Positions 1-64,000 of a stretch of 64,000 bases of DNA are shown here, piece after piece. The notes below the pieces were generated by a model that saw only the letters and a program-made list of their open reading frames with translations, did no database searches and was not told the origin of the DNA. Source of the DNA: Triglochin maritima (Eukaryota; Streptophyta; Magnoliopsida; Alismatales; Juncaginaceae); assembly GCA_963682175.1 (NCBI GenBank), contig OY821788.1:14774001-14838000 (forward strand), in the 5' to 3' direction. The translations under genes were made by a program, and so were the position numbers. Positions within the stretch are counted from its first letter, which is position 1, and each line of letters begins with the position of its first letter.

Positions 1-203
1 TGTTTCATGTTAATTACCATGATTGTGAATAACTTTTGATTTATGTAAACCATTATCTTTTAGAGCTCTACAGTTAAGGACCAAGAGTCTCTTCCTTAAC
101 ACTTCTAAAAGACGAATACAATGATCAAGGAACAAAATGTTTGCACATCCAATTCATAATACTTGACATATAAAAGTAAAACTTTTAGAACACATTCCTT
201 TCA
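1..203 (-). mobile_element. Partial 3' LTR of a copia family B element
   Basis: Reading the minus strand, the LTR starts TGAAAGGAATGTG at 203 after a purine-rich stretch and runs off the left edge. The same start (TGAAGGGAATGTG) is seen at 20356 on plus and 58875 on minus, and the next ~200 bases match those copies. It belongs to the minus-strand pol remnant to its right. Most of the LTR is outside the window, so its TSD cannot be tested. Confidence 0.75.
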
Positions 204-2755
204 ATCTCCTAATTGTTATCAAAGTTTTCATCAACATACATTCTCAATGTGTAAAACAATAATAACTAGGAAGACCCTCTCTAATCACTCATCAAGCCAC
301 TCCACATGGTTCCTCAGATCCATGGACTTGAAATGCATTTCACCTTTGGCTTGGGATAAAGGTTTGGTGAATGGAACAATTGTGTTGTTATTTGTGTTCA
401 CCCATAATAAATTTATTTTTCCTTCGTCGATGAAGTCATGTGTGACAAAATATTTGCGATCCATGTATTTCATCTTATGATGGGATTTGGAATCCTTGAT
501 TTGCGAGATAGATGCACTATTGTCGCAAAATAGCTCTATTGGTCCCTCGCTCGAGGGAACCACTCCAAGATCTTCAAGGAACTTCTTAATCCATACTCCG
601 TCTTTGCTCGCTTCAGTGACAACCATAACTTTTGAGGCAGTGTTTGAGTTGGCAGTAGTGGTTTGCTTCCAGCTACGTCAACTCACAGCTCCATCATTGA
701 GAAGAAGACATATCCTGATTGAGACATCCTATCGTCGGGATCACTCATGAAACTCGCATATGAATAACCCTTGACTACTAGCTCCCTTTGTCCTCCATAA
801 ACAAGAAACTTATCTTTGTTCCGGTTAAGGTACCTCAGAATATTCTTGACTGCAGTCTAATGATCAGGACCTGCGTTGGATTGGTGACGACTTGTCACGC
901 TTAAAGCATACGAGACATCGGGTCTTGTGCATGTCATCGCGTACATGATCGATCTTATTGCTGAAGCATAAGGAATATCTTTCATGTACTCCAAGTCTTT
1001 ACGTAATTCAACACGTTGAGACTTCTTGAGTTGCACACCCATACTCATTGGCACATTGTCCTTTTAGAGTTGTTCATGCGAAACATTTCCAAGACCTTGT
1101 CAATGTATATACGTTGACTTAGGTCAATGAGTCTACGAGATCTCTCTATATATCTTGATTCCCAAGATGTATTGAGTATCACCCATGTCTTTCATTGAAA
1201 ATGCAGATTTCAATGAACTTCTCGTTTGCTCTAGCAAAGGTATATGGTTTCTCATGAGAAGTATGTCATCAACATATAAAATCAAAAACACTATGTGGCT
1301 CCCACTAACCTTCTTGTATATATACAATGTTCTTCCTTACTTTGGACGAAGTGAATCATTTTAACTTCCTCGTCAAAGCGTTTGTTCCAACTCCCTGATG
1401 TTTGCTTCAATCCATAAATGGATCGTTGAAGCTTGCATGCTTTCTCGATATTCTTTGGATCTTCAAAACCTTGAGGTTGTACCATGTGCACATCCTCCTC
1501 CAATTTCTCATTAAAGAACGTTGTTTCGACATCCATTTGTCATATCTCATAATCATGAAATGCGGCAATAACGAGCATAATCCGAATAGACTTGAATATG
1601 GCAACCGGTGAAAAAGTTTTATCATAGTCAATCCATTGAACTTGAGTGAAACATTTTGCAACAAGCCTTTCTTTGTAGGTTGTAAAATTCTCATCCATGT
1701 CCATCTTCCTCTTAAAAACTCATTTGTTTTGAACGGCTTTCTTTCCTTGAGGAAGGTCAACCAAGTTCCATACTTCATTGTCATACATGGATTATATTTC
1801 GGATTCCATGACTTTAAACCATAGTTTGGAGCCCTCTCTTTCCATTTCTTCTTGAAAAGTCAATGGATCATTGGTATCAAGTACCATGATCTCATGAAGT
1901 CTCAAATACATATCAGGTTTCTTCATTTCCCTCGTAGACCTTCTAAGTTCTTTTGGTTCTCCATGTACTTCTTAAACTTGTTCCACAATTTCTTGCGGAA
2001 GTTGTTCATGTTGATTCTCGAACGTACACTAGGTGGGGATGATTGAGTTTCACTCACAATTGCTTGCGAGGGTCTCCCACTCACGCTCCCACTAACCAAA
2101 GGAATCTCAGTTGAGCATTCATGATCTTGAACTTTATCATTCATATCATGATCTTGTAGAATATCTTGAGTTTCCTCAAGCAAAATTCTACTCCCACTAC
2201 TATTAATTCTTTCGAGAAATTATTTCTCTAAGAATATTGCATCCCTACTCGATTAGAGGTCTTATGCCAAAGTAGTATCCTCTTGTCTTACGAGGATAAC
2301 CGATAAAGAAGTGTTTATCCGCTTTTGGTTGAAGTTTGGTCGACGTCAATCTTTTGACGTAGGCCTCATAACCCCAAATATTGAGAAAATTGAGCTTAGA
2401 TGTTTTACCACTTCATAGCTCATAAGGCATTTTCTCCACGGATTTGCATGAAATATTATTTAGTGTGTAAGCCGCAGCTTCTAGTGCATAATTCCAAAAG
2501 TAAAATGGCAATTCAGCTTGACTCATCATTGATCAAACCATGTCAGGCAATGTCCTATTTCTCCTTTCGGATACCCCATTCCGTTGAGGTGTTTCGGGCG
2601 GAGTGAGTTGTGGTACAATACCACACTCCTTTAGGAACGAATCAAATTCAGTACTTAAGTACTCACCACCACGATCGGTTCGTAGAGACTTGATTTTCTT
2701 GTTGAGTTGGTTCTCTACTTCATTCTTGAATTACTTGAACTTTTCAAAGGATTTT
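204..2755 (-). pseudogene. Degenerate copia pol (integrase, RT, RNase H)
   Basis: Minus-strand pieces in order are an integrase C-terminal part (2755 to about 2200), reverse transcriptase (about 1800-1130, including LYVDDILL near 1260) and RNase H (about 1050-285, including CDNSASI and SHHKMKYMDRKY). They align collinearly with the better preserved copy at 59598-62393. Frameshifts and stops break the frame many times. Gag and the N-terminal pol are absent: homology stops at 2755, where a gypsy-like LTR begins. In its family this polyprotein would make cDNA and integrate it; this copy cannot. The RNase H end is preserved here, whereas it is missing from the 59598 copy. Confidence 0.88.
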
Positions 2756-3484
2756 GTAACGCCCCTGATCTCGTGGGTACGCACACTGGGAAGAAACACT
2801 AGTGTCACGATCAGAGACCTTCACGACGACCGAAGGAGTTACAATAAATAGACAACAACTAACTCGACAATGTAAAGATAAAAGACATACATGGATAACT
2901 AGCATATAAAAACAACTGAAACAATTGAATATCCATATATGAAAAGATTCCATACATTATTTGGGTTTCAAAAAGAAAATACGACAGCGGAAGTAAGGAT
3001 AACTGAAGACTCTGGTCAATGTGTCCATCGTGTACAAAATCTTCGACTACTAATCTAGTCCATCCGGTAGGAACCTAAGTTCCTGGAAGCATCGCATTAA
3101 CATATGCGTGAGTTTTCAATAAAGAAAACTCAGTATGCCCCCGGCCCAATCAGAGTTTTATAGAAGAATGCATGGAGTCTCACTAAGACAAAAGCATCAA
3201 AATCATAACATAAAAGCACAATATGAAACATAAGGCTACGACTCCAACAGTCATGCTGGTCAGAAATAGAAGCGGGTCACTCGACAGTGACCCTACCACT
3301 TGGCACAAAGTGGTACGCCGGTTAGACGCTCCAAATTACGGAAATAACATACATGGTGTCATCGCGAACTTGGGAACATCTAACCTGAGAAAGAATGGCA
3401 GCGCACCTACCCAGGACTTATCTTACGCCTAGCCTCCACATAGAGGTCTTATGAGAATGGCCTCGTAAGCTAGAGGACCCACTC
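2756..3484. mobile_element. Gypsy-like LTR fragment
   Basis: The segment begins TGTAACGCCCC, the same terminus that ends the solo LTR at 11917 when that is read on minus. It interrupts copia pol on its left and is cut by a Sirevirus-type LTR at 3485. No coding domain is visible. Assignment to Ty3/gypsy rests on the terminus and general composition only, so the superfamily is tentative. Confidence 0.45.
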
Positions 3485-4970
3485 TGTAGGATCCTAAGGG
3501 TCTCTAATTCTAATTACTATTAAGCTAATTACCTACTTGTTTAAGCAATCAAGAATATGCAACGAAATTTAAACAAAAACAAGCAAGTAAAGCAAACCAC
3601 AATGATGACACCGGATTTTTATAGAGGTTCGACCTCCGGCCTACTTCCTCTCTTGCAAGTTTTGTTCGATTTCCCTCGAGCTCCGCTCGCGTCTTTACTA
3701 TAAACCTCGTTCCGGGTCGAGATTAAGTCTTTTACAAAACAAACTCCACGAACACCATCGTGAGCTTGACTTTTTTCTCTCACAATCCTAGAGAAACACT
3801 TTGGGTATTCACCGAAGTCCTTGCTTTTTTACATCAGAGATGTTGAGTGGAACACACTCTCTACCTTTAGCACACTTAGCTTAGAATGTGGAATTGATAC
3901 TAAAGTGTGGAAGTGTAAACTTGGAGAGTAAATTTGGGGATTGGGAGACTTGAAAGTTTCTCTTAGGTGTATATGACAGTAAGAAGTGTAAGAGTTGTGT
4001 AATTGTATCATAGGAACACATATTTATAAGCTCCAAATGAGTTATAGCTGTTGGGAGAAGTTTGGTAAGTGTTTGTGGAAGAACACAAAACAGCAAATTG
4101 CAGGAATCAAAACTGAGTGAGTTCGGTCGACCGGATCGGGCTGAACGGTAGACCGTTAGGCAAATTTGAAATCGGTTTGGTCGACCGATAAAGATGCAGT
4201 CGACCGGATCAGGTTATAACTTAGGTACACTTAAGTTATCGGTCGAATACCGAATAGGGTTCGGTCGACCGAAAACTAACATGCTCTTTGGGGTTGACAA
4301 ACAAGATCAAATTTGATCAACCGAAACACAGTTCACGGTCGACCAAAAACCAACAGGTTGTTTGGGTTTGTCGAGACATCTTAAGTTCGATCGACCGAAC
4401 AAGGTCCTCGGTCGACCGATAGTAAAAAGTATTTTGGGGTATTTGTAAATAATACGAATACGACCGTTGGTATAATACGACAATTCTAACGGTCGGAAAT
4501 TTGTGTTGACTCGGTCGACCGAAAAGTTCTGCACGTTCGACCAAAACCGGGCTATAAAAACTAACAGGATAATTGATCACTCGGCGACCGAACGTGGGCA
4601 GACATTTCTTGTTTTGGTTTGGTGATTTCCGGTCTATGTTTGGGTTATCTATTGAAGTCCAAATTATATGAAATTTTGTGTGTGACTTCTATAAGGAACC
4701 TAGTGTGTATTTGAGTAGGTTTTAGCTCAAGTATGCTCAATTTACACAATGTACTAAGACTCAAAAGAAATGCAAATTACATGTCCTCAATTGAGTTTGA
4801 TTACATATCTTGACTTGATTTCCTTTTTTCTTTGAGTCTTGATCACCTGTAGAAGTTAGCACATAGCAATATATATATGCAATGCAATATGTGTGCTACT
4901 CTTCATTGATTATAATTAAGATTAGGTTGATTAAATCATCAAAACATAGATTAAGGTCAAAAAGCCAACA
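3485..4970 (-). mobile_element. Sirevirus-type LTR A (3' LTR of truncated element)
   Basis: On minus the LTR starts TGTTGGCTTTTTGACC at 4970 and ends GGATCCTACA at 3485, matching the terminal pattern of the LTRs at 26931, 30609, 50845 and 54088. A TATA-like box lies at 4021-4030 (TTATAAATA on minus). Just outside its inner end at 4971 is the first of several pyrimidine stretches, which are polypurine tracts on minus. The length of 1486 bp is close to its relatives. The left flank is the gypsy-like fragment; the other end of the element is lost, so no TSD can be found. Confidence 0.8.
4122..4593. repeat. Palindrome cluster in LTR A
   Basis: About a dozen copies or near-copies of the CGGTCGACCG type lie here, for example at 4122, 4180, 4260, 4337, 4388, 4411 and 4511, separated by 20 to 100 bases of unrelated AT-rich sequence. 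The TATA-proximal edge is 92 bp upstream of the LTR TATA box. The two arms (TCGGT and ACCGA) are better kept than the central bases. Confidence 0.85.
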
Positions 4971-5560
4971 ATCTCCCCATTTTGATGATGGCAACCTATA
5001 TCTTAATACTTGAAATTTTTAAATGTAAACTATGCATAAAAATGCCCCCCCTATGGATGTGCATATTTTTGTTCAATTATAATCGAATTTCAAGTTACCC
5101 CTTTAATTAGCTCTCCCCCTTTGACATCCATAAAAAATTATAAGATTTAAGAATTGAATTTTGGATGTCTTGTAATGAAGTTGTTCCCCTAAATTTTGCA
5201 CTTCATTACACTAAGAAAATGATATTCATTAAACTCCTCCTATCAATATGAATATGATTTTTCGATTAAGTTCAATTTTATTTCTCCCTTTTTTAAACAT
5301 CAAGCTAGTATATTAACAATAGGCATGTGATGTTTTAATTCCCCCTTTTTGACATCCATTTATAAATTTGACACTTAGGCAATGATGTGATTCAAATTTT
5401 AAGATATGCAATGAATCAATCTAAATTATATGTCAATAAGCATATAAAAACCTAGACTAGAACCAATTGATTCAAGAAATTTAGATGATAAGAAATTATA
5501 CCCACTTTGAAGCTTTGAATTGGTTCCAATCATCATTCGGTGATGCAACCGGCGTTGAAT
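4971..5560 (-). promoter_or_regulatory. Multiple polypurine tracts of Sirevirus element A
   Basis: Several pyrimidine runs (near 4971, 5045, 5110, 5230 and 5338), some followed by TTTGACATCCAT, are polypurine tracts on the element's own strand. Multiple tracts upstream of the 3' LTR are a described Sirevirus feature; the tract next to the LTR would prime plus-strand DNA synthesis. Element D has the same arrangement at 28473-28840. Confidence 0.7.
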
Positions 5561-5599
5561 TTTACTCTCAAGCTTGCCCGGTCACCACCGATCTCCTCC

Positions 5600-6675
5600 T
5601 CAAACACCTACTAGTGTAGATTTAGGTACCCAAACAACTTTGAGTCATTGAATGTTAGTTTTGGGAACCCAAACCATTTTGGTTTTAGGAACCCACACAC
5701 TTGAAGAACTATGCTTAACAAACCAATGCTTGTCATTTAGTGTGGTATGAGATACATGGCTTTTCAATTTGGCATTGTATCCTAAACCATGTTTATCTAG
5801 GGATTATCTTTGACTACCTAATAGCATGTCAAACATCTTGCTTCCATTTGTGAATTTTTCTAAATCTTTTCTTAATTGCATATTACAAGCTTGAAGATCT
5901 AGTTGTTCACTATCAATGGATGTTGCTTTTAAACTTTCAAGAGTTGATGCATTAGTTTCAAGTTTAACAACCAACTCATTTTTCTCATGCATGATTGATT
6001 CAATTTGGCTTCGCAGATCATTTATTAATTTTCTAGCATTCTTATTTTTGTCACAAATGATCTCATATTGTTTAACTAAGTCATTAAATGCATTTTGAAA
6101 CTCATCATGTGTATAAATTTCTTCATTACCACTAGAATGTGAGTTATCACTATGACAAGACTTAGTTGAGCATGATCTAATAGAACAAGAGTTAGAGTCT
6201 ACCTCACTTTGATCATCTTCAATAGCCATGAAGCATGAGTGGTCAACATCTCTTCTACTTTGCAAGGAAGATGATGATGGTGATGAAGAGTCATCTCATG
6301 TAGCCTTGTGAGCTTCCTCCTTCCTTTCTCTTCTCTTGCTCTTCTCCTTTTCTCTTCTCCTCTCCCTTCTCTCATTTTTCTTCTCCCCTTCTCTTCTCTC
6401 ATTTTTGCTCTCCTCCTTCTCCTTCTCCTTCTCCTTTTCTTTTTCTCTTTTCTCACCTCTTCTCCCTATTCTTTCATTCTTTTCTCCCTTATCCTTCTTG
6501 AGGTATTTGAAGAATGGCTAGGACTTCAATGTCCTCATCTTCTACACTTCTCCTTGGTTCCTCAAGATTTGCATGTAATGACAATAATGGTTTGTTCTTT
6601 GAGGCTTCCTTCTCTTTTCGATGGTTGATTTGAAGTTCATACGCCATCAAATTTCCAACGAGTTCCTCCATCTTT
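5600..6675 (-). pseudogene. Truncated Sirevirus gag of element A
   Basis: Minus-strand pieces match the Gag of element D: an N-terminal piece with the MEELVGNLMAYELQI motif (6671-6489), a charged Lys/Arg/Glu region (about 6470-6200), a coiled-coil-like Asn/Lys/Leu-rich part (6265-5804) ending MFDMLLGSQR, and repeated VWVPK-type motifs to about 5640. As in D, no CCHC knuckle lies between the charged region and the coiled coil, and pol does not follow. Homology stops near 6675, so the first half of Gag, the primer site and the 5' LTR are missing. Frameshifts occur near 6200 and 6490. Confidence 0.8.
6308..6478. repeat. CT-rich low-complexity tract
   Basis: A nearly pure pyrimidine stretch on plus (CTTCTC and TCTCCTT units) is the expanded form of the charged region of the minus-strand gag remnant. 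In element D the same region (29760-29820) is much shorter, so this looks like microsatellite growth within a decayed ORF. Confidence 0.8.
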
Positions 6676-7027
6676 GAGTTAGTTGGTAATTAAATTCAGT
6701 AGCACTTGCTCATTAAAATTATGTTCATTATTTTGACCTCAGTTAACACTTCCATGTAGACTACATTGTTTGTGTGGGCCGGACTATTATTGGTATTGCG
6801 AGGTGGTAATATTTTCAACGTTGCTCATGATGTTGCTACATACAGATGCCCATGTAAGTTCTTTATGCAAATTTATACCGATTTTGCTTAATGTTTGACC
6901 TTGACTTCGCTTAATTGAATATTAGTAAGAAATAAATTATATTACATGTAGGCATCTATTTGTATCCCAACTTGTATTCCTAATCTTTTAATTACATTTC
7001 TTACTGTTTATGATCAATTATTAAGTC
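6676..7027. other. AT-rich stretch, no gene recognised
   Basis: No coherent coding frame or known repeat was seen. A possible exon-like piece ends at a GTAAGT near 6852, but no protein match could be made. It begins where the Sirevirus gag remnant breaks off. Confidence 0.4.
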
Positions 7028-7992
7028 TTTTTAGAAAATGTATACCTTGTGACGTTAAAGAAAGTATTGGTGTAGAAATCTAATGCACAACCATTGACTG
7101 ATGCATCAGTATCACTCAATAAGCAATTTTCTTTGTGTTAGTGCACTTCCAAAAGTTTGCGACTTTCTTCTATTCACAAAATCAAATACTATTTCAGTTA
7201 TAACTAAATGTCAAAACTGAGCCAAAATTGTTCAGTAAAGCATTTCACCGTAAAAAAAATAGTAAGCCCCTCGACTATATGGAAAATGCATTCAACCAAA
7301 CAATTCAATCACCAAATAGAAAATTTCATTATGTTCCTTTTAATATGGATAATATTATGTATTATTGATTTGAATAATAACATATGTAATTTTGAAATAC
7401 CAAGTCAATAGACAATATGTAATAATATTTAATAGTTACATTATTAAAATACATAATAAATATATTTAAAAACTAATACAGATGCAAAAAATATAATAAA
7501 AAAAAGAAAGGGTAAACTTGAAATTAAAAAACCAACAACAAACTTGTAACAGTGAGTAGTGGAATTGGGATTCCAATAGTGTGGACAACCATTCTAATAG
7601 AATCCCCCCTTGCATCCAAATAACTGCAAACGGACACGAATGGAATTGAGGAGAGAATCACAATTTCATTCCTTCCTCATTTTATTAGTACCAAAATGCC
7701 TCATAATTCTTAAACCAATTACTCAGTTGTTCTCCAAATATTTGCAAGAGACATATTTAATGGTAGAATAACATTAACAAAAGGCAAAAGTCAATAAGTA
7801 ATTATAAAAATTCCTCAAAGAAGAATGTGAACAAAAAAAGAGTAGACATCATCTTCTTGAGACAAAGATGTGGGACATTAATCAAGTAATACCTATAAAC
7901 CGGAAAAGATTAAATATAAGAATTCAACAAATGACCAAGATTTAGTAATTAAAAATCAAAGATAAACTGGTAAGGATAATTGGCTTTAAAAA
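7028..7992 (+). repeat. Inverted ~1-kb duplication, copy 1
   Basis: This segment is the reverse complement of about 40446-41463, with scattered substitutions and small indels. Shared landmarks are a TAAGCCCCTCGAC block (7263), the flanks of a GAATCCCC block (7600) and CTATAAACCGGAAAAG (7890). Neither copy has an open frame I can assign. It may be an old dispersed transposon or a duplicated non-coding segment. Confidence 0.75.
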
Positions 7993-10110
7993 TTCCATTT
8001 GAATGGTAAGCCAATTTCTTGACAGAAATAGAACAAAAAGGGAACAATAAATACAAAAACTTGATCTTTAATTCCATCTCAAAAAAATTACAATACAACC
8101 CAAAGTTGTGAACATAACCATGAGGCACACACGAGAACAACACACCTAATTAACTATTTTAGATTGTGAAAGAGCTATTCGGTTTGCAAACCTCCAGAAC
8201 AAAAGCAATGGCTTAAAACTTCAAGCCTTGAAGAAAGAAAAAATATAAAATCTATCAGGCTAAAAGCCGACTAAACAAAATTAAGTTTGAAAATATGGTA
8301 GAAAAGAAAAGACTCAACCCGGTGAAATCCTTCGAACTTTAATGGTTGACTGTAGCCTTTCTCAAGAAATCCTTGCGAAAATTGTGAAACTTTAAGTATT
8401 TAACTAACCAAGCCAAGCATGATCTCAAAAACCTTCCATGGTCATTAAGAAACTATTTACTGTAATGTTAAGAAGTCAATAATGAACCGAAAGCTTGATC
8501 AACAAAAAACCAAAATTTCTTAATCTCAACTTACTGTAACACTTATGTGGAGACTTGTTGCATTGGACGTCTGCTGCAAGCTTCAAATCTGAAGTCAATA
8601 TTGCTGTGTTTCAAACCCCTGACAATTCCTACAACAAAAACATCAACGGAACCAAAAAGAACATCAAATAATGAACCATTAAGGATTTGGAGTGACAAAA
8701 TTCATCAATTTATAACGTAATGGTCTTACTCACTAATGTGGTCATGAAAATGTGAAAATATTGTTAAACATGGTACCGACAAAAATAAGAAAAAAATTGT
8801 CTAATTGAAAAACTATTTGTAATTATTTCTCATACATAGTAATTGATTTTTTTTAACATTTTGTGAAGCCATGTCAACAGGCAAGATAGAAGGCATATGA
8901 GAAATGAATGAAACGGGAGAAAGCAAGTTTCAAACTGACAATAAACTGAAGAGCAAGTTTCATTTATTGGAAAATTTCTTATAGTGATAACAACGTTTTG
9001 CCAAATTTTCGCCATATTAGGAGAGAGAAACCCAATTAATGAAGAAAATAAAGTTCAAAATAGGATCCCAAATTTCCGACAAAATCTAACAGTATCATTG
9101 AATCAAGCAGTCAATTATCCATTTGAAAATGTAAATAAAACAATGAACAAAAATCCTTCATCAAAGTACCACCTTTAAACCATAGAACAAACATAAAGTC
9201 CATTTATCAGAAAGGAAAAACCAACCTTACCTTTAGAAAACAACATTCCCCCACAAACCCCAACACAAAGAAACCAACCAATTGGTAATTAAGCTTTTCT
9301 TAACATTATGTAAGGTCATGTTGACAGGCAAGATAGAAGGCCTTATTAAATTTGAAGTCAGTACAGTATATTTATCTTGGCACTTAAATCACATGGTAAT
9401 TAACTCTGAACTCATGGCAGTCGTGAATTTACTCAGTGTTAAATCAATATCCATGTCTAAATTTACTACGCAAGAAGTTGAGACCCTACAAAATGGTGGT
9501 AATCAGGTGTGGAAAAGTGTTTCAATTTTATCATGGCATGATACTAATGAATTTACAGTTTCACACTGTTATTAAGATCATTTTTTGCTTCAGTGTGCAA
9601 CAGAAATCTTTTTGAGTGGTTGGGAAACGCTGAAGCAGTGAATTATCCATTTTAAATGTAAATACAACAAAAAAAACAGAAAGTCCCACATAAAAGTACC
9701 ACCTTTAAACCAAAGAAACAAACATAAATTCCATCTATCCGAAAGCAAAACCGGCCTTCCCTTTAGAAAACGCAATTCCCCCACAAACCCCAACACAAAG
9801 AAATCAACCAACTCAATATGATGTAATCAATTCTTCCATAAAAGACCACCACAAAATCTATGCAATCAACAAATCTAGTTGGAGGAAATCCCATTAAAAA
9901 CCCACAAAAACCATGTAACCAATAGAACTACACAATAATTTGTTTTTATTTTGGAGTGAGTGTTTTGTGTTGAGATCAAACGGCTTGGTCGAAAGCTGCA
10001 GCTTATGGTATTGGAAATCTCGTTGGGTTTAAACTCATAACTTTCATCATTAAATAGTCATATTAACATACAGAAAATATTTATATTCAGTACAATACCA
10101 ATTGGGTATT
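7993..10110. other. AT-rich DNA with a local tandem duplication
   Basis: No gene is recognised. Two related blocks, about 9125-9290 and 9657-9825, share AAAGTACCACCTTTAAACCA and a CCCCCACAAACCCCAACAC stretch. A third, shorter relation links 8843-8900 and 9287-9345 (GACAGGCAAGATAGAAGG). A piece of the second block (9818-9895) reappears at 15835-15912, and 9950-10005 resembles 12570-12640. These suggest old duplications of one low-copy locus before the LTR insertions. Confidence 0.6.
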
Positions 10111-10115
10111 ACAAC
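10111..10115. repeat. Target site duplication ACAAC (left)
   Basis: ACAAC here and at 11918-11922 bracket the solo LTR 10116-11917. Confidence 0.65.
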
Positions 10116-11917
10116 TATAAGAACCCCAAACCCAACCCTCTCTCTCTCTCTCCTCTCTTCCCTAACCCTAACCCCCAACCCATCTTCCCTCACCCTCTTT
10201 CCTTCCTCCTCAGCCCCGGCGACTCAGGCGATTACCTCGGGCGAGCTCGGCGTTCGCGCGTAGGCGCGGAGGGGAAACGTCCCCTTCTCTGGTGTTCGTC
10301 TTCTTCTAGGTACGCCATCTTCGTCCCCATATGTTGGTTCCTTATCGTTGTGTCCGTGTCGTGGAGGATGATCGGAGTTGATCGGGAGTTTGATCGGAAA
10401 TGGAATGGGGAGAGATCGGAGATGTGGAGGAAGGCGTCGAGAAGGGAGGTCGCGCGAGGGAGTTGCGCGGGGTTGCCGCAGGCGAGGCCGTGCCACGGCG
10501 GTGACCGGCAATGGGCAGGCCGGCGGTGACGCCGGGGGTGGCGGCCGAAAGGGTTGGCTGCCGTCGGGGTTGGATTTTGTGTTTGGGTATATTGCATGTG
10601 CCCCTGGATTTTATGTGTTTGTGGTTAAAGACGATAGTTGGTTTTGATTCCGGGTTAATTGCATACTTTCCTGGTTTTATTAATAATTGGGGTGAATGAT
10701 TGAATAGGAATAATTGCAAGATAAATCCGGGAAGTTAATTGTATTTGATGTGATAATAAATAGTTCGGTTATTTGCGGAATGAACCCTGAATTTATGAGT
10801 ATTGGTTTAAATTGATTAATATTTGGAATAATTGCTAGAAAAATCCCTGGATTGTTGTAATTGAGTAAATGATTAATGTCTGGGTAAATTACTGAATAAA
10901 CCTTAGACTTTCTGAAATTGTGGAAAAATAATTTAATTGGAAAAATTACACTTATACTCCTGTACTTTGATTTGTGGACTTAGAACTATAATTTCATCAC
11001 GCTTCTTATATGATTTTATAGTCTTGTTGATTCTTTAGTGCTCTAAAGCTTGTTGGGGTCATGGACCCGTGCTTTTGGGGGTAAATTGCATTTACCCCTT
11101 GCTTGGTGAGAATGTGAGAGGTTCGTGGAACCGATGGTTCACCCACGTTGTTATGAGTGGCCGTTGGAGCGTTGCTCACGGACTCGGGCGTGTGGTCGAG
11201 TAGTGGAGATGACGCGTGAGACACGTATGACTAGATGTAGGGTGTTTCCTTGTTGGGGCGGTCCGGGATGGTTTACCAGCGTTGTTGCGAGTGACCGTTC
11301 GGGAGCGTTGCTCACGGGCTCGGGCGTGTAGGTGGAGTTGGGCTTTGCCTTGTGAACCGGATGCACGGTCTTGTCGAGGGTGCACGCTCGGCCTGGCTGG
11401 GTGCGTGGTTGCCTTGGGACGTGTGAAAGTTCTGCCGTGAGAGCGGGTTGAGTGTCACCTTGTGGGTTGGATGCGCGGTGGGGTTCGAGGTGCACGTTCG
11501 GCCTCGCTGGGCGCCTGACCGCCTTGGAACACGAGACCAGTGTGAGTCGTCAGGGACAACTAGACCTTGTTCAGTGTCAGGTTGGGGTGGTGTACTGAGT
11601 CTTGAGTTAAGACTCAGGCGTGCATGTTCGTGTGCAGGTGGGACGCGGTAGGTGATCGGAGGCGACTTGGGCTTGGGACGCGTAGACTGGATCTGTTGAG
11701 CTCAGTTGTCATGTATTTTTCCTACTCCTCTTAGTAGTTGTTGTGTAGTAGGTTTCAGATTGCTTGTATTTTACTTCCGCATTGTACCTTGACTTTACCT
11801 TATCATATATTTTAAATTGTGGCCTCGAGTTGGTTATTACAGTTAATGTCCATTTTTCGCTTCCTTTTTAGTGTTGTACTCGTTGTTGTGTCCCGAGTGC
11901 GGATTAGGGGCGTTACA
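10116..11917. mobile_element. Solo LTR, gypsy-like
   Basis: A GC-rich 1.8-kb block with no polymerase coding, bracketed by ACAAC on both sides. The right end is GGGGCGTTACA, the reverse complement of the TGTAACGCCCC terminus at 2756. The left end reads TATAAGAACCCC, one base away from the expected TG. The ORFs inside it on both strands are composition artefacts of GC-rich LTR sequence. A single LTR with matching TSDs points to loss of the internal region by LTR-LTR recombination. Orientation is uncertain. Confidence 0.65.
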
Positions 11918-11922
11918 ACAAC

Positions 11923-13555
11923 AAAAATAAAGAAAACCTAGCGAGCAAATCAATTAAGCAGTACAATCGAAACCATAATGATCATTTGGAACTAAATGGT
12001 ACGGAAATTAAATCATAAACATAAAAAATATTGATCAACTATAATGAGGAAAGTTTAAGGAGAGAACTCAAAAAAAAATGATCTATACGGGGAATATTTG
12101 TAGAAATAGTCTTCATAGGAAACAAAACTCATGAATCAAGCATAAATACCAATGTTCTTTTTGGTTGGGCTTGGGTTCCATGTAGATTGCATCATGTAAG
12201 TTTATGGACATTTCTAGTTTTCCAGCCACCATCGAACTTATGATTTGTAGGGAATACCTGACTTATGTCATAAAGAGAATGTGAAGAACATAACATTCAA
12301 TTGGTGAGATGCAACTTAGGAGATGTAATAAACCAACAATGAACCAATCATGAAAGCTAAGTTGTTGGGGGAAAAAGAAGAGGCAGTGCAATTGCTACTC
12401 AATAAAACTATGTACTGCAAAATAACTTACTATGCAAAGGTCGGGTATAGTTATTGCTCAGCAATGGGTAGTGTAGCACAAAAACCGTGGAGTGCTTGCA
12501 AACCTGGAGGAAGATGGTAAAGCTATAAAACGAATGGATTTTTTTGAACTGAGTAAGGGTTATATGCACACTTTTTTGTGTGTGGAGTGAGATTCTTTGC
12601 GTTGAGGTCAAACTGATTGTTCTTTGGAAGCTGCAGTATAAAACAAAGAAACAATGAAGGAGGTATGCAAAATCATTTTTTGTATAGATACGAAATTAAC
12701 ATTGCTAAATGCTAAGTTGCTAAATATAATCCATATGATTAAATAAATTTGTACAATTTCCTAATAAGTCCAAAGAAGATAACACTGTATAAAATCTTAA
12801 GATAATGTAGATGCCTCTTATGAAATAAATGGAATAATCTTCTTTGCATTTTTTAAACTTAAGCTAAATAAATTTTATTTTTGAATGTACATTAATTTTG
12901 AAAAATGCAGCAATGCTTAACCATTATTTGAAACACACATAATAATTTCAATTGTATTGTTAATAAAATTAAAAAAACATTTTACAATAGTAGAAATATT
13001 CTCATTCAACGACCATATGAAGGATGCTTATGCCTAAAAATAAAGAAAACCAAATAAATTTTGCAAGTCTTCATGGAATAGACAAAAGTAAAAAAACATG
13101 AAGAACATTTCAATCTCTACTCCCATAACAACACGTGGCCGGTAATATACAGTTACACAATCATCTTAGCAATTTAAATTAAACTTATCAATTATAAAAA
13201 ACAAATTAGCAATTAAAATTAACCCTATAATTATAAAAAAAACAAAAAAAATGTTTTTTAGGGTTGGAGTTTTTCAGAAAATCCAGAATAATCTTGCTGA
13301 CATCCTTACCTGTATAACACATGTCACTTATCTAATCTTTCTTCACAAACCCAAAATAAAGCAATCGAATGAATTAAAACAATCAAAATCCAACTATTGG
13401 GATCCAAAAAAACATAAATAATACAATATGCTATCCACCCAGATAAGGAATTATAATGTCCATATGTGCTTGCATCGTGGACCTATCTTTGATATCCAAC
13501 AAATTAGCACATCGTGGGATTGAAATTCTTTCCTCCCTTTCTTTGATATCCAACC
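11923..13555. other. AT-rich DNA, nothing recognised
   Basis: No coding region was seen. A short match to 9950-10005 is present at 12570-12640 (GTTGAG..CAAACTG..AAGCTGCAG pattern). The motif TTTGATATCCAAC occurs twice just left of the next LTR, near 13488 and 13541. Confidence 0.5.
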
Positions 13556-13560
13556 GAAAC
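13556..13560. repeat. Target site duplication GAAAC (left)
   Basis: GAAAC occurs directly before TGTAACATCCC at 13561 and again at 15411-15415 directly after GGGGCTAACA. Confidence 0.8.
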
Positions 13561-15410
13561 TGTAACATCCCAAAACAGCGAAAATTTAAAAATTTAAACA
13601 ATCAAGAGATTATCAGAATAAACTCATCAACGGGAATGTTACTCAGATAAATCAACAGTCGGTGCACCAATAATACAACAGAGTTTGTCAAAAGACGTGA
13701 TTATAACAATACAATGAAAAATTTAGGTACAAGCAATCACGATGACCTCGAAGAGTCCGAAGAGGATCCTGGCCCCAAAATGTAATTATAAAAACATGAA
13801 TCAAACAACGATGCCTGAGTTTCCCATTAGGAAACCCCGTATGTCAAGCTCACCTATATGCATGCAATAGTACGGTAAATGAACTTATCATACTAGTAGC
13901 ATGTCATGTCACATCTGCAATGCATCAAATCCCTCCAAGGGTAAACGGGACCTCAGTCCAACAACAACGACCCTCAACAGGGTCCACAAGGACATCAGTC
14001 CAGCAACAACAACGGGTCTCCACGGAACATCGTCAGCACCATCATCGCCGGCAAAAACCTCGACGGCATCGCCGGCACAACCTCGGCAGTATAACATACG
14101 TCCGGCACAACATCGGACGGGTCCAGACCGTAGTCTGCAAGGTCATCATGCTCCACGAGCCATGCGTCACACGCATTGGGATCCGCGATCCCTCAGGTCT
14201 ACTACTCATCAGAGAGTAAGACAACAACACGTCACACCACGTCCAACACGGAGGTGGTGCGACCCAAGTGTCCACACTCTTCCACACAGCGGTCCCTGAG
14301 CGGCACGAGCATGTGCCTGCCGTCACCTCCCGGCTCACACTTTAAGCGAGGACATGAGTTTCCGTGGACAGAGTTGACACGATCACAAGACCAGGAATTC
14401 GGTTCTGCACACAAACGGTCGACCGAAAAAGCCTAACCGGTCGACCGTCCCTAATAGGTTCGGTCGACCAAAAGTCTACAACGGTCAAACTATTCTGCGC
14501 GTCACTTAAGTCCAAACGGTCGAACACAAGTCTAAAACCGGTCGACCGAACACGAGGTCAAAATTCAGAGTTGGTCAAAATCAACAAGCTTATTCGGTCC
14601 ACCGACTCAGGGGTCCCGGTCGACCGAAAACTATCAGGGTCATCCTAATAGTCTACGTCATATAACGGTCGAACAAGATATATAAATCTGTCAAACAGCA
14701 TGCAGATTCATCAAGTACACTTAAGTTCCGGTCGACCCAAAAACCAGGAACGGTCGACCGAAAACCGACAATAGGCCTCCAACTCACCAGCACATAAGCA
14801 ACCGGTCGACCGCCACAATGGCATCATTCGACCGATGTTGGTTAAAGTCGGGCAAAAAGGTAAAACCGGTCGACCGCCCGAAGGCACTGGTCGACCGTTG
14901 GTCGACAGCAACCTTGCGCCAGCCAAGGATTTTACGTCGTTTCTCGTCGCCGGCGAGGTCTCCGACCGACCACGATCGACCACAACTTTCCACCAACGTC
15001 GGGAACAATAAAATCATACTAGAAGCCGGCATACCTCGACGAGAAGACGGAGCACACCGGAGTTCGCTCGACGTCATCCGCGACCTCACTCGAGCACTCC
15101 CCGCACCACGACCACGAGCCTCGCACACGTCCACCTCCGCGCGCCTCACGCCGGAGCAGACCCTTCCTCCACTGGACGCCGGAAAAGAGAAGAGGAGAAG
15201 TTGGGTGAGAGGTGAAAACAAATGGAAGAAGAATGGAAATGAGGAAGAGAGGGAGATGTGCTGGTTTTCTCTACACCAAACCAAACACCAACAGCAACCA
15301 TCCCCCCTACACCCATCACCCATCTCACAGCCCACTATTCCCCTCCTCTTCCCTATACTAATCCCCCACTAAACCCGGGATTAGCCACTAAGCAGGGTTA
15401 GGGGCTAACA
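13561..15410. mobile_element. Solo LTR with palindrome cluster, gypsy-like
   Basis: The block starts TGTAACATCCC and ends GGGGCTAACA, and is bracketed by perfect 5-bp GAAAC duplications, so the 1850-bp limits are firm. No primer site, polypurine tract or protein domain follows either end, so it is a solo LTR. The middle holds a cluster of CGGTCGACCG palindromes like those in copia and Sirevirus LTRs here. The GC-rich right third carries long ORFs on both strands that are not genes. The TGTAACATCCC terminus fits Ty3/gypsy elements better than copia, but the superfamily is inferred. Confidence 0.82.
14416..14906. repeat. Palindrome cluster in the gypsy-like solo LTR
   Basis: About 14 copies or variants of CGGTCGACCG, for example at 14416, 14439, 14460, 14538, 14618, 14750, 14803, 14867 and 14889. 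The spacer sequence is unlike that of the copia or Sirevirus clusters, so only the motif is shared. Confidence 0.88.
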
Positions 15411-15415
15411 GAAAC

Positions 15416-17640
15416 TCCCAAGAGGACCTTCAAACATATTATGTTGAAAATTTGGTCTGAAAATATTTAAACAAAAACACTGCAGGAAAGAACACCCCGA
15501 AGCCAACTTTTTACAAAATCAAATCATACGAAAACAAAACAATGACCTGTAAACTGCTCCAAGTCATCAATTCATAACAACTATTTGGAGAACTATTTAG
15601 TATCATTAAGGAAAAATCATGTGTTGGTTGAATTTAGAAGTCCAAGATATCAACAAAGCAGACAAAATTCACAGGTATTTTTTTAAGTTTCAACCCCATT
15701 ATATGAGGGGGTGGGGATGGTTTTCTCAATTTGAAATGAACAGTAAAATAAACACTAACAAAATCATCACATTAACATGGATTAAAGGATTTCCAAAGAT
15801 GTTGCTCTTCCATAACTTGGTTGTAACTTCCCAGTACGATGTAATCAATACTTCCATTAAAAACCCAACAAAATCTATGCAATCAACAAATCTAGTTGGA
15901 GAAAATCCCAACCATTGCATCGAGAAAAAAGAGATGCAACGACATACCTTTCAAAAATTCAATACCTACATCTATAACAATGGTGTTTGTTGATCGACAG
16001 GCTTCCTGCATTTAACATAGAAAGAATTAGAATTTCAAGTCAGGGAATGGGAAGGGAGGTAAATTAACCAACAAAATTGAACCAAAAAAACTGTGATTTT
16101 TCTGTCAACATCATAAAATAAAAGCGGTAGGTAAAGGGAAAAAGTTCGAACAAAAAAAACCTATTTACACCCAAAAAAAATCCCAGCCCGGACCAATTCC
16201 CAGGTCTATGCTTACCCTCAAAATTCCCTAAAATACCTACCAGCAAAACCTGAAGAGTCAGATGCTAGACACCATGCAGTACCTTTCAAAAAAACATTGA
16301 AAACTTGAAATAGTCTAATTTGCTTGTCATGTAGACATTCACTATGGATCCAAGAAGCGTAGTTGCTCTCATAGGCAATCCTAAATTTTAAATAAAATGA
16401 CAGGAAAATTCAGCCATTAGTCATTCGTGTAAGCAGTAACTAACCACCTACACGAAATCCGAAATACAGGAAAAAAGAACACAACAACCAACTAACTCTA
16501 ACTCACACCAATCACCTAATAGAAGCCCCTCCCACTCTCTCTACGTATCTAGACCTTTAGTTCCACTTGAAAGTTAGTTTCCATTATTGCATAGTTCCGA
16601 TGTGGTTAATCTGTAATTGTTGGTAATAACAAAGAAAGTAACTGCTAATTACAGGGGAAAAAAATTAAATCAAATAAGTCATTAAATAGTGGTGTTGACA
16701 ACTTGTGTTCGTAGTAAGCCGTCTAAATGGATAGGTTAATCACATGAGTAAGGCGTAGGTACTCGTAGGGGAGTGAAATTAGATAGGTTAATCGTCGTAA
16801 GCAGTCTAAATTGCATGGTTTTGTTTTTAAGAATAAGGAATGGAAAACTAACTTGTGTTCTATCTGCAGTCGGAAGCAATCAGTATGTAGTAACTAATAG
16901 ACCTACAAAGAAGAAGTCAACGTTATATGAAAATCAGGAAGCCAAGCCAAGCACGATATAAGTTGCCGTCATCGTACTTATGTGCCACACACTTTGTTAC
17001 CCAGAGTATCAATGCAAGTAAACTCACATTAAACCTAAAACCTTTCAGTTCCAGATAGGAAAATGGAAAACGCACACACATACAGGTTATTATTTATGAC
17101 AATATATTCAACTCTAAAGGATTTATTTGTAAGATTATCATTTTGAAATTATAAATGACAATGTGCACGCACACACACACATATATATATTGATACTTAG
17201 AAACCATGAAAAATGACAATATATGTGATATGTAAAAAATAACAATATACATGAAGGTTGTTCCAATCAATGTTGCAGGACATGTCCATTATTTATGTAT
17301 ACAAAAAAAAAGCAAAATGGAACTTATGGCAATATTTGATTTGAAGTTTTATATTCATGAAAAATTACATGAGAATTCAGATTAAAAGTACATTGAAGAA
17401 AGTTTGTAGCTTCACAAAAATATATGTAACTTATGATGTGGTTATGTTGAAAATAATCAATTTAAGTTTGGTCGATGCAGGGAAAACAGAAAATGACAAA
17501 GCAGTTGATAAATACGAAATTGAAAACTTTACCAAAACATTGTAAAAGCTCTTGTGAAAGAAAAAACATGAAGACAACAGTCCTATACTCCTATTTATCC
17601 TGAATATAGAAAGAAAAAAGTGAAATTTTAAAACTGAGGA
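15416..17640. other. AT-rich DNA, no gene recognised
   Basis: No coherent coding frame. It contains a block at 15835-15912 repeated from 9818-9895 (AATCTATGCAATCAACAAAT) and a dinucleotide tract at 17166-17190. Confidence 0.5.
17166..17190. repeat. CA/TA microsatellite
   Basis: CACGCACACACACAC runs straight into ATATATATAT. Confidence 0.85.
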
Positions 17641-17644
17641 CTTA

Positions 17645-17931
17645 ACTATGGGCTACTAAGAACTTACAATTATTTTCCAACATGTATCTCCACTGGTGAG
17701 CAATGCCCTCTTCTGCTTCCTTCGAGGCCATGGAAGTGAAAACTTAAAGGCGAAGATTCTTTGATATCATATTAGTCACAGTTGGCCAGTCTCCACCCTT
17801 TGATTTCAGAAATAGGGAACCAGTATTTTACCAATCCAGCAGTAGTGAAAAGTTTACTCAATCCCTTTGGAGCACGAACATAATCCTCAATAATTATCAT
17901 CACTATCTCCGAAGGTTTCTTTGCAGTGGCG
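17645..17931 (-). pseudogene. Fragment of PI-PLC X-domain (PLC-like phosphodiesterase) gene
   Basis: On minus, about 17925-17810 encodes PSEIVMIIIEDYVRAPKG followed by LSKLF, AGL and KYWFP motifs. After a one-base shift it continues with GGDWPTV (about 17805-17780), then a stop, then VFTSMASKEAEEGIAHQW and RYM (about 17730-17660). This order matches plant secreted or GPI-anchored PLC-like phosphodiesterases with a PI-PLC X domain, which may cleave phosphoinositide-type lipids; the exact substrate is not established. The fragment covers the middle of the domain only and lacks the catalytic histidine region. The frameshift and stop make it a pseudogene piece. Its upstream side is cut by the hAT terminus at 17932. 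Identification is from remembered family motifs. Confidence 0.7.
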
Positions 17932-18690
17932 GATCTAGGATTCCAAGTATGGTAGGGCATCACGTACTAGTACACCAATCGACAACCAAAAATGGCATAC
18001 AAGCCTAAAATATTAATATTTCATAAAAAGTTATAAACAAAATGTTGTAAAAAATTCAAATTACAACCTAATCGTACTTTAAAATTATTACAATTGTTCT
18101 TGACGAGTTTTCATATTTTGGAACCAATTTATAATAGGATCCATGTTAATACCGAAAACAAATCTTTCTCTAGATAAGTAACCAAACATTCATTCAACAT
18201 TTGATCTTTTATGCTATTATGCAACTTGTCTTTCACTAAAGTCATTCCAGAAAAAAACTCTTTCAACACTTGTTGTTGTCACGTGAAGAAGTAACATCAA
18301 CTTCAATAGTAAGTAGACATTTGAATGAGTTTCATGCTTGTTTGTCTCAACAAGTTTCACGGAAAAGTTATTAAGATTCTTCACATTCCAATATCTCTCA
18401 TCATTTAGAATGTCAATAATGAAATTGTCAAGTGGACATTCAAAAAATATCACTTGGGCACTTGAAAATTCATTAGGATGGAATTAAGCAAGCCGGACCA
18501 ATTTCCTTTTATCAAAAGAAGAAAACCGCTTAGCGGGATTGAAGCAAGAAATACAAACAAGTAATTTCTTACTTACCTCATTGAACCGATTTTCAAGTTC
18601 TTGCAATTGTAGATCAAGGACACTTAGAAAAACTTTAACTCAAAATAATGAATATTTGTCACTTGTGGCTACTACCTCGAAACATCCTTT
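17932..18690 (-). pseudogene. hAT transposase C-terminal remnant (zinc-finger MYM/TTF type)
   Basis: On minus, from about 18640, the frame gives LQLQELENRFNEV, then FNPAKRFSSFDKRKLVRLA, FFECPLDNFIIDI, and LLLHVTTTSVERVF at about 18285-18250. After one frameshift it continues with DKLHNSIKDQMLNECLV to about 18170. This is the hAT dimerisation region of the TTF-type/ZMYM1-like transposase family, which cuts and pastes hAT elements. CAGTGGCGGATCTAGGATT at 17932 resembles a hAT terminal inverted repeat. The N-terminal two thirds and the other terminus are missing; the right side is cut by a Sirevirus LTR at 18691. It lies against the PI-PLC fragment, so it probably inserted in that gene. Confidence 0.78.
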
Positions 18691-19062
18691 TGTTAGCTTT
18701 CTGGCCTTTTAATCTTAATTTTGATGATTAACAAACTAATATTATGCACAACTCCAATTAGCACATGACAATATCATATTGTCAAATTGCATAGATATTG
18801 TGTATTCCTAACAATGTAGGTGATCAAGCCAAGGGACTAATCAACTTCAAGATCAAGGTTGAAGACTTGTAATCAAAGCTCAATGATTTCATATGTAATT
18901 TTCTATTTATTTGAGTTATAGGATCAAATGTACACTTGATGCACAAAAGAATAAACCTGCCTCTATCGATCGACCGTTTGCCCCTCGGTCTACTGAACAT
19001 GTTCCAAACGGCTGACCAAGTTACCCTCGATAAACCGTGTTTATGCATTGCATACATTGCAT
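18691..19062 (+). mobile_element. Sirevirus element C, 5' LTR, first part
   Basis: The LTR begins TGTTAGCTTTCTGGCC and then TTTTGATGATTAA, the pattern of the Sirevirus LTR starts at 54088 and of minus-strand LTRs A, D and F. A few degenerate palindromes (18970-19030, such as ATCGATCGACCGT) follow. Other sequence splits the LTR near 19063; it resumes at about 20263 and again at 33530. Confidence 0.6.
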
Positions 19063-20262
19063 CATATGTCTTTCATTTAGATTAATTTTATATCAATAAA
19101 TGCTACTAAGGTATGTGTTTAGTCTTATTTACAGAATATCAGGACCTGAATGCAAATTACTCATATCCCGAGCAGAAACACGTGCAAGAGACTCATTTCT
19201 ATCATAAAGACCAAGTTCAAGATTATCGGGATTCAAATTGAAGTTCATCCAAGCATAAAAGCATTCAAAGACCTAATTACAAAAAGGTCAGGGACTTAAT
19301 TGCAAAAGCCGAGGACCCGCTGCAAATTACGAGTACCAAAAGATTATTTTGGAGAAGTTCTAAAGAAAAATAAATTTGGATCTCCAAATATATGAAGAAA
19401 GTAACTCCGATCTCCAAAGATATGCAATAATTAATTCGGACGCGCAAAGGACAGCTAAAACATACCATAAACACACAGGAAAAATCCGGATCGATTCCGA
19501 GCCAAAAAGGTGGCGATTCCACCGCACCTCATGTACAAAATGCGGCGATTCCGCCGCACAAAAGTCGATCCGTGCGCTCAAATTGTTACCAATGCTGTAT
19601 TGACGCGTGCACATTCTTTTTATGTATTACGATCCCCGGTTGAGGCTATAAATAAGGCCGAATCATGTATTAAATGGGGCTCCTCTCCTCCTCTCATTTT
19701 TAGCAATAAAATTCTGTTCTTTTATTTTATGTTTTTAGTTTTGTTTTGTAGTTTCTCTAGGACCCCTTCTCATTCCCTCCATCCATGAGTTTCTAACTCT
19801 CTCCAAATGGTGGGGGTGACGGATTTAGGGTGAGGAGAAGAAGAATTACGTTATTATTTTAATTTCGTGTTAGTATATTTTGATTACTTGAGTTTATGTT
19901 GAGTCATTTATCATGTAATGCTTTATAACTAATGTGATTTATTATAAGTTTCAGAATTCTCTAATCAAAACCCGATATCTAAACCTCCACCCGCTGGACT
20001 CTCATCCATATTTGCTTTATTCTTAATTTGTTTCTTGTTGTTCTTGCTTTAGAAATTAAAAATCCAAAAATCTCAAACCAACCTTATTTATTTCTCTTTC
20101 TTTCCCTAATCGAAAATCACAAAAATAACAATATCTCTCCCTCCTTGTGTTCGACCCGTACTTGTCACGTCTTCATTGACGCCGTGCACTTGCGCTATAA
20201 ATAAAATTCCCATCACGTGTCCTTAGAGTCAGTAACCACTTGATCTTCCTACAATTCTTGTT
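19063..20262 (+). mobile_element. Possible Athila-like (gypsy) LTR fragment
   Basis: The stretch differs from Sirevirus LTRs. It holds a TATA box at about 19646 (GGCTATAAATAAGG), direct motifs such as TGCAAATTAC, and near 20140-20190 a TTCGACCCGTACTTG segment followed by GACGCCGTGCACTTG. The latter recalls the LTR end and primer-site zone of Athila-type gypsy elements. The termini and a TSD could not be defined. No coding domain was seen. Confidence 0.35.
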
Positions 20263-20355
20263 TCGGATTACCGACCTTTACCCGGTCAATCGTTCCCTTA
20301 TACTCTGCTTCAGAATTATCTGGATATCTCAATTCGGTGTACCGAATGGGTATCG
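20263..20355 (+). mobile_element. Sirevirus element C, LTR middle part with palindromes
   Basis: Contains CGGATTACCG, CGGTCAATCG and TTCGGTGTACCGAA, and stops at TATCG, the left TSD of the copia insertion. The sequence continues at 33530 after the insertion. Confidence 0.6.
20351..20355. repeat. Target site duplication TATCG (left)
   Basis: TATCG here and at 33530-33534 bracket the copia B element 20356-33529. Confidence 0.8.
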
Positions 20356-21855
20356 TGAAGGGAATGTGTTCTAAAAGTTTTACTTTTAAATGTCAATTAT
20401 TATAAATTCTTAGAGTCAGTAACCACTTGATCTTCCTACAATTCTTGTTCCTTGTTTATGTTATTCGTCTTTTAGAAGTGTTAAGGAAGAGACTCTTGGT
20501 TCTTAACCGTAGAGCTCTAAAAGATATTGGTTTACATAAAACAAAAGATATTCGCAATCGTGGTAATTAACATGGGACATTAATTACCGAGTTAAGATTG
20601 TCATGTTGGTCATAGATCATTGTAGCTCTACAAGTGAGTGACAACACGGGTACACAAAAGAGGAAAATAATACTTTTGTATACTGAATTGACCTAACAAG
20701 TAAAATATTATAGAAATGTGTTTCTGTGTCATTAATATTTTACTGTGTCCTTGGTCCTTTGATATGAGACTTATATCTGATCGCTTAAGGTGTGCTTAAT
20801 TAGACTAGTGTCTTAAGCTATCAATGAGTGTAGTGCAAAGACATTAGTTGGTTAAGTATGACTTTTGTTGGAGAAAATAGTTAGTCAAAAGATTATCATT
20901 GCCACTCTTAATTGAGTGATGATATTAGTGGGCCCCTTGATAAAACAAAGTTATAATGTGCACAATGTGATTTGAGTTAAGTCACATATTTATAACTAGC
21001 TTAAAGAGATCAAGAAATGAATACTAATACAAAGATGACACAATACTACTTTGTGTGTATTCTTAATATCATGTGGCAAGGGACGGACACAAGTGGTGCA
21101 CTCCATCACTAAATGGATCAGGTTTTGATTCGAGTGGAATTAAGACATCTAACTAATTGGGAGCTATAATGTGTAGCTAGATACCGCTTATAGCTTGTGA
21201 TATTAAGCTCTTAATATCACTGCCAACTTAGTTTAGATCCTCCCATAGGTCACACCACAAAACTGGGAAACAAGAAATGAGGATTTTGAGTTCATAAGAT
21301 GTGTCGGGTTTCATGTAGAAAATATAACACATGGGGTAAACAAGCAAAATCAAAATTATATTGTGATTAATAACATAATTAGAATCTAAATTAAATTCAT
21401 ATGTGATGTAAATATTATGCGGTGTAATGATTGATCATTACATATGATAATATGTTACATAAGTTGTGAATTTACTACTAATCCCGAAATGTCAAATTTT
21501 GTAGGGGTTAAACCAAAATTTGACAAGTCTGCAGTACTGTGCACAAACGGTCGACCGGTTAACAGTAAACGGTCGACCGATCGATGCACGGTCGACCGGA
21601 CACGTATCGACCGATAACAGTGAATTTTCGTCTGTTCGGAACGGTCGACCGAAAATTGCGATGAAATATTTTAATGTTACGAGCGGTCGACCGAAACTTG
21701 GTTCGAGCGGTCGACCGAACCTCCAAACGGTCGACCGGTCCAGACGGTTTTCTGCAGAATAAATTTATGAATTAATTAGATCATGCATGGAATTGGTCCA
21801 TAATTGATTTAATTCGTGGCTAAGATTATTTGTTAGCAAATAATGGATGGTTTTT
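20356..21855 (+). mobile_element. Copia B 5' LTR, U5 deleted
   Basis: Matches the 3' LTR at 26046-26930/32583-33018 and the minus-strand LTR at 56780-58875. Homology stops near 21855 (after GGATGGTT), so the TATA box, R-U5 and primer site are missing. Around 20409-20450 it contains a 40-bp insert found in no other copy but repeated just outside the element at 20222-20262. Confidence 0.8.
21547..21741. repeat. Palindrome cluster in copia B 5' LTR
   Basis: About eight CGGTCGACCG-type palindromes (21548, 21569, 21588, 21605 partial, 21641, 21683, 21704, 21727) in under 200 bp. The 3' LTR of the same element has two more. Confidence 0.9.
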
Positions 21856-22706
21856 TTCGAATGTGAGGAGCATGTTTATTTTCTGTAAAATCTACATCTC
21901 CGGTGCAAGAGGAATTCGCCGCTGTAGCGCATCGATCAAGGATCGACGATCAATGATCAAAGGGAACATATAAACTCACACGATGTGGATTGTGTGAATG
22001 GTTTAATTTCTGTTTTTAATTTCTGCTATGCATGTGATGAATGTGATTGAATGTTAGGATGTGTATGAATGATAATATGCATGATAACCTAAAATTACGA
22101 ATCACATGTTAATATATGAAATTGTCCAACAAAATTAAGAGTAATTTTCCTTCTTATTTCATCCACTAGCAGCCATTGATCGAGGGATACTCTGCTCGCC
22201 CTTAGTGGGAGATAGCTCCCTCCATCTTTGGGAATAGTGGGAGAGATATAATGGTTTTCTATTTTTGTGCCATGACTAAATATATGAGGTGTGTTTCACC
22301 CTAATGAACCCCAAGTATGTTTAGTAGTGAATACAATGGACAAACATATCTCGTATCAAATGTAAATAAGTTTTCTTAACATTACCTAGAGCCCTCGCTC
22401 AGTTTTGGGAAAAAGTTTTTCTTACGAGGATATGTCATATTCCCTCTTAATTAAAACGACAAGAATCACAAGAGTTTGAAGTTGCTAAAATTTAAAAAGG
22501 TTGTGATTAGAAAGAGTTTTTCTTACCTTGATATTGTGATATATTCGATAGCCATTAGCTAGTCTATATTACAATTGATATGATCTTGGATTACTGCATT
22601 TACGGACAAAATTTTATTTGCAATATTTACATTTATATTCGATATATATGTATGTATTTTAAAACATAAAATTGACATAAAGTCCTATGTAATTTATTTT
22701 GTAGAA
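21856..22706 (+). other. Copia B 5' untranslated leader
   Basis: Non-coding sequence between the broken LTR and gag. It matches the leader of the minus-strand copy (63234-64000), including GGGAGATAGCTCCCTCCATC. A TTTATTTTGTAG just before the gag ATG, in both copies, looks like a 3' splice site, but no donor was confirmed. Confidence 0.65.
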
Positions 22707-23678
22707 ATGTCTAATATCCAACCAATTGTGCGATCTATGATCGAAAAGAATCCTTTGCAAAATGATGGCTCAAACTTCATGAGATGGCTACTCAATCTTA
22801 ATATTGTGTTGAGGTTTGAAAAACTATCTCATATTTTGGATGGTGAAATCCCAAAATTGAATGAGAAGACAACCAGTAATGAGAAAGAGGCGATAGCCAA
22901 GTGGGAAGACCAAGAGAACCAAGTTCACGGACTAATGTTGGCATCCATGGGTGACTCACTTCAAGCGAAATACTTGGATTCAAAACCCAAGAAGACCATG
23001 GAAGCTTTAACAAAGATGTTCATGGATAGTGTCCGAAAGGAGCGCTATAAGACCACCATCGCACTCACAAGGTGCCATATGGCGGAGGGAACATCGGTAT
23101 CCGTGCATTTTCTCACGATGCAAGGATACCTTGGGAAGTTGTCGAAGCTCTCTTCTCCAATGCCCGAGGACATTGCCGAAGATCTGATTCTTGTCTCTCT
23201 AGCCCCGTCCTTTAAGGACTTTGTGATGCACTATCATGTGCGTGAAAAAGGGGTGAGTCTTGATGAGCTTCACAACGCTCTCAAAACGGCAGAAGTCGAC
23301 ATGGGCAAGGGTCGGGACAATCAAGTCCTAGCCGTCCATGAGAGGAGAAAAAAGATCAACAAAGGTAAAGGCAAATTTACCAAAGATACGTCAATCAAAA
23401 GCAAGGGAGTAGGAGGTGCTCATAGGAGTGCCTCAAGGGGGAAAACTTTCAAATCTCCAACTCCCAACACGGAGTGCTTTCACTGCGGTAAAAAAAGACA
23501 CATCCGACCTAATTGCCCTAAGTACAAGGAAGACCTTGAAAATGGGATGATTGAACATAGGCGTCCGAGAAGCACCGTAGGTATGTTTGTTATTGAGATA
23601 AATTTAATCACCTCTGTCCTTGATTTGGTAATGGTTACCAGATCTTGTGCTCACATAATTTTGATGTGCAGCTATTGA
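22707..23678 (+). CDS. Copia Gag with CCHC zinc knuckle, reading into pol
   Basis: An open frame of 323 codons. Residues 1-200 form the copia-type Gag (UBN2-like) region, with motifs such as HILDGEIP, VHGLMLASMGDSLQAKYLD and SMPEDIAEDLILVSL. A basic Lys/Gly/Ser linker follows, then the CCHC knuckle CFHCGKKRHIRPNC at about residues 255-268, and the start of pol. Gag forms the virus-like particle and binds element RNA. The ATG is the same as in the minus copy at 63233. The protease start is already damaged (MVTRSCAHI where the relative has DTGSCAHI), and the frame stops soon after. Gag itself is intact here, unlike the 63233 copy, which has a nonsense codon. Confidence 0.85.
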   Translation: MSNIQPIVRSMIEKNPLQNDGSNFMRWLLNLNIVLRFEKLSHILDGEIPKLNEKTTSNEKEAIAKWEDQENQVHGLMLASMGDSLQAKYLDSKPKKTMEALTKMFMDSVRKERYKTTIALTRCHMAEGTSVSVHFLTMQGYLGKLSKLSSPMPEDIAEDLILVSLAPSFKDFVMHYHVREKGVSLDELHNALKTAEVDMGKGRDNQVLAVHERRKKINKGKGKFTKDTSIKSKGVGGAHRSASRGKTFKSPTPNTECFHCGKKRHIRPNCPKYKEDLENGMIEHRRPRSTVGMFVIEINLITSVLDLVMVTRSCAHIILMCSY

Positions 23679-26045
23679 AGGATAGGAAGGAACTCGTGGA
23701 GAATGAGATGATATTGAAGATTGGAAATAGTACAAGCATCGCTGCGATTGTACAAGATTCTATGGAACTTAAGTAGTCTAGTGATCTAAATTTATGCTTT
23801 GAAGAATGTTTGTTATGTACCTTCGATTAGCAAGAACTATTCTGTATCATGTTTTGGATATGGATAACTTAATATATATTTCTAATTCTTGCTTGTCTAT
23901 ATCGAAGAATGGAATTTTCTATGCAAATACATTCGTATAGAATGATTTCTATTTGCTTGAAATGAATAATAAACAAACTCAAACAAACAATAACAAAAGA
24001 AACTAAGATAACTCACGTGAATGATACAATCTTGTAACACTATCGGATTGGTCAAATAAATGACCAAGAGACCTTTCAAGAAGAAAGGAACGAAAACGAA
24101 TAACTAATTGGATATGATACAATCTAATGTATGTGGTCCGATAAGTACAAGTGCAAGAGACGGTTTAAGGTACTTCATTTTGTTCACAGACAACTATAGT
24201 CATTATGGCTATATTTGTCTAATGGGAAGCAAAAGTGAATTCTTTGACAAGTTCAAGGAATTCGAGGGTGGAGTAGTGAACCAACTCAACAAGAATATCG
24301 AGTCTCTATGAAAGGTTCGTAGGGGTGAGTACTTAGGATACCTAATTTGACTCATTCCTAAAGTAGGAATAAGATATTGCTCGACATGGTTCGATCAATA
24401 ATAAGTCAATCTAAAGTGCCTATTTACTTTTGGAATTATGCACTACAAATAATGACAAACTCACTAAATAATGTTCCATCCAAATCCGTGGAGGAAATGT
24501 CTTGTGAGCTATGGAGTTGAAAGACACCTAAGCTCGACTTTCTCAAGATTTGGGGTTGTGAGGTATACATCAAGAAATTGATGTCAACCAAGCTTCAACC
24601 AAAAGTGGATAAGTGCTTCTTTATAGGTTGTCCTCGTATGACAAGAGGATACTACTTTTGGTGTATCACTCCAATCGAAAGATTGTAGAGAGAGATATTT
24701 TTCTAGAATTTCTGGAAAAGAGAGAAAAGTAGTGGGAGTAGAGTTAAGCTTAAGGAAACTCAAGATACTCTACAAGATCATGATGTGAATGTTGCATTCA
24801 AGATCATGAAGGGCCAGCCAAGATTCATTTGGTTAGTGGGAGCATGAGCGAGAGATTCTTACAAGAAATTGTGAGAGAATCTCAATCATCCCCATCTAGT
24901 GTACGTTCGAGAGTCGAACGTGAACCTATTCCTCAAGAAATTGTGGAAGAAGTTTGAGAGACACGAAAAGAACCAAAAGAACTAAGAAGGTCAATGAGGG
25001 AAAGGAAGAAACCCAATAAGTATGTGGGACTTCATAAGATCATGGTACTAGATACCAAAGATCCTTCAAACTTCCAAGAAGCAATGGGAAAGAAAAGACT
25101 CCAAACTATGGTTAAAGGCCATGAAATCCGAAGTAGAATCCATGTATGATAATCAAGTATGGAACTTGATTTGCTTTCCTCAAGAGAAAATATCATTTAG
25201 TATAAATGAGCTTTTAGGAGGAAGATAGACATGGATAGTAACTTGACAACCTACGAAGCAAGGCTTGTAGCAAAAGTTATACTCAAATTCAAGAAATTGA
25301 CTTTGATGAGATTTTTGAGAGGTTATCATATTAAAAATCTATTCGGATTATGCTCACTATTACCGCATTTCACAATTGTGAGATATGGAAGATGGATATC
25401 AAAATGGTGTTCCCTAAACGGGAACTTGGAGGAGGATATGTACATGGTACAACCTCAAGGTTTTGATGATCCAAATAATAGCGAGAAGAAATGCAAGTTT
25501 CGAGAATCCATTAATGGATTGAAGCAAGCATCGAGGAGTTGGGACAAACGCTTTGACGAAGAGGTGAAGAAGATTCACTTCATTCAAAGTAAAGGAAAAC
25601 CTTATTGATACAAGGAGATTAGTGGGAGTCATGTAATACTTCTGATCTTATATGTCGATGACATATTGCTCATGAGCAATCATATACCTTAGTATTAGCA
25701 AACGAGAAATTTCATTGAAATCAGCATCTTCAATGAAAAGAGATGGATGAGGCTCAACACATCTTGAGAATCAAGATACATTGAGATACATCCCGTGGAC
25801 TCATTGGCTTCAGTCAACGCGCATACATTGACAAGGTCTTGGAAAAGTTCAAGGTGAACAATTCCAATATGGACAATGTGCCAATAAGTATGAGTATAGG
25901 TGTGCAACTCAAGGAGTCTCAATGTGCTCAATCACGCAAAGACTTGGAGTACATGAAGGTATCCCTTATGCTTCGGTAAAAGGAAGGACCATGTACACAA
26001 TGAGTTGCACAAGACTCGATATCTCGTATGCTCTACGTGGGATCA
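23679..26045 (+). pseudogene. Degenerate copia pol
   Basis: Collinear with the pol at 59598-62393 but full of stops, frameshifts and small deletions. Recognisable parts are the integrase core (24108-24311, with DNYSHYGYICLM), the post-integrase region (24480-24700), the reverse transcriptase start (25231-25608, with EEDMYMVQPQGF and KQASRSW), YVDDILL near 25652 and the RT/RNase H link (25920-26040). It ends abruptly where the LTR begins at 26046, so RNase H, the polypurine tract and the first ~200 bp of the 3' LTR were lost together. No product is expected. Confidence 0.85.
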
Positions 26046-26930
26046 CATGGGACATTAATTACCGAGTTAAGATTGTCGTGTTGGTCATAGATCATTGTAG
26101 CTCTACAAGTGAGTGACAACACGGGTACACAAAAGAGGAAAATAGTACTTTTGTATACTGAATTGACCTAACAAGTAAAATATTATAGAAATGTGTTTCT
26201 ATGTCATTAATATTTTACTGTGTCCTTGGTCCTTTGATATGAGACTTATATCCGATCGCTTAAGGAGTGCTTAATTAGACTAGTGTCTTAAGCTATCAAT
26301 GAGTGTAGTGAAAAGACATTACTTTGTTAAGTATGACTTTTGTTGGAGAAGATAGTTAGTCAAAATATTATCATTGCCCCTCTTAATGAAGTGATGATAT
26401 TAGTTGGTCTCTTGATAAAACAAAGTTATAATGTGCACAATGTGATTTGAGTTAAGTCACATATTTATAACTAGCTTAAAGAGATCAAGAAATGAATACT
26501 AATACAAAGATGACATAATACTACTTTGTGTGTATTCTTAATATCATGTGGCAAGGGACGGACACAAGTGGTGCACTCCATCACTAAATAGATCGGGTTT
26601 TGATTCGAGTGGAATTAAGACATCTAACTAATTGGGAGCTATAATGTGTAGTTAGATACCGATTATAGCTTGTGATATTAAGCTCTTAATATCACTACCA
26701 ACTTAGTTTAGATCCTCCCATAGGTCACACCACAAAACTGGGAAACAAGAAATGAGGATTTTGAGTTCATAAGATGTGTCGGGTTTCATGTAGAAAATAT
26801 GACACATGGGGTGAACAAGCAAAATCAAAATTATGTTGTGATTAATAACATAATTAGAATCTAAATTAAATTCATATGTGATGTAAATATTATGCGGTGT
26901 AATGATTGATCATTACATATGATAATATGT
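26046..26930 (+). mobile_element. Copia B 3' LTR, first piece
   Basis: Starts inside the LTR (ACATGGGACATTAATTACC, equivalent to about 20570 in the 5' LTR) and follows it closely to GATAATATGT, where element D is inserted. It continues at 32583. Confidence 0.85.
26926..26930. repeat. Target site duplication TATGT (left)
   Basis: TATGT here and at 32578-32582 bracket element D. The uninterrupted site is seen in the 5' LTR at about 21450 (GATAATATGTTACATAAG). Confidence 0.92.
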
Positions 26931-28472
26931 TGTGGGGATCTTAAGGGGCCCTCTAGTGATCGTAATTAAACAAGATGCGGAATTAAAAACTAATTACGAA
27001 CTAGCAACTAATCATGCAAGGGTTATTCTAAGAGATAGTGAACTTGCAAACCAACGTTGAAGTCGACGCCCGATTTAACGAGGTTCGGCACCCTCCCCGG
27101 GTCCTAGTCCTCACTCACAAGCCCCGCTCGTCCCTCGAGCCTCGCTTGTGGTTTCCACTATCCGATCTCCGTTACCGGGCCGAGATCAACGCCTTTACAA
27201 ACCCGAGCCTCGCGAACAATCTCGCCTCGCCCGTGTCTCCTCTCACAACCCGAGAGGGAGCTTCCTTGAAGCTATTACAACTCTTGTGATTTGGATGAAA
27301 GAATGGAATCACAACTCTTGCTAATGACACTTTAACTTTGAGCACACTTGGATTATGATATGGATCTAGGAATACAAGTGGTGAAGTTTTGGCTTGAGTG
27401 TATAGGATTTGAGCTTTGAAGGTTTGGGAAAGATAGCACAAGGATACTTGATGTTTGGAGAGTGTAGTGCTTGTGTTGTGCTTCTAATGAGGTCCTTATA
27501 TAGGCTTCAAAGCTCTTAGAGTCGTTGGGGAGTGGGTGAGAAAGTTGACCCATGAAATGTGATGATGTGACAAAAGTTCGGGCAGAATTTGCACGCTCCT
27601 CGGTAGACCGTTAACCCAACGGATTACCGACGATGGTCATTTCGGTTTACCGAATCTTATTCGGTTAACCGCTCACTCAACTCCAGTAGCTCTCTAACTA
27701 GCAACCCTAATATAATTCGGTTTACCGAAACCTATTCGGTGAACCGTTCCAAACTGGACAGTAAGATTGGTAGGGTTCTGTTTATGCTAGGTTCGGTTGA
27801 CCGTGTATACTTCGGTATACCGAAGTAGCGCGGGAATTGCGCTGACAAAGCGTGGGAGATTGGTTTACCAATAACGGTCAAGTTAAATAGCCGTTGGTCT
27901 CCTAAAGCAATATGATTCGGTTGACCGAATGAAGTTCGGTGTACCGAATATGGATAAGTCAATTTGGCTTTAGGTCAAGATATAAATACGACCGTTGGAG
28001 CAAAGTCCAAAACCGGTCCAGGCTAATTCGGTCTACCAAAGGCGGTTCGGTATACCGAGGTGGTTATTCCAGGGAACACCTAAAGGATTCTACACGGTTG
28101 ACCGCAAGGTGTTCGGTGGACCGAACTCTACAAGATTCGGTTTACCGAGAAGGGTTCGGTTAACCGTGGAGATACGGGACAGAATCCTAATGTGCTCAAG
28201 TTTACATTAATCCTTAGGACTCAAATTATACTACATTACATATTGGTCCAAAGCTTGATTACATGTCTTGAGTCTTTATCTTCTTGTCCCCAAGCTCCTT
28301 AGCTTGATTCTTCATCAACCTATTAAGAATATCGCAAGTACACGAATATATATGCAATGCATGTATTCATGTTTGCTTACTTTGATTGTCTAGGTTGATT
28401 GATTAAATATAGATTAAGATTAGATTACTTAATCATCAAAACTAAATAAAGATTAAGGCTAAAAAGCCAACA
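26931..28472 (-). mobile_element. Element D 3' LTR
   Basis: 1542 bp, TGTTGGCTTTTTAGCC to GATCCCCACA on minus. The TATA box is at 27494-27502 (TATATAAGG on minus). It is intact relative to the other LTR, which lacks ~157 bp near 30905. Confidence 0.9.
27601..28167. repeat. Palindrome cluster in D 3' LTR (variable centre)
   Basis: About 15 copies of TTCGGTNNACCGAA-type palindromes with differing central pairs, such as CGGTTTACCG (27642, 28138), CGGTATACCG (27813), CGGTTGACCG (27907) and CGGTTAACCG (28155). The edge is 99 bp upstream of the TATA box. Only the arms are conserved. Confidence 0.9.
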
Positions 28473-28840
28473 ATCTCCCCCTTTTTGATGATGGCAAATC
28501 TATATCTTAATATTTGAGTTCAATTGTATTTCTCCCCTTTCTATATGTTTTGTTTCTTAACATATATGTAATCTATGCATTTACAAGATTTCTCCCCCTA
28601 ACAACATGCATAGTTTATTTAAAATTGAAGCTCATCCTAATTTTTCTCCCCCTTTGACATCAATCAAAAAGCAAACATTAAGCATTTGATGCAAAGGTAA
28701 AATATATCTAATTCTCCCCCTTAATTATATGATTTTGCAATTTTAGGCTCCCCCTATCAATTAGGCTAAATAGCAACAATGAGTATTAACAATTAAGTGC
28801 ATTTCTATTCTCCCTCTTAGCTTATTTAACATCCATTTTA
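28473..28840 (-). promoter_or_regulatory. Multiple polypurine tracts of element D
   Basis: Pyrimidine runs at about 28474, 28533, 28591, 28644, 28715, 28750 and 28810 (CTCCCCCTTTTT, TTCTCCCCCT and similar) are polypurine tracts on minus. The one touching the LTR is the likely plus-strand primer. Several tracts in series are a described Sirevirus hallmark. Confidence 0.8.
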
Positions 28841-29106
28841 CAATTTTACATTTATGATTATGGATGTGGTATATGATATGCAATGAATAGGGTATAAGAT
28901 ATGCAATGAATTATATCATAAGATATGTCTATTAAGCTCTAAAATTTAGATTAGAATCGATCAAAATTTATACCGTCGTGGCGCTTTGAATTGACTCAAC
29001 CCGTATTCGGTGATGCAACCGGCTTTAAATTTTTCTTTGAAGCTCATCCGGTCACCACCGATTTCCTCCTTCAAGTACCTACAATTGAAGATTTTGGTAC
29101 CCATTT

Positions 29107-30555
29107 TTACTTGGGTCCAATCATGTTAGTTTTTGGAACCCAAACCATTTTGGTTTTAGGTGCCCAAATACTTGAGGAAGTTTTATTCACTACAAAATGC
29201 TTTCCATTCAAAGTAGTGTGAATAACATGGTTCTTAAAGTTATTAGCATAAAAACCTATACCATGTTTATCTAGTGATTGTCTTTGACTACCAATAAGCA
29301 TATCAAGCATTTTCTTTCCACTTGTGAATTTTTCAAGATCCTTTTGTAATTGAACATTCTTAGCAATTAGATCTTGAATATCAACACTACATGAAGGTTT
29401 TGCATTTAGAGTTGCAATTTCATCAATCAATTGAGTGTTCTCTAATGCAATTTTATCATGACCAGCAAGTAATTCATTCTTATCATTCATGATAGATTCA
29501 ATTTGAGATTGTAGCTCATTGATTTTCTTTCTTGCTAGTTTATTCTTTTGACAAATTTTCTCAAAATTTTCAAGTAATTCATTGAATTCACATTGAAGTT
29601 CATTATATGCATTTGAATCATTTGAATCAATTGAATCATGACTAGAGCAAGAAGATACCTCACTATCATCGTCTTCTATTTCCATGAAGCACATTGAGGC
29701 GAATTCGCCTTCAATTGATGAAGATGATGAAGTGTCCCAAGTAGCTTTAAGAGCTTTCTTCTTCTCTTTTCTCTTGCTCTTCTTCTTCTTCTCTTTTCTC
29801 CTTTCTTTCTCTTCTTTGAGAAATTCCTTGAATTTATGTGTCACCAATTGTTCCTCGATATCACTATCTTCTTTGATCGAATTGGCGACGGCGTGTAGCC
29901 CTAAGGATTTCTTGACTCTCTTCTCATTTCCGTCTTTCATTTGTATCTCATATGTCATGAGACTTCCCATGAGTTCTTCAACCGACAATTTCGTCAGATC
30001 TTGCGCTTCTTCTATTGCGGTTGTCTTTTCTTCCCAATCGTCGTTGAGAGATCGGAGAATCTTCCTTGTCATTTCTCCCTTGCTAAAAATCTTTCCAAGA
30101 GCACTAAGGGAGTTAATAATTTCGGTGAAGCGAGTGTGCATCTCGCTTATGTTTTCACCGGGTAGCATATGAAACAATTCATATTTATGCATGAGTAGAT
30201 TAATCCTAGTTTCTTTTAATCTAGTGGATCCCTCATGATGCATTTCTAATGTGTGCCAAATTTCATATGCACTTTCACACCCTCTCACTCGATTATATTC
30301 ATTTTCATTTAAACCACAATATAACATATTCATAATGCGGGCATTAATTTCCGCCTCCTTAATTTTGGGTTTAGGTAATGAAATAATCTCATCATCATTT
30401 GGTGGGGTGTATGATTTTAAAATAAAAGTCCAAAATTTTAAATCATGAGATTGCAAATATATTTTCATCCTCTTTTTCCAATAATCATAATTTAGGCCAT
30501 TAAAAAGAGGTGGTTTATTAGTTGATAAACCCTCACTATGATTAGATTGAGCCAT
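29107..30555 (-). CDS. Sirevirus-type Gag of element D, no zinc knuckle
   Basis: An intact 482-codon ORF starting 40 bp inside the primer site. Residues 1-200 are the Sirevirus Gag (UBN2) region: YDYWKKRMKIYLQSHDLKFW, EINARIMNMLYCGLNENEY, MHKYELFHMLPGENISEM, WEEKTTAIEEAQDLTKLSVE. A Lys/Glu-rich block lies near residues 250-280, then an acidic Ser-rich part, then a coiled coil (about 330-420), and VWVPK repeats at the end. The CX2CX4HX4C knuckle that element C keeps (CYECDKVGHIKKDC) is absent. Gag should form the particle; without a knuckle, RNA binding may use the Lys-rich block. The ORF is clean although the rest of pol is gone, which suggests recent use or selection. Confidence 0.88.
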   Translation of the reverse strand: MAQSNHSEGLSTNKPPLFNGLNYDYWKKRMKIYLQSHDLKFWTFILKSYTPPNDDEIISLPKPKIKEAEINARIMNMLYCGLNENEYNRVRGCESAYEIWHTLEMHHEGSTRLKETRINLLMHKYELFHMLPGENISEMHTRFTEIINSLSALGKIFSKGEMTRKILRSLNDDWEEKTTAIEEAQDLTKLSVEELMGSLMTYEIQMKDGNEKRVKKSLGLHAVANSIKEDSDIEEQLVTHKFKEFLKEEKERRKEKKKKSKRKEKKKALKATWDTSSSSSIEGEFASMCFMEIEDDDSEVSSCSSHDSIDSNDSNAYNELQCEFNELLENFEKICQKNKLARKKINELQSQIESIMNDKNELLAGHDKIALENTQLIDEIATLNAKPSCSVDIQDLIAKNVQLQKDLEKFTSGKKMLDMLIGSQRQSLDKHGIGFYANNFKNHVIHTTLNGKHFVVNKTSSSIWAPKTKMVWVPKTNMIGPK

Positions 30556-30594
30556 GCTAATATTTCGATTAAGAAAATAAATTTAGCTAACAAG

Positions 30595-30606
30595 GCTCTG
30601 ATACCA
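30595..30606 (-). promoter_or_regulatory. Primer binding site of element D
   Basis: TGGTATCAGAGC on minus, two bases after the LTR end. It is complementary to the 3' end of plant initiator Met tRNA and would start minus-strand cDNA synthesis. Confidence 0.92.
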
Positions 30607-31556
30607 AATGTGGGGATCTTAAGGGGCCCTCTAGTGATCGTAATTAAACAAGATGCGGAATTAAAAACTAATTACGAACTAACAACTAATCATGCAAGGG
30701 TTATTCTAAGAGATAGAGAACTTGCAAACCAACGTTGAAGTCGACGCCCGATTTAACGAGGTTCGACACCCTCCCCGGGTCCTAGTCCTCACTCACAAGC
30801 CCCGCTCGTCCCTCGAGCCTCGCTTGTGGTTTCCACTATCCGATCTCCATTACCGGGCCGAGATCAACGCCTTTACAAACCCGAGCCTCGCGAACAATCT
30901 CGCCACGCCTTTACTTGAGTGTATATGATTTGAGCTTTGAAGGTTTGGGAAAGATAGCACAAGGATACTTGATGTTTGGAGAGTGTAGTGCTTGTGTTGT
31001 GCTTCTAATGAGGTCCTTATATAGGCTTCAAAGCTCTTAGAGTCGTTGGGGAGTGGGTGAGAAAGTTGACCCATGAAATGTGATGAAGTGACAAAAGTTC
31101 GGGCAGAATTTGCACGCTCCTCGGTAGACCGTTAACCCAACGGATTACCGACGATGGTCATTTCGGTTTACCGAATCTTATTCGGTTAACCGCTCACTCA
31201 ACTCCAGTAGCTCTCTAACTAGCAACCCTAATATAATTCGGTTTACCGAAACCTATTCGGTGAACCGTTCCAAACTGGACAGTAAGATTGGTAGGGTTCT
31301 GTTTATGCTAGGTTCGGTTGACCGTGTATACTTCGGTATACCGAAGTAGCGCGGGAATTGCGCTGACAAAGCGTGGGAGATTGGTTTACCAATAACGGTC
31401 AAGTTAAATAGCCGTTGGTCTCCTAAAGCAATATGATTCGGTTGACCGAATGAAGTTCGGTGTACTGAATATGGATAAGTCAATTTGGCTTTAGGTCAAG
31501 ATATAAATACGACCGTTGGAGCAAAGTCCAAAACCGGTCCAGGTTAATTCGGTCTA

Positions 31557-31564
31557 CCGAAGGC
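31557..31564. repeat. 8-bp target site duplication CCGAAGGC (left)
   Basis: CCGAAGGC at 31557-31564 and 32141-32148 flank the MITE. The sister LTR has the empty site, with CCAAAGGC, near 28037. Confidence 0.92.
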
Positions 31565-32140
31565 TAGGGCTGTAAATGGGTAATATTTTACCCGCAACCC
31601 GCCCCGCCCCGCCTAATGCGGGTAGTGGACAAAAAAATGTTACCCGCCAACCCGCTAACCCGCCACCCGCATAACCCGCCTAATAAGCGGGTCGGGTTGC
31701 GGTTGTCTTGCAACCCGCCCCGCATAACCCGCAACCCACCTAATCAAATATATTATTAATTTTTTATATACCAAAATCATTTTAATGTTTCAATTTTACT
31801 CATAACCATTAACCCACCTTACCAAATCATTATTCAACACTAACCAAATGTCTAATTTTTCACTCAACACACATCCAATTTCCCAAAAAATACAATGAGT
31901 AATTACTATTTTTCAAGTTTTGATGTTCTTTTATTTTTCTTAGAAAAAATCAAAAAAATTTAAAAAACCCGCCAAACCCGCATAACCCGCCCCGCCTCAC
32001 CTAGTCCAACCTTATGCGGGGCGGGTAGCGGTTTTTTATTTTTGACCCGGCCCGCCCCGCCCCGCATACCCGCTTAACTTATGCGGGGCGGGTAGCGGTG
32101 GACCAAAAACCCGCCCCGCCCCGCCCCGCTTACACCCCTA
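31565..32140. mobile_element. hAT-type MITE
   Basis: 576 bp with terminal inverted repeats TAGGGCTGTAAATGGG and (right end, reversed) TAGGGGTGTAAGCGGG, and an 8-bp TSD, the hAT length. It has no coding capacity. Both ends are packed with ACCCGC/GCGGGT units in opposite orientation (CCCGCCCCGCC runs), giving long inverted subterminal repeats, while the middle is AT-rich. It is the youngest layer of the nest. Confidence 0.9.
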
Positions 32141-32582
32141 CCGAAGGCGGTTCGGTATACCGAGGTGGTTATTCCAGGAAACACCTAAAGGATTCTACAC
32201 GGTTGACCGCAAGGTGTTCGGTGGACCGAACTCTACAAGATTCGGTTTACCGAGAAGGGTTCGGTTAACCGTGGGGATACAGGACAGAATCCTAATGTGC
32301 TCAAGTTTACATTAATCCTTAGGACTCAAATTATACTACATTACATATTGGTCCAAAGCTTGATTACATGTCTTGAGTCTTTATCTTCTTGTCCCCAAGC
32401 TCCTTAGCTTGATTCTTCATCAACCTATTAAGAATATCGCAAGTACACGAATATATATGCAATGCATGTATTCATGTTTGCTTACTTTGATTGTCTAGGT
32501 TGATTGATTAAATATAGATTAAGATTAGATTACTTAATCATCAAAACTAAATAAAGATTAAGGCTAAAAAGTCAACATATGT

Positions 32583-33529
32583 TACATAAGTTGTGAATTT
32601 GCTACTAATCCCGAAATGTCAAATTTTGTAGGGGTTAAACCGAAATTTGACAAGTCTGCAGTACTGTGCACAAACGGTCGACCGGTTAACAGTAAACGGT
32701 CGACCGATCGATGCACGGTCGACCGGACACGTCTCGACCGATAACGGGGAATTTTCGTCTGTTCGGAACGGTCGACCGAATCTATCGGTCGGTCGACCGA
32801 AAATTGCGATGAAATATTTTAATGTTGCGAGCGGTCGACCGAATGTCGGACGGTCGACCGAAACTTGGTTCGAGCGGTCGGCCGAACCTCCAAACGGTCG
32901 ATCGGTCCAGACGGTTTTCTGCAGAATAAATTTAAGAATTAATTAGATCATGCATGGAATTGGTACATAATTGATTTAATTCGTGGCTAAGATTATTTGT
33001 TAGCAAATAATGGATGGTTAGATGGAAGTTTGCATGAAATCATGGGCAAGAGGTTGCACATGAATAGGTAATTTGGAGAGAACTTATAAATACAAGTTTA
33101 TCTCATTACCTCATTAATTAATTCATTATTTTCTCATGCAAAAATCTCTCTCCATAATTCTCCACGAAATTTCCTTAATTCTTAAGATTAGTTTTAGTTT
33201 TCGGAGATCTTCTTCTCAAGGGAACTAAAGAGGGGTTAGTAATTGGATTCTAAACCCTATTGGAGATTGAGAGGCTAGCTCTTCTCCGAATCTCGGAGGC
33301 ATCCGGCGCAACAACAAGCATCCTCAACGTCTCCGAATCTTCAAGAAGTTTTAGAGAACTTCTAGGTATGAATTTCGGAGTCCCATGTTTGTTTTAATAA
33401 AAGTTTTAAAACTAGTTATTGAAACAAACCAATGCATGCATGAAACAAATCATAGAAAATTGTAATTAATCCTTATTATGCATAAAAGTTTCGAAAATAT
33501 ATATGCAAAATTAAACATGAAATCCTACA
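32583..33529 (+). mobile_element. Copia B 3' LTR, second piece
   Basis: Continues the LTR after the right TATGT copy (32578-32582) and ends GAAATCCTACA at 33529, followed by the TATCG TSD at 33530-33534. It has the TATA box (AACTTATAAA, 33081-33090) that is deleted from the 5' LTR. Confidence 0.88.
32674..32907. repeat. Palindrome cluster in copia B 3' LTR
   Basis: Nine to ten CGGTCGACCG-type palindromes, two more than in the 5' LTR. The edge lies about 175 bp upstream of the TATA box. Central CGs show decay (CGGTCGGCCG, CGGTCGATCG at the right end). Confidence 0.9.
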
Positions 33530-33534
33530 TATCG

Positions 33535-34653
33535 GTCATCCGAACTTCGCATGTGTCTTTTAGCCTAAACGACTTCATCTTATTGGCCCACGTGGCACAA
33601 ACTAACTCCAACAGACTTATCTTTTGTCATTTAGTTAGAACCAATTGAAACGTCCAATATCGGTCTACTGAGAACCGGTCGGCTTACCAAATACTTGTTG
33701 ATTAATCTAAACGTAATGGCTTTTTTCCACGTAAGATTTCGACCATTATCGATAAACCAATTTCTCAGCCAATGTCAGCAGAAAACCAGCACATGTATCG
33801 GTCAACCGACCTTGCCACGGTCTACCAAACAAGATCACCAAATCATAACATTTGTTTATTGTTCAATTGGACCGGTGAACCGAGGCTCTCTCGGTCAACC
33901 AAACTTAATTGGTCGATTTTAGGAAAAAGATACTAGAAGTTGGTGAACGGTTATCCGACACATAATCGGTGAACCGAGTGCTTCAATCTGACCAATAAAC
34001 CCACACTTTGTCGAACGACCGTTGGTTACCCGGTCGACCGAATTCGTCCTGAATTCTGCCCGAGCTTAAGTCACATCTTGTTTTCCTTTGGTCCAATTCA
34101 CACCAACTTACCATAACGGCTCTATTTGTTTTGAAGGTTATATAAGCTTCACTTAAGAAACACATTCACTCCTCGACTTGCCAAAAATCAATTCTACTCT
34201 TGTGCTCTCAATCTCCAAGCCTTCAAAGCTCCACCAACTCTCAAACTTCCATTAAATTCACTTCAAGCTTAATTTCAATCCTTGAGTGCGTTGAAGTTAG
34301 AGTTCAATGACCTCATTCAATTTCTATTGTGTTGTAAAGCTTCGAGGAAGCACCCTCTCGGGTTGCGAGAAGAGATCCGAGCAAGATGAGGGTGTTCGCA
34401 AGGCTCCGATTGTAAGAGGGTTTATCTTCGACCCGGAACGAAGATAATAGTGAATTCTCGAGTAGAGATTGGATGATCGATCGGAACTTGAGGATAGGAC
34501 TAGATCACAGTGGTGTGATCGAACCTCTATAAATCTCCGGAGTCATCTTGTGGTTTGCATTCTTTCCTTCATTACTTTAATTGTGAAATTGTTCAAGAAA
34601 ATTAGGAGATAATCTATTCACCCCCCTCTAGATTAGTGACTGATTAACTTACA
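33535..34653 (+). mobile_element. Sirevirus element C, 5' LTR, last part
   Basis: Resumes the LTR broken at 20355. It contains palindromes, a TATA box at 34138-34146 (TTATATAAG) and the LTR end TTAACTTACA, directly followed by the primer site. The strand and terminal pattern agree with the first part at 18691. Confidence 0.8.
33659..34043. repeat. Palindrome cluster in LTR C
   Basis: About eight divergent copies (TATCGGTCTACTG, ATCGGTCAACCGA, CCGGTGAACCGAG, CTCGGTCAACCAA, ATCGGTGAACCGAG, CCGGTCGACCGAA). The edge is about 95 bp upstream of the TATA box. Confidence 0.8.
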
Positions 34654-34655
34654 TT

Positions 34656-34667
34656 TGGTATCAGAGC
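34656..34667 (+). promoter_or_regulatory. Primer binding site of Sirevirus C
   Basis: TGGTATCAGAGC, two bases after the LTR end; complementary to initiator Met tRNA. Confidence 0.92.
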
Positions 34668-34696
34668 ATAGGTTTACTCATCTAATCCATTTAGTC

Positions 34697-35952
34697 ATGG
34701 ATTGTAAAACTAATCAACTTAGAGAAGGACTATCTACCACTAGATCCCCTTTGCTTACCGGAAATAACTATGCACATTGCAAGAATAGAATGAGAATCTA
34801 CATCCAATCAATTTCCTTAAAAATGTGGACATTCCTTGGTAGTAAATATGTTCCACCCACTAGTGAACAATTAGCAACATTAACTGATGGTATAATTGCT
34901 AATGCCGAGATGAATGCAAAACTTATGAATATATTTGCTTGTGGAGTGGATACTCAAGAATATGGTAGGATTAACGGATGTGATACTCCTTTTGAAATAT
35001 GGAAATAACTTGAATCTCATCATGAAGGATTATCTAGAATGAAAGAAACTAGGGTTGATATATTTGTGCGTAAATATGAATTATTCTCTATGCAAACCGG
35101 TGAAAGTATAGGCAAGATAAACACTCGCTTCACCGGGATTACTAACAATTTGAAAAATCTTGGTAAGAAGGTGAATGAAGGTCACAATGTGTGGAAGATT
35201 CTTCGATCTCCCTCAAGCGATTGGGAGAAAAAGACAACCGCCATTGAGGAGGCTCAAGATCTCAACACATCGTCAATGGAGGATCTCATCGGAAGCTTTA
35301 TGGCTTATGAGATTCAAATGAATAAGAGAAAAGAGATGGAGAGCTCAAAAAAGAAAGAAAATGTTATTGCTCTTAAGGCTAACTTTGAATCCGAAAAATC
35401 AGACGATGAGAAGAGTGAAAGAACTTGCAATGATGGTTAAGAGATTCAAGAAGCGTTGGGTGAAAGAGAAATTTCAAAGAAAGAGAAAGGATGATGGAAA
35501 GAGCTCAAAAGATCTTATTTGTTATGAATGTGATAAAGTTGGACATATAAAGAAAGATTGCCTCTTAATCCAACCCAAGGTAAGAAAAGAGAAAAAAGAG
35601 AAGAGAGAATGAAGAAAAAGAAAGAATATTCAATAGAAGAGAGAAGAAGTATAACGAGAAGAAAAAGGCCATCAAGGCAACTTGGGATGGATCATCCGAG
35701 TCATCGTCCGGTTCTTCAAGTGAGTCGGAAGATGAAGAAGCTCATCTATGTCTCTACACTCAACAAGAAATTGATGGAGAATTAGATGGTGCATCTTCAT
35801 CAAGCTAGCAAGACGAACCCAACACTTGCAATGTCGCCAAAGATGAAGAAAAGAAGGTAATCTCAACTCATGAATCAAACTCATATGATGAATTACTAGA
35901 TGCCTTTCATGAATTGTTTAAAAAATGTGACATATCAAGGCATAAAAGTAAA
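34697..35952 (+). pseudogene. Sirevirus C gag, first part
   Basis: From the ATG at 34697 the frame carries the Sirevirus Gag region (ENISEM-type segment YELFSMQTGESIGKI, WEKKTTAIEEAQDLNTSSME) and, after a frameshift near 35430, the CCHC knuckle CYECDKVGHIKKDC at about 35521-35563 and an acidic Ser-rich tail. One nonsense codon (35006-35008) and at least two frameshifts make it non-functional. At 35952 it is cut by a MULE; the reading frame resumes exactly at 38418 when one 9-bp TSD copy is removed. Unlike D and A, this family keeps the knuckle and a protease, so it is of the autonomous type. Confidence 0.85.
35944..35952. repeat. 9-bp target site duplication (left)
   Basis: AAAAGTAAA here and GTAAGTAAA at 38409-38417 agree at 7 of 9 positions; nine bases is the Mutator length. 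Removing one copy restores the gag frame. Confidence 0.8.
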
Positions 35953-36329
35953 GGAAAATGTTTTATGGCCGCGGTGCGTCCGAGACACCGTCTGACGTGG
36001 ACAATCCAGTCAGCAAAAACCAAAGATTAATTAAATCACATATTATTTATTTTGTGTCACATCACGCGCACACGGAACTATGTGACCTTTGGTTTCCAAC
36101 GTACATATATTCTCAAAACATTCCATTATCCCCCCAAACCTTTTATTCTCCATCATTTTCTCCCGATGGAAGACGAGATCGGTAAGAGGGATGCTGAGGA
36201 GATGACGCGGGAGTGAGTCTTAAGGAGGTTGGGACGCCGACGTCGTTGGTAAGGACGTCACGATTTAGTTGGTCGGCGAGGAAGAGGAGGAAATGGTCGG
36301 CATTGTAGTCTTTCTCGAGGCGAGGAGGA

Positions 36330-36725
36330 GGAATGTGATTTTTTGTAGCTGATTTTAGTTTTTTGTATGATGTTTTTGGGGGAAAGTTTGGTTTTCGTGG
36401 CTGATTTGAAGTTTGGGGTTTTGTTATGTGATGGATTGGTCTTGAATTTTTCGAAAACGTGGTTTTTTGTAGCTGATTTGAGTTTTTTTGTGTTGAGTTT
36501 TCACGGATGAGGAGGAATGTGATTTTTGTGACTGATTTGAGTTTTTTGTGTGGTGGTTTTTTGGGAAAGTTTGGTTTCATGGCTGATTTGAGTTTTTGGT
36601 TTTGTTCTATAATTGATTGATCTTGATTTTTTTTGGAAGTGTGGTTCTTTGTAGCTAATTTGAGTTTTTTGTGTTGAGTTTTTGAGGAAAAGTTTGTCTC
36701 TTTGTGGTTGATTTAAAGTTTTTGG
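36330..36725. repeat. Degenerate ~70-130-bp tandem units in the MULE
   Basis: The units GTAGCTGATTTGAG, TTTTTGTGTTGAG and GGAAAGTTTGGTTTC recur about five times in the same order with indels. They differ from the TTAAAAAGG array that follows. Confidence 0.7.
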
Positions 36726-36732
36726 TTTTGTT

Positions 36733-38185
36733 AAAAAGGAAAAACAACAACTTAAAAAAAGAACAAACATAACTTAAAAAAGAACAACAGAAAATTAAAA
36801 AGGAAAAACATCAACTTAAAAAGGAACAACAGAAAATTAAAAAGGATGAAGCAATACTTAAAAAGGAAAAACAGGAACTTAAAAAGGATGAAGTAGTACC
36901 TAAAAAGGAACAACATATCTTAAAAAGGACGAAACAAAAATCAAAAAAAAAACTTCACACTTAAAAAGGTACACCCACTTAAAAAGGAACATACTACACT
37001 TAAAAAGGTACAACTCACAGTTAAAAAGGAACAAGCCTCACTTAAAAAGGAAAAAAATACACTTAAAAAGGTACAAGTCACAGTTAAAAAGGAGAACCTC
37101 AAATATAAAAAGGAACAAGCCTCACTTAAAAAGGAACATATTACACTTAAAAAGGTACAAGTCACAGTTAAAAAGGAGAACCTCATACATAAAAAGGAAC
37201 AATCAATTCTTAAAAATGAACAGACATCACTTAAAAGGGTATAACTCACAGTTAAAAAGGAGAACCGCAAACTTAAAAAGGAACAAAAAACACTAAAAAG
37301 GAAAACTTCACACTTAAAAATGTACACTCACTTAAAAAGGAACAGACTACACTTAAAAAGGTACAACTCACAGTTAAAAAGAAAAACCTCAAACATAAAA
37401 AGGAACAATCAATTCTTAAAAATGAACATACATCACTTAAAAAAGTACAACTCACAGTTAAAAAGGTGAACCGCAAACTTAAAAAGGATAGACGTAGATA
37501 TTAAAAAAGAATATGTTTTGCCTTTTTAAGTTGTTGTTTGGGGAAACCAAAAGTTACGTTGGGAAAAGTAAAAGCTGCATTGGGAAACCAAACGTTGCAG
37601 TGAGAAAGGAGAACCTCAAATATAAAAAGGAATAAGCTTCACTTAAAAAGGAACAGACTACACTTAAAAAGATACAACTCACGGTTAAAAAGGAGAACCT
37701 CAAAAATAAAAAGGAACAAGCAATTCTTAAAAAGGAACAAACATCACTTAAAAAGGTACAACTCACAGTTAAAAAGGTGAACCGCAAACTTAAAAAGGAT
37801 AGACGTAGATATTAAAAAGGAATATGTTTTGCCTTTTTAAGTTGTGGTCTGGGGAAACCAAAAGTTGCGTTGGGAAAAGTAAAAGTTGCATTGGGAAACC
37901 AAACATTGCAGTGAGAAAGGAGAACCTCAAATATAAAAAGGAATAAGCCTCACTTAAAAAGGAACAGACTACACGTAAAAAGGTACAACTCACAGTTAAA
38001 AAGGAGAACCTCAAAAATAAAAAAGGAACAAGCAATTCTTAAAAAGGAACAAACATCACTTAAAAAGATATAACTCACAGTTAAAAAGGTGAACCGCAAA
38101 CTTAAAAAGGATAGACGTAGATGTTAAAAAGGAACATGTTTTGCCTTTTTAAGTTGTGGTTTGGGGAAACCAAAAGTTGCGTTGG
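36733..38185. repeat. TTAAAAAGG hierarchical tandem array
   Basis: Counted by eye, about 55-60 units of 15-22 bp built on (C)TTAAAAAGG followed by variable triplet-like tails (AACAA, TACAACTCACAG, AGAACCTCAA, TGAACCGCAA). Ordered sets form a higher-order unit of 311-312 bp: the landmark GACGTAGAT recurs at 37491, 37802 and 38114, each followed by TTTTGCCTTTTTAAG and GGGAAACCAAA. The Phe/Leu/Ser-rich minus-strand ORFs here simply reflect the repeat. Confidence 0.92.
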
Positions 38186-38417
38186 GAAAAGTAAAAGTTG
38201 CATGGGGAAACCAAACGTTTCAGTGAGAAAAGTAAAAGTGGCATGGGGAAACCAAACGTTGCAGTGAGAAAGTAATGTTGCATTGGGAAATTAAATGTTG
38301 CATGTGACACCAACATGTTATTAAATGAATTTCTCTGCTGACTGGATTGCTGACTCAACTGACCACGTCAGCCGCGTCTGGGACGCGCGCGGCCGTGTAT
38401 AAGCGCCCGTAAGTAAA

Positions 38418-38925
38418 TTATCTAGGAAAACTAATCATGATCTAGCTTGTATAAATGAATCATTGTCAAATGAAGTTGATAAGCTTGTGTTGGAAAATAA
38501 AAGCTTAAAAGAACTCAATGTTGAATCTCATGCAAAAGAAATACATGATCTTAGAGAATGCAATAAGCAATTGAGAATTGATCTTGAGAAATTCACCAAA
38601 GGAAAGAAGATGCTAGATATGTTACTTGGTAGTCAAATTCAATCATTAGAAAAGCATGGTTTAGGTTACATGAATGAAAAGAAAAACTCTAAGAGTTATT
38701 TTGTGTGTGCTTTAAATGGTGTAGTGAAAAAGAATTTTTCTTCAAATGTTTGGGTACCTAAAGCTAACCCCAAAGGACCCAAACAAATATGGGTACCAAA
38801 ATTATCTTTTTTTTCTTTGAATGTAAGTGAAAAAGAAGGGGAAGTGGATCGTAGATAGTGGATGTTCGAGGCACATGACGGGAGACCACTCTATTTTCAA
38901 AACATTGAAATCAAAGACCATCCGA
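38418..38925 (+). pseudogene. Sirevirus C gag end and protease start
   Basis: Continues the gag interrupted at 35952: KLVLENKSLKEL coiled coil, LEKFTKGKKMLDMLLGSQ, VWVPKANPKGPKQIWVPK, then after one frameshift WIVDSGCSRHMTGDHS, the protease active-site region with the DSG motif of Sireviruses. The element ends near 38925, where a copia LTR tail starts. Integrase, RT and the 3' LTR are missing. Confidence 0.85.
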
Positions 38926-39366
38926 GTCATACTTGTTTATGTTAATGCATAAATTCTTTCTCTCATTAATCTCTCCCTTAATCACCACGAAAATCTCTGA
39001 ATAGTTTTAAGTTTTGGAGATAGAAATCCCAAGAGCTTAAAGATGGGTTATTAGCTAGATTCTAAGATTAATTAGAGATTAATTGGCTAGCTCTTTTCTC
39101 TCTAATCTTGTTTAGAGTTTGGTGAACACTTGGAGGCGAATCGGCGGGAGTTTCGACGAGCAACGGAACTCCGGCTCTTCTAAAAGGTTTTAGAGAACTT
39201 TTGGGTATGATCCTCTATCATTTGTTTATTTTAATATGTGTAGGAATGCATGATATTAGAATAAACAAATACATGTACGTAAAATCAATGAAAATATGAA
39301 ATCGATCTTGTATGTTTGTATTAATTTTTTTAAAATATATACATACATGGGACACGAAATCCTACA
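38926..39366 (+). mobile_element. LTR tail of copia subfamily B2
   Basis: Related to the end of the copia B LTR (TTTAGAGTTTGGTGAACAC, GTTTTAGAGAAC, GGGTATGATCCTC) but diverged. It ends CACGAAATCCTACA. The same variant, with CACGAAATCCAACA, forms the end of the chimeric element at 56365. No TSD was found. It replaces the rest of Sirevirus C. Confidence 0.65.
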
Positions 39367-39439
39367 TGTAAGTGTTTTGATTTTTAATTTCAAAATTCTG
39401 TGTATCGGTATTGGTTTATGTTAGACCTGAGGTACATAA

Positions 39440-39850
39440 TTTTCTTTTTCAGGAGCCTTTGACGGATATTAAATGCGTCAAACACGTTATTCAGTTCAAC
39501 ACGTGGAATGTGCAAGATAAAAGAGTGAGATTTGTTAGTGATTACGGGATTTGACACCGTGTCTCTATTGCAACGACTGCAACTGGATTGGAATCTGATC
39601 TGTGCTGTTGTGGAGAGGTGGAAGCCTGAGACACACCTTCCATTTTAGACACGGGGAGATGACCATCACGCTACAAGATGTAGTTATGCTTAGTGGTCTT
39701 CGTGTTGATGGTTTGGCGGTGTGTGCAACCTTAGATCATGATTGGACTCAGGTTTGCATGAATCTGTTGGGTGCTGAAGAAGAAGAAGTGACAACTGCAG
39801 TGAAAGGTGGATACGTGTCAGTGCAGTGGTTGCAGCAAAATTATGTATAC
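39440..39850 (+). pseudogene. Plant mobile domain (PMD) gene fragment
   Basis: After a possible acceptor (TTTTTCAG near 39453), the frames give LQRLQLDWNLICAVVERW, then with a one-base shift HTFHFRHGEMTITLQDVVML followed by SGLRVDGLAV. This is the core of the plant mobile domain (MAIN/MAIL1 and PP7-long-form-like family), also found in transposon-borne genes. About a third of the domain is present, with frameshifts, so it is broken. A larger copy lies at 49867-53755. Confidence 0.75.
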
Positions 39851-39879
39851 TTTTCATACGGTGATCATTTGCAAGTTAA

Positions 39880-40173
39880 TTTCAGATCAAACTCTCCTTC
39901 TCGGAAATCACAAACTCGACAAACTGTTTCATAGAGATCATCATATCATATTTCAGTATTAACATTAAGCATCCGTCTGTAACCACCTTCATATTCTGGT
40001 ACCCCATCTACGAATGTAACAATTCCATCGAAAAACCTCATAACCAATCCGGTATCGGAGCTCATTACTTCGAGTATAGAAAATCTACATTTCATACATG
40101 AACATAACAACAATACATTAACTATACATGCATTGTATTTCACGTCAAAATCAAAAAACCAAAATAAAAGCAA
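39880..40173 (-). pseudogene. Possible MULE transposase N-terminal fragment
   Basis: The minus strand reads KCRFSILEVMSSDTGLVM, IVTFVDGVPEYEGGYRRML and, after a stop, LYETVCRVCDFREGEFDLKL. This resembles the N-terminal region that precedes the zinc finger in MULE transposases. It converges on the PMD fragment, the same order as at 49867-59597. The match is by remembered pattern only. Confidence 0.4.
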
Positions 40174-40445
40174 ACCTCAACAGTGTTGGTCGCGGGAGTG
40201 AGGGAGTAATGGGGAGTGATGGAAATTTTGGGTGTAGGAGAAGGAAGATAGTGGCTGGCCAGACCCATTTAAATCCTAGAGAAAAACGACATCTCGGATG
40301 TCATTTTCCCCTTGGTTAGAAACGGCACATGAGTTGCCGTTTTTCACAATAAAAACAGTACTGGAGATGTCGTTTTCAATGTGTATATTTTGCCAAATAA
40401 GTTTCTGCATTGCATAGTTTTCCAATTTTTTAATTTTTTTGATTA
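40174..40445. other. Non-coding stretch with short hairpins
   Basis: Two small palindromic blocks occur in a row: ACGACATCTCGGATGTCA (about 40287) and AAACGGCA..TGCCGTTT (about 40320-40342), with ATGTCGTTTTC again at 40366. They may be remains of a DNA transposon end. Nothing else was recognised. Confidence 0.4.
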
Positions 40446-41463
40446 TTTTGGAAAAAATCCATTTTAAGCCAATTATCCTTAACAGTTTATTTTTTATTTT
40501 AAATGTAGTAAATCTTAGTCGTTTTCTTGATTATGTTTTCATATTTAATCTTTTCCGGTATATAGGTATTACTTGGTTGATGTCCAACGTCTTTGTGTCA
40601 AGAGGACGATATCTACCCATTTTTTGTTCACATTCTTCTTTGAGGAATTTTTATAATTACTTAAATATATATATTGACTTTTGCCTTTCGTTAATATTAT
40701 TTTAGAATATGCCTCTTGTAAATTTTTGGAGAACAACTGAGCAATTGGTTTAGGAATTAGGATGCATTTGGTACGTATAAAATGAGGAGTGAATGAAATT
40801 GTGATTCTCTCCTCAATTCCATTCATGTGTCCGTTTGTATTTTTTGGATGCAAAGGGGATTCTATTAGAATGGTTGTCCACAATGTTGGAATCCAAATTC
40901 CACAACTTGCTACTACAAGTTTGTTTTTGGTTTTTTAATTTCAAGTTTACCCTTTCTATTTTTTATTTTTTTCATTTGTATTAATTTTTAAATATATTTA
41001 CTATGTATTTTAATAATGTAATTATTAAATATAATCACATATTGCCTATTAACTTAGTATTTCAAAATTACATATGTTATTATTCAAATCAAGAATACAT
41101 AATATGATCCATATTAAAAGGAACATAATAAAATTTTCTATTTGGTGATTAAATTGTTTGGTTGAATGCATTTTTTGTATAGTCGAGGGGCTTATTACTA
41201 TTTTTTATGGTTGAATGCTTTATTGAACAATTTTGGCTCATTTTTGACATTTGGTTATAACTGAAGCATCATATGCTTTATTGAACAATTTTGACATTTT
41301 TGACATTTTTGACATTTGGTTAGAAGAAAGTTGCAAAACAAACTTTTGGAAGTGCACTAACACAAAGCAAATTGCTTAGATTGATGCATCAGTCATGGTT
41401 GTGCACTAGATTTGAACACCAATACTTTCTTTAACGTGACAAAGGATACAGTTTTCTAACTCA
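40446..41463 (-). repeat. Inverted ~1-kb duplication, copy 2
   Basis: Reverse-complement partner of 7028-7992. It contains an extra TATATATA insertion near 40665 and a small local duplication of TTTTGACATT near 41290. No gene frame recognised. Confidence 0.75.
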
Positions 41464-42205
41464 ACTCATGGACTCCATTCTAATTTCAATGTAAATGGTT
41501 TGTAACTTTGTTCATATGTAGTTTATATCTCTACTCTGTCATGATTTGCAATCTTCACTCCGGGTTAGTAATTTTGATATCTAAAATGGCATGCGGTCTT
41601 CATTGGTTCAGAAAACAATAAAAAATGAAGATTTTGCTACCATGAAAATGTGGTGATCAAAAATCGAAATTGAATGTTATTACGGTAACAAATGAGATAG
41701 GTGCTTTCGGTTTGTGTTTTTTATCGTTTCTGATTATATATATATAACCAAGATCTATTGAGCTCAGACTCATCTTATTTGTTTAAGTTCCTTACAATCT
41801 CACAATTAGATTTAATTACGGTTAATCTACTGTCAGTATAAACCGTTAGATCATTTTATTAGCATATCCTTAATTTACCTTACAATTTAAGATGAACGAT
41901 GAATATGGTAGAGACTTAAAATAGTTAGATTAAATTTCAAATTCAATGGAGAATTATTGTATATATATATAATCAATGATAAATAAGTGAAATAGTTTTT
42001 TACTTTGGGACAACTGTGTCCTTTCAAGCATCAACTATCTCTCGATATCTAAGAGGTGACGGTGCACACGGGTCGAACTTCCATATAAGATCGCATACAA
42101 ATAATCACGACAACACTAGCAATCATACCCCGGAACGGGTTCATATTAATGCCTTTCTTACGGAGCAAACAAAACAGCAGTTAAGGGCGTCACAACTTAC
42201 GCACA
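41464..42205. promoter_or_regulatory. Upstream region of the 42206 gene
   Basis: AT-rich DNA with a TATATATATATAAT stretch at 41960-41973, about 240 bp before the start codon, a possible TATA element. Composition changes to GC-rich from about 42210. No other feature was recognised. Confidence 0.4.
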
Positions 42206-45200
42206 ATGAACGCCCACTTCCTCCACTCCACCCCTTCTTCCATTCCCCACCCACTCTTCCTCTCCTCCCACCTCCCCCGCCGCCGCCGCGCCCCTCACCT
42301 TCGCAAGTCACCGTCACCGTCACCGACCCTCATCACCGTCCCCACCGTCCACCTCTCCCTCGACGCCGACCGCCTCCACTCCCTCCTCTCCACCGCCTCC
42401 GACGCCCTCCGCGACCTCCGCGGCTCCGTTCAGGTCCACCACTCCCCCACCAGACTCGTCTTCTCCTGCCGCCGCTCCTCCCTCCTTTTCTCCCTCAACG
42501 CGATTCTCTGCGGCGTTGTGATCGTCCTCTCTGCGAGAGGGGTGCTGTGGATGTGGAGGAGGGGGAAGTGGGGAGAGGGGGAGGGGGAGGTTAGGAGGAA
42601 GGATAGGAGTTTGGGTGGGAGGGAGGTTGTGGTTGGGAGGAGGGTGGGTGGGATTGTGGGACAGAGGAGGGCTCGGGTTGGGAGGAGTAAGGTGGTGAAG
42701 CGGACAAACGAGGAGCGGAGACTTCCGGAGTGGTGGCCGCATAATTTCTCTTCGCCGGTGGTTTCGTTTGTGGGAATGGAGGAGGATGGACGGAGAGAGG
42801 CTGCTATGTTGGTCCGAGGTCAGTTTCTTTGTGTTTCTGAATTTCACTTCCTTTTAGGGTTTTAGGGTGTGTATGATTTGCAGGAAAATAATAAGGATGT
42901 GGGAAAACTTGACTTTTAGAATGGCTTATGGGTGGGATATGGGTATGAAGACATCCATATCCATATTTGATTTGTGGATATGGATACAAATACATATGTC
43001 TCGGATAGGAAAAATGCATATCCATATCCATAAAAAACAGATACGGATGTGGAAATTATATTTTATAAACGAATATGGGTAAAAAATGGATAAATGCAGC
43101 GTGCATATACAATATAAAATGAGTGTATATCATGATAATTTACCTAATTTTTTACCTCTTAAATTTGATAAAAATATATCTTAACTATAGTAGTTTAGAA
43201 ATGTTAACAAATTTTATGTGTAGTAGTAAAATTTTAAGTTAAAACTAAAAGGAATCATGAATAAAATAACTAATTTAAACATATACAGGGAAAAACATTT
43301 CCTTAATCCCGGGATATCCGTATCTGTATCCGACAAAATATGCATGTTGGTATCTGTATCCGTCAAAATTCAAAATTTCATATTTGTATTCGTATATGCT
43401 AAAACTTGAAATCCGATATCCGTATCTGTATCTATATCCGCCCAGATATGGAAAAATGATATCCATATCCTTAAAAAATCGTATACGGACTATTTGCACT
43501 CATATTGTGTTTGTGAGCTGATTTTCCCACTCCCACTCTTAAACCTAGGGAACTCAAAGAATTAGAGGTCTGAACTTCCTTAAAATCAATCACACTCAGA
43601 GTTTTGTGTGTGTTTGGAATTGATATGATTATGACTACTAACAAAATTTATAGACAAAACTACTAAGAACTATAGAGTGCATGTGGGCAGAGTTGTAAGA
43701 CAACAAAAGAAATAAAATAAAAAAGGTAATTTTATTGGTAGATATATTCGACCAATCAAAAAAATGGTAGATATTCGTCTCTTTCATTGAGATTAGGAAT
43801 TATGTACGAAAATATTGGTAGAATTAGCAAATCTCAATTTTCCTGTTTTATTTAGTTGTACAAGTGATCTGGCTTAGAATCCTAGAGTTCTGGTGGGATG
43901 TGAATATTTGACCGCTTGTATTTATGTGTTGAACATCATAGATATTTCTCCAGAAATGATGTTGTGACTTGTGAATATTTCGAGAACTTTTATCAAGGGT
44001 TACCTTCTATTAATCGTTATAGAAGTGGCATTGTCAATTAAGGGGTCATGATTTTCATAGAAATTCATTCATCATTGGTGTACACTTGTCCATAAATGGT
44101 TTCATTCACCTTTCCAATCCCATATGTCCTTATGTTTCAATAATTGTCATTGTCTTTTAGTGGTCCTGCAACGGTATCATTCACATAACCATCAAGTATT
44201 AAAGATAGTCATGTTAGAATGAAATTACACCAATTCTAAATGGCGTTTCTTTTCAAGACGTCTATAATCAAAACTAATCAGTTCCTTTTTTTTCATCTTC
44301 GACTTGTTCATAATGTATACTCTATTATATTATTTATTCCTCGGATCCCATTGGCCTCTATGCTGAGGAGTTGGGAGATATGCTATTGTACACGTGTGTT
44401 ACAGTGGATCTGAAGTTTTTTCCCCATACCAATCAAAAAAAGAATTCCTCGGTCCTCACTGTTTCAACAAGTACCTGATTAACATCAGGACTACTCCAAT
44501 GTTTAGATTAATGTAAACTTATTGTCATGTTCATTGCATCATTATCGGTTTCCTATCACTGTTCAATATAAAAGAGCTGCTTTGATGCAAAAGGCTTCCC
44601 ATTTTTTTGTGTGGGGGAGGGTATATTCATAGGTAGCCTTGTCGTTCCTTTTTGCCAGGAGACTGTTTATGTTGACTCCCATTACATGTACAACATCTTG
44701 ATTGTGTAAGATCAGAGTGTGTTATAGATGGGCTCTAGCTTCCACTTCCCAACTTGTATTCTCAAACATAATCTTGTCAGCAATGAAAGTTCTGGTTGCT
44801 AAGGCTTACAGTCACCATAGTCTTGCAGCAAACCCTGTGGTTATTTAGGGGAAGCTAATAGTCATCTAGAGTCTCACTAGTGAACCTAATTATGTAAATT
44901 ATCTGAGACTTTTATCTTTTAACCATATTCAGATAACGTCGGAGACATCTTACTCACCATCCTCTCTTAAACTTGACGTTGGTTCTTATTTAACTAATTA
45001 TTATTATGATATAGCTAGCATGCTAGAATAGCAATCATGGGTTTGGACATTAATAGCATGCAATGGTTCCAATTTCATCATTTACTATTTTTGTTGTTCC
45101 ATTTATTTTAATATGACCAAGCATTATTGTTTTTAGTGAAATATTCCCTTCTCTTATTTAACCTTTTAATCATCGCAATAATTTTGGTTGTCTTACATGC

Positions 45201-47234
45201 CCTCCCTTTTTCTGGAATTTTTTGGCTGGTACTTATTTTTGAGACTGTTGCCTTTTCCAGCAATCACTGATAAAAGAATGAGGGGAGAAGATTACCAAGA
45301 AGATGATATCATTCAAGTTAGTCCTTCATGTCCCATCTGTTTATTTATGAATTCAAGGCTTCTATTTAAAATCAGCTTCCAATTTAAGCGTGAAGGTTGG
45401 ATGAAGCTATTATATATCCCTGCAAACAAGCAATTTTCTTATCCTGACATTTAAAATTTGGTTGTACAGTTCAAAAAATAGTTTGCCTAGAACTTTATGG
45501 TGTCCGCTAAAATGTTTGGTTCTTTGTGTTGAAACAAATCTAATGGTCTGACTCAGACAATCCTGCTTGAAATATCTTATTTGAAATTTTAATTTGTTTT
45601 TGTTTCATCTAAAATCTAATCATTGGGATCAGAAGTTGAGCTCTTTACCATGTTATCAATTAGACTGTTCATATGTTCAATACAGCTCCGTCGAATATGC
45701 AGGACTACTGGTGCAAGGGCTTTATTTGATACAATGAATGCTCGAGATGCATTGTACCGCACCTCAATCGGCTTCGCTTTTGATATTTGTGGAAGGTATG
45801 CTCCTTATTGTACATCCTTACTGTAGCATAATTTTGTTCTTGTTGATTATACTCATTTTCTTTTGGTGTAATAAGTGAAATTACTTATTCACTATAAAAA
45901 AATCATGTAATTTTGTATCATCTTTGTGAAACTGCCAGAGCTGGACAGCTCAATTCTCCTGTCCAAATTGATTGCGAGGATGTCCGGAAATTCCTTGCTG
46001 GGCTTGCGCATGACATTGGACTAGATGATAATCGTGCTGTGGTTCTTCTGCTAGGAGCAGTCGCAGCAAAAACACGTTCATGTTTTCTGCAAGCTTGGGT
46101 TGGGTTTCATCATTTGTCTCTGGTTTTTCAAGTCCATGAGTACAAGTTTATAAATTTCAGCTGAAGTATTATCTCTTTTTAAGGCATTGGAAGCTCAAGG
46201 AAAACGGCTAGAAGCATTACAGGAGCTATACAAAATCTACAAAATTCATCAGACATTTCCACCCGAAAATGATGCCGTATGTTTTCTTCGCACGCTTCCT
46301 AATATTCTGAGAGTCTGCCGATCAAAATGAAATTTCGGAGAGTTAACATCAATATGGTCCAAGCACACAGAAATTCATCAACAATGAGAATGCTAGTCGC
46401 ATCAAGAATTTTTGACCTGGTTATAACCAACCAATGAATGTGTCAAATCAGAAACCTATCAGCTTATTGACATGGACTGTAGGCTCATTTTCGAAAAAAA
46501 CTAACTTATCAACATATTCATCAATTTACATACGATAAGAAAATGGCAAATGCAAAAGCTCCTAATCCATGTATGTCTAGTTTATAATTTGACATGCTAC
46601 TGCTGGTGCGGGTGCATGAGTGAGTAAATTAAGTCCTAATATTTTGTGAAAATTTCATGTTTTGGTTAATATATGATATCTTGTTATTTGTTGATGATAA
46701 TTGCTCAACATTACATCTTCAGCCTGAGATTGAGATGGTTGCTAGTGGTCTCCGGAAGAACCTTAATGTAGAACAAAGAAGGCACTTGCTTGGTTTGCTT
46801 GGAGAGATATATGGTACCGATAATTATAGTACCGCTGCTGCATCCCTTGGCCTGGTAAGTATCAAGAAAATTTACAGTATGGTTTGCTTCTGCAAGATTT
46901 GGTTACAACAATTATTCTGGGAAGGACGGTGTTATGTGTTGTCTTGCCTTTTTCATGAGGGTAGAAGCTTAAAGTAATGTCAAATTCTTTACTAAGATAT
47001 GTTGTTGCTTTGCTTTTATTGCATATAAATTTGTGGCCTAAAACTCATAACGTTTACTTTCACCTAGTTCTCTTCTTATTATACTCATGCAAGTTCTTTT
47101 CTCAGCTAGTAATTTTGTTTTCTTCTTTGAAAAATTAAATTCATAGTTTCGTTGATAAAGTCGTTTTTTTGTTTCTGATGCAGAACGGCAGCCACCGCCT
47201 GGGGGAGGGTGTGGCGGATCACACATCTCAGTGA
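42206..47234 (+). CDS. Seven-exon gene, uncharacterised plant protein with chloroplast-type N-terminus
   Basis: Exons by my splice model: 42206-42818, 45261-45316, 45686-45795, 45939-46092, 46184-46276, 46723-46854, 47184-47234. They total 1209 nt, 402 codons plus stop, with frame kept at every junction. Residues 1-45 are rich in Ser, Pro and Arg with few acids, like a transit peptide. Residues 94-114 are a likely membrane segment (LFSLNAILCGVVIVL). The middle (DKRMRGEDYQEDDII, DCEDVRKFLAGLAHDIGLDD) and the C-terminal half (ALQELYKIYKIH, VASGLRKNLNVEQRRHLLGL) are helical and charged. I do not recognise the family. Donors and acceptors are GT-AG except after exon 4, where the frame fits a GC donor at 46093 or a GT at 46132 that adds 13 residues. 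Exon 1 is far more GC-rich than its surroundings. It is the only intact host gene here. Confidence 0.75.
42863..43504. mobile_element. Probable hAT-type MITE in intron 1
   Basis: The left end TAGGGTGTGTATGATTTGCAG and reversed right end TATGAGTGCAAATAGTCC resemble hAT termini. Both flanks are filled with TATCCATATCC/GGATATGG and TATCCGTATCTG units in opposite orientation, like the subterminal repeats of the 31565 MITE. Possible 8-bp duplications (TAGGGTTT / TTGTGTTT) agree at 6 of 8 positions. Non-coding; lies wholly in the first intron. Confidence 0.5.
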
Positions 47235-47645
47235 TTATTACTAGTTTAATAGGTTCATTCTATTGTATCAAAATTAATAAGTCATTGAATTGCACTGTTA
47301 TATCTTCACGGTAAATGTAACTTTTTTTTTGTTATGACAGTGCCCGTTCACTTTTTCTTTCCTAAGCGTCATGTGCATTGCACCTCTGGTCAGTTTTCGG
47401 GTGTCCTTCAATAACTATCATCTGATATCACCACCAATCAACCATTGTGGTGGTCATATATGGGATTTCCTTGCTTGTGTGACAGTGTGAGCCATGGCCC
47501 ACGGACCAAGTTTATTTCTTCCGAAGAATTTCTATCAGTACGGTAGCGTGCATGGGCAATGTTTGGATACGGCTCGGTTTGCGAACCCCTGGATTCCTGC
47601 ATTTGCGGTGGGAACACAAAACGTGAGTGTTGGTGAGAGTGTTGG
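47235..47645. other. 3' flank of the gene, no further gene seen
   Basis: Likely 3' untranslated region and downstream DNA, with a possible poly(A) signal area at 47266-47280 (AAAATTAATAAG). A short open frame from 47494 has no recognisable match. Confidence 0.4.
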
Positions 47646-48120
47646 TAGGGCTGCAAAACGGGACAGGGTAGGTTTCTCCTCCATTGCTACCCTGGGGGTG
47701 GGGGGTTTGGGTTGGGCGTGGCAGGTTTGTGAGTTAAGCGGCTGAAATATAAAATTTTATTCAATTAAATTTTTGGGGTTTTTTTTTGCCAGTTGATGAG
47801 TTTTTTTATAATGGGTTTCGGGATTTGTTAACGTGCTAGTTTACTCTTAACCTTGATTTGTTAAACTAAAATATATATTTATTTTCTTAATCTTAATCTT
47901 AAAATTATAAATATTATATTTATAGTGTATATTATTATATTTATTTATGTTTTGACGGATCGATGAAGCGGATTAGAAGACCATCGCACCTGCCCTGTTT
48001 TAACAAGTGAGTCGGATGGTGGTGGGTATCGGGTTGACACGTTAGAAAATTCTGATCGCAACTTGCCCATGGTGTTTGGGTTGATTTACAAAACATCCAA
48101 ACCATGACCGCCAACTCTCA
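47646..48120. mobile_element. Possible hAT-like MITE remnant
   Basis: Starts TAGGGCTGCAAAACGGGAC, similar to the hAT terminus at 31565 (TAGGGCTGTAAATGGG), and has GGGT-rich flanks around an AT-rich centre. The right end and TSD could not be fixed. Confidence 0.35.
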
Positions 48121-49866
48121 TGCACCGAATCCGAAACGGAGCCTATCTTGTTTGGTTGTGGCGGTGGGGCTGCGGCATTTTACGCGTACATCCCAATGGT
48201 CGAAAATTCTACCTAATCAACCTTAGGTGTGGTTGTTGCGTGACATTCTCCTGCGTTTTGCAAAACACAAGTTTTATAATTTCTCCCCCAAGTTAGTCTT
48301 TCCTGCAAACCAAGAATCTGATTCACAAGTAGAATCGATTCTCATGTTTTTGTGTTTGGATGTGTTAGATTACACATTGTGTTAAAAGGACAATTATATC
48401 CTTGAACTATTATAAAAAAGTATTGGTTGGGAGAAATATTATATGGAAAATAACACTTCACTTTCTTCTACTACTTTCATGAACAAGAAGAGATGTTGCA
48501 TGAAAACAGCATTTTATCGATAAGATTCATAAAAAAGGAATGTGAGAGTTGTATTCTTCCACCTTTGTGGATGTGAAATGTGAATCAGTGAAGTTGACGA
48601 TAGTTATTTAGTCAATTTTGCGTAAAATCCATCTATAGTGCTCAAGAATTAGGTTTTTTATATATTCCTGAGGAGAGAGAAAGTGAGAGGGAGTTAATAG
48701 AAGTACTAGAGTATCATTTTGGACTTAGACCATCTTTAGCAGCGCCAAGCACTTCCCGGACATTCTGTTTTCTCTTTCAGTCACATCAATTTTTCTCTCT
48801 ACCACGTAAACACAAACCAACCTCCAAATTTTCCTTAACCACACCCAGAAACAACCCAAACGTCCTACATTCTCACTTTCACGTCATTTGGAGATCATTA
48901 TGGTTAAAACACAAAAAAAATTTAAATTTTAAAAAAATATAAACAAATAAAAAACATATTTTCATAATTTGTTTTTTGAAAAAATGATTTTAAATAATTT
49001 TTAAAACATTTTTAACATATTTTAAAACATTTCATATATATAAAAAAAACAAGAAAACCAACCAGGGGCACCACGTGCCCCTGAAACCCGACCAATTTTC
49101 CACCCGGGCGGAAGAGGTGGAATTTTTTTTGCTGATTCGTCACGCGTTTTGGTTGGGCGCCTGGTAATTTCATGTCGTCAAGAATGCTCTTATAAATATT
49201 CCAGTTGGACGTGCTTGGGAAATGACATTTTCATCTTAGAGATTCTTACTCCAAAATCTTCAACCAAACAAACCCTTAGTCTTAACAAGTGTATTTATTA
49301 TGATAACCTTTGTTACTTACCACATTTTTAAATTAATATTGATAGATCTATCAACCAAATTAAATCCAACCTAGGAAATTTATTGTACTTTCGAAATCTA
49401 AGTAATTTTATTATTATTTCGCAGTCTTGGTAACTTGTTGGGTACACAAAATTAATGTGATAATTTTCTTGTATTTTATTGAATCTAGATGATTTCTTGC
49501 CTTACACAATTTAACCAAATTCTTATGATTTCCCGATCCTTGTTAATTTCTTGAATTTGACCCCAAAATTAAGTAATCATTAGAAGGGTATATTGGTAAA
49601 AAGGTAAACAAAAGACAACTTCAGCTTCAACTACAAACCCAAACAATACTCCAACGTCATGGAGAAGGGGAAATTACACTTTGCATCCCTGTATAATTTT
49701 GCACCCTTCAAATTTTAACTGAACTACTAAACGTCGCACCAACATTACTTAAATCGCCCGTGCAAATTACTGTTTTGCCATTCTCTCATTTCTACTTATA
49801 TATCTCTCTATTTAACTCTCCTACCACTACTATCTCTTCATCTTCCTCTCATAATCATCAAAAACA
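48121..49866. other. Intergenic AT-rich DNA
   Basis: No coding region or complete repeat recognised. A homopolymer-rich A/T stretch lies at 48905-49050. A TATATCTC and CCTACCACTACTATCTC zone at 49795-49840 may be the promoter of the PMD gene that starts at 49867. Confidence 0.4.
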
Positions 49867-49982
49867 ATGTCTCGGAGGCCAGGAAAGGAGCTAGCGGACG
49901 CCCTGATGCACTCAAATATGGTAAATGTCCCATTTATTTAGAATTTAAAAAAATATTAATTTGGGGTGGGCGTCCGCGGGAG

Positions 49983-50020
<38 letters not shown>
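49983..50020. repeat. 38-nt poly-C run
   Basis: Thirty-eight consecutive C residues within the first intron of the PMD gene. GGGGTGGGC lies on both sides (49961 and 50032), and GCGGGAG on the left faces CTCCCGC on the right, so the run sits in the loop of an imperfect inverted repeat. Exact length may be affected by sequencing. Confidence 0.9.
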
Positions 50021-50022
<2 letters not shown>

Positions 50023-50844
50023 CGTGCGTGCGGGGTGGGCATCTCCCGCAGACACCCCTCCCATAATATTTTTTAATAATATAAGTAATAATTAGTATTA
50101 ATTGATAATTAATTAAAAACAATTAATAAATTTGTTAATTTAGATGCTTAAATCCTTTTAACAACATTTTATTTCTAAAATTTAATTAATAGTCATCAGG
50201 TTACCATGGAGGAAGAGAAAAATCTATAGCTTTACGCGTTGTACATGCTTACGAAGAGGATTCAACACCTTCTCATCCACGTAGACATGGTATATCTGCT
50301 TCGGTTAGGAGGGAGAGGGATAATTTACATCGTCCTCAGACACGTGAGAATTCTTTCGACGATGAGGAGGATTCATATGAGGTGGAGAATGACGACGAGA
50401 GCGATGATAGGATTCAGTATGAGTTGGAGTTGAAGCAGCAGGAGGAGCAGAGGCAACGATATGGTAGAGAACATGGGCGACATGGTAGTTCTTCTCCTGC
50501 TGAGTGGGTAATTCAGAAGGGTAGATGTTGTAGGTTTGTGACCGGTGATTCGAGTTCGTGCACTGCAGATGCCCGAGCTTAGAAGAAGAAGAGGGTTGAG
50601 GACCATTCTTGGATCGTGACTGGTGTGATGCCCGGTGGTCCTTTAGATGGCAGCGTCATTCTGAGTATCGGAGGCAACAGTGCCAGAAGCAATTGGGAGG
50701 GCGAGGATCGGAAGGTTTTGAAGTGTTATAATCGGCACAGAGCCTGTACTACATTGCAGGGTTGGCGCTCAGTTTTGAGTGATGATATCACAGGGGCCAT
50801 TACTGATAGCAGATTGGGTCACTTGCCTTACAACATGTTCCCCT

Positions 50845-52363
50845 TGTTAGGATCTATGACCCTCTAATCGATAGAAAAATGCGGAATTAAAAATACTAAG
50901 CGAAGGATTAAGGAAGAGACAATTGCAAACCACAAAATTGTTGACACCAGAGTTTAGAGAGGTTCGACACCCACACCCGGGTCCTAGTCCTCCTCGCAAG
51001 CCTCGCTCGATCCCCCGAGCCTCGCTTACGGTTCCACTAACTGATCTCCGTTCCGGGTCGAGATCAACGCCGTTTACAACACCGAGCCTCGCGAACAATC
51101 CTCGCCTCGCTCGTGTCTCCTCTCACAACCCGAGAGGGAGCTTCCTCGAAGCTTTTACAACTCTTTGATTCTTTGATGTGGAAGTTGAATCACACTCTAA
51201 CTAACACTTTATACTTGAGCACACTTGGATATGATATTGAATTGGATATGCAAGTGGTGAAGTTTAGGCTTGAGTGTTGTGGATTGAGACCTTGAAGATG
51301 GAGAGGATTTGACTTTGAGTATTGGATAGATAGCAAGTGTTCAAGAGATCCAAAGAAACCAAATGAGGTCCTATTTATAAGCCTTCAAGCTCATATAGCC
51401 GTTTGGATGTTGGTGGTGAATGAACCAATGAGAAAGCAAGATGTGACTTAAGCTCGGCCAAAAATCGGGACAGATTCAGTCGACCGTTATCCACACGGTA
51501 GTCCGAAACATTGGTCTGAACTATGAACTCGGTTGACCGATTATGTATCGGATCATCGTTCACCAACCTCCAGTAGCTTTTATCTATTTAGCTCTAATTA
51601 AATTCGGTTCACCGAAGTCAATTCGGTTCACTGTTCCAAGGTGGACAGTAGAATTGATTGGGCTATGATCTACTATACTTCGGTAGACCGTGTATACTTC
51701 GGTAGACCGAAGTAGCGCGGGTATTCCACTGACAATGCGTGGGAAATTGTTTTATCGATAACGGTCAAGTTAAATAGTCGTTGAGCTCCTAAAGCCAATA
51801 AGAATTCGGTAGACTGAAGTGTGTACGTCGTCCGAAGAGGGTCAAGTTAATTTGGCTCTAGGGTCTTGATTTGAATGCGACCATTGGAGCAAAGTCCAAA
51901 ACCGATCCAGGGCTATTCGGTCGACCGAAGGTGGTTCGGTCTTCCGTTGGGGCAATTCCAGAGAACACCTAAGTTTCACTATTGGGAAGTATTTGGCTAT
52001 CTGATAGGTGTTCGGTGGACCAAACTAGGTAGAGTTCGGTTAACCGAAATAAGTTCGGTTTACTGAGAAATAACGGGACAGAATCCTAGTGCTCAAGTTT
52101 ACATAAAACCTTATGACTCAATAAATATAAAAGTTACATGTCTTGGTCCAAAGCTTTGATTACAAGTCTTGAGTCTTGATGTCCTTGTCCCAATGCTAAT
52201 TTCATTGATTGTCTTGATCAACCTATTAAGATGATTACAAGTATACAAACATATATGCAATGCATGTAATCATGTTTGCTCACTTTGATTGAATAGGTTG
52301 ATTGATTAAGATTAGTTCAATTAATCATCAAAATTAATATAGATTAAGGCCAAAAAGCCAACA
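50845..52363 (-). mobile_element. Sirevirus-type solo LTR F
   Basis: 1519 bp on minus from TGTTGGCTTTTTGGCC (52363) to GATCCTAACA (50845). The flanks are CCCCT on the left and TCCCT on the right, a 4/5 match to a 5-bp TSD. The TATA box is at 51371-51380 on minus. Neither a primer site nor a polypurine tract adjoins it, so it is a solo LTR. It splits the PMD gene between MF and the PLISAF motif. Confidence 0.85.
51480..52066. repeat. Palindrome cluster in LTR F
   Basis: About 14 motifs with variable centres (CGGTTGACCG, CGGTTCACCG, CGGTAGACCG three times near 51690, CGGTCGACCG, CGGTTAACCG). The edge is 100 bp upstream of the TATA box. Confidence 0.85.
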
Positions 52364-53755
52364 TCCCTGCCTTGACATGCCGTTGATTTCTGCATTTGTG
52401 GAGCGGTGGCAGCCCGCCACCTACTCTTTCCACTTGCCTTTCGGAGAGATGACGATCATGTTGCATGACGTCTTCATTCTGCGCATTCCTGTTGACGGTC
52501 ATATGGTCAGTGCTCAGGCATCGACGCATGAGCTGAAGAGTTATGTATCAGAGTTGCTCGGGGTGAGCGTCGATGGTCTTGGGAGGGATACCTCTTTTGG
52601 AGTGGCGGTGGTGTTAGCATCGACATTGTTGACGACTTTTGCAGACAGGGAAGACCACCGCTGACTGAGGATACGCAGTTGACTGCCTACCTGTTCTTAC
52701 TGCTCGGATGTGTATTGTTTGTCGACAAGAGTGGTTGCAGAGTCAGACCACGTGACCTATTGGAGGCTAGGGACCCGTATACGATTGGTCAGTACTCATG
52801 GGGATAGCGAGCCGTGCTGATTGTTTTGGTATTGCGAGTTATCTTACGCTGCTGCAGGCTTGGATATATGAGTATTTTCCTCCTTTCCGCCCGCATCGGG
52901 AGCGAAAAATCATTGAGTTGGGCCATCCTCGTTCATGTATGTGGGATGTCCGGACCGAGGATAAGAGCGAGGGGCGAATCTATTCCATTCGTAGACGACT
53001 AGATCAGATAACTGCATCGCATGTATAAAACTTTATATCATTGACGTTTATTTAAATATTATTATTATTATGATTATTAACGTGTAAACGTTTACGTGGA
53101 GTGGTTGCCTTATGGGCCTGAGCATGTTGCGTTTGTGCCGAGGACTTTATTGATGAGCGTTATTCCTTATCGGGATATCATGGAGCCTTATTTGCCTGAT
53201 CGCGTCTTGCGTCAGTTAGGGTACGTTCAGGTTATGCCGGTTCACATCCTGACGCCAGTGCATGCAGTGTGGTATGCGATTGTGATGACTTACGACATCA
53301 GGTACAACACTTCGAGCGTGGAATCAGTTTAGAGGACATTTCCGAGAGGAGGCCGAATTCACCTTGGCGATCTCACACGTAGCCACGACCCCTCCACTTG
53401 TCATGCAGATTATTTGGATTGGTTTGGTAGGTGCTCACATCTAGTTCTTGTGCACGGTACTGCGTCGAGACCTGATAGGCCACTAGATAGGACATGTGGA
53501 GATGCGGTAAGTTTTTGTAAATTAATTTTTTATTTGTATTGTATATTTTGTTTTTCTTGTTAATGTACACTAATTTGGATGTTATATCCAGTGGATGAGA
53601 ATGGCGATACGGCTTGTGCAACCATTTCTGGATTATAGGGAGCAGATGCCGAACAAGGAGATGAGATCTGCATGTGAAGGTTGGGATGACTTCATACAGG
53701 TGTGGAACAGTCAGTTGGGCATTTCCGACCACGATTCGAATGATGAGTTGTAGTA

Positions 53756-53929
53756 GGCTTGTACATTATTTACTTTATTATCTGTTGAACTCTTATCAAT
53801 TCTATTTGTATTTTCTTACTTGTTGTACTATTATTATTTATTTCTAAGAAACATATCTTCTCCTTATTTGATGCATTTTAAATTTGAAATCTAATAAAAA
53901 AACACGATAAGAAAACAAGACGAACAAAT
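53756..53929. other. Short AT-rich gap between converging genes
   Basis: Separates the end of the PMD gene from the end of the minus-strand MULE gene. No feature recognised. Confidence 0.5.
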
Positions 53930-54087
53930 TACACATTAAAAGTATAGTTATTTAACCAATACATTACAAATTACAATCAAAATCTACTACGTAACTAATC
54001 CCACAAGGTCCTCTGCCCCAATCAATTCGCTGACGAGATTGTACCACACCGTCATAATAAACGTGCTCATAAATGGGATGCATCCCT

Positions 54088-55567
54088 TGTTGGCTTTTTG
54101 GCTTTAATCTATGTTTTGATGATTAATCAACCTAATCTTAATTGTAATCAATGTAGAGTAGCACACATATTGCATAACATATATATTGCTTTGTGCTAAT
54201 TTCTAAAGGTGATCAAAACTCAAGGAAGAAATGATTCAAGTCAAGACATGTAATCAAGCTCATTTGAAGACATGTAATTTGCATTTCTTTTGAGACTTAG
54301 GAACATTGTGTAATTCAGCATACTTGAGCTAAGATCAACTTGCATACACACTAGGTTCCCTATAGAAGTCACACAAAAAATTTCACATCAATTAGACTAC
54401 AATAGATGACCTAAACTTAGACCGGAAAACACTAAACTAAACCAGAACTGTCTCCCCACATTTGGTCGACCGAGTGATCAATTATCCTGTAGTGTTTTCA
54501 ACTGCCCACATTCGGTCGACCGTGCAGACCATTTCGGTAAACTGAATCAACATAATTTTCCGACCGTTAGACTTGTCGTATTATACCAACGGTTGTATTC
54601 GAATTATTCACAAATACCCCAAAATACAAATTGCCCATCGGTCGACCGTGGACCTGTTTCGGTCGACCAAACTTAATTGTCTCCAAAATATGCAACTGCA
54701 TGGGAGTTTCCGGTTGACCGAAGACTTTGGATCGGTCGACCAAACTTGATCATTTTCGCCAACCCTGTAGAGCTTGTTAGTTTTCGGTCGACCGAACCCT
54801 ATTCGGTGTTTGACCGTTAACTTAAGTGTACCTAAGTTATAGTCTATTTTGTTCGACCATTCCATTATCGGTCGACCAAACCTTGTTCCAAATTGCCAAA
54901 CGGTCAACCGTTTGACCCGTCCGGTCGACCAAATTTGTTCTGAAATGTGTCCTGCAATTTTCTATTTTGTGTTTCTTACACAACTTACCACACTTAACCC
55001 CAACGGCTATAATACCTTAGGAGCTTATAAATAGAGGTGTCCAACATTATTTTACACAACTCTCTCACTCTATATTGTCCACTACCTTAGAGAGAAAGCT
55101 CCACACACTCAAAAGCTCAAACCTTCCACACTTAGTAATCAATTCCATATCTTACTCAAGTGTGCTCAAGTTTAGAGAGTGTTGTCTCACTCATTCCTTT
55201 GTCAAGAAAGTAAGGATTTCGGTGAAAGCCCAAAGTGTTCCCTCTCAGATTGTGAGAGGAAGAAAGTCAAGCAAGCGAGGGTGTTCGCGGTGCTTGTGTT
55301 GTAAAGGTGTTCTCTCTCGGCCCGGAATGAGGAGTGGTTAGTGAAGTCGTGAGCGGAGCTCGACGATCCTAGCGGAGCTTGCAAGAGAGGACTATGACCC
55401 GGGTGAGGTGCCGAACCTCTTTAAAATTCACCGTCTCCATTGTGGTTTGCTTAATTCGTCCCTTTACTTGCATTTGATTGTTGTTTTTGCTGTGTATTTC
55501 TTTTGCTTATGCAAGTAGCTAATGAAGAGCATTAATAAGGATTAGAAGCCTTCGTTACGATCCTACA
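54088..55567 (+). mobile_element. Sirevirus-type solo LTR E
   Basis: 1480 bp from TGTTGGCTTTTTGGCT to GATCCTACA. The flanks TCCCT (54083-54087) and CCCCT (55568-55572) match at 4 of 5 positions. The TATA box is at 55025-55033 (TTATAAATA). No primer site follows. It is inserted in the OTU-like part of the MULE gene. Confidence 0.85.
54463..54932. repeat. Palindrome cluster in LTR E
   Basis: About 12 sites (54463, 54514, 54534, 54639, 54659, 54710, 54732, 54784, 54870, 54899, 54921), mostly CGGTCGACC with one arm decayed. The edge is about 93 bp upstream of the TATA box. Confidence 0.85.
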
Positions 55568-56359
55568 CCCCTCTCATTAGAAATCGCAAGACGGGCGTAA
55601 AACCAATTGTCTTGACCACCATGGAAAACATCGGCAACAAATCGAAATCCACAGGTTCCATCAGCACGTACATCATTCCACCTATCCATAAATTGTAAGA
55701 TGATTCCTAGTAGTTTATCAACATATGGGAAGTTATCAACGTCAATCCGTCTGGACACTACAGGATGAAAAAATAGCAAAGTTATATATAATAACTGGAA
55801 GAACATGTTTACTGGAAAAAAACAACGAAGTAATAATAATAACAACAAACATGTCGTCATACCAGATCCTGTACTTATGTTTACGGACGATCAAGACAAA
55901 CTAGAAGATCGACCACGATCCCTGCTCTGACTACTAGAAGATCGACCACGACTTTGCTCAGCATACTCAAAGGCACTCGGGTCCCGACGTGTCGACTTTC
56001 CCCTTGGTCGACCTCTTACCTTAGTATTTTCTTCGGGCTCTAAATTGTTCGACTGATCGGGGTGTAACTGCGCGTATAACATACGAGAGGCACTACGAAT
56101 TACTGTAGGGTCCCTCCTGGATATCTCATCAACGAAGTTCCAAAAATGCTCAACGTCTTGTGATGACTGATTCACAAACTCTGGCATCTAGACTCCTTCT
56201 CCAATGACAAGTATTTTCCAGAAAGGATGAATATGCTCTAAATAAATTCATTCGCCTGACTCAATACAACCGTGCATGGTACATGCACAAGGAATCTCAT
56301 GTGATGTCAGAAAAGCACACCCACAACGATATTCAATTAATTGCTTAAGCCCTACATTC

Positions 56360-56364
56360 TCTAC
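56360..56364. repeat. Target site duplication TCTAC (left)
   Basis: TCTAC here and at 58876-58880 bracket the chimeric copia element. Confidence 0.85.
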
Positions 56365-56767
56365 TGTTGGATTTCGTGCCCCATAGTATGTATATATTTT
56401 CGAAATTTTATAAACATATAGGATCGAAACATTCATATTTTCTTCGATTTTCATATAGACATGCATTTGTTTGTCCTAATTATTTAACAAGCATTAGAAC
56501 AAACAAACAATTGCAAAGAGGATCATACCTAGAGGTTCTCTAAAACCTCTTGAAGATCCGGAGTCGCGTTGCCGGTCGAATCGCCCGGTGGATTGCCTCC
56601 GAGTATTCACCAAACTCTAAACGAGATTGGAGAGAGAAGAGTTAGCCTCTCAATCTCCAACAAAACATTTAAAGATCGAAAAACGGGAAAATCGAATTGT
56701 TCGAATCCTAGATGGTAAACTAAATCTATTTATAGTTTCAAATCATTAGAAAATTGAACCCTAATCT

Positions 56768-56778
56768 CTGATACCACT
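56768..56778 (-). promoter_or_regulatory. Primer binding site in the chimeric copia element
   Basis: TGGTATCAGAG on minus, one base after the LTR end; the match to the initiator Met tRNA end stops at 11 bases. Confidence 0.8.
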
Positions 56779-57424
56779 GTAGGATTTCATGTTTAATTGT
56801 GCAAATATATTTTCGAAATTTTTATGCATAATAAGGGTCAATTACAATTTTCTATGATTTGTTTCATGCATGCATTGGTTTGTTTCAATAACTAGTTTTA
56901 AAACTTTTATTAAAACAAACATGGGACTCCGAAATTCATACCTAGAAGTTCTCTAAAACTTCTTGAAGATTCGGAGACGTTGAGGATGCTTGTTGCTGCG
57001 CCGGATGCCTCCGAGATTTCACCAAACTCTAAACAAGATTGGAGAGAGAAGAGCTAGCCTCTCAATCTCCAATAGGGTTTAGAATCCAATTACTAACCCC
57101 TCTTTAGTTCCCTTGAGAAGAAGATCTCTGAAAACTAAAACTAATCTTAAGAATTAAGGAAATTTCGTGGAGAATTATGGAGAGAGATTTTTGCATGAGA
57201 AAATAATGAATTAATTAATGAGGTAATAAGATAAACTTGTATTTATAAGTTCTCTCCAAATTACCTATTCATGTGCAACCTCTTGCCATGATTTCATGCA
57301 AACTTCCATCTAACCATCCATTATTTGCTAACAAATAATCTTAGCCACGAATTAAATCAATTATGGACCAATTCCATGCATGATCTAATTAATTCTTAAA
57401 TTAATTCTGCAGATAACCGTCTGG

Positions 57425-57638
57425 ACCGGTCGACCGTTTGAAGGTTCGGTCGACCGCTCGAACCAAGTTTCGGTCGACCGTTCGCAACAATAAAATATTT
57501 CATCGCAATGTTCGGTCGACCGACCGATAGATCCGGTCGACCGTTCCGAACAGACAAAATTCCCTGTTATCGGTTGAGACGTGTCCGGTCGACCGTGCAC
57601 CGATCGGTTGACCGTTTACTGTTATCCGGTCGATCGTT
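57425..57638. repeat. Palindrome cluster in the 56780-58875 LTR
   Basis: Eight or nine CGGTCGACCG-type motifs. The edge is about 175 bp upstream of the TATA box (57241-57250, read on minus), the same distance as in the 32583-33529 LTR. Confidence 0.88.
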
Positions 57639-57764
57639 TGTGCACAGTACTGCAGACTTGTCAAATTTCGATTTAACCCCTACAAAATTTGACATTTCGA
57701 CCGTTTGTGCACAGTACTGCAGACTTGTCAAATTTCGATTTAACCCCTACAAAATTTGACATTT
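57631..57764. repeat. 67-bp tandem duplication in the LTR
   Basis: The unit containing TTTGTGCACAGTACTGCAG and CCCCTACAAAATTTGACATT occurs twice in a row with period 67. The other copies of this LTR have it once. Confidence 0.9.
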
Positions 57765-59597
57765 CGGGATTAGTAGTAAATTCACAACTTATGTAACATA
57801 TTTTCCTATGTAATGATAAATCATTACACCCCATAATATTTACATCACATATGAATTTTAATTTAGATTCTAATTATGTCATTAATCACAACATAATTTT
57901 GATTTTGCTTGTTCACCCCATGTGTCATATTTTCTAAATGAAACCCGACACATCTTATGAACTCAAAATCCACATTTCTCGTTTCTCAGTTTTGTGGTGT
58001 GACCTATGGGAGGATCTAAACTAAGTTGGCAGTGATATTAAGAGCTTAATATCACAAGCTATAAGTGGTATCTAGCTACACATTATAGCTCCCAATCAGT
58101 TAGATGTCTTAATTCCACTTGAATCAAAACCCGATCCATTTAGTGATGGAGTGCACCACTTGTGTCCGTCCATTGCCTCATGATATTAAGAATACACACA
58201 AAGTAGTATTGTGTCATCTTTGTATTAGTATTCATTTCTTGATCTCTTTAAGCTAGTTATAAATATGTGACTTAACTCAAATCACATTGTGCACATTATA
58301 ACTTTTCTTTATCAAGGGCCCCACTAATATCATCACTCAATTAAGAGGGGCAATGATAATCTTTTGACTAACTATCTTCTCCAACAAAAGTCATACTTAA
58401 CCAACTAATGTCTTTGCACTACACTCATTGATAGCTTAAGACACTAATCTAATTAAGCACTTCTTAAGCGATCGGATATAAGTCTCATATCAAAGGACCA
58501 ATGACACAGTAAAATATTAATGACACAGAAACAAATTTCTATAATATTTTACTTGTTATGTCAATTCAGTATATAAAAGTACTATTTTCCTCTTTTGTGT
58601 ACCCGTGTTGTCACTCACTTGTAGAGCTACAATGATCTATGATCAACACGACAATCTTAACTCGGTAATTAATGTCCCATGTTAATCACCATGATTGCGA
58701 ATATCTTTTGTTTCATGTAAACCAATATCTTTTAGAGCTCTACGGTTAAGGACCAAGAGCCTCTTCCTTAACACTTCTAAAAGACGAATAACATAAACAA
58801 TGAACAAAATGATTTCTCATTCAATTCATAACAATTGACATTTAAAAGTAAAACTTTTAGAACACATTCCCTTCATCTACAACTCCTCACACAATAACGA
58901 CAAGCAGTGATGCGAAATTCGACCATTTATATGCTGATACAAAAAATTTATGTAGTTAGTCAAATTTCGACGTCTCGATTCTTCAAGAAAGTTTCGAATA
59001 TTCATCAGCTGCATTTCAATAGCCACGTTCACATGGTCGAATGTAGTGATGCACTCTTTTAGAGCCGAATGAGCACTTTCAACACTACAGTTAGTAGTGT
59101 TGCTGAAATGAAGGACTTTGTTCGTCCAAATCAACACAAACTTTTCTTTATACACTAACCACGTGTCTTCCAGATACTCCATGATAGCTGGCCAAGACTT
59201 AAAAGAATATCTTAGATTATGGACAACTCTATCATACTCGGTTTCTGAAGTAGAAAGCATGACTTTCCTCCACTTTTCACACATCAAATTCTCTGCAAGC
59301 TGCTTGTTCTTGCCGAATACGTGGTATGCGTAGTTGTATACGTCTTTGTTTCTCCTGGTCCGTTATTATTGCAATCGGGCTGACAGTACCCAGAACATAT
59401 TTTGCAACTTCTCCAACACTTACCGCTAACTAGACTCGGTCTCATCCTTCATAATCGCATAGCCGACAAGGAAGTTCATGTTTGTTTGTGTCACCCTAAC
59501 CATCTCGAACAAAGACATCTTGTACTTGTTTGTTTTGTATGTCGAATCCATGCAAATTACGAAAGGGTATCTTATCCATAAACAATCCTCGGCTATC

Positions 59598-62408
59598 AAC
59601 TCCCTTTGTCCTCCATAAACAAGAATCTTATCCTTAGTCCGGTTAAGGTACTTCAGGATATTCTTGACCGCAGTCCAATGCTCAGGACCTGCGTTGGATT
59701 GGTGACGACTTGTTACGCTTAGAGCATATGAGACATCGGGTCTTGTGCAAGTCATCGCGTCTTGTGCAAGTCATCGCGTACATGATCAACCCAATTGCCG
59801 AAGCATAAGGGACATCTTTCATGTACTCTAAGTCCTTACGTGATTGCGCACGTTGAGACTTCTTGAGTTGCACACCCATACTCATTGGCACACTGCTCTT
59901 TTTGGAGTTGTTCATCTTGAACCTTTCCAAGACCTTGTCAATGTATGTACGTTGACTGAGGCTAATGAGTCTACGAGATTTATCTCGATATATCTTGATT
60001 CCCAAGATGTATTGAGCCCCACCCATATCTTTCATTGAAAATGCAGATTTCAATGAACTTCTCGTTTGCTCAAGCAAAAAAATATGATTTCCAATGAGCA
60101 ATATGTCATCGACATATAAGATTAGGAATACTACACGGCTCCTACTAACCTTCTTGTATATACAAGGTTCTTCCTTACTTTGAATGAAGTGAAGCTTCTT
60201 CACTTCCTCATCAAAGCGTTTGTTCCAACTCCTTGATGCTTGCTTCAATCCATAAATGGATCTTTGAAGCTTGCATACCTTTTCGCTATTCTTTGGATCT
60301 TCAAAACCTTGAGGTTGTACCATGTACACATTCTCCTCCAAGTTCCCATTAAGGAACGCCATTTTGACATCCATTTGCCATATTTCATAATCATGAAATG
60401 CGGCAATAACGAGCATAATCCGAATAGACTTGAACATGTCAACCAGTGAAAAGGTTTCATCATAGTCAATTCCTTGAACTTGAGTGAAACCCTTCGCTAC
60501 AAGCCTCACTTTGTAGGTTGTCAAGTTCCCATCCATGTCCATCTTCCTTTTGAAAACCCATCTATTTTGAATGACATTTTTCCCTTGAGGAAGGTCAACC
60601 AAGTTCCACACTTGATTATCATACATGGATTCAATTTCGGATTTCATGGCCTTAAGCCATAGTTTGGAGTCTTCCCTTTCCATTGCTTCTTGGAAGGTCA
60701 AGGGATCATTGGTATCAAGTACAATGATTTCATGAAGTACCAGATATAAGTCGGGTTTCTTCCTTTCCCTTGTTGACCTTCTAAGTTCTTTTGGTTCTTC
60801 TCGTGTCTCTCGAACTTCTTCCACAATTTCTTGAGGAGTGGGTTCACATTCAACTCTTGAACGTACACTTGGTGGGGATGATTGTGATTCTCTCACAATT
60901 TCTTGCGAGGGTCTCTCACTCACGCTCCCACTAACCAAAGGAACCTCGGTTGGGCCTTCATGATCTTGAATGTCATCATTCATGTCATGATCGTGTAGAG
61001 TATCTTGAGTTTCCTCAAGCACAACCCTACTCCCACTACTTTTTACTCTATCCAGAAATTCCTTTTCCAGAAATGTGGCATCCCTCTCTACAATCACTCG
61101 ATTGGAGGTGATATGCCAAAAGTAGTATCCTCTTGTCTCACGAGGATAACCAATAAAGAAGCACTTATCCGCTTTTGGTTGAAGTTTGGTCGACATCAAT
61201 TTCTTGACGTAAGCCTCACAACCCCAAATCTTGAGAAAATTGAGCTTAGGTATTTTACCACTCCATAGCTCATAAGGAGTTTTCTCTACGGATTTGGATG
61301 GAACATTATTTAGTGTGTAAGTCGCAGTTTGTAGTGCATAACTCCAAAAGTAAAGAGGTAATTCCACATGACTCATCATTGACCGAACCATGTCGAGCAA
61401 TGTCCTATTCCTCCTTTCGGATACCCCATTCCATTGAGGTGTACCGGGAGGAGTGAGTTGAGGTACAATACCAAACTCCTTTAGGTATGAGTCAAATTCG
61501 GCACTTAAGTACTCACCTCCACGATCCGTTCGTAGAGACTTGATTTTCTTGTCGAGTTGGTTCTCTACTTCATTCTTGAATTCTTTGAACTTGTCAAAGG
61601 ATTCACTTTTGTTTCTCATTAGATAAACATAGCCATAACGACTATAATCATCCGTGAACGTAATGAAGTACCTGAAACCATCTCGTGCACTAGTACTCAT
61701 TGGACCACATACATCGGAATGTATCAAATCCAACAAGCCACTCACCCTTATGCCTTTCTTCTTGAAATGCTTTTTGGTCATTTTTCCCATTAAACATGGT
61801 TGGCACGTCTCCAATGATTTAAAATCAAGTAGACCAAGAAGGTTAGCTTCTTGCAATTTCTTGATGCGCTTTTCATTTATGTGACCAAGACGATAGTGCC
61901 ACAAGAGAGTATCATTCTCGTGAGTGGTCTTAAGTCTTTTGTTATTGATACTAAAGACTTGTTTATTATTCAATTCAAGCAAATAGAGACCATTCCTTAT
62001 GAATGCATTTGCATAGAAAACACCATTCTTCGATATAGACAAACAAGAATTTGAAACATTTATATTAAAATTATCCATATCTAAACATGATACAGAAATA
62101 ATGTTCTTGCTAATCGAAGGCACATAATAAACATTCTTTGGACATAAATTTAAACCACTACATAATTGAAGCACCACACAACCTTGTGCAACCGCAGAAA
62201 CGTTCGCACCATTTCCGACCTTCAATTCTATCTCGTTCCTTGCGAGTTCCTTCCTATCCAGGAGTAGCTGCACATTAGAAACTATGTGAGCACAAGATCC
62301 GGTATCAATTACCCAATCCTGGACAGAGGTGGCTAAATTTATTTCAATAACAAATATACCTTTGGCCTTTTTGGGGCGCCGACGTTCAATCACTCCGTTG
62401 TCAAGGTC
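59598..62408 (-). pseudogene. Copia pol polyprotein, nearly intact but 3' truncated
   Basis: One 903-codon frame runs 62393-59682. Domains by rough residue: protease DTG at 30-32; GAG-pre-integrase H-H-C-C region (about 162-205, LLWHYRLGHINEKR and CQPC); integrase core with HSDVCGP (about 226), RTDRGGEY (about 288) and NGVSERRNR (about 326); reverse transcriptase with QMDVKMAFLNGNLEE and LYVDDILLIGN; start of RNase H. A TAA at the gag-pol boundary, a 19-bp duplication causing a frameshift (59742-59779) and loss of RNase H at 59597 break it. The sequence then runs directly, and in frame, into MULE coding. Lineage within copia looks like Tork or TAR, not Sirevirus; this is from motif style only. 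Confidence 0.9.
59742..59779. repeat. 19-bp tandem duplication causing a frameshift
   Basis: CTTGTGCAAGTCATCGCGT occurs twice in a row. Nineteen is not a multiple of three, so the pol frame shifts here. Confidence 0.95.
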
Positions 62409-63233
62409 TTACTTGTACTTGGGGCAATTTGGCCGGATGTGTCCTTTTTCACCGCAGTGAAAGCACTCCGTATTGGGAGTTGGAGATTTCTGAGATTTCC
62501 CCCTCGAGGCACTCTTATGAGCACCTCCTACTCCCTTGCTCTTGATTGAACCACTTTTGGTAGATTTGCCCTTTCCTTTACCAATCTTTTGGCTCCTCCC
62601 ATGGACGGCAAGGACTTGCTTGTCCCTACCCTTGCCCATGTCAACTTCAGCAGTTTTGAGAGCGTTGTGCAGCTCCTCAAGACTCACCCCTTTTTCACGC
62701 ACGTGATAGTGCATCACAAAGTCCTTAAAGGACGGGGCTAGAGAGCCAAGAATCATATCTTCAGCAATGTCCTCGGGCATTGGTGAAGAGAGCTTTGCCA
62801 ACTTCTCAAGGTACCCTTGCATCGTGAGAAAATGCATGGATACCGATGTTCCCTCCGCCATATGACACATTGTCAGTGCGATGGTGGTCTTATAACGCTC
62901 CTTTCGGGCACTATCCATGAACATCTTAGATAAAGCCTCCATGGTCTTCTTGGGTTTCGAATCCAAGTATTTCGCTTAAAGCGAGTCACCCATGGATGCT
63001 AGCATAAGACCGTGAACTTGGTTCTCTTGGTCTTCCCACTTGGCCTTAGCATCTTTCTCTTCATCGGTTAATCTCTCATTCCATTTTGGGATTGGACCTT
63101 CCAAAATGTGAGACAGTTTCTCAAATTTTAACACGATGTTGAGTTTGAGTTGCCAACTAATGAAGTTTAAGCCATCATTTGCTAAAGGGTGTTTTTCTAT
63201 CATGGATCGTACGATAGGTTGGATGTTCGACAT
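62409..63233 (-). pseudogene. Copia gag with one nonsense codon
   Basis: Starts at the ATG 63233-63231 and matches the intact Gag at 22707 along its length: HILEGPIPKWNE, VHGLMLASMGDSL, then TAA (62976-62978) where the sister has CAA, then AKYLDSKPKKTMEAL to the CCHC knuckle CFHCGEKGHIRPNC (about 62470-62430). A second TAA after CPKYK separates it from pol, where the sister reads on. The knuckle and basic linker are intact. Only these point changes stop this copy from reading through. Confidence 0.9.
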
Positions 63234-64000
63234 TTTTCTACAAAATAAATCATACAGGATTTTAATGCCAATTTTATGTTTATACATACATACAAATGTA
63301 AATGCTGCAAATAAAAAAAAGCCCATAAATGCAACAATCCAAGATCCCATCAATTGTAATATAGACTAGCTAAGGGCTATCGAATACATTACAATATCAA
63401 GGTAAGAAAAATATTTTCTAATCACAACCTTTTTGAATTTTAGCAACATTAGCATCTTCAAACTCTTGTGATTCTTGTCGTTTTAATTATGAGGGAATGC
63501 GACCTAACCTCGTAAGAAATTGTTTTTCCCAAAACCGAGCGAGGGCTCTAGGTAATGTAAAGAAAACTTATTTTCATTTGATACGAGATACGTTTATCCA
63601 TTGTATTCACAACTAAACATACTTGGGTTCACTAGGGTGAAACACACCTCATATATCTGATCGTGGCACAACAATAGACAACCATTATATCTCCCACTAT
63701 TCCCAAAGATGGAGGGAGCTATCTCCCACTAAGGGCGAGCAGAGTATCCCTCGATCGATGGCTGCTAGTGGATGAAATAAGAAGGAAAATTACTCTTAAT
63801 TTTTGTTGGACAATTTCATATATTAACATGTGATTCAGAATTTTAGGTTATCATGCATATTATCATTCATACACATCCTAACATTCAACACATTCATCAC
63901 ATGCATAGCAAGATTAAAAACAGAAATTAAACCATTCACACAATCCACATCGTGTGAGTTTATATGTTCCCTTTAATCCTTGATCCTCGATCCCTGATCC
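63234..64000 (-). other. Copia B leader of the right-hand element
   Basis: Matches 21880-22706 in reverse. It includes the GGGAGATAGCTCCCTCCATC block at about 63710-63730 and the TTTATTTTGTAG before gag. It runs off the right edge; the 5' LTR and primer site are outside the window. Confidence 0.75.

What the first reader, a model, noticed from the sequence alone, without database searches (positions are those of the whole stretch)
4122..57638. One palindromic motif shared by the LTR promoters of unrelated retrotransposon families, at fixed distances from the TATA box
Clusters of 7-15 palindromes of the form TTCGGT-NN-ACCGAA (often centred on GGTCGACC) occur in copia B LTRs (21547-21741, 32674-32907, 57425-57638), Sirevirus-type LTRs (4122-4593, 27601-28167, 31122-32272, 33659-34043, 51480-52066, 54463-54932) and a gypsy-like solo LTR (14416-14906). 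Spacer DNA differs between families, so the motif itself seems to be retained or gained. In the six Sirevirus-type LTR copies the near edge lies 92-100 bp upstream of the TATA box; in copia B it is about 175 bp in both LTRs where it can be measured. In D and F the centre varies freely (CG, TA, TT, TG, CA) while the arms stay, as expected for a dimeric protein reading two half-sites. Conserved palindromes in Sirevirus non-coding DNA have been described; sharing with non-Sirevirus copia and gypsy-like LTRs in one genome would be more unusual. Possible roles: a host activator site, a silencing or anti-silencing site, or a nucleation point for DNA methylation at CG-rich centres.
Basis: partly seen in the sequence, partly recalled or inferred. 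Interest (0 to 1): 0.82.

Follow-up and report, generated by a model that had tools for sequence, protein, structure and literature searches.

The report
Shared palindrome arrays in retrotransposon promoters
In one large plant genome, unrelated families of jumping genes carry arrays of the same short DNA palindrome in their terminal repeats, spaced in step with the turns of the DNA helix, which suggests that they depend on the same DNA-binding protein.

Summary
The core CGGTNNACCG occurs 78 times in the window, all inside intervals I delimited as LTR. TTCGGTNNACCGAA occurs 43,821 times in the 1.06-Gb genome against 53 for the reversed control. The carriers are unrelated. D and F have published Sirevirus junctions. 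Copia B lacks them, and its gag does not match D's. The 'gypsy-like' LTR family flanks a true Ty3/gypsy chromovirus in L028 (RVT_1, chromodomain). Another Ty3/gypsy family, H, carries arrays too. No significant spacer homology was found between families.

Two regularities point to a bound protein. Half-sites are 2 bp apart: 198 cases against at most 17 at any other gap from 0 to 16. Neighbouring palindromes follow a ~10.5-bp ladder: 90 of 111 distances in phase, each of 11 clusters above half. TATA distance is fixed in Sireviruses (95-99 bp) and copia B (180-183); no TATA was found beside the gypsy arrays.

CGG-CCG boxes, including CGGTCGACCG in a Vitis element, were published in 2010 as Sirevirus-specific (PMC2829016). 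Presence in classic copia and Ty3/gypsy, and helical phasing, appear new. Protein and effect are unknown.

The parts
4124..4521 (-). palindrome cluster, Sirevirus-type LTR A (9 sites, 5 exact); TATA at 4022-4028, 96 bp away
   Evidence: LTR start TGTTGGC
14416..14897 (-). palindrome cluster, LTR of Ty3/gypsy family G (11 sites, 8 exact); no TATA found
13561..15410 (-). LTR copy of Ty3/gypsy family G (no internal part seen in the window)
   Evidence: alignment to the L028 LTRs; no RVT_1 hit of the L028 piece in the window
20264..20344 (+). far part of the Sirevirus F LTR cluster (3 sites, 1 exact), cut off by the nested B element
   Evidence: flanking TATCG duplication
21548..21737 (+). palindrome cluster, copia B 5' LTR (8 sites, 7 exact); LTR end with TATA missing
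27601..28166 (-). palindrome cluster, Sirevirus D 3' LTR (16 sites, 14 exact); TATA at 27496-27502, 99 bp away
31122..32271 (-). palindrome cluster, Sirevirus D 5' LTR (11 + 6 sites, split by an insert); TATA at 31017-31023, 99 bp away
32675..32904 (+). palindrome cluster, copia B 3' LTR (10 sites, 7 exact); TATA at 33085-33091, 181 bp away
33533..34040 (+). near part of the Sirevirus F LTR cluster (9 sites, 4 exact); TATA at 34139-34145, 99 bp away
   Evidence: PBS junction 34652-34667
51477..52065 (-). palindrome cluster, Sirevirus-type LTR C (13 sites, 6 exact); TATA at 51373-51379, 98 bp away
54463..54931 (+). palindrome cluster, Sirevirus-type LTR E (11 sites, 5 exact); TATA at 55026-55032, 95 bp away
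   Evidence: 77% identity to A
57427..57636 (-). palindrome cluster, copia B LTR (9 sites, 7 exact); TATA at 57241-57247, 180 bp away
28475..28482 (-). terminal Sirevirus polypurine tract AGGGGGAG of D (four more upstream to 28755)
   Evidence: against PMC2829016 section 6
30595..30610 (-). Sirevirus 5' LTR/PBS junction of D
   Evidence: against PMC2829016 section 12
34652..34667 (+). Sirevirus 5' LTR/PBS junction of F
56765..56776 (-). primer-binding-site-like TGGTATCAGAGA after a B LTR, not the Sirevirus junction
59685..62408 (-). Ty1/copia pol frame of the B family (rve, RVT_2), 908 aa
4229..4236 (.). second shared site ACTTAAGT in cluster A (also 14504, 14719 in G and 54820 in E)

Best explanation
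Each cluster is an array of binding sites for one homodimeric, sequence-specific DNA-binding protein of the plant. It reads two CGGT/ACCG half-sites (best (T)CGGT-NN-ACCG(A)) with a fixed 2-bp gap, and neighbouring dimers sit on the same face of the helix, so they can touch or act together. In Sireviruses and copia B the array lies at a family-specific fixed distance upstream of the TATA box, and most likely works as the upstream activating (or anti-silencing) region of the LTR promoter. Unrelated LTR retrotransposons (Sirevirus, a classic copia, two Ty3/gypsy families and unidentified families I, J, K) have come to depend on it. Shown: the motif, its restriction to LTRs in the elements examined, the 2-bp spacing, arm conservation in near subfamilies, helical phasing, the four family identities and the lack of spacer homology. 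Inferred: that a protein binds, that it is host-encoded, that it activates, and that sharing arose mainly by convergence rather than short-tract exchange.
For: Gap of 2 bp in 198 cases, other gaps 0-17 each. Arms kept, centre free: D/C arms 144/159, centre 21/40, rest 1861/2485; A/E arms 75/80, centre 15/20, rest 2074/2703. Neighbour distances of 19-25 bp: Sirevirus 26 of 52 (expected 7.9), B 31 of 56 (12.8), G 14 of 34 (4.2), H-K 27 of 70 (9.8); none of 2,000 simulations reached these (B, G, H and K include related copies). Genome list of 100 close pairs: 84 at 18-25 bp, 0 at 26-30, 6 at 31-34, 0 at 35-39, 10 at 40-45; with 100 wider pairs, best period 10.5 bp, R 0.50. In 11 clusters, one per family or subfamily, 90 of 111 distances are in phase. 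TATA distance constant in Sirevirus and B, also where the B cluster itself is replaced (L020). Zero exact cores in the internal regions examined of B, D, G and H.
Against: No binding, expression or methylation data. No TATA found beside the gypsy arrays. For D, C and F alone adjacent distances fit 9.25 bp better than 10.5; the wider genome pairs alone fit 11.0 best. In distant pairs arms are not better kept than the rest: A/D 71/150 against 1312/2531, B57/L020 65/102 against 2912/3765. The clusters also fold strongly as RNA (z -5.1 to -7.6), as the hairpin rival predicts. The related copies in the genome lists are not independent.
Confidence: 0.6

Rival explanations
1. The arrays are targets of a trans-acting protein encoded by a transposable element, as VANC21 acts on VANDAL21: an anti-silencing factor made by one family, whose site other families have acquired as free riders.
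For: VANC21 binds dense arrays of a short motif in non-coding parts of its own elements (PMC5735166, passages).
Against: VANC arrays are same-orientation tandem repeats of one family. Here sites are dyads, spacers are not repeats of one another (14-nt flank identity 0.24-0.38 against 0.25-0.26), and several superfamilies share the site. No TE-encoded candidate was looked for beyond Pfam domains.
Confidence: 0.1
2. The arrays are sites of a host repressor or a nucleation point for DNA methylation.
For: CG is the centre of 118 of 198 exact cores; near-matches beside exact cores show CpG transitions in 39 of 93 cases, from 4 of 24 possible changes, as expected of methylated copies.
Against: A site harmful to the element should be lost, whereas arrays persist in abundant families and arms are kept in near subfamilies. 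CpG decay is expected of any silenced copy.
Confidence: 0.12
3. The palindromes act as RNA: copies pair with one another into hairpins that feed or evade small-RNA silencing, as proposed for maize Sireviruses (recalled; that paper, gr.193763.115, is not held).
For: Cluster RNAs of D, B and G fold far better than shuffles: z -6.4, -5.1, -7.6.
Against: Any palindrome array must fold so. Pairing does not require a 2-bp gap or a 10.5-bp ladder.
Confidence: 0.1
4. About origin, not function: blocks of U3 DNA moved between families by recombination or template switching.
For: ACTTAAGT lies next to palindromes in Sirevirus A/E, gypsy G, I and J, and 18-21-bp words are shared between some families. 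B subfamily L020/L001 has a replaced cluster inside an otherwise similar LTR.
Against: With the motif masked, no significant homology links clusters of different families; the best cross-family match of the three clusters tested is 23 nt at E 0.007.
Confidence: 0.25

Closest known systems
Sirevirus repeated motif (RM) boxes, Bousios et al. 2010, PMC2829016 (outline, sections 6, 9, 12, 19 and search passages seen)
   Same: Palindromic CGG-CCG boxes in 8 or more copies per element, clustered in the LTR upstream of a TATA box; the Vitis RM CGGTCGACCG is identical to the core here.
   Different: The paper calls the RM Sirevirus-specific and absent from classic elements. Here it is in a classic copia and in two Ty3/gypsy families of one genome, and the sites are helically phased, which the parts I saw do not mention. 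Other published RMs have gaps other than 2 bp (for example CGGTCTGACCG).
VANC21 target arrays of VANDAL21 in Arabidopsis, PMC5735166 (search passages seen)
   Same: Dense arrays of a short motif in non-coding DNA of a transposable element, read by a sequence-specific protein.
   Different: Same-orientation tandem repeats, one DNA-transposon family, protein encoded by the element.
Symmetric activator boxes of single elements such as Tnt1 box I (named in PMC2829016 section 19; otherwise recalled)
   Same: Short symmetric repeats in an LTR promoter proposed as activator sites.
   Different: Known in single families, not one code across superfamilies.

Membership tests
Sirevirus RM boxes | palindromic repeat with CGG-CCG core | tested here: met
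Sirevirus RM boxes | at least eight copies, clustered in the LTR upstream of the TATA box | tested here: met
   Sirevirus-type and B clusters, counting sites with up to 1 mismatch; TATA upstream position not shown for G and H
Sirevirus RM boxes | restricted to Sireviruses | tested here: not met
   B, G and H are not Sireviruses
Sirevirus RM boxes | cluster defines a CpG island | not tested
   CpG-island prediction was not run
Sirevirus (D, F, L035, L036) | AGGGGGAG tracts before the 3' LTR and conserved PBS junction | tested here: met
   D both, F the PBS junction only; five tracts each in L035 and L036
Sirevirus (copia B) | AGGGGGAG tracts and conserved PBS junction | tested here: not met
   gag unlike D's. 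No reverse-transcriptase tree was made
Ty3/gypsy chromovirus (family G) | RVT_1 polymerase and chromodomain between two LTRs | tested here: met
   L028, (Chromo E 9.8e-6)
Ty3/gypsy chromovirus (family H) | RVT_1 polymerase and chromodomain | tested here: inconclusive
   RVT_1 found, chromodomain not at E 0.001: Ty3/gypsy yes, chromovirus open
VANC-type target arrays | same-orientation tandem repeats | tested here: not met
   palindromic sites with unlike spacers
VANC-type target arrays | bound by an element-encoded protein that removes methylation | not testable with these tools
   needs protein and methylome data
Binding array of a dimeric transcription factor | fixed half-site spacing and helical phasing | tested here: met
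Binding array of a dimeric transcription factor | a protein binds both half-sites and changes LTR transcription | not testable with these tools
   needs DAP-seq, EMSA or reporter assays

The most novel reading that the evidence does not exclude
Ty1/copia and Ty3/gypsy elements of one plant genome have converged on a single regulatory code: a helically phased array of CGGT-NN-ACCG dyads, partly with an ACTTAAGT partner site, so that one DNA-binding protein controls a large share of the genome's LTR retrotransposons (170,932 palindrome pairs with gaps of 5-35 bp against 2,732 in the control pattern; 179,128 with gaps of 36-66 bp against 38).
Probability: 0.4. Interest if true: 0.88.

Novelty: new variant of a known kind. 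Interest (0 to 1): 0.74.

Why it matters
If one protein drives unrelated retrotransposon superfamilies through a shared phased array, a plant has a single handle on many of its LTR retrotransposons, and the open question of what the Sirevirus palindromes are for becomes testable with one binding screen and one half-turn shift. It would also be a clear case of selfish elements of different origin converging on the same regulatory code, and could explain why unrelated families become active together.

Tried and rejected
Whole-U3 sharing by recombination: not seen by motif-masked blastn. The one component that joins Sirevirus and B I read as an effect of nesting (B sits in F, D in B, within the 800-bp flanks). 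Simple tandem growth: 14-nt flanks are near random in most clusters, though raised in SireD (0.33), B2 (0.38) and K (0.33) against 0.25. A shared TTCTGC box beside clusters: seen by eye, not general (4 of 10 clusters). A small copia with 245-bp LTRs next to the H cluster (L016/L029) was first taken for its carrier; it is a separate insertion and its LTRs hold no cluster. A reverse-transcriptase tree of B against Sireviruses was not made: the Sirevirus copies fetched show no match to B pol.

Literature, listings unless said otherwise: six exact forms of the motif gave 41 papers, 30 listed, among which only PMC2829016 is about transposable elements by title. Sirevirus palindromes (13 of 13, 20 of 309), shared binding sites (13 of 13), LOB-domain factors (12 of 260, none), chromovirus palindromes (10 of 91) and helical phasing in LTRs gave no title or abstract start that reports this sharing. 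'Not found in print' rests on these searches, in a library that lacks most subscription journals.

Not answered by the busy genome server: the total count of CGGTNNACCG, the 3-bp-gap control CGGTNNNACCG, and searches to identify families I and K. J was never sent. The organism was not identified.

Counting notes: the samples contain L004, which lies inside L033, so one cluster is counted twice; L002, L003, L005, L006 and L007 were dropped as overlapping. The 17 sample stretches (L011-L027) were taken at arbitrary, not random, places. In one search, 13 of the 100 close pairs (beyond C1:424393) were left out to match the range of the second list. The LTR intervals were drawn by me after seeing the clusters.
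Full report
Observation. The palindrome is real and far above chance: TCGGTNNACCGA 31 against 0.01; TTCGGTNNACCGAA with up to 2 mismatches 78 against 2.19; genome-wide 43,821 exact 14-mers against 53 for the reversed control. Of 78 exact cores CGGTNNACCG in the window, 78 lie in LTR intervals (16,801 bp, drawn by me) and none in the other 47,199 bp. Dinucleotide shuffles of nine LTRs give means of 0.005-0.09 against 4-14 observed. In 17 arbitrarily placed 10-kb stretches, 38 of 44 exact cores sit in clusters.

Who carries it. D and F have published Sirevirus junctions: D has five AGGGGGAG tracts, the AGGGGGAGATTGTTGG junction and the CATTTGGTATCAGAGC junction; F has the last. C begins TGTTGGC and A has a slightly changed tract before TGTTGGC. 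E is called Sirevirus-type by its 77% identity to A. The junction AGGGGGAGATTGTTGG occurs 3,424 times in the genome against 1 in the control. Two places taken from that list by the junction alone, L035 and L036 (one subfamily), both carry the array, with a TATA 97 bp away by their coordinates. B is Ty1/copia by RVT_2 but lacks these junctions. Its gag does not match D's (E 0.35), and many of the 120 listed relatives of its pol (4,705 found) are polyproteins of about 1,300-1,380 aa. The 14.4-kb LTR belongs to an abundant family (40 scored of 7,658 first-look candidates). Its copy L028 has 2.17-kb LTRs, 97.05% identical, around gag, RVP_2, RVT_1, RNaseH, integrase and chromodomain pieces. Family H (L016, L008) has LTRs of about 1.97 kb that recur in pairs 5.7-6.6 kb apart, around another polyprotein with gag, protease, RVT_1 and RNaseH. 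Families I, J and K are unidentified, and the cluster at L029:1233-2146 is only weakly similar to G (99 bp at 75%).

Architecture. (1) The gap between half-sites is 2 bp: 198 cases in 307 kb, other gaps 0-17 each (one cluster counted twice). (2) In near subfamilies arms are kept while the centre drifts. In more distant pairs the sites are not kept in place (A/D, B57/L020), so the array turns over. Subfamily L020/L001 keeps about 90% identity to B over the first ~1,050 bp but has a cluster that does not align, with the same motif and, in L020, a TATA at 183 bp against 180-181. (3) Neighbour distances are quantised: 19-25 bp first, then about 31-34, 40-45, 51-53, 63-64 and 73-74, with none at 26-30 and 35-39, three at 58-62 and four at 65-71. 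The best period is 10.5 bp, R 0.50. In 11 clusters 90 of 111 distances are in phase, 69-100% each; beyond 26 bp, 42 of 58. Against this, adjacent distances of D, C and F alone fit 9.25 bp better, because a 19-bp pair dominates, and the wider genome pairs alone fit 11.0 bp best. The genome lists start at one end of C1 and hold related copies, so the 11-cluster count is the safer one. (4) A second site, ACTTAAGT, lies beside or between palindromes in Sirevirus A/E, gypsy G, and families I and J. One form of the pair, ACCGNNAACTTAAGTG, occurs 1,760 times against 1 in the control, probably largely from one Sirevirus group.

TATA. Distances are 95-99 bp in nine Sirevirus-type copies (six in the window; L019 98; L035 and L036 97) and 180-183 in the four measurable B copies. 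J and K have candidate boxes at 76 and 56 bp, differing from the Sirevirus value by about 2 and 4 turns, and B by about 8; with so few values this is suggestive only. No consensus TATA was found beside the gypsy arrays.

Mechanism. Strict dyad spacing, free centre, conserved arms and helical phasing together fit a dimeric protein bound in register on one face of the DNA. They do not follow from hairpins, tandem duplication or CpG content, although cluster RNAs fold better than shuffles. Near-matches show excess CpG transitions (39 of 93, in 4 of 24 kinds of change), as expected if silenced copies are methylated. Position upstream of the promoter and persistence in abundant families favour an activating or anti-silencing role; this is inference. 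Half-sites CGG/CCG recall zinc-cluster or LOB-type dimers, but no factor was identified.

Known or new. Palindromic CGG-CCG boxes are a published Sirevirus trait, the Vitis one being identical to this core, and were stated to be absent from classic elements (PMC2829016). Presence in a classic copia and in Ty3/gypsy, and helical phasing, were not found in print in the searches named under Tried and rejected. I rate it a new variant of a known kind.

Noticed in passing
window 50118-59570: A larger repeat with Plant mobile domain (PF10536) pieces at 52338-53329 appears to be interrupted by LTRs C, E and B; L025 and L019 carry its pieces in the same order.
   Followed up: partly
window 26931-32577; L035, L036: Sirevirus elements whose internal part shows gag but no match to B pol; in the window D is such an element, with LTRs about 99% identical. 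They resemble the gag-only elements known as TR-GAG (recalled).
   Followed up: partly
window 20350-33534: Nested insertions: B inside the Sirevirus F LTR with TATCG duplicated, beside a palindrome, and D inside the B 3' LTR with TATGT duplicated. A listed paper (PMC6911290, abstract start only) says that LTR elements often target palindromes.
   Followed up: no
window 31565-32138: A ~575-bp insert rich in ACCCGCCCCGCC-like repeats splits the D 5' LTR.
   Followed up: no
window 56363-56776: A B LTR is followed by a primer-binding-site-like sequence and then by a partial copy of the LTR end.
   Followed up: no
window 36322-38230: A tangle of internal direct repeats, including three copies of AAAGGTGAACCGCA.
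   Followed up: no
sampled loci: The 2-bp centre of the exact core is CG in 118 of 198 cases and never GC.
   Followed up: no
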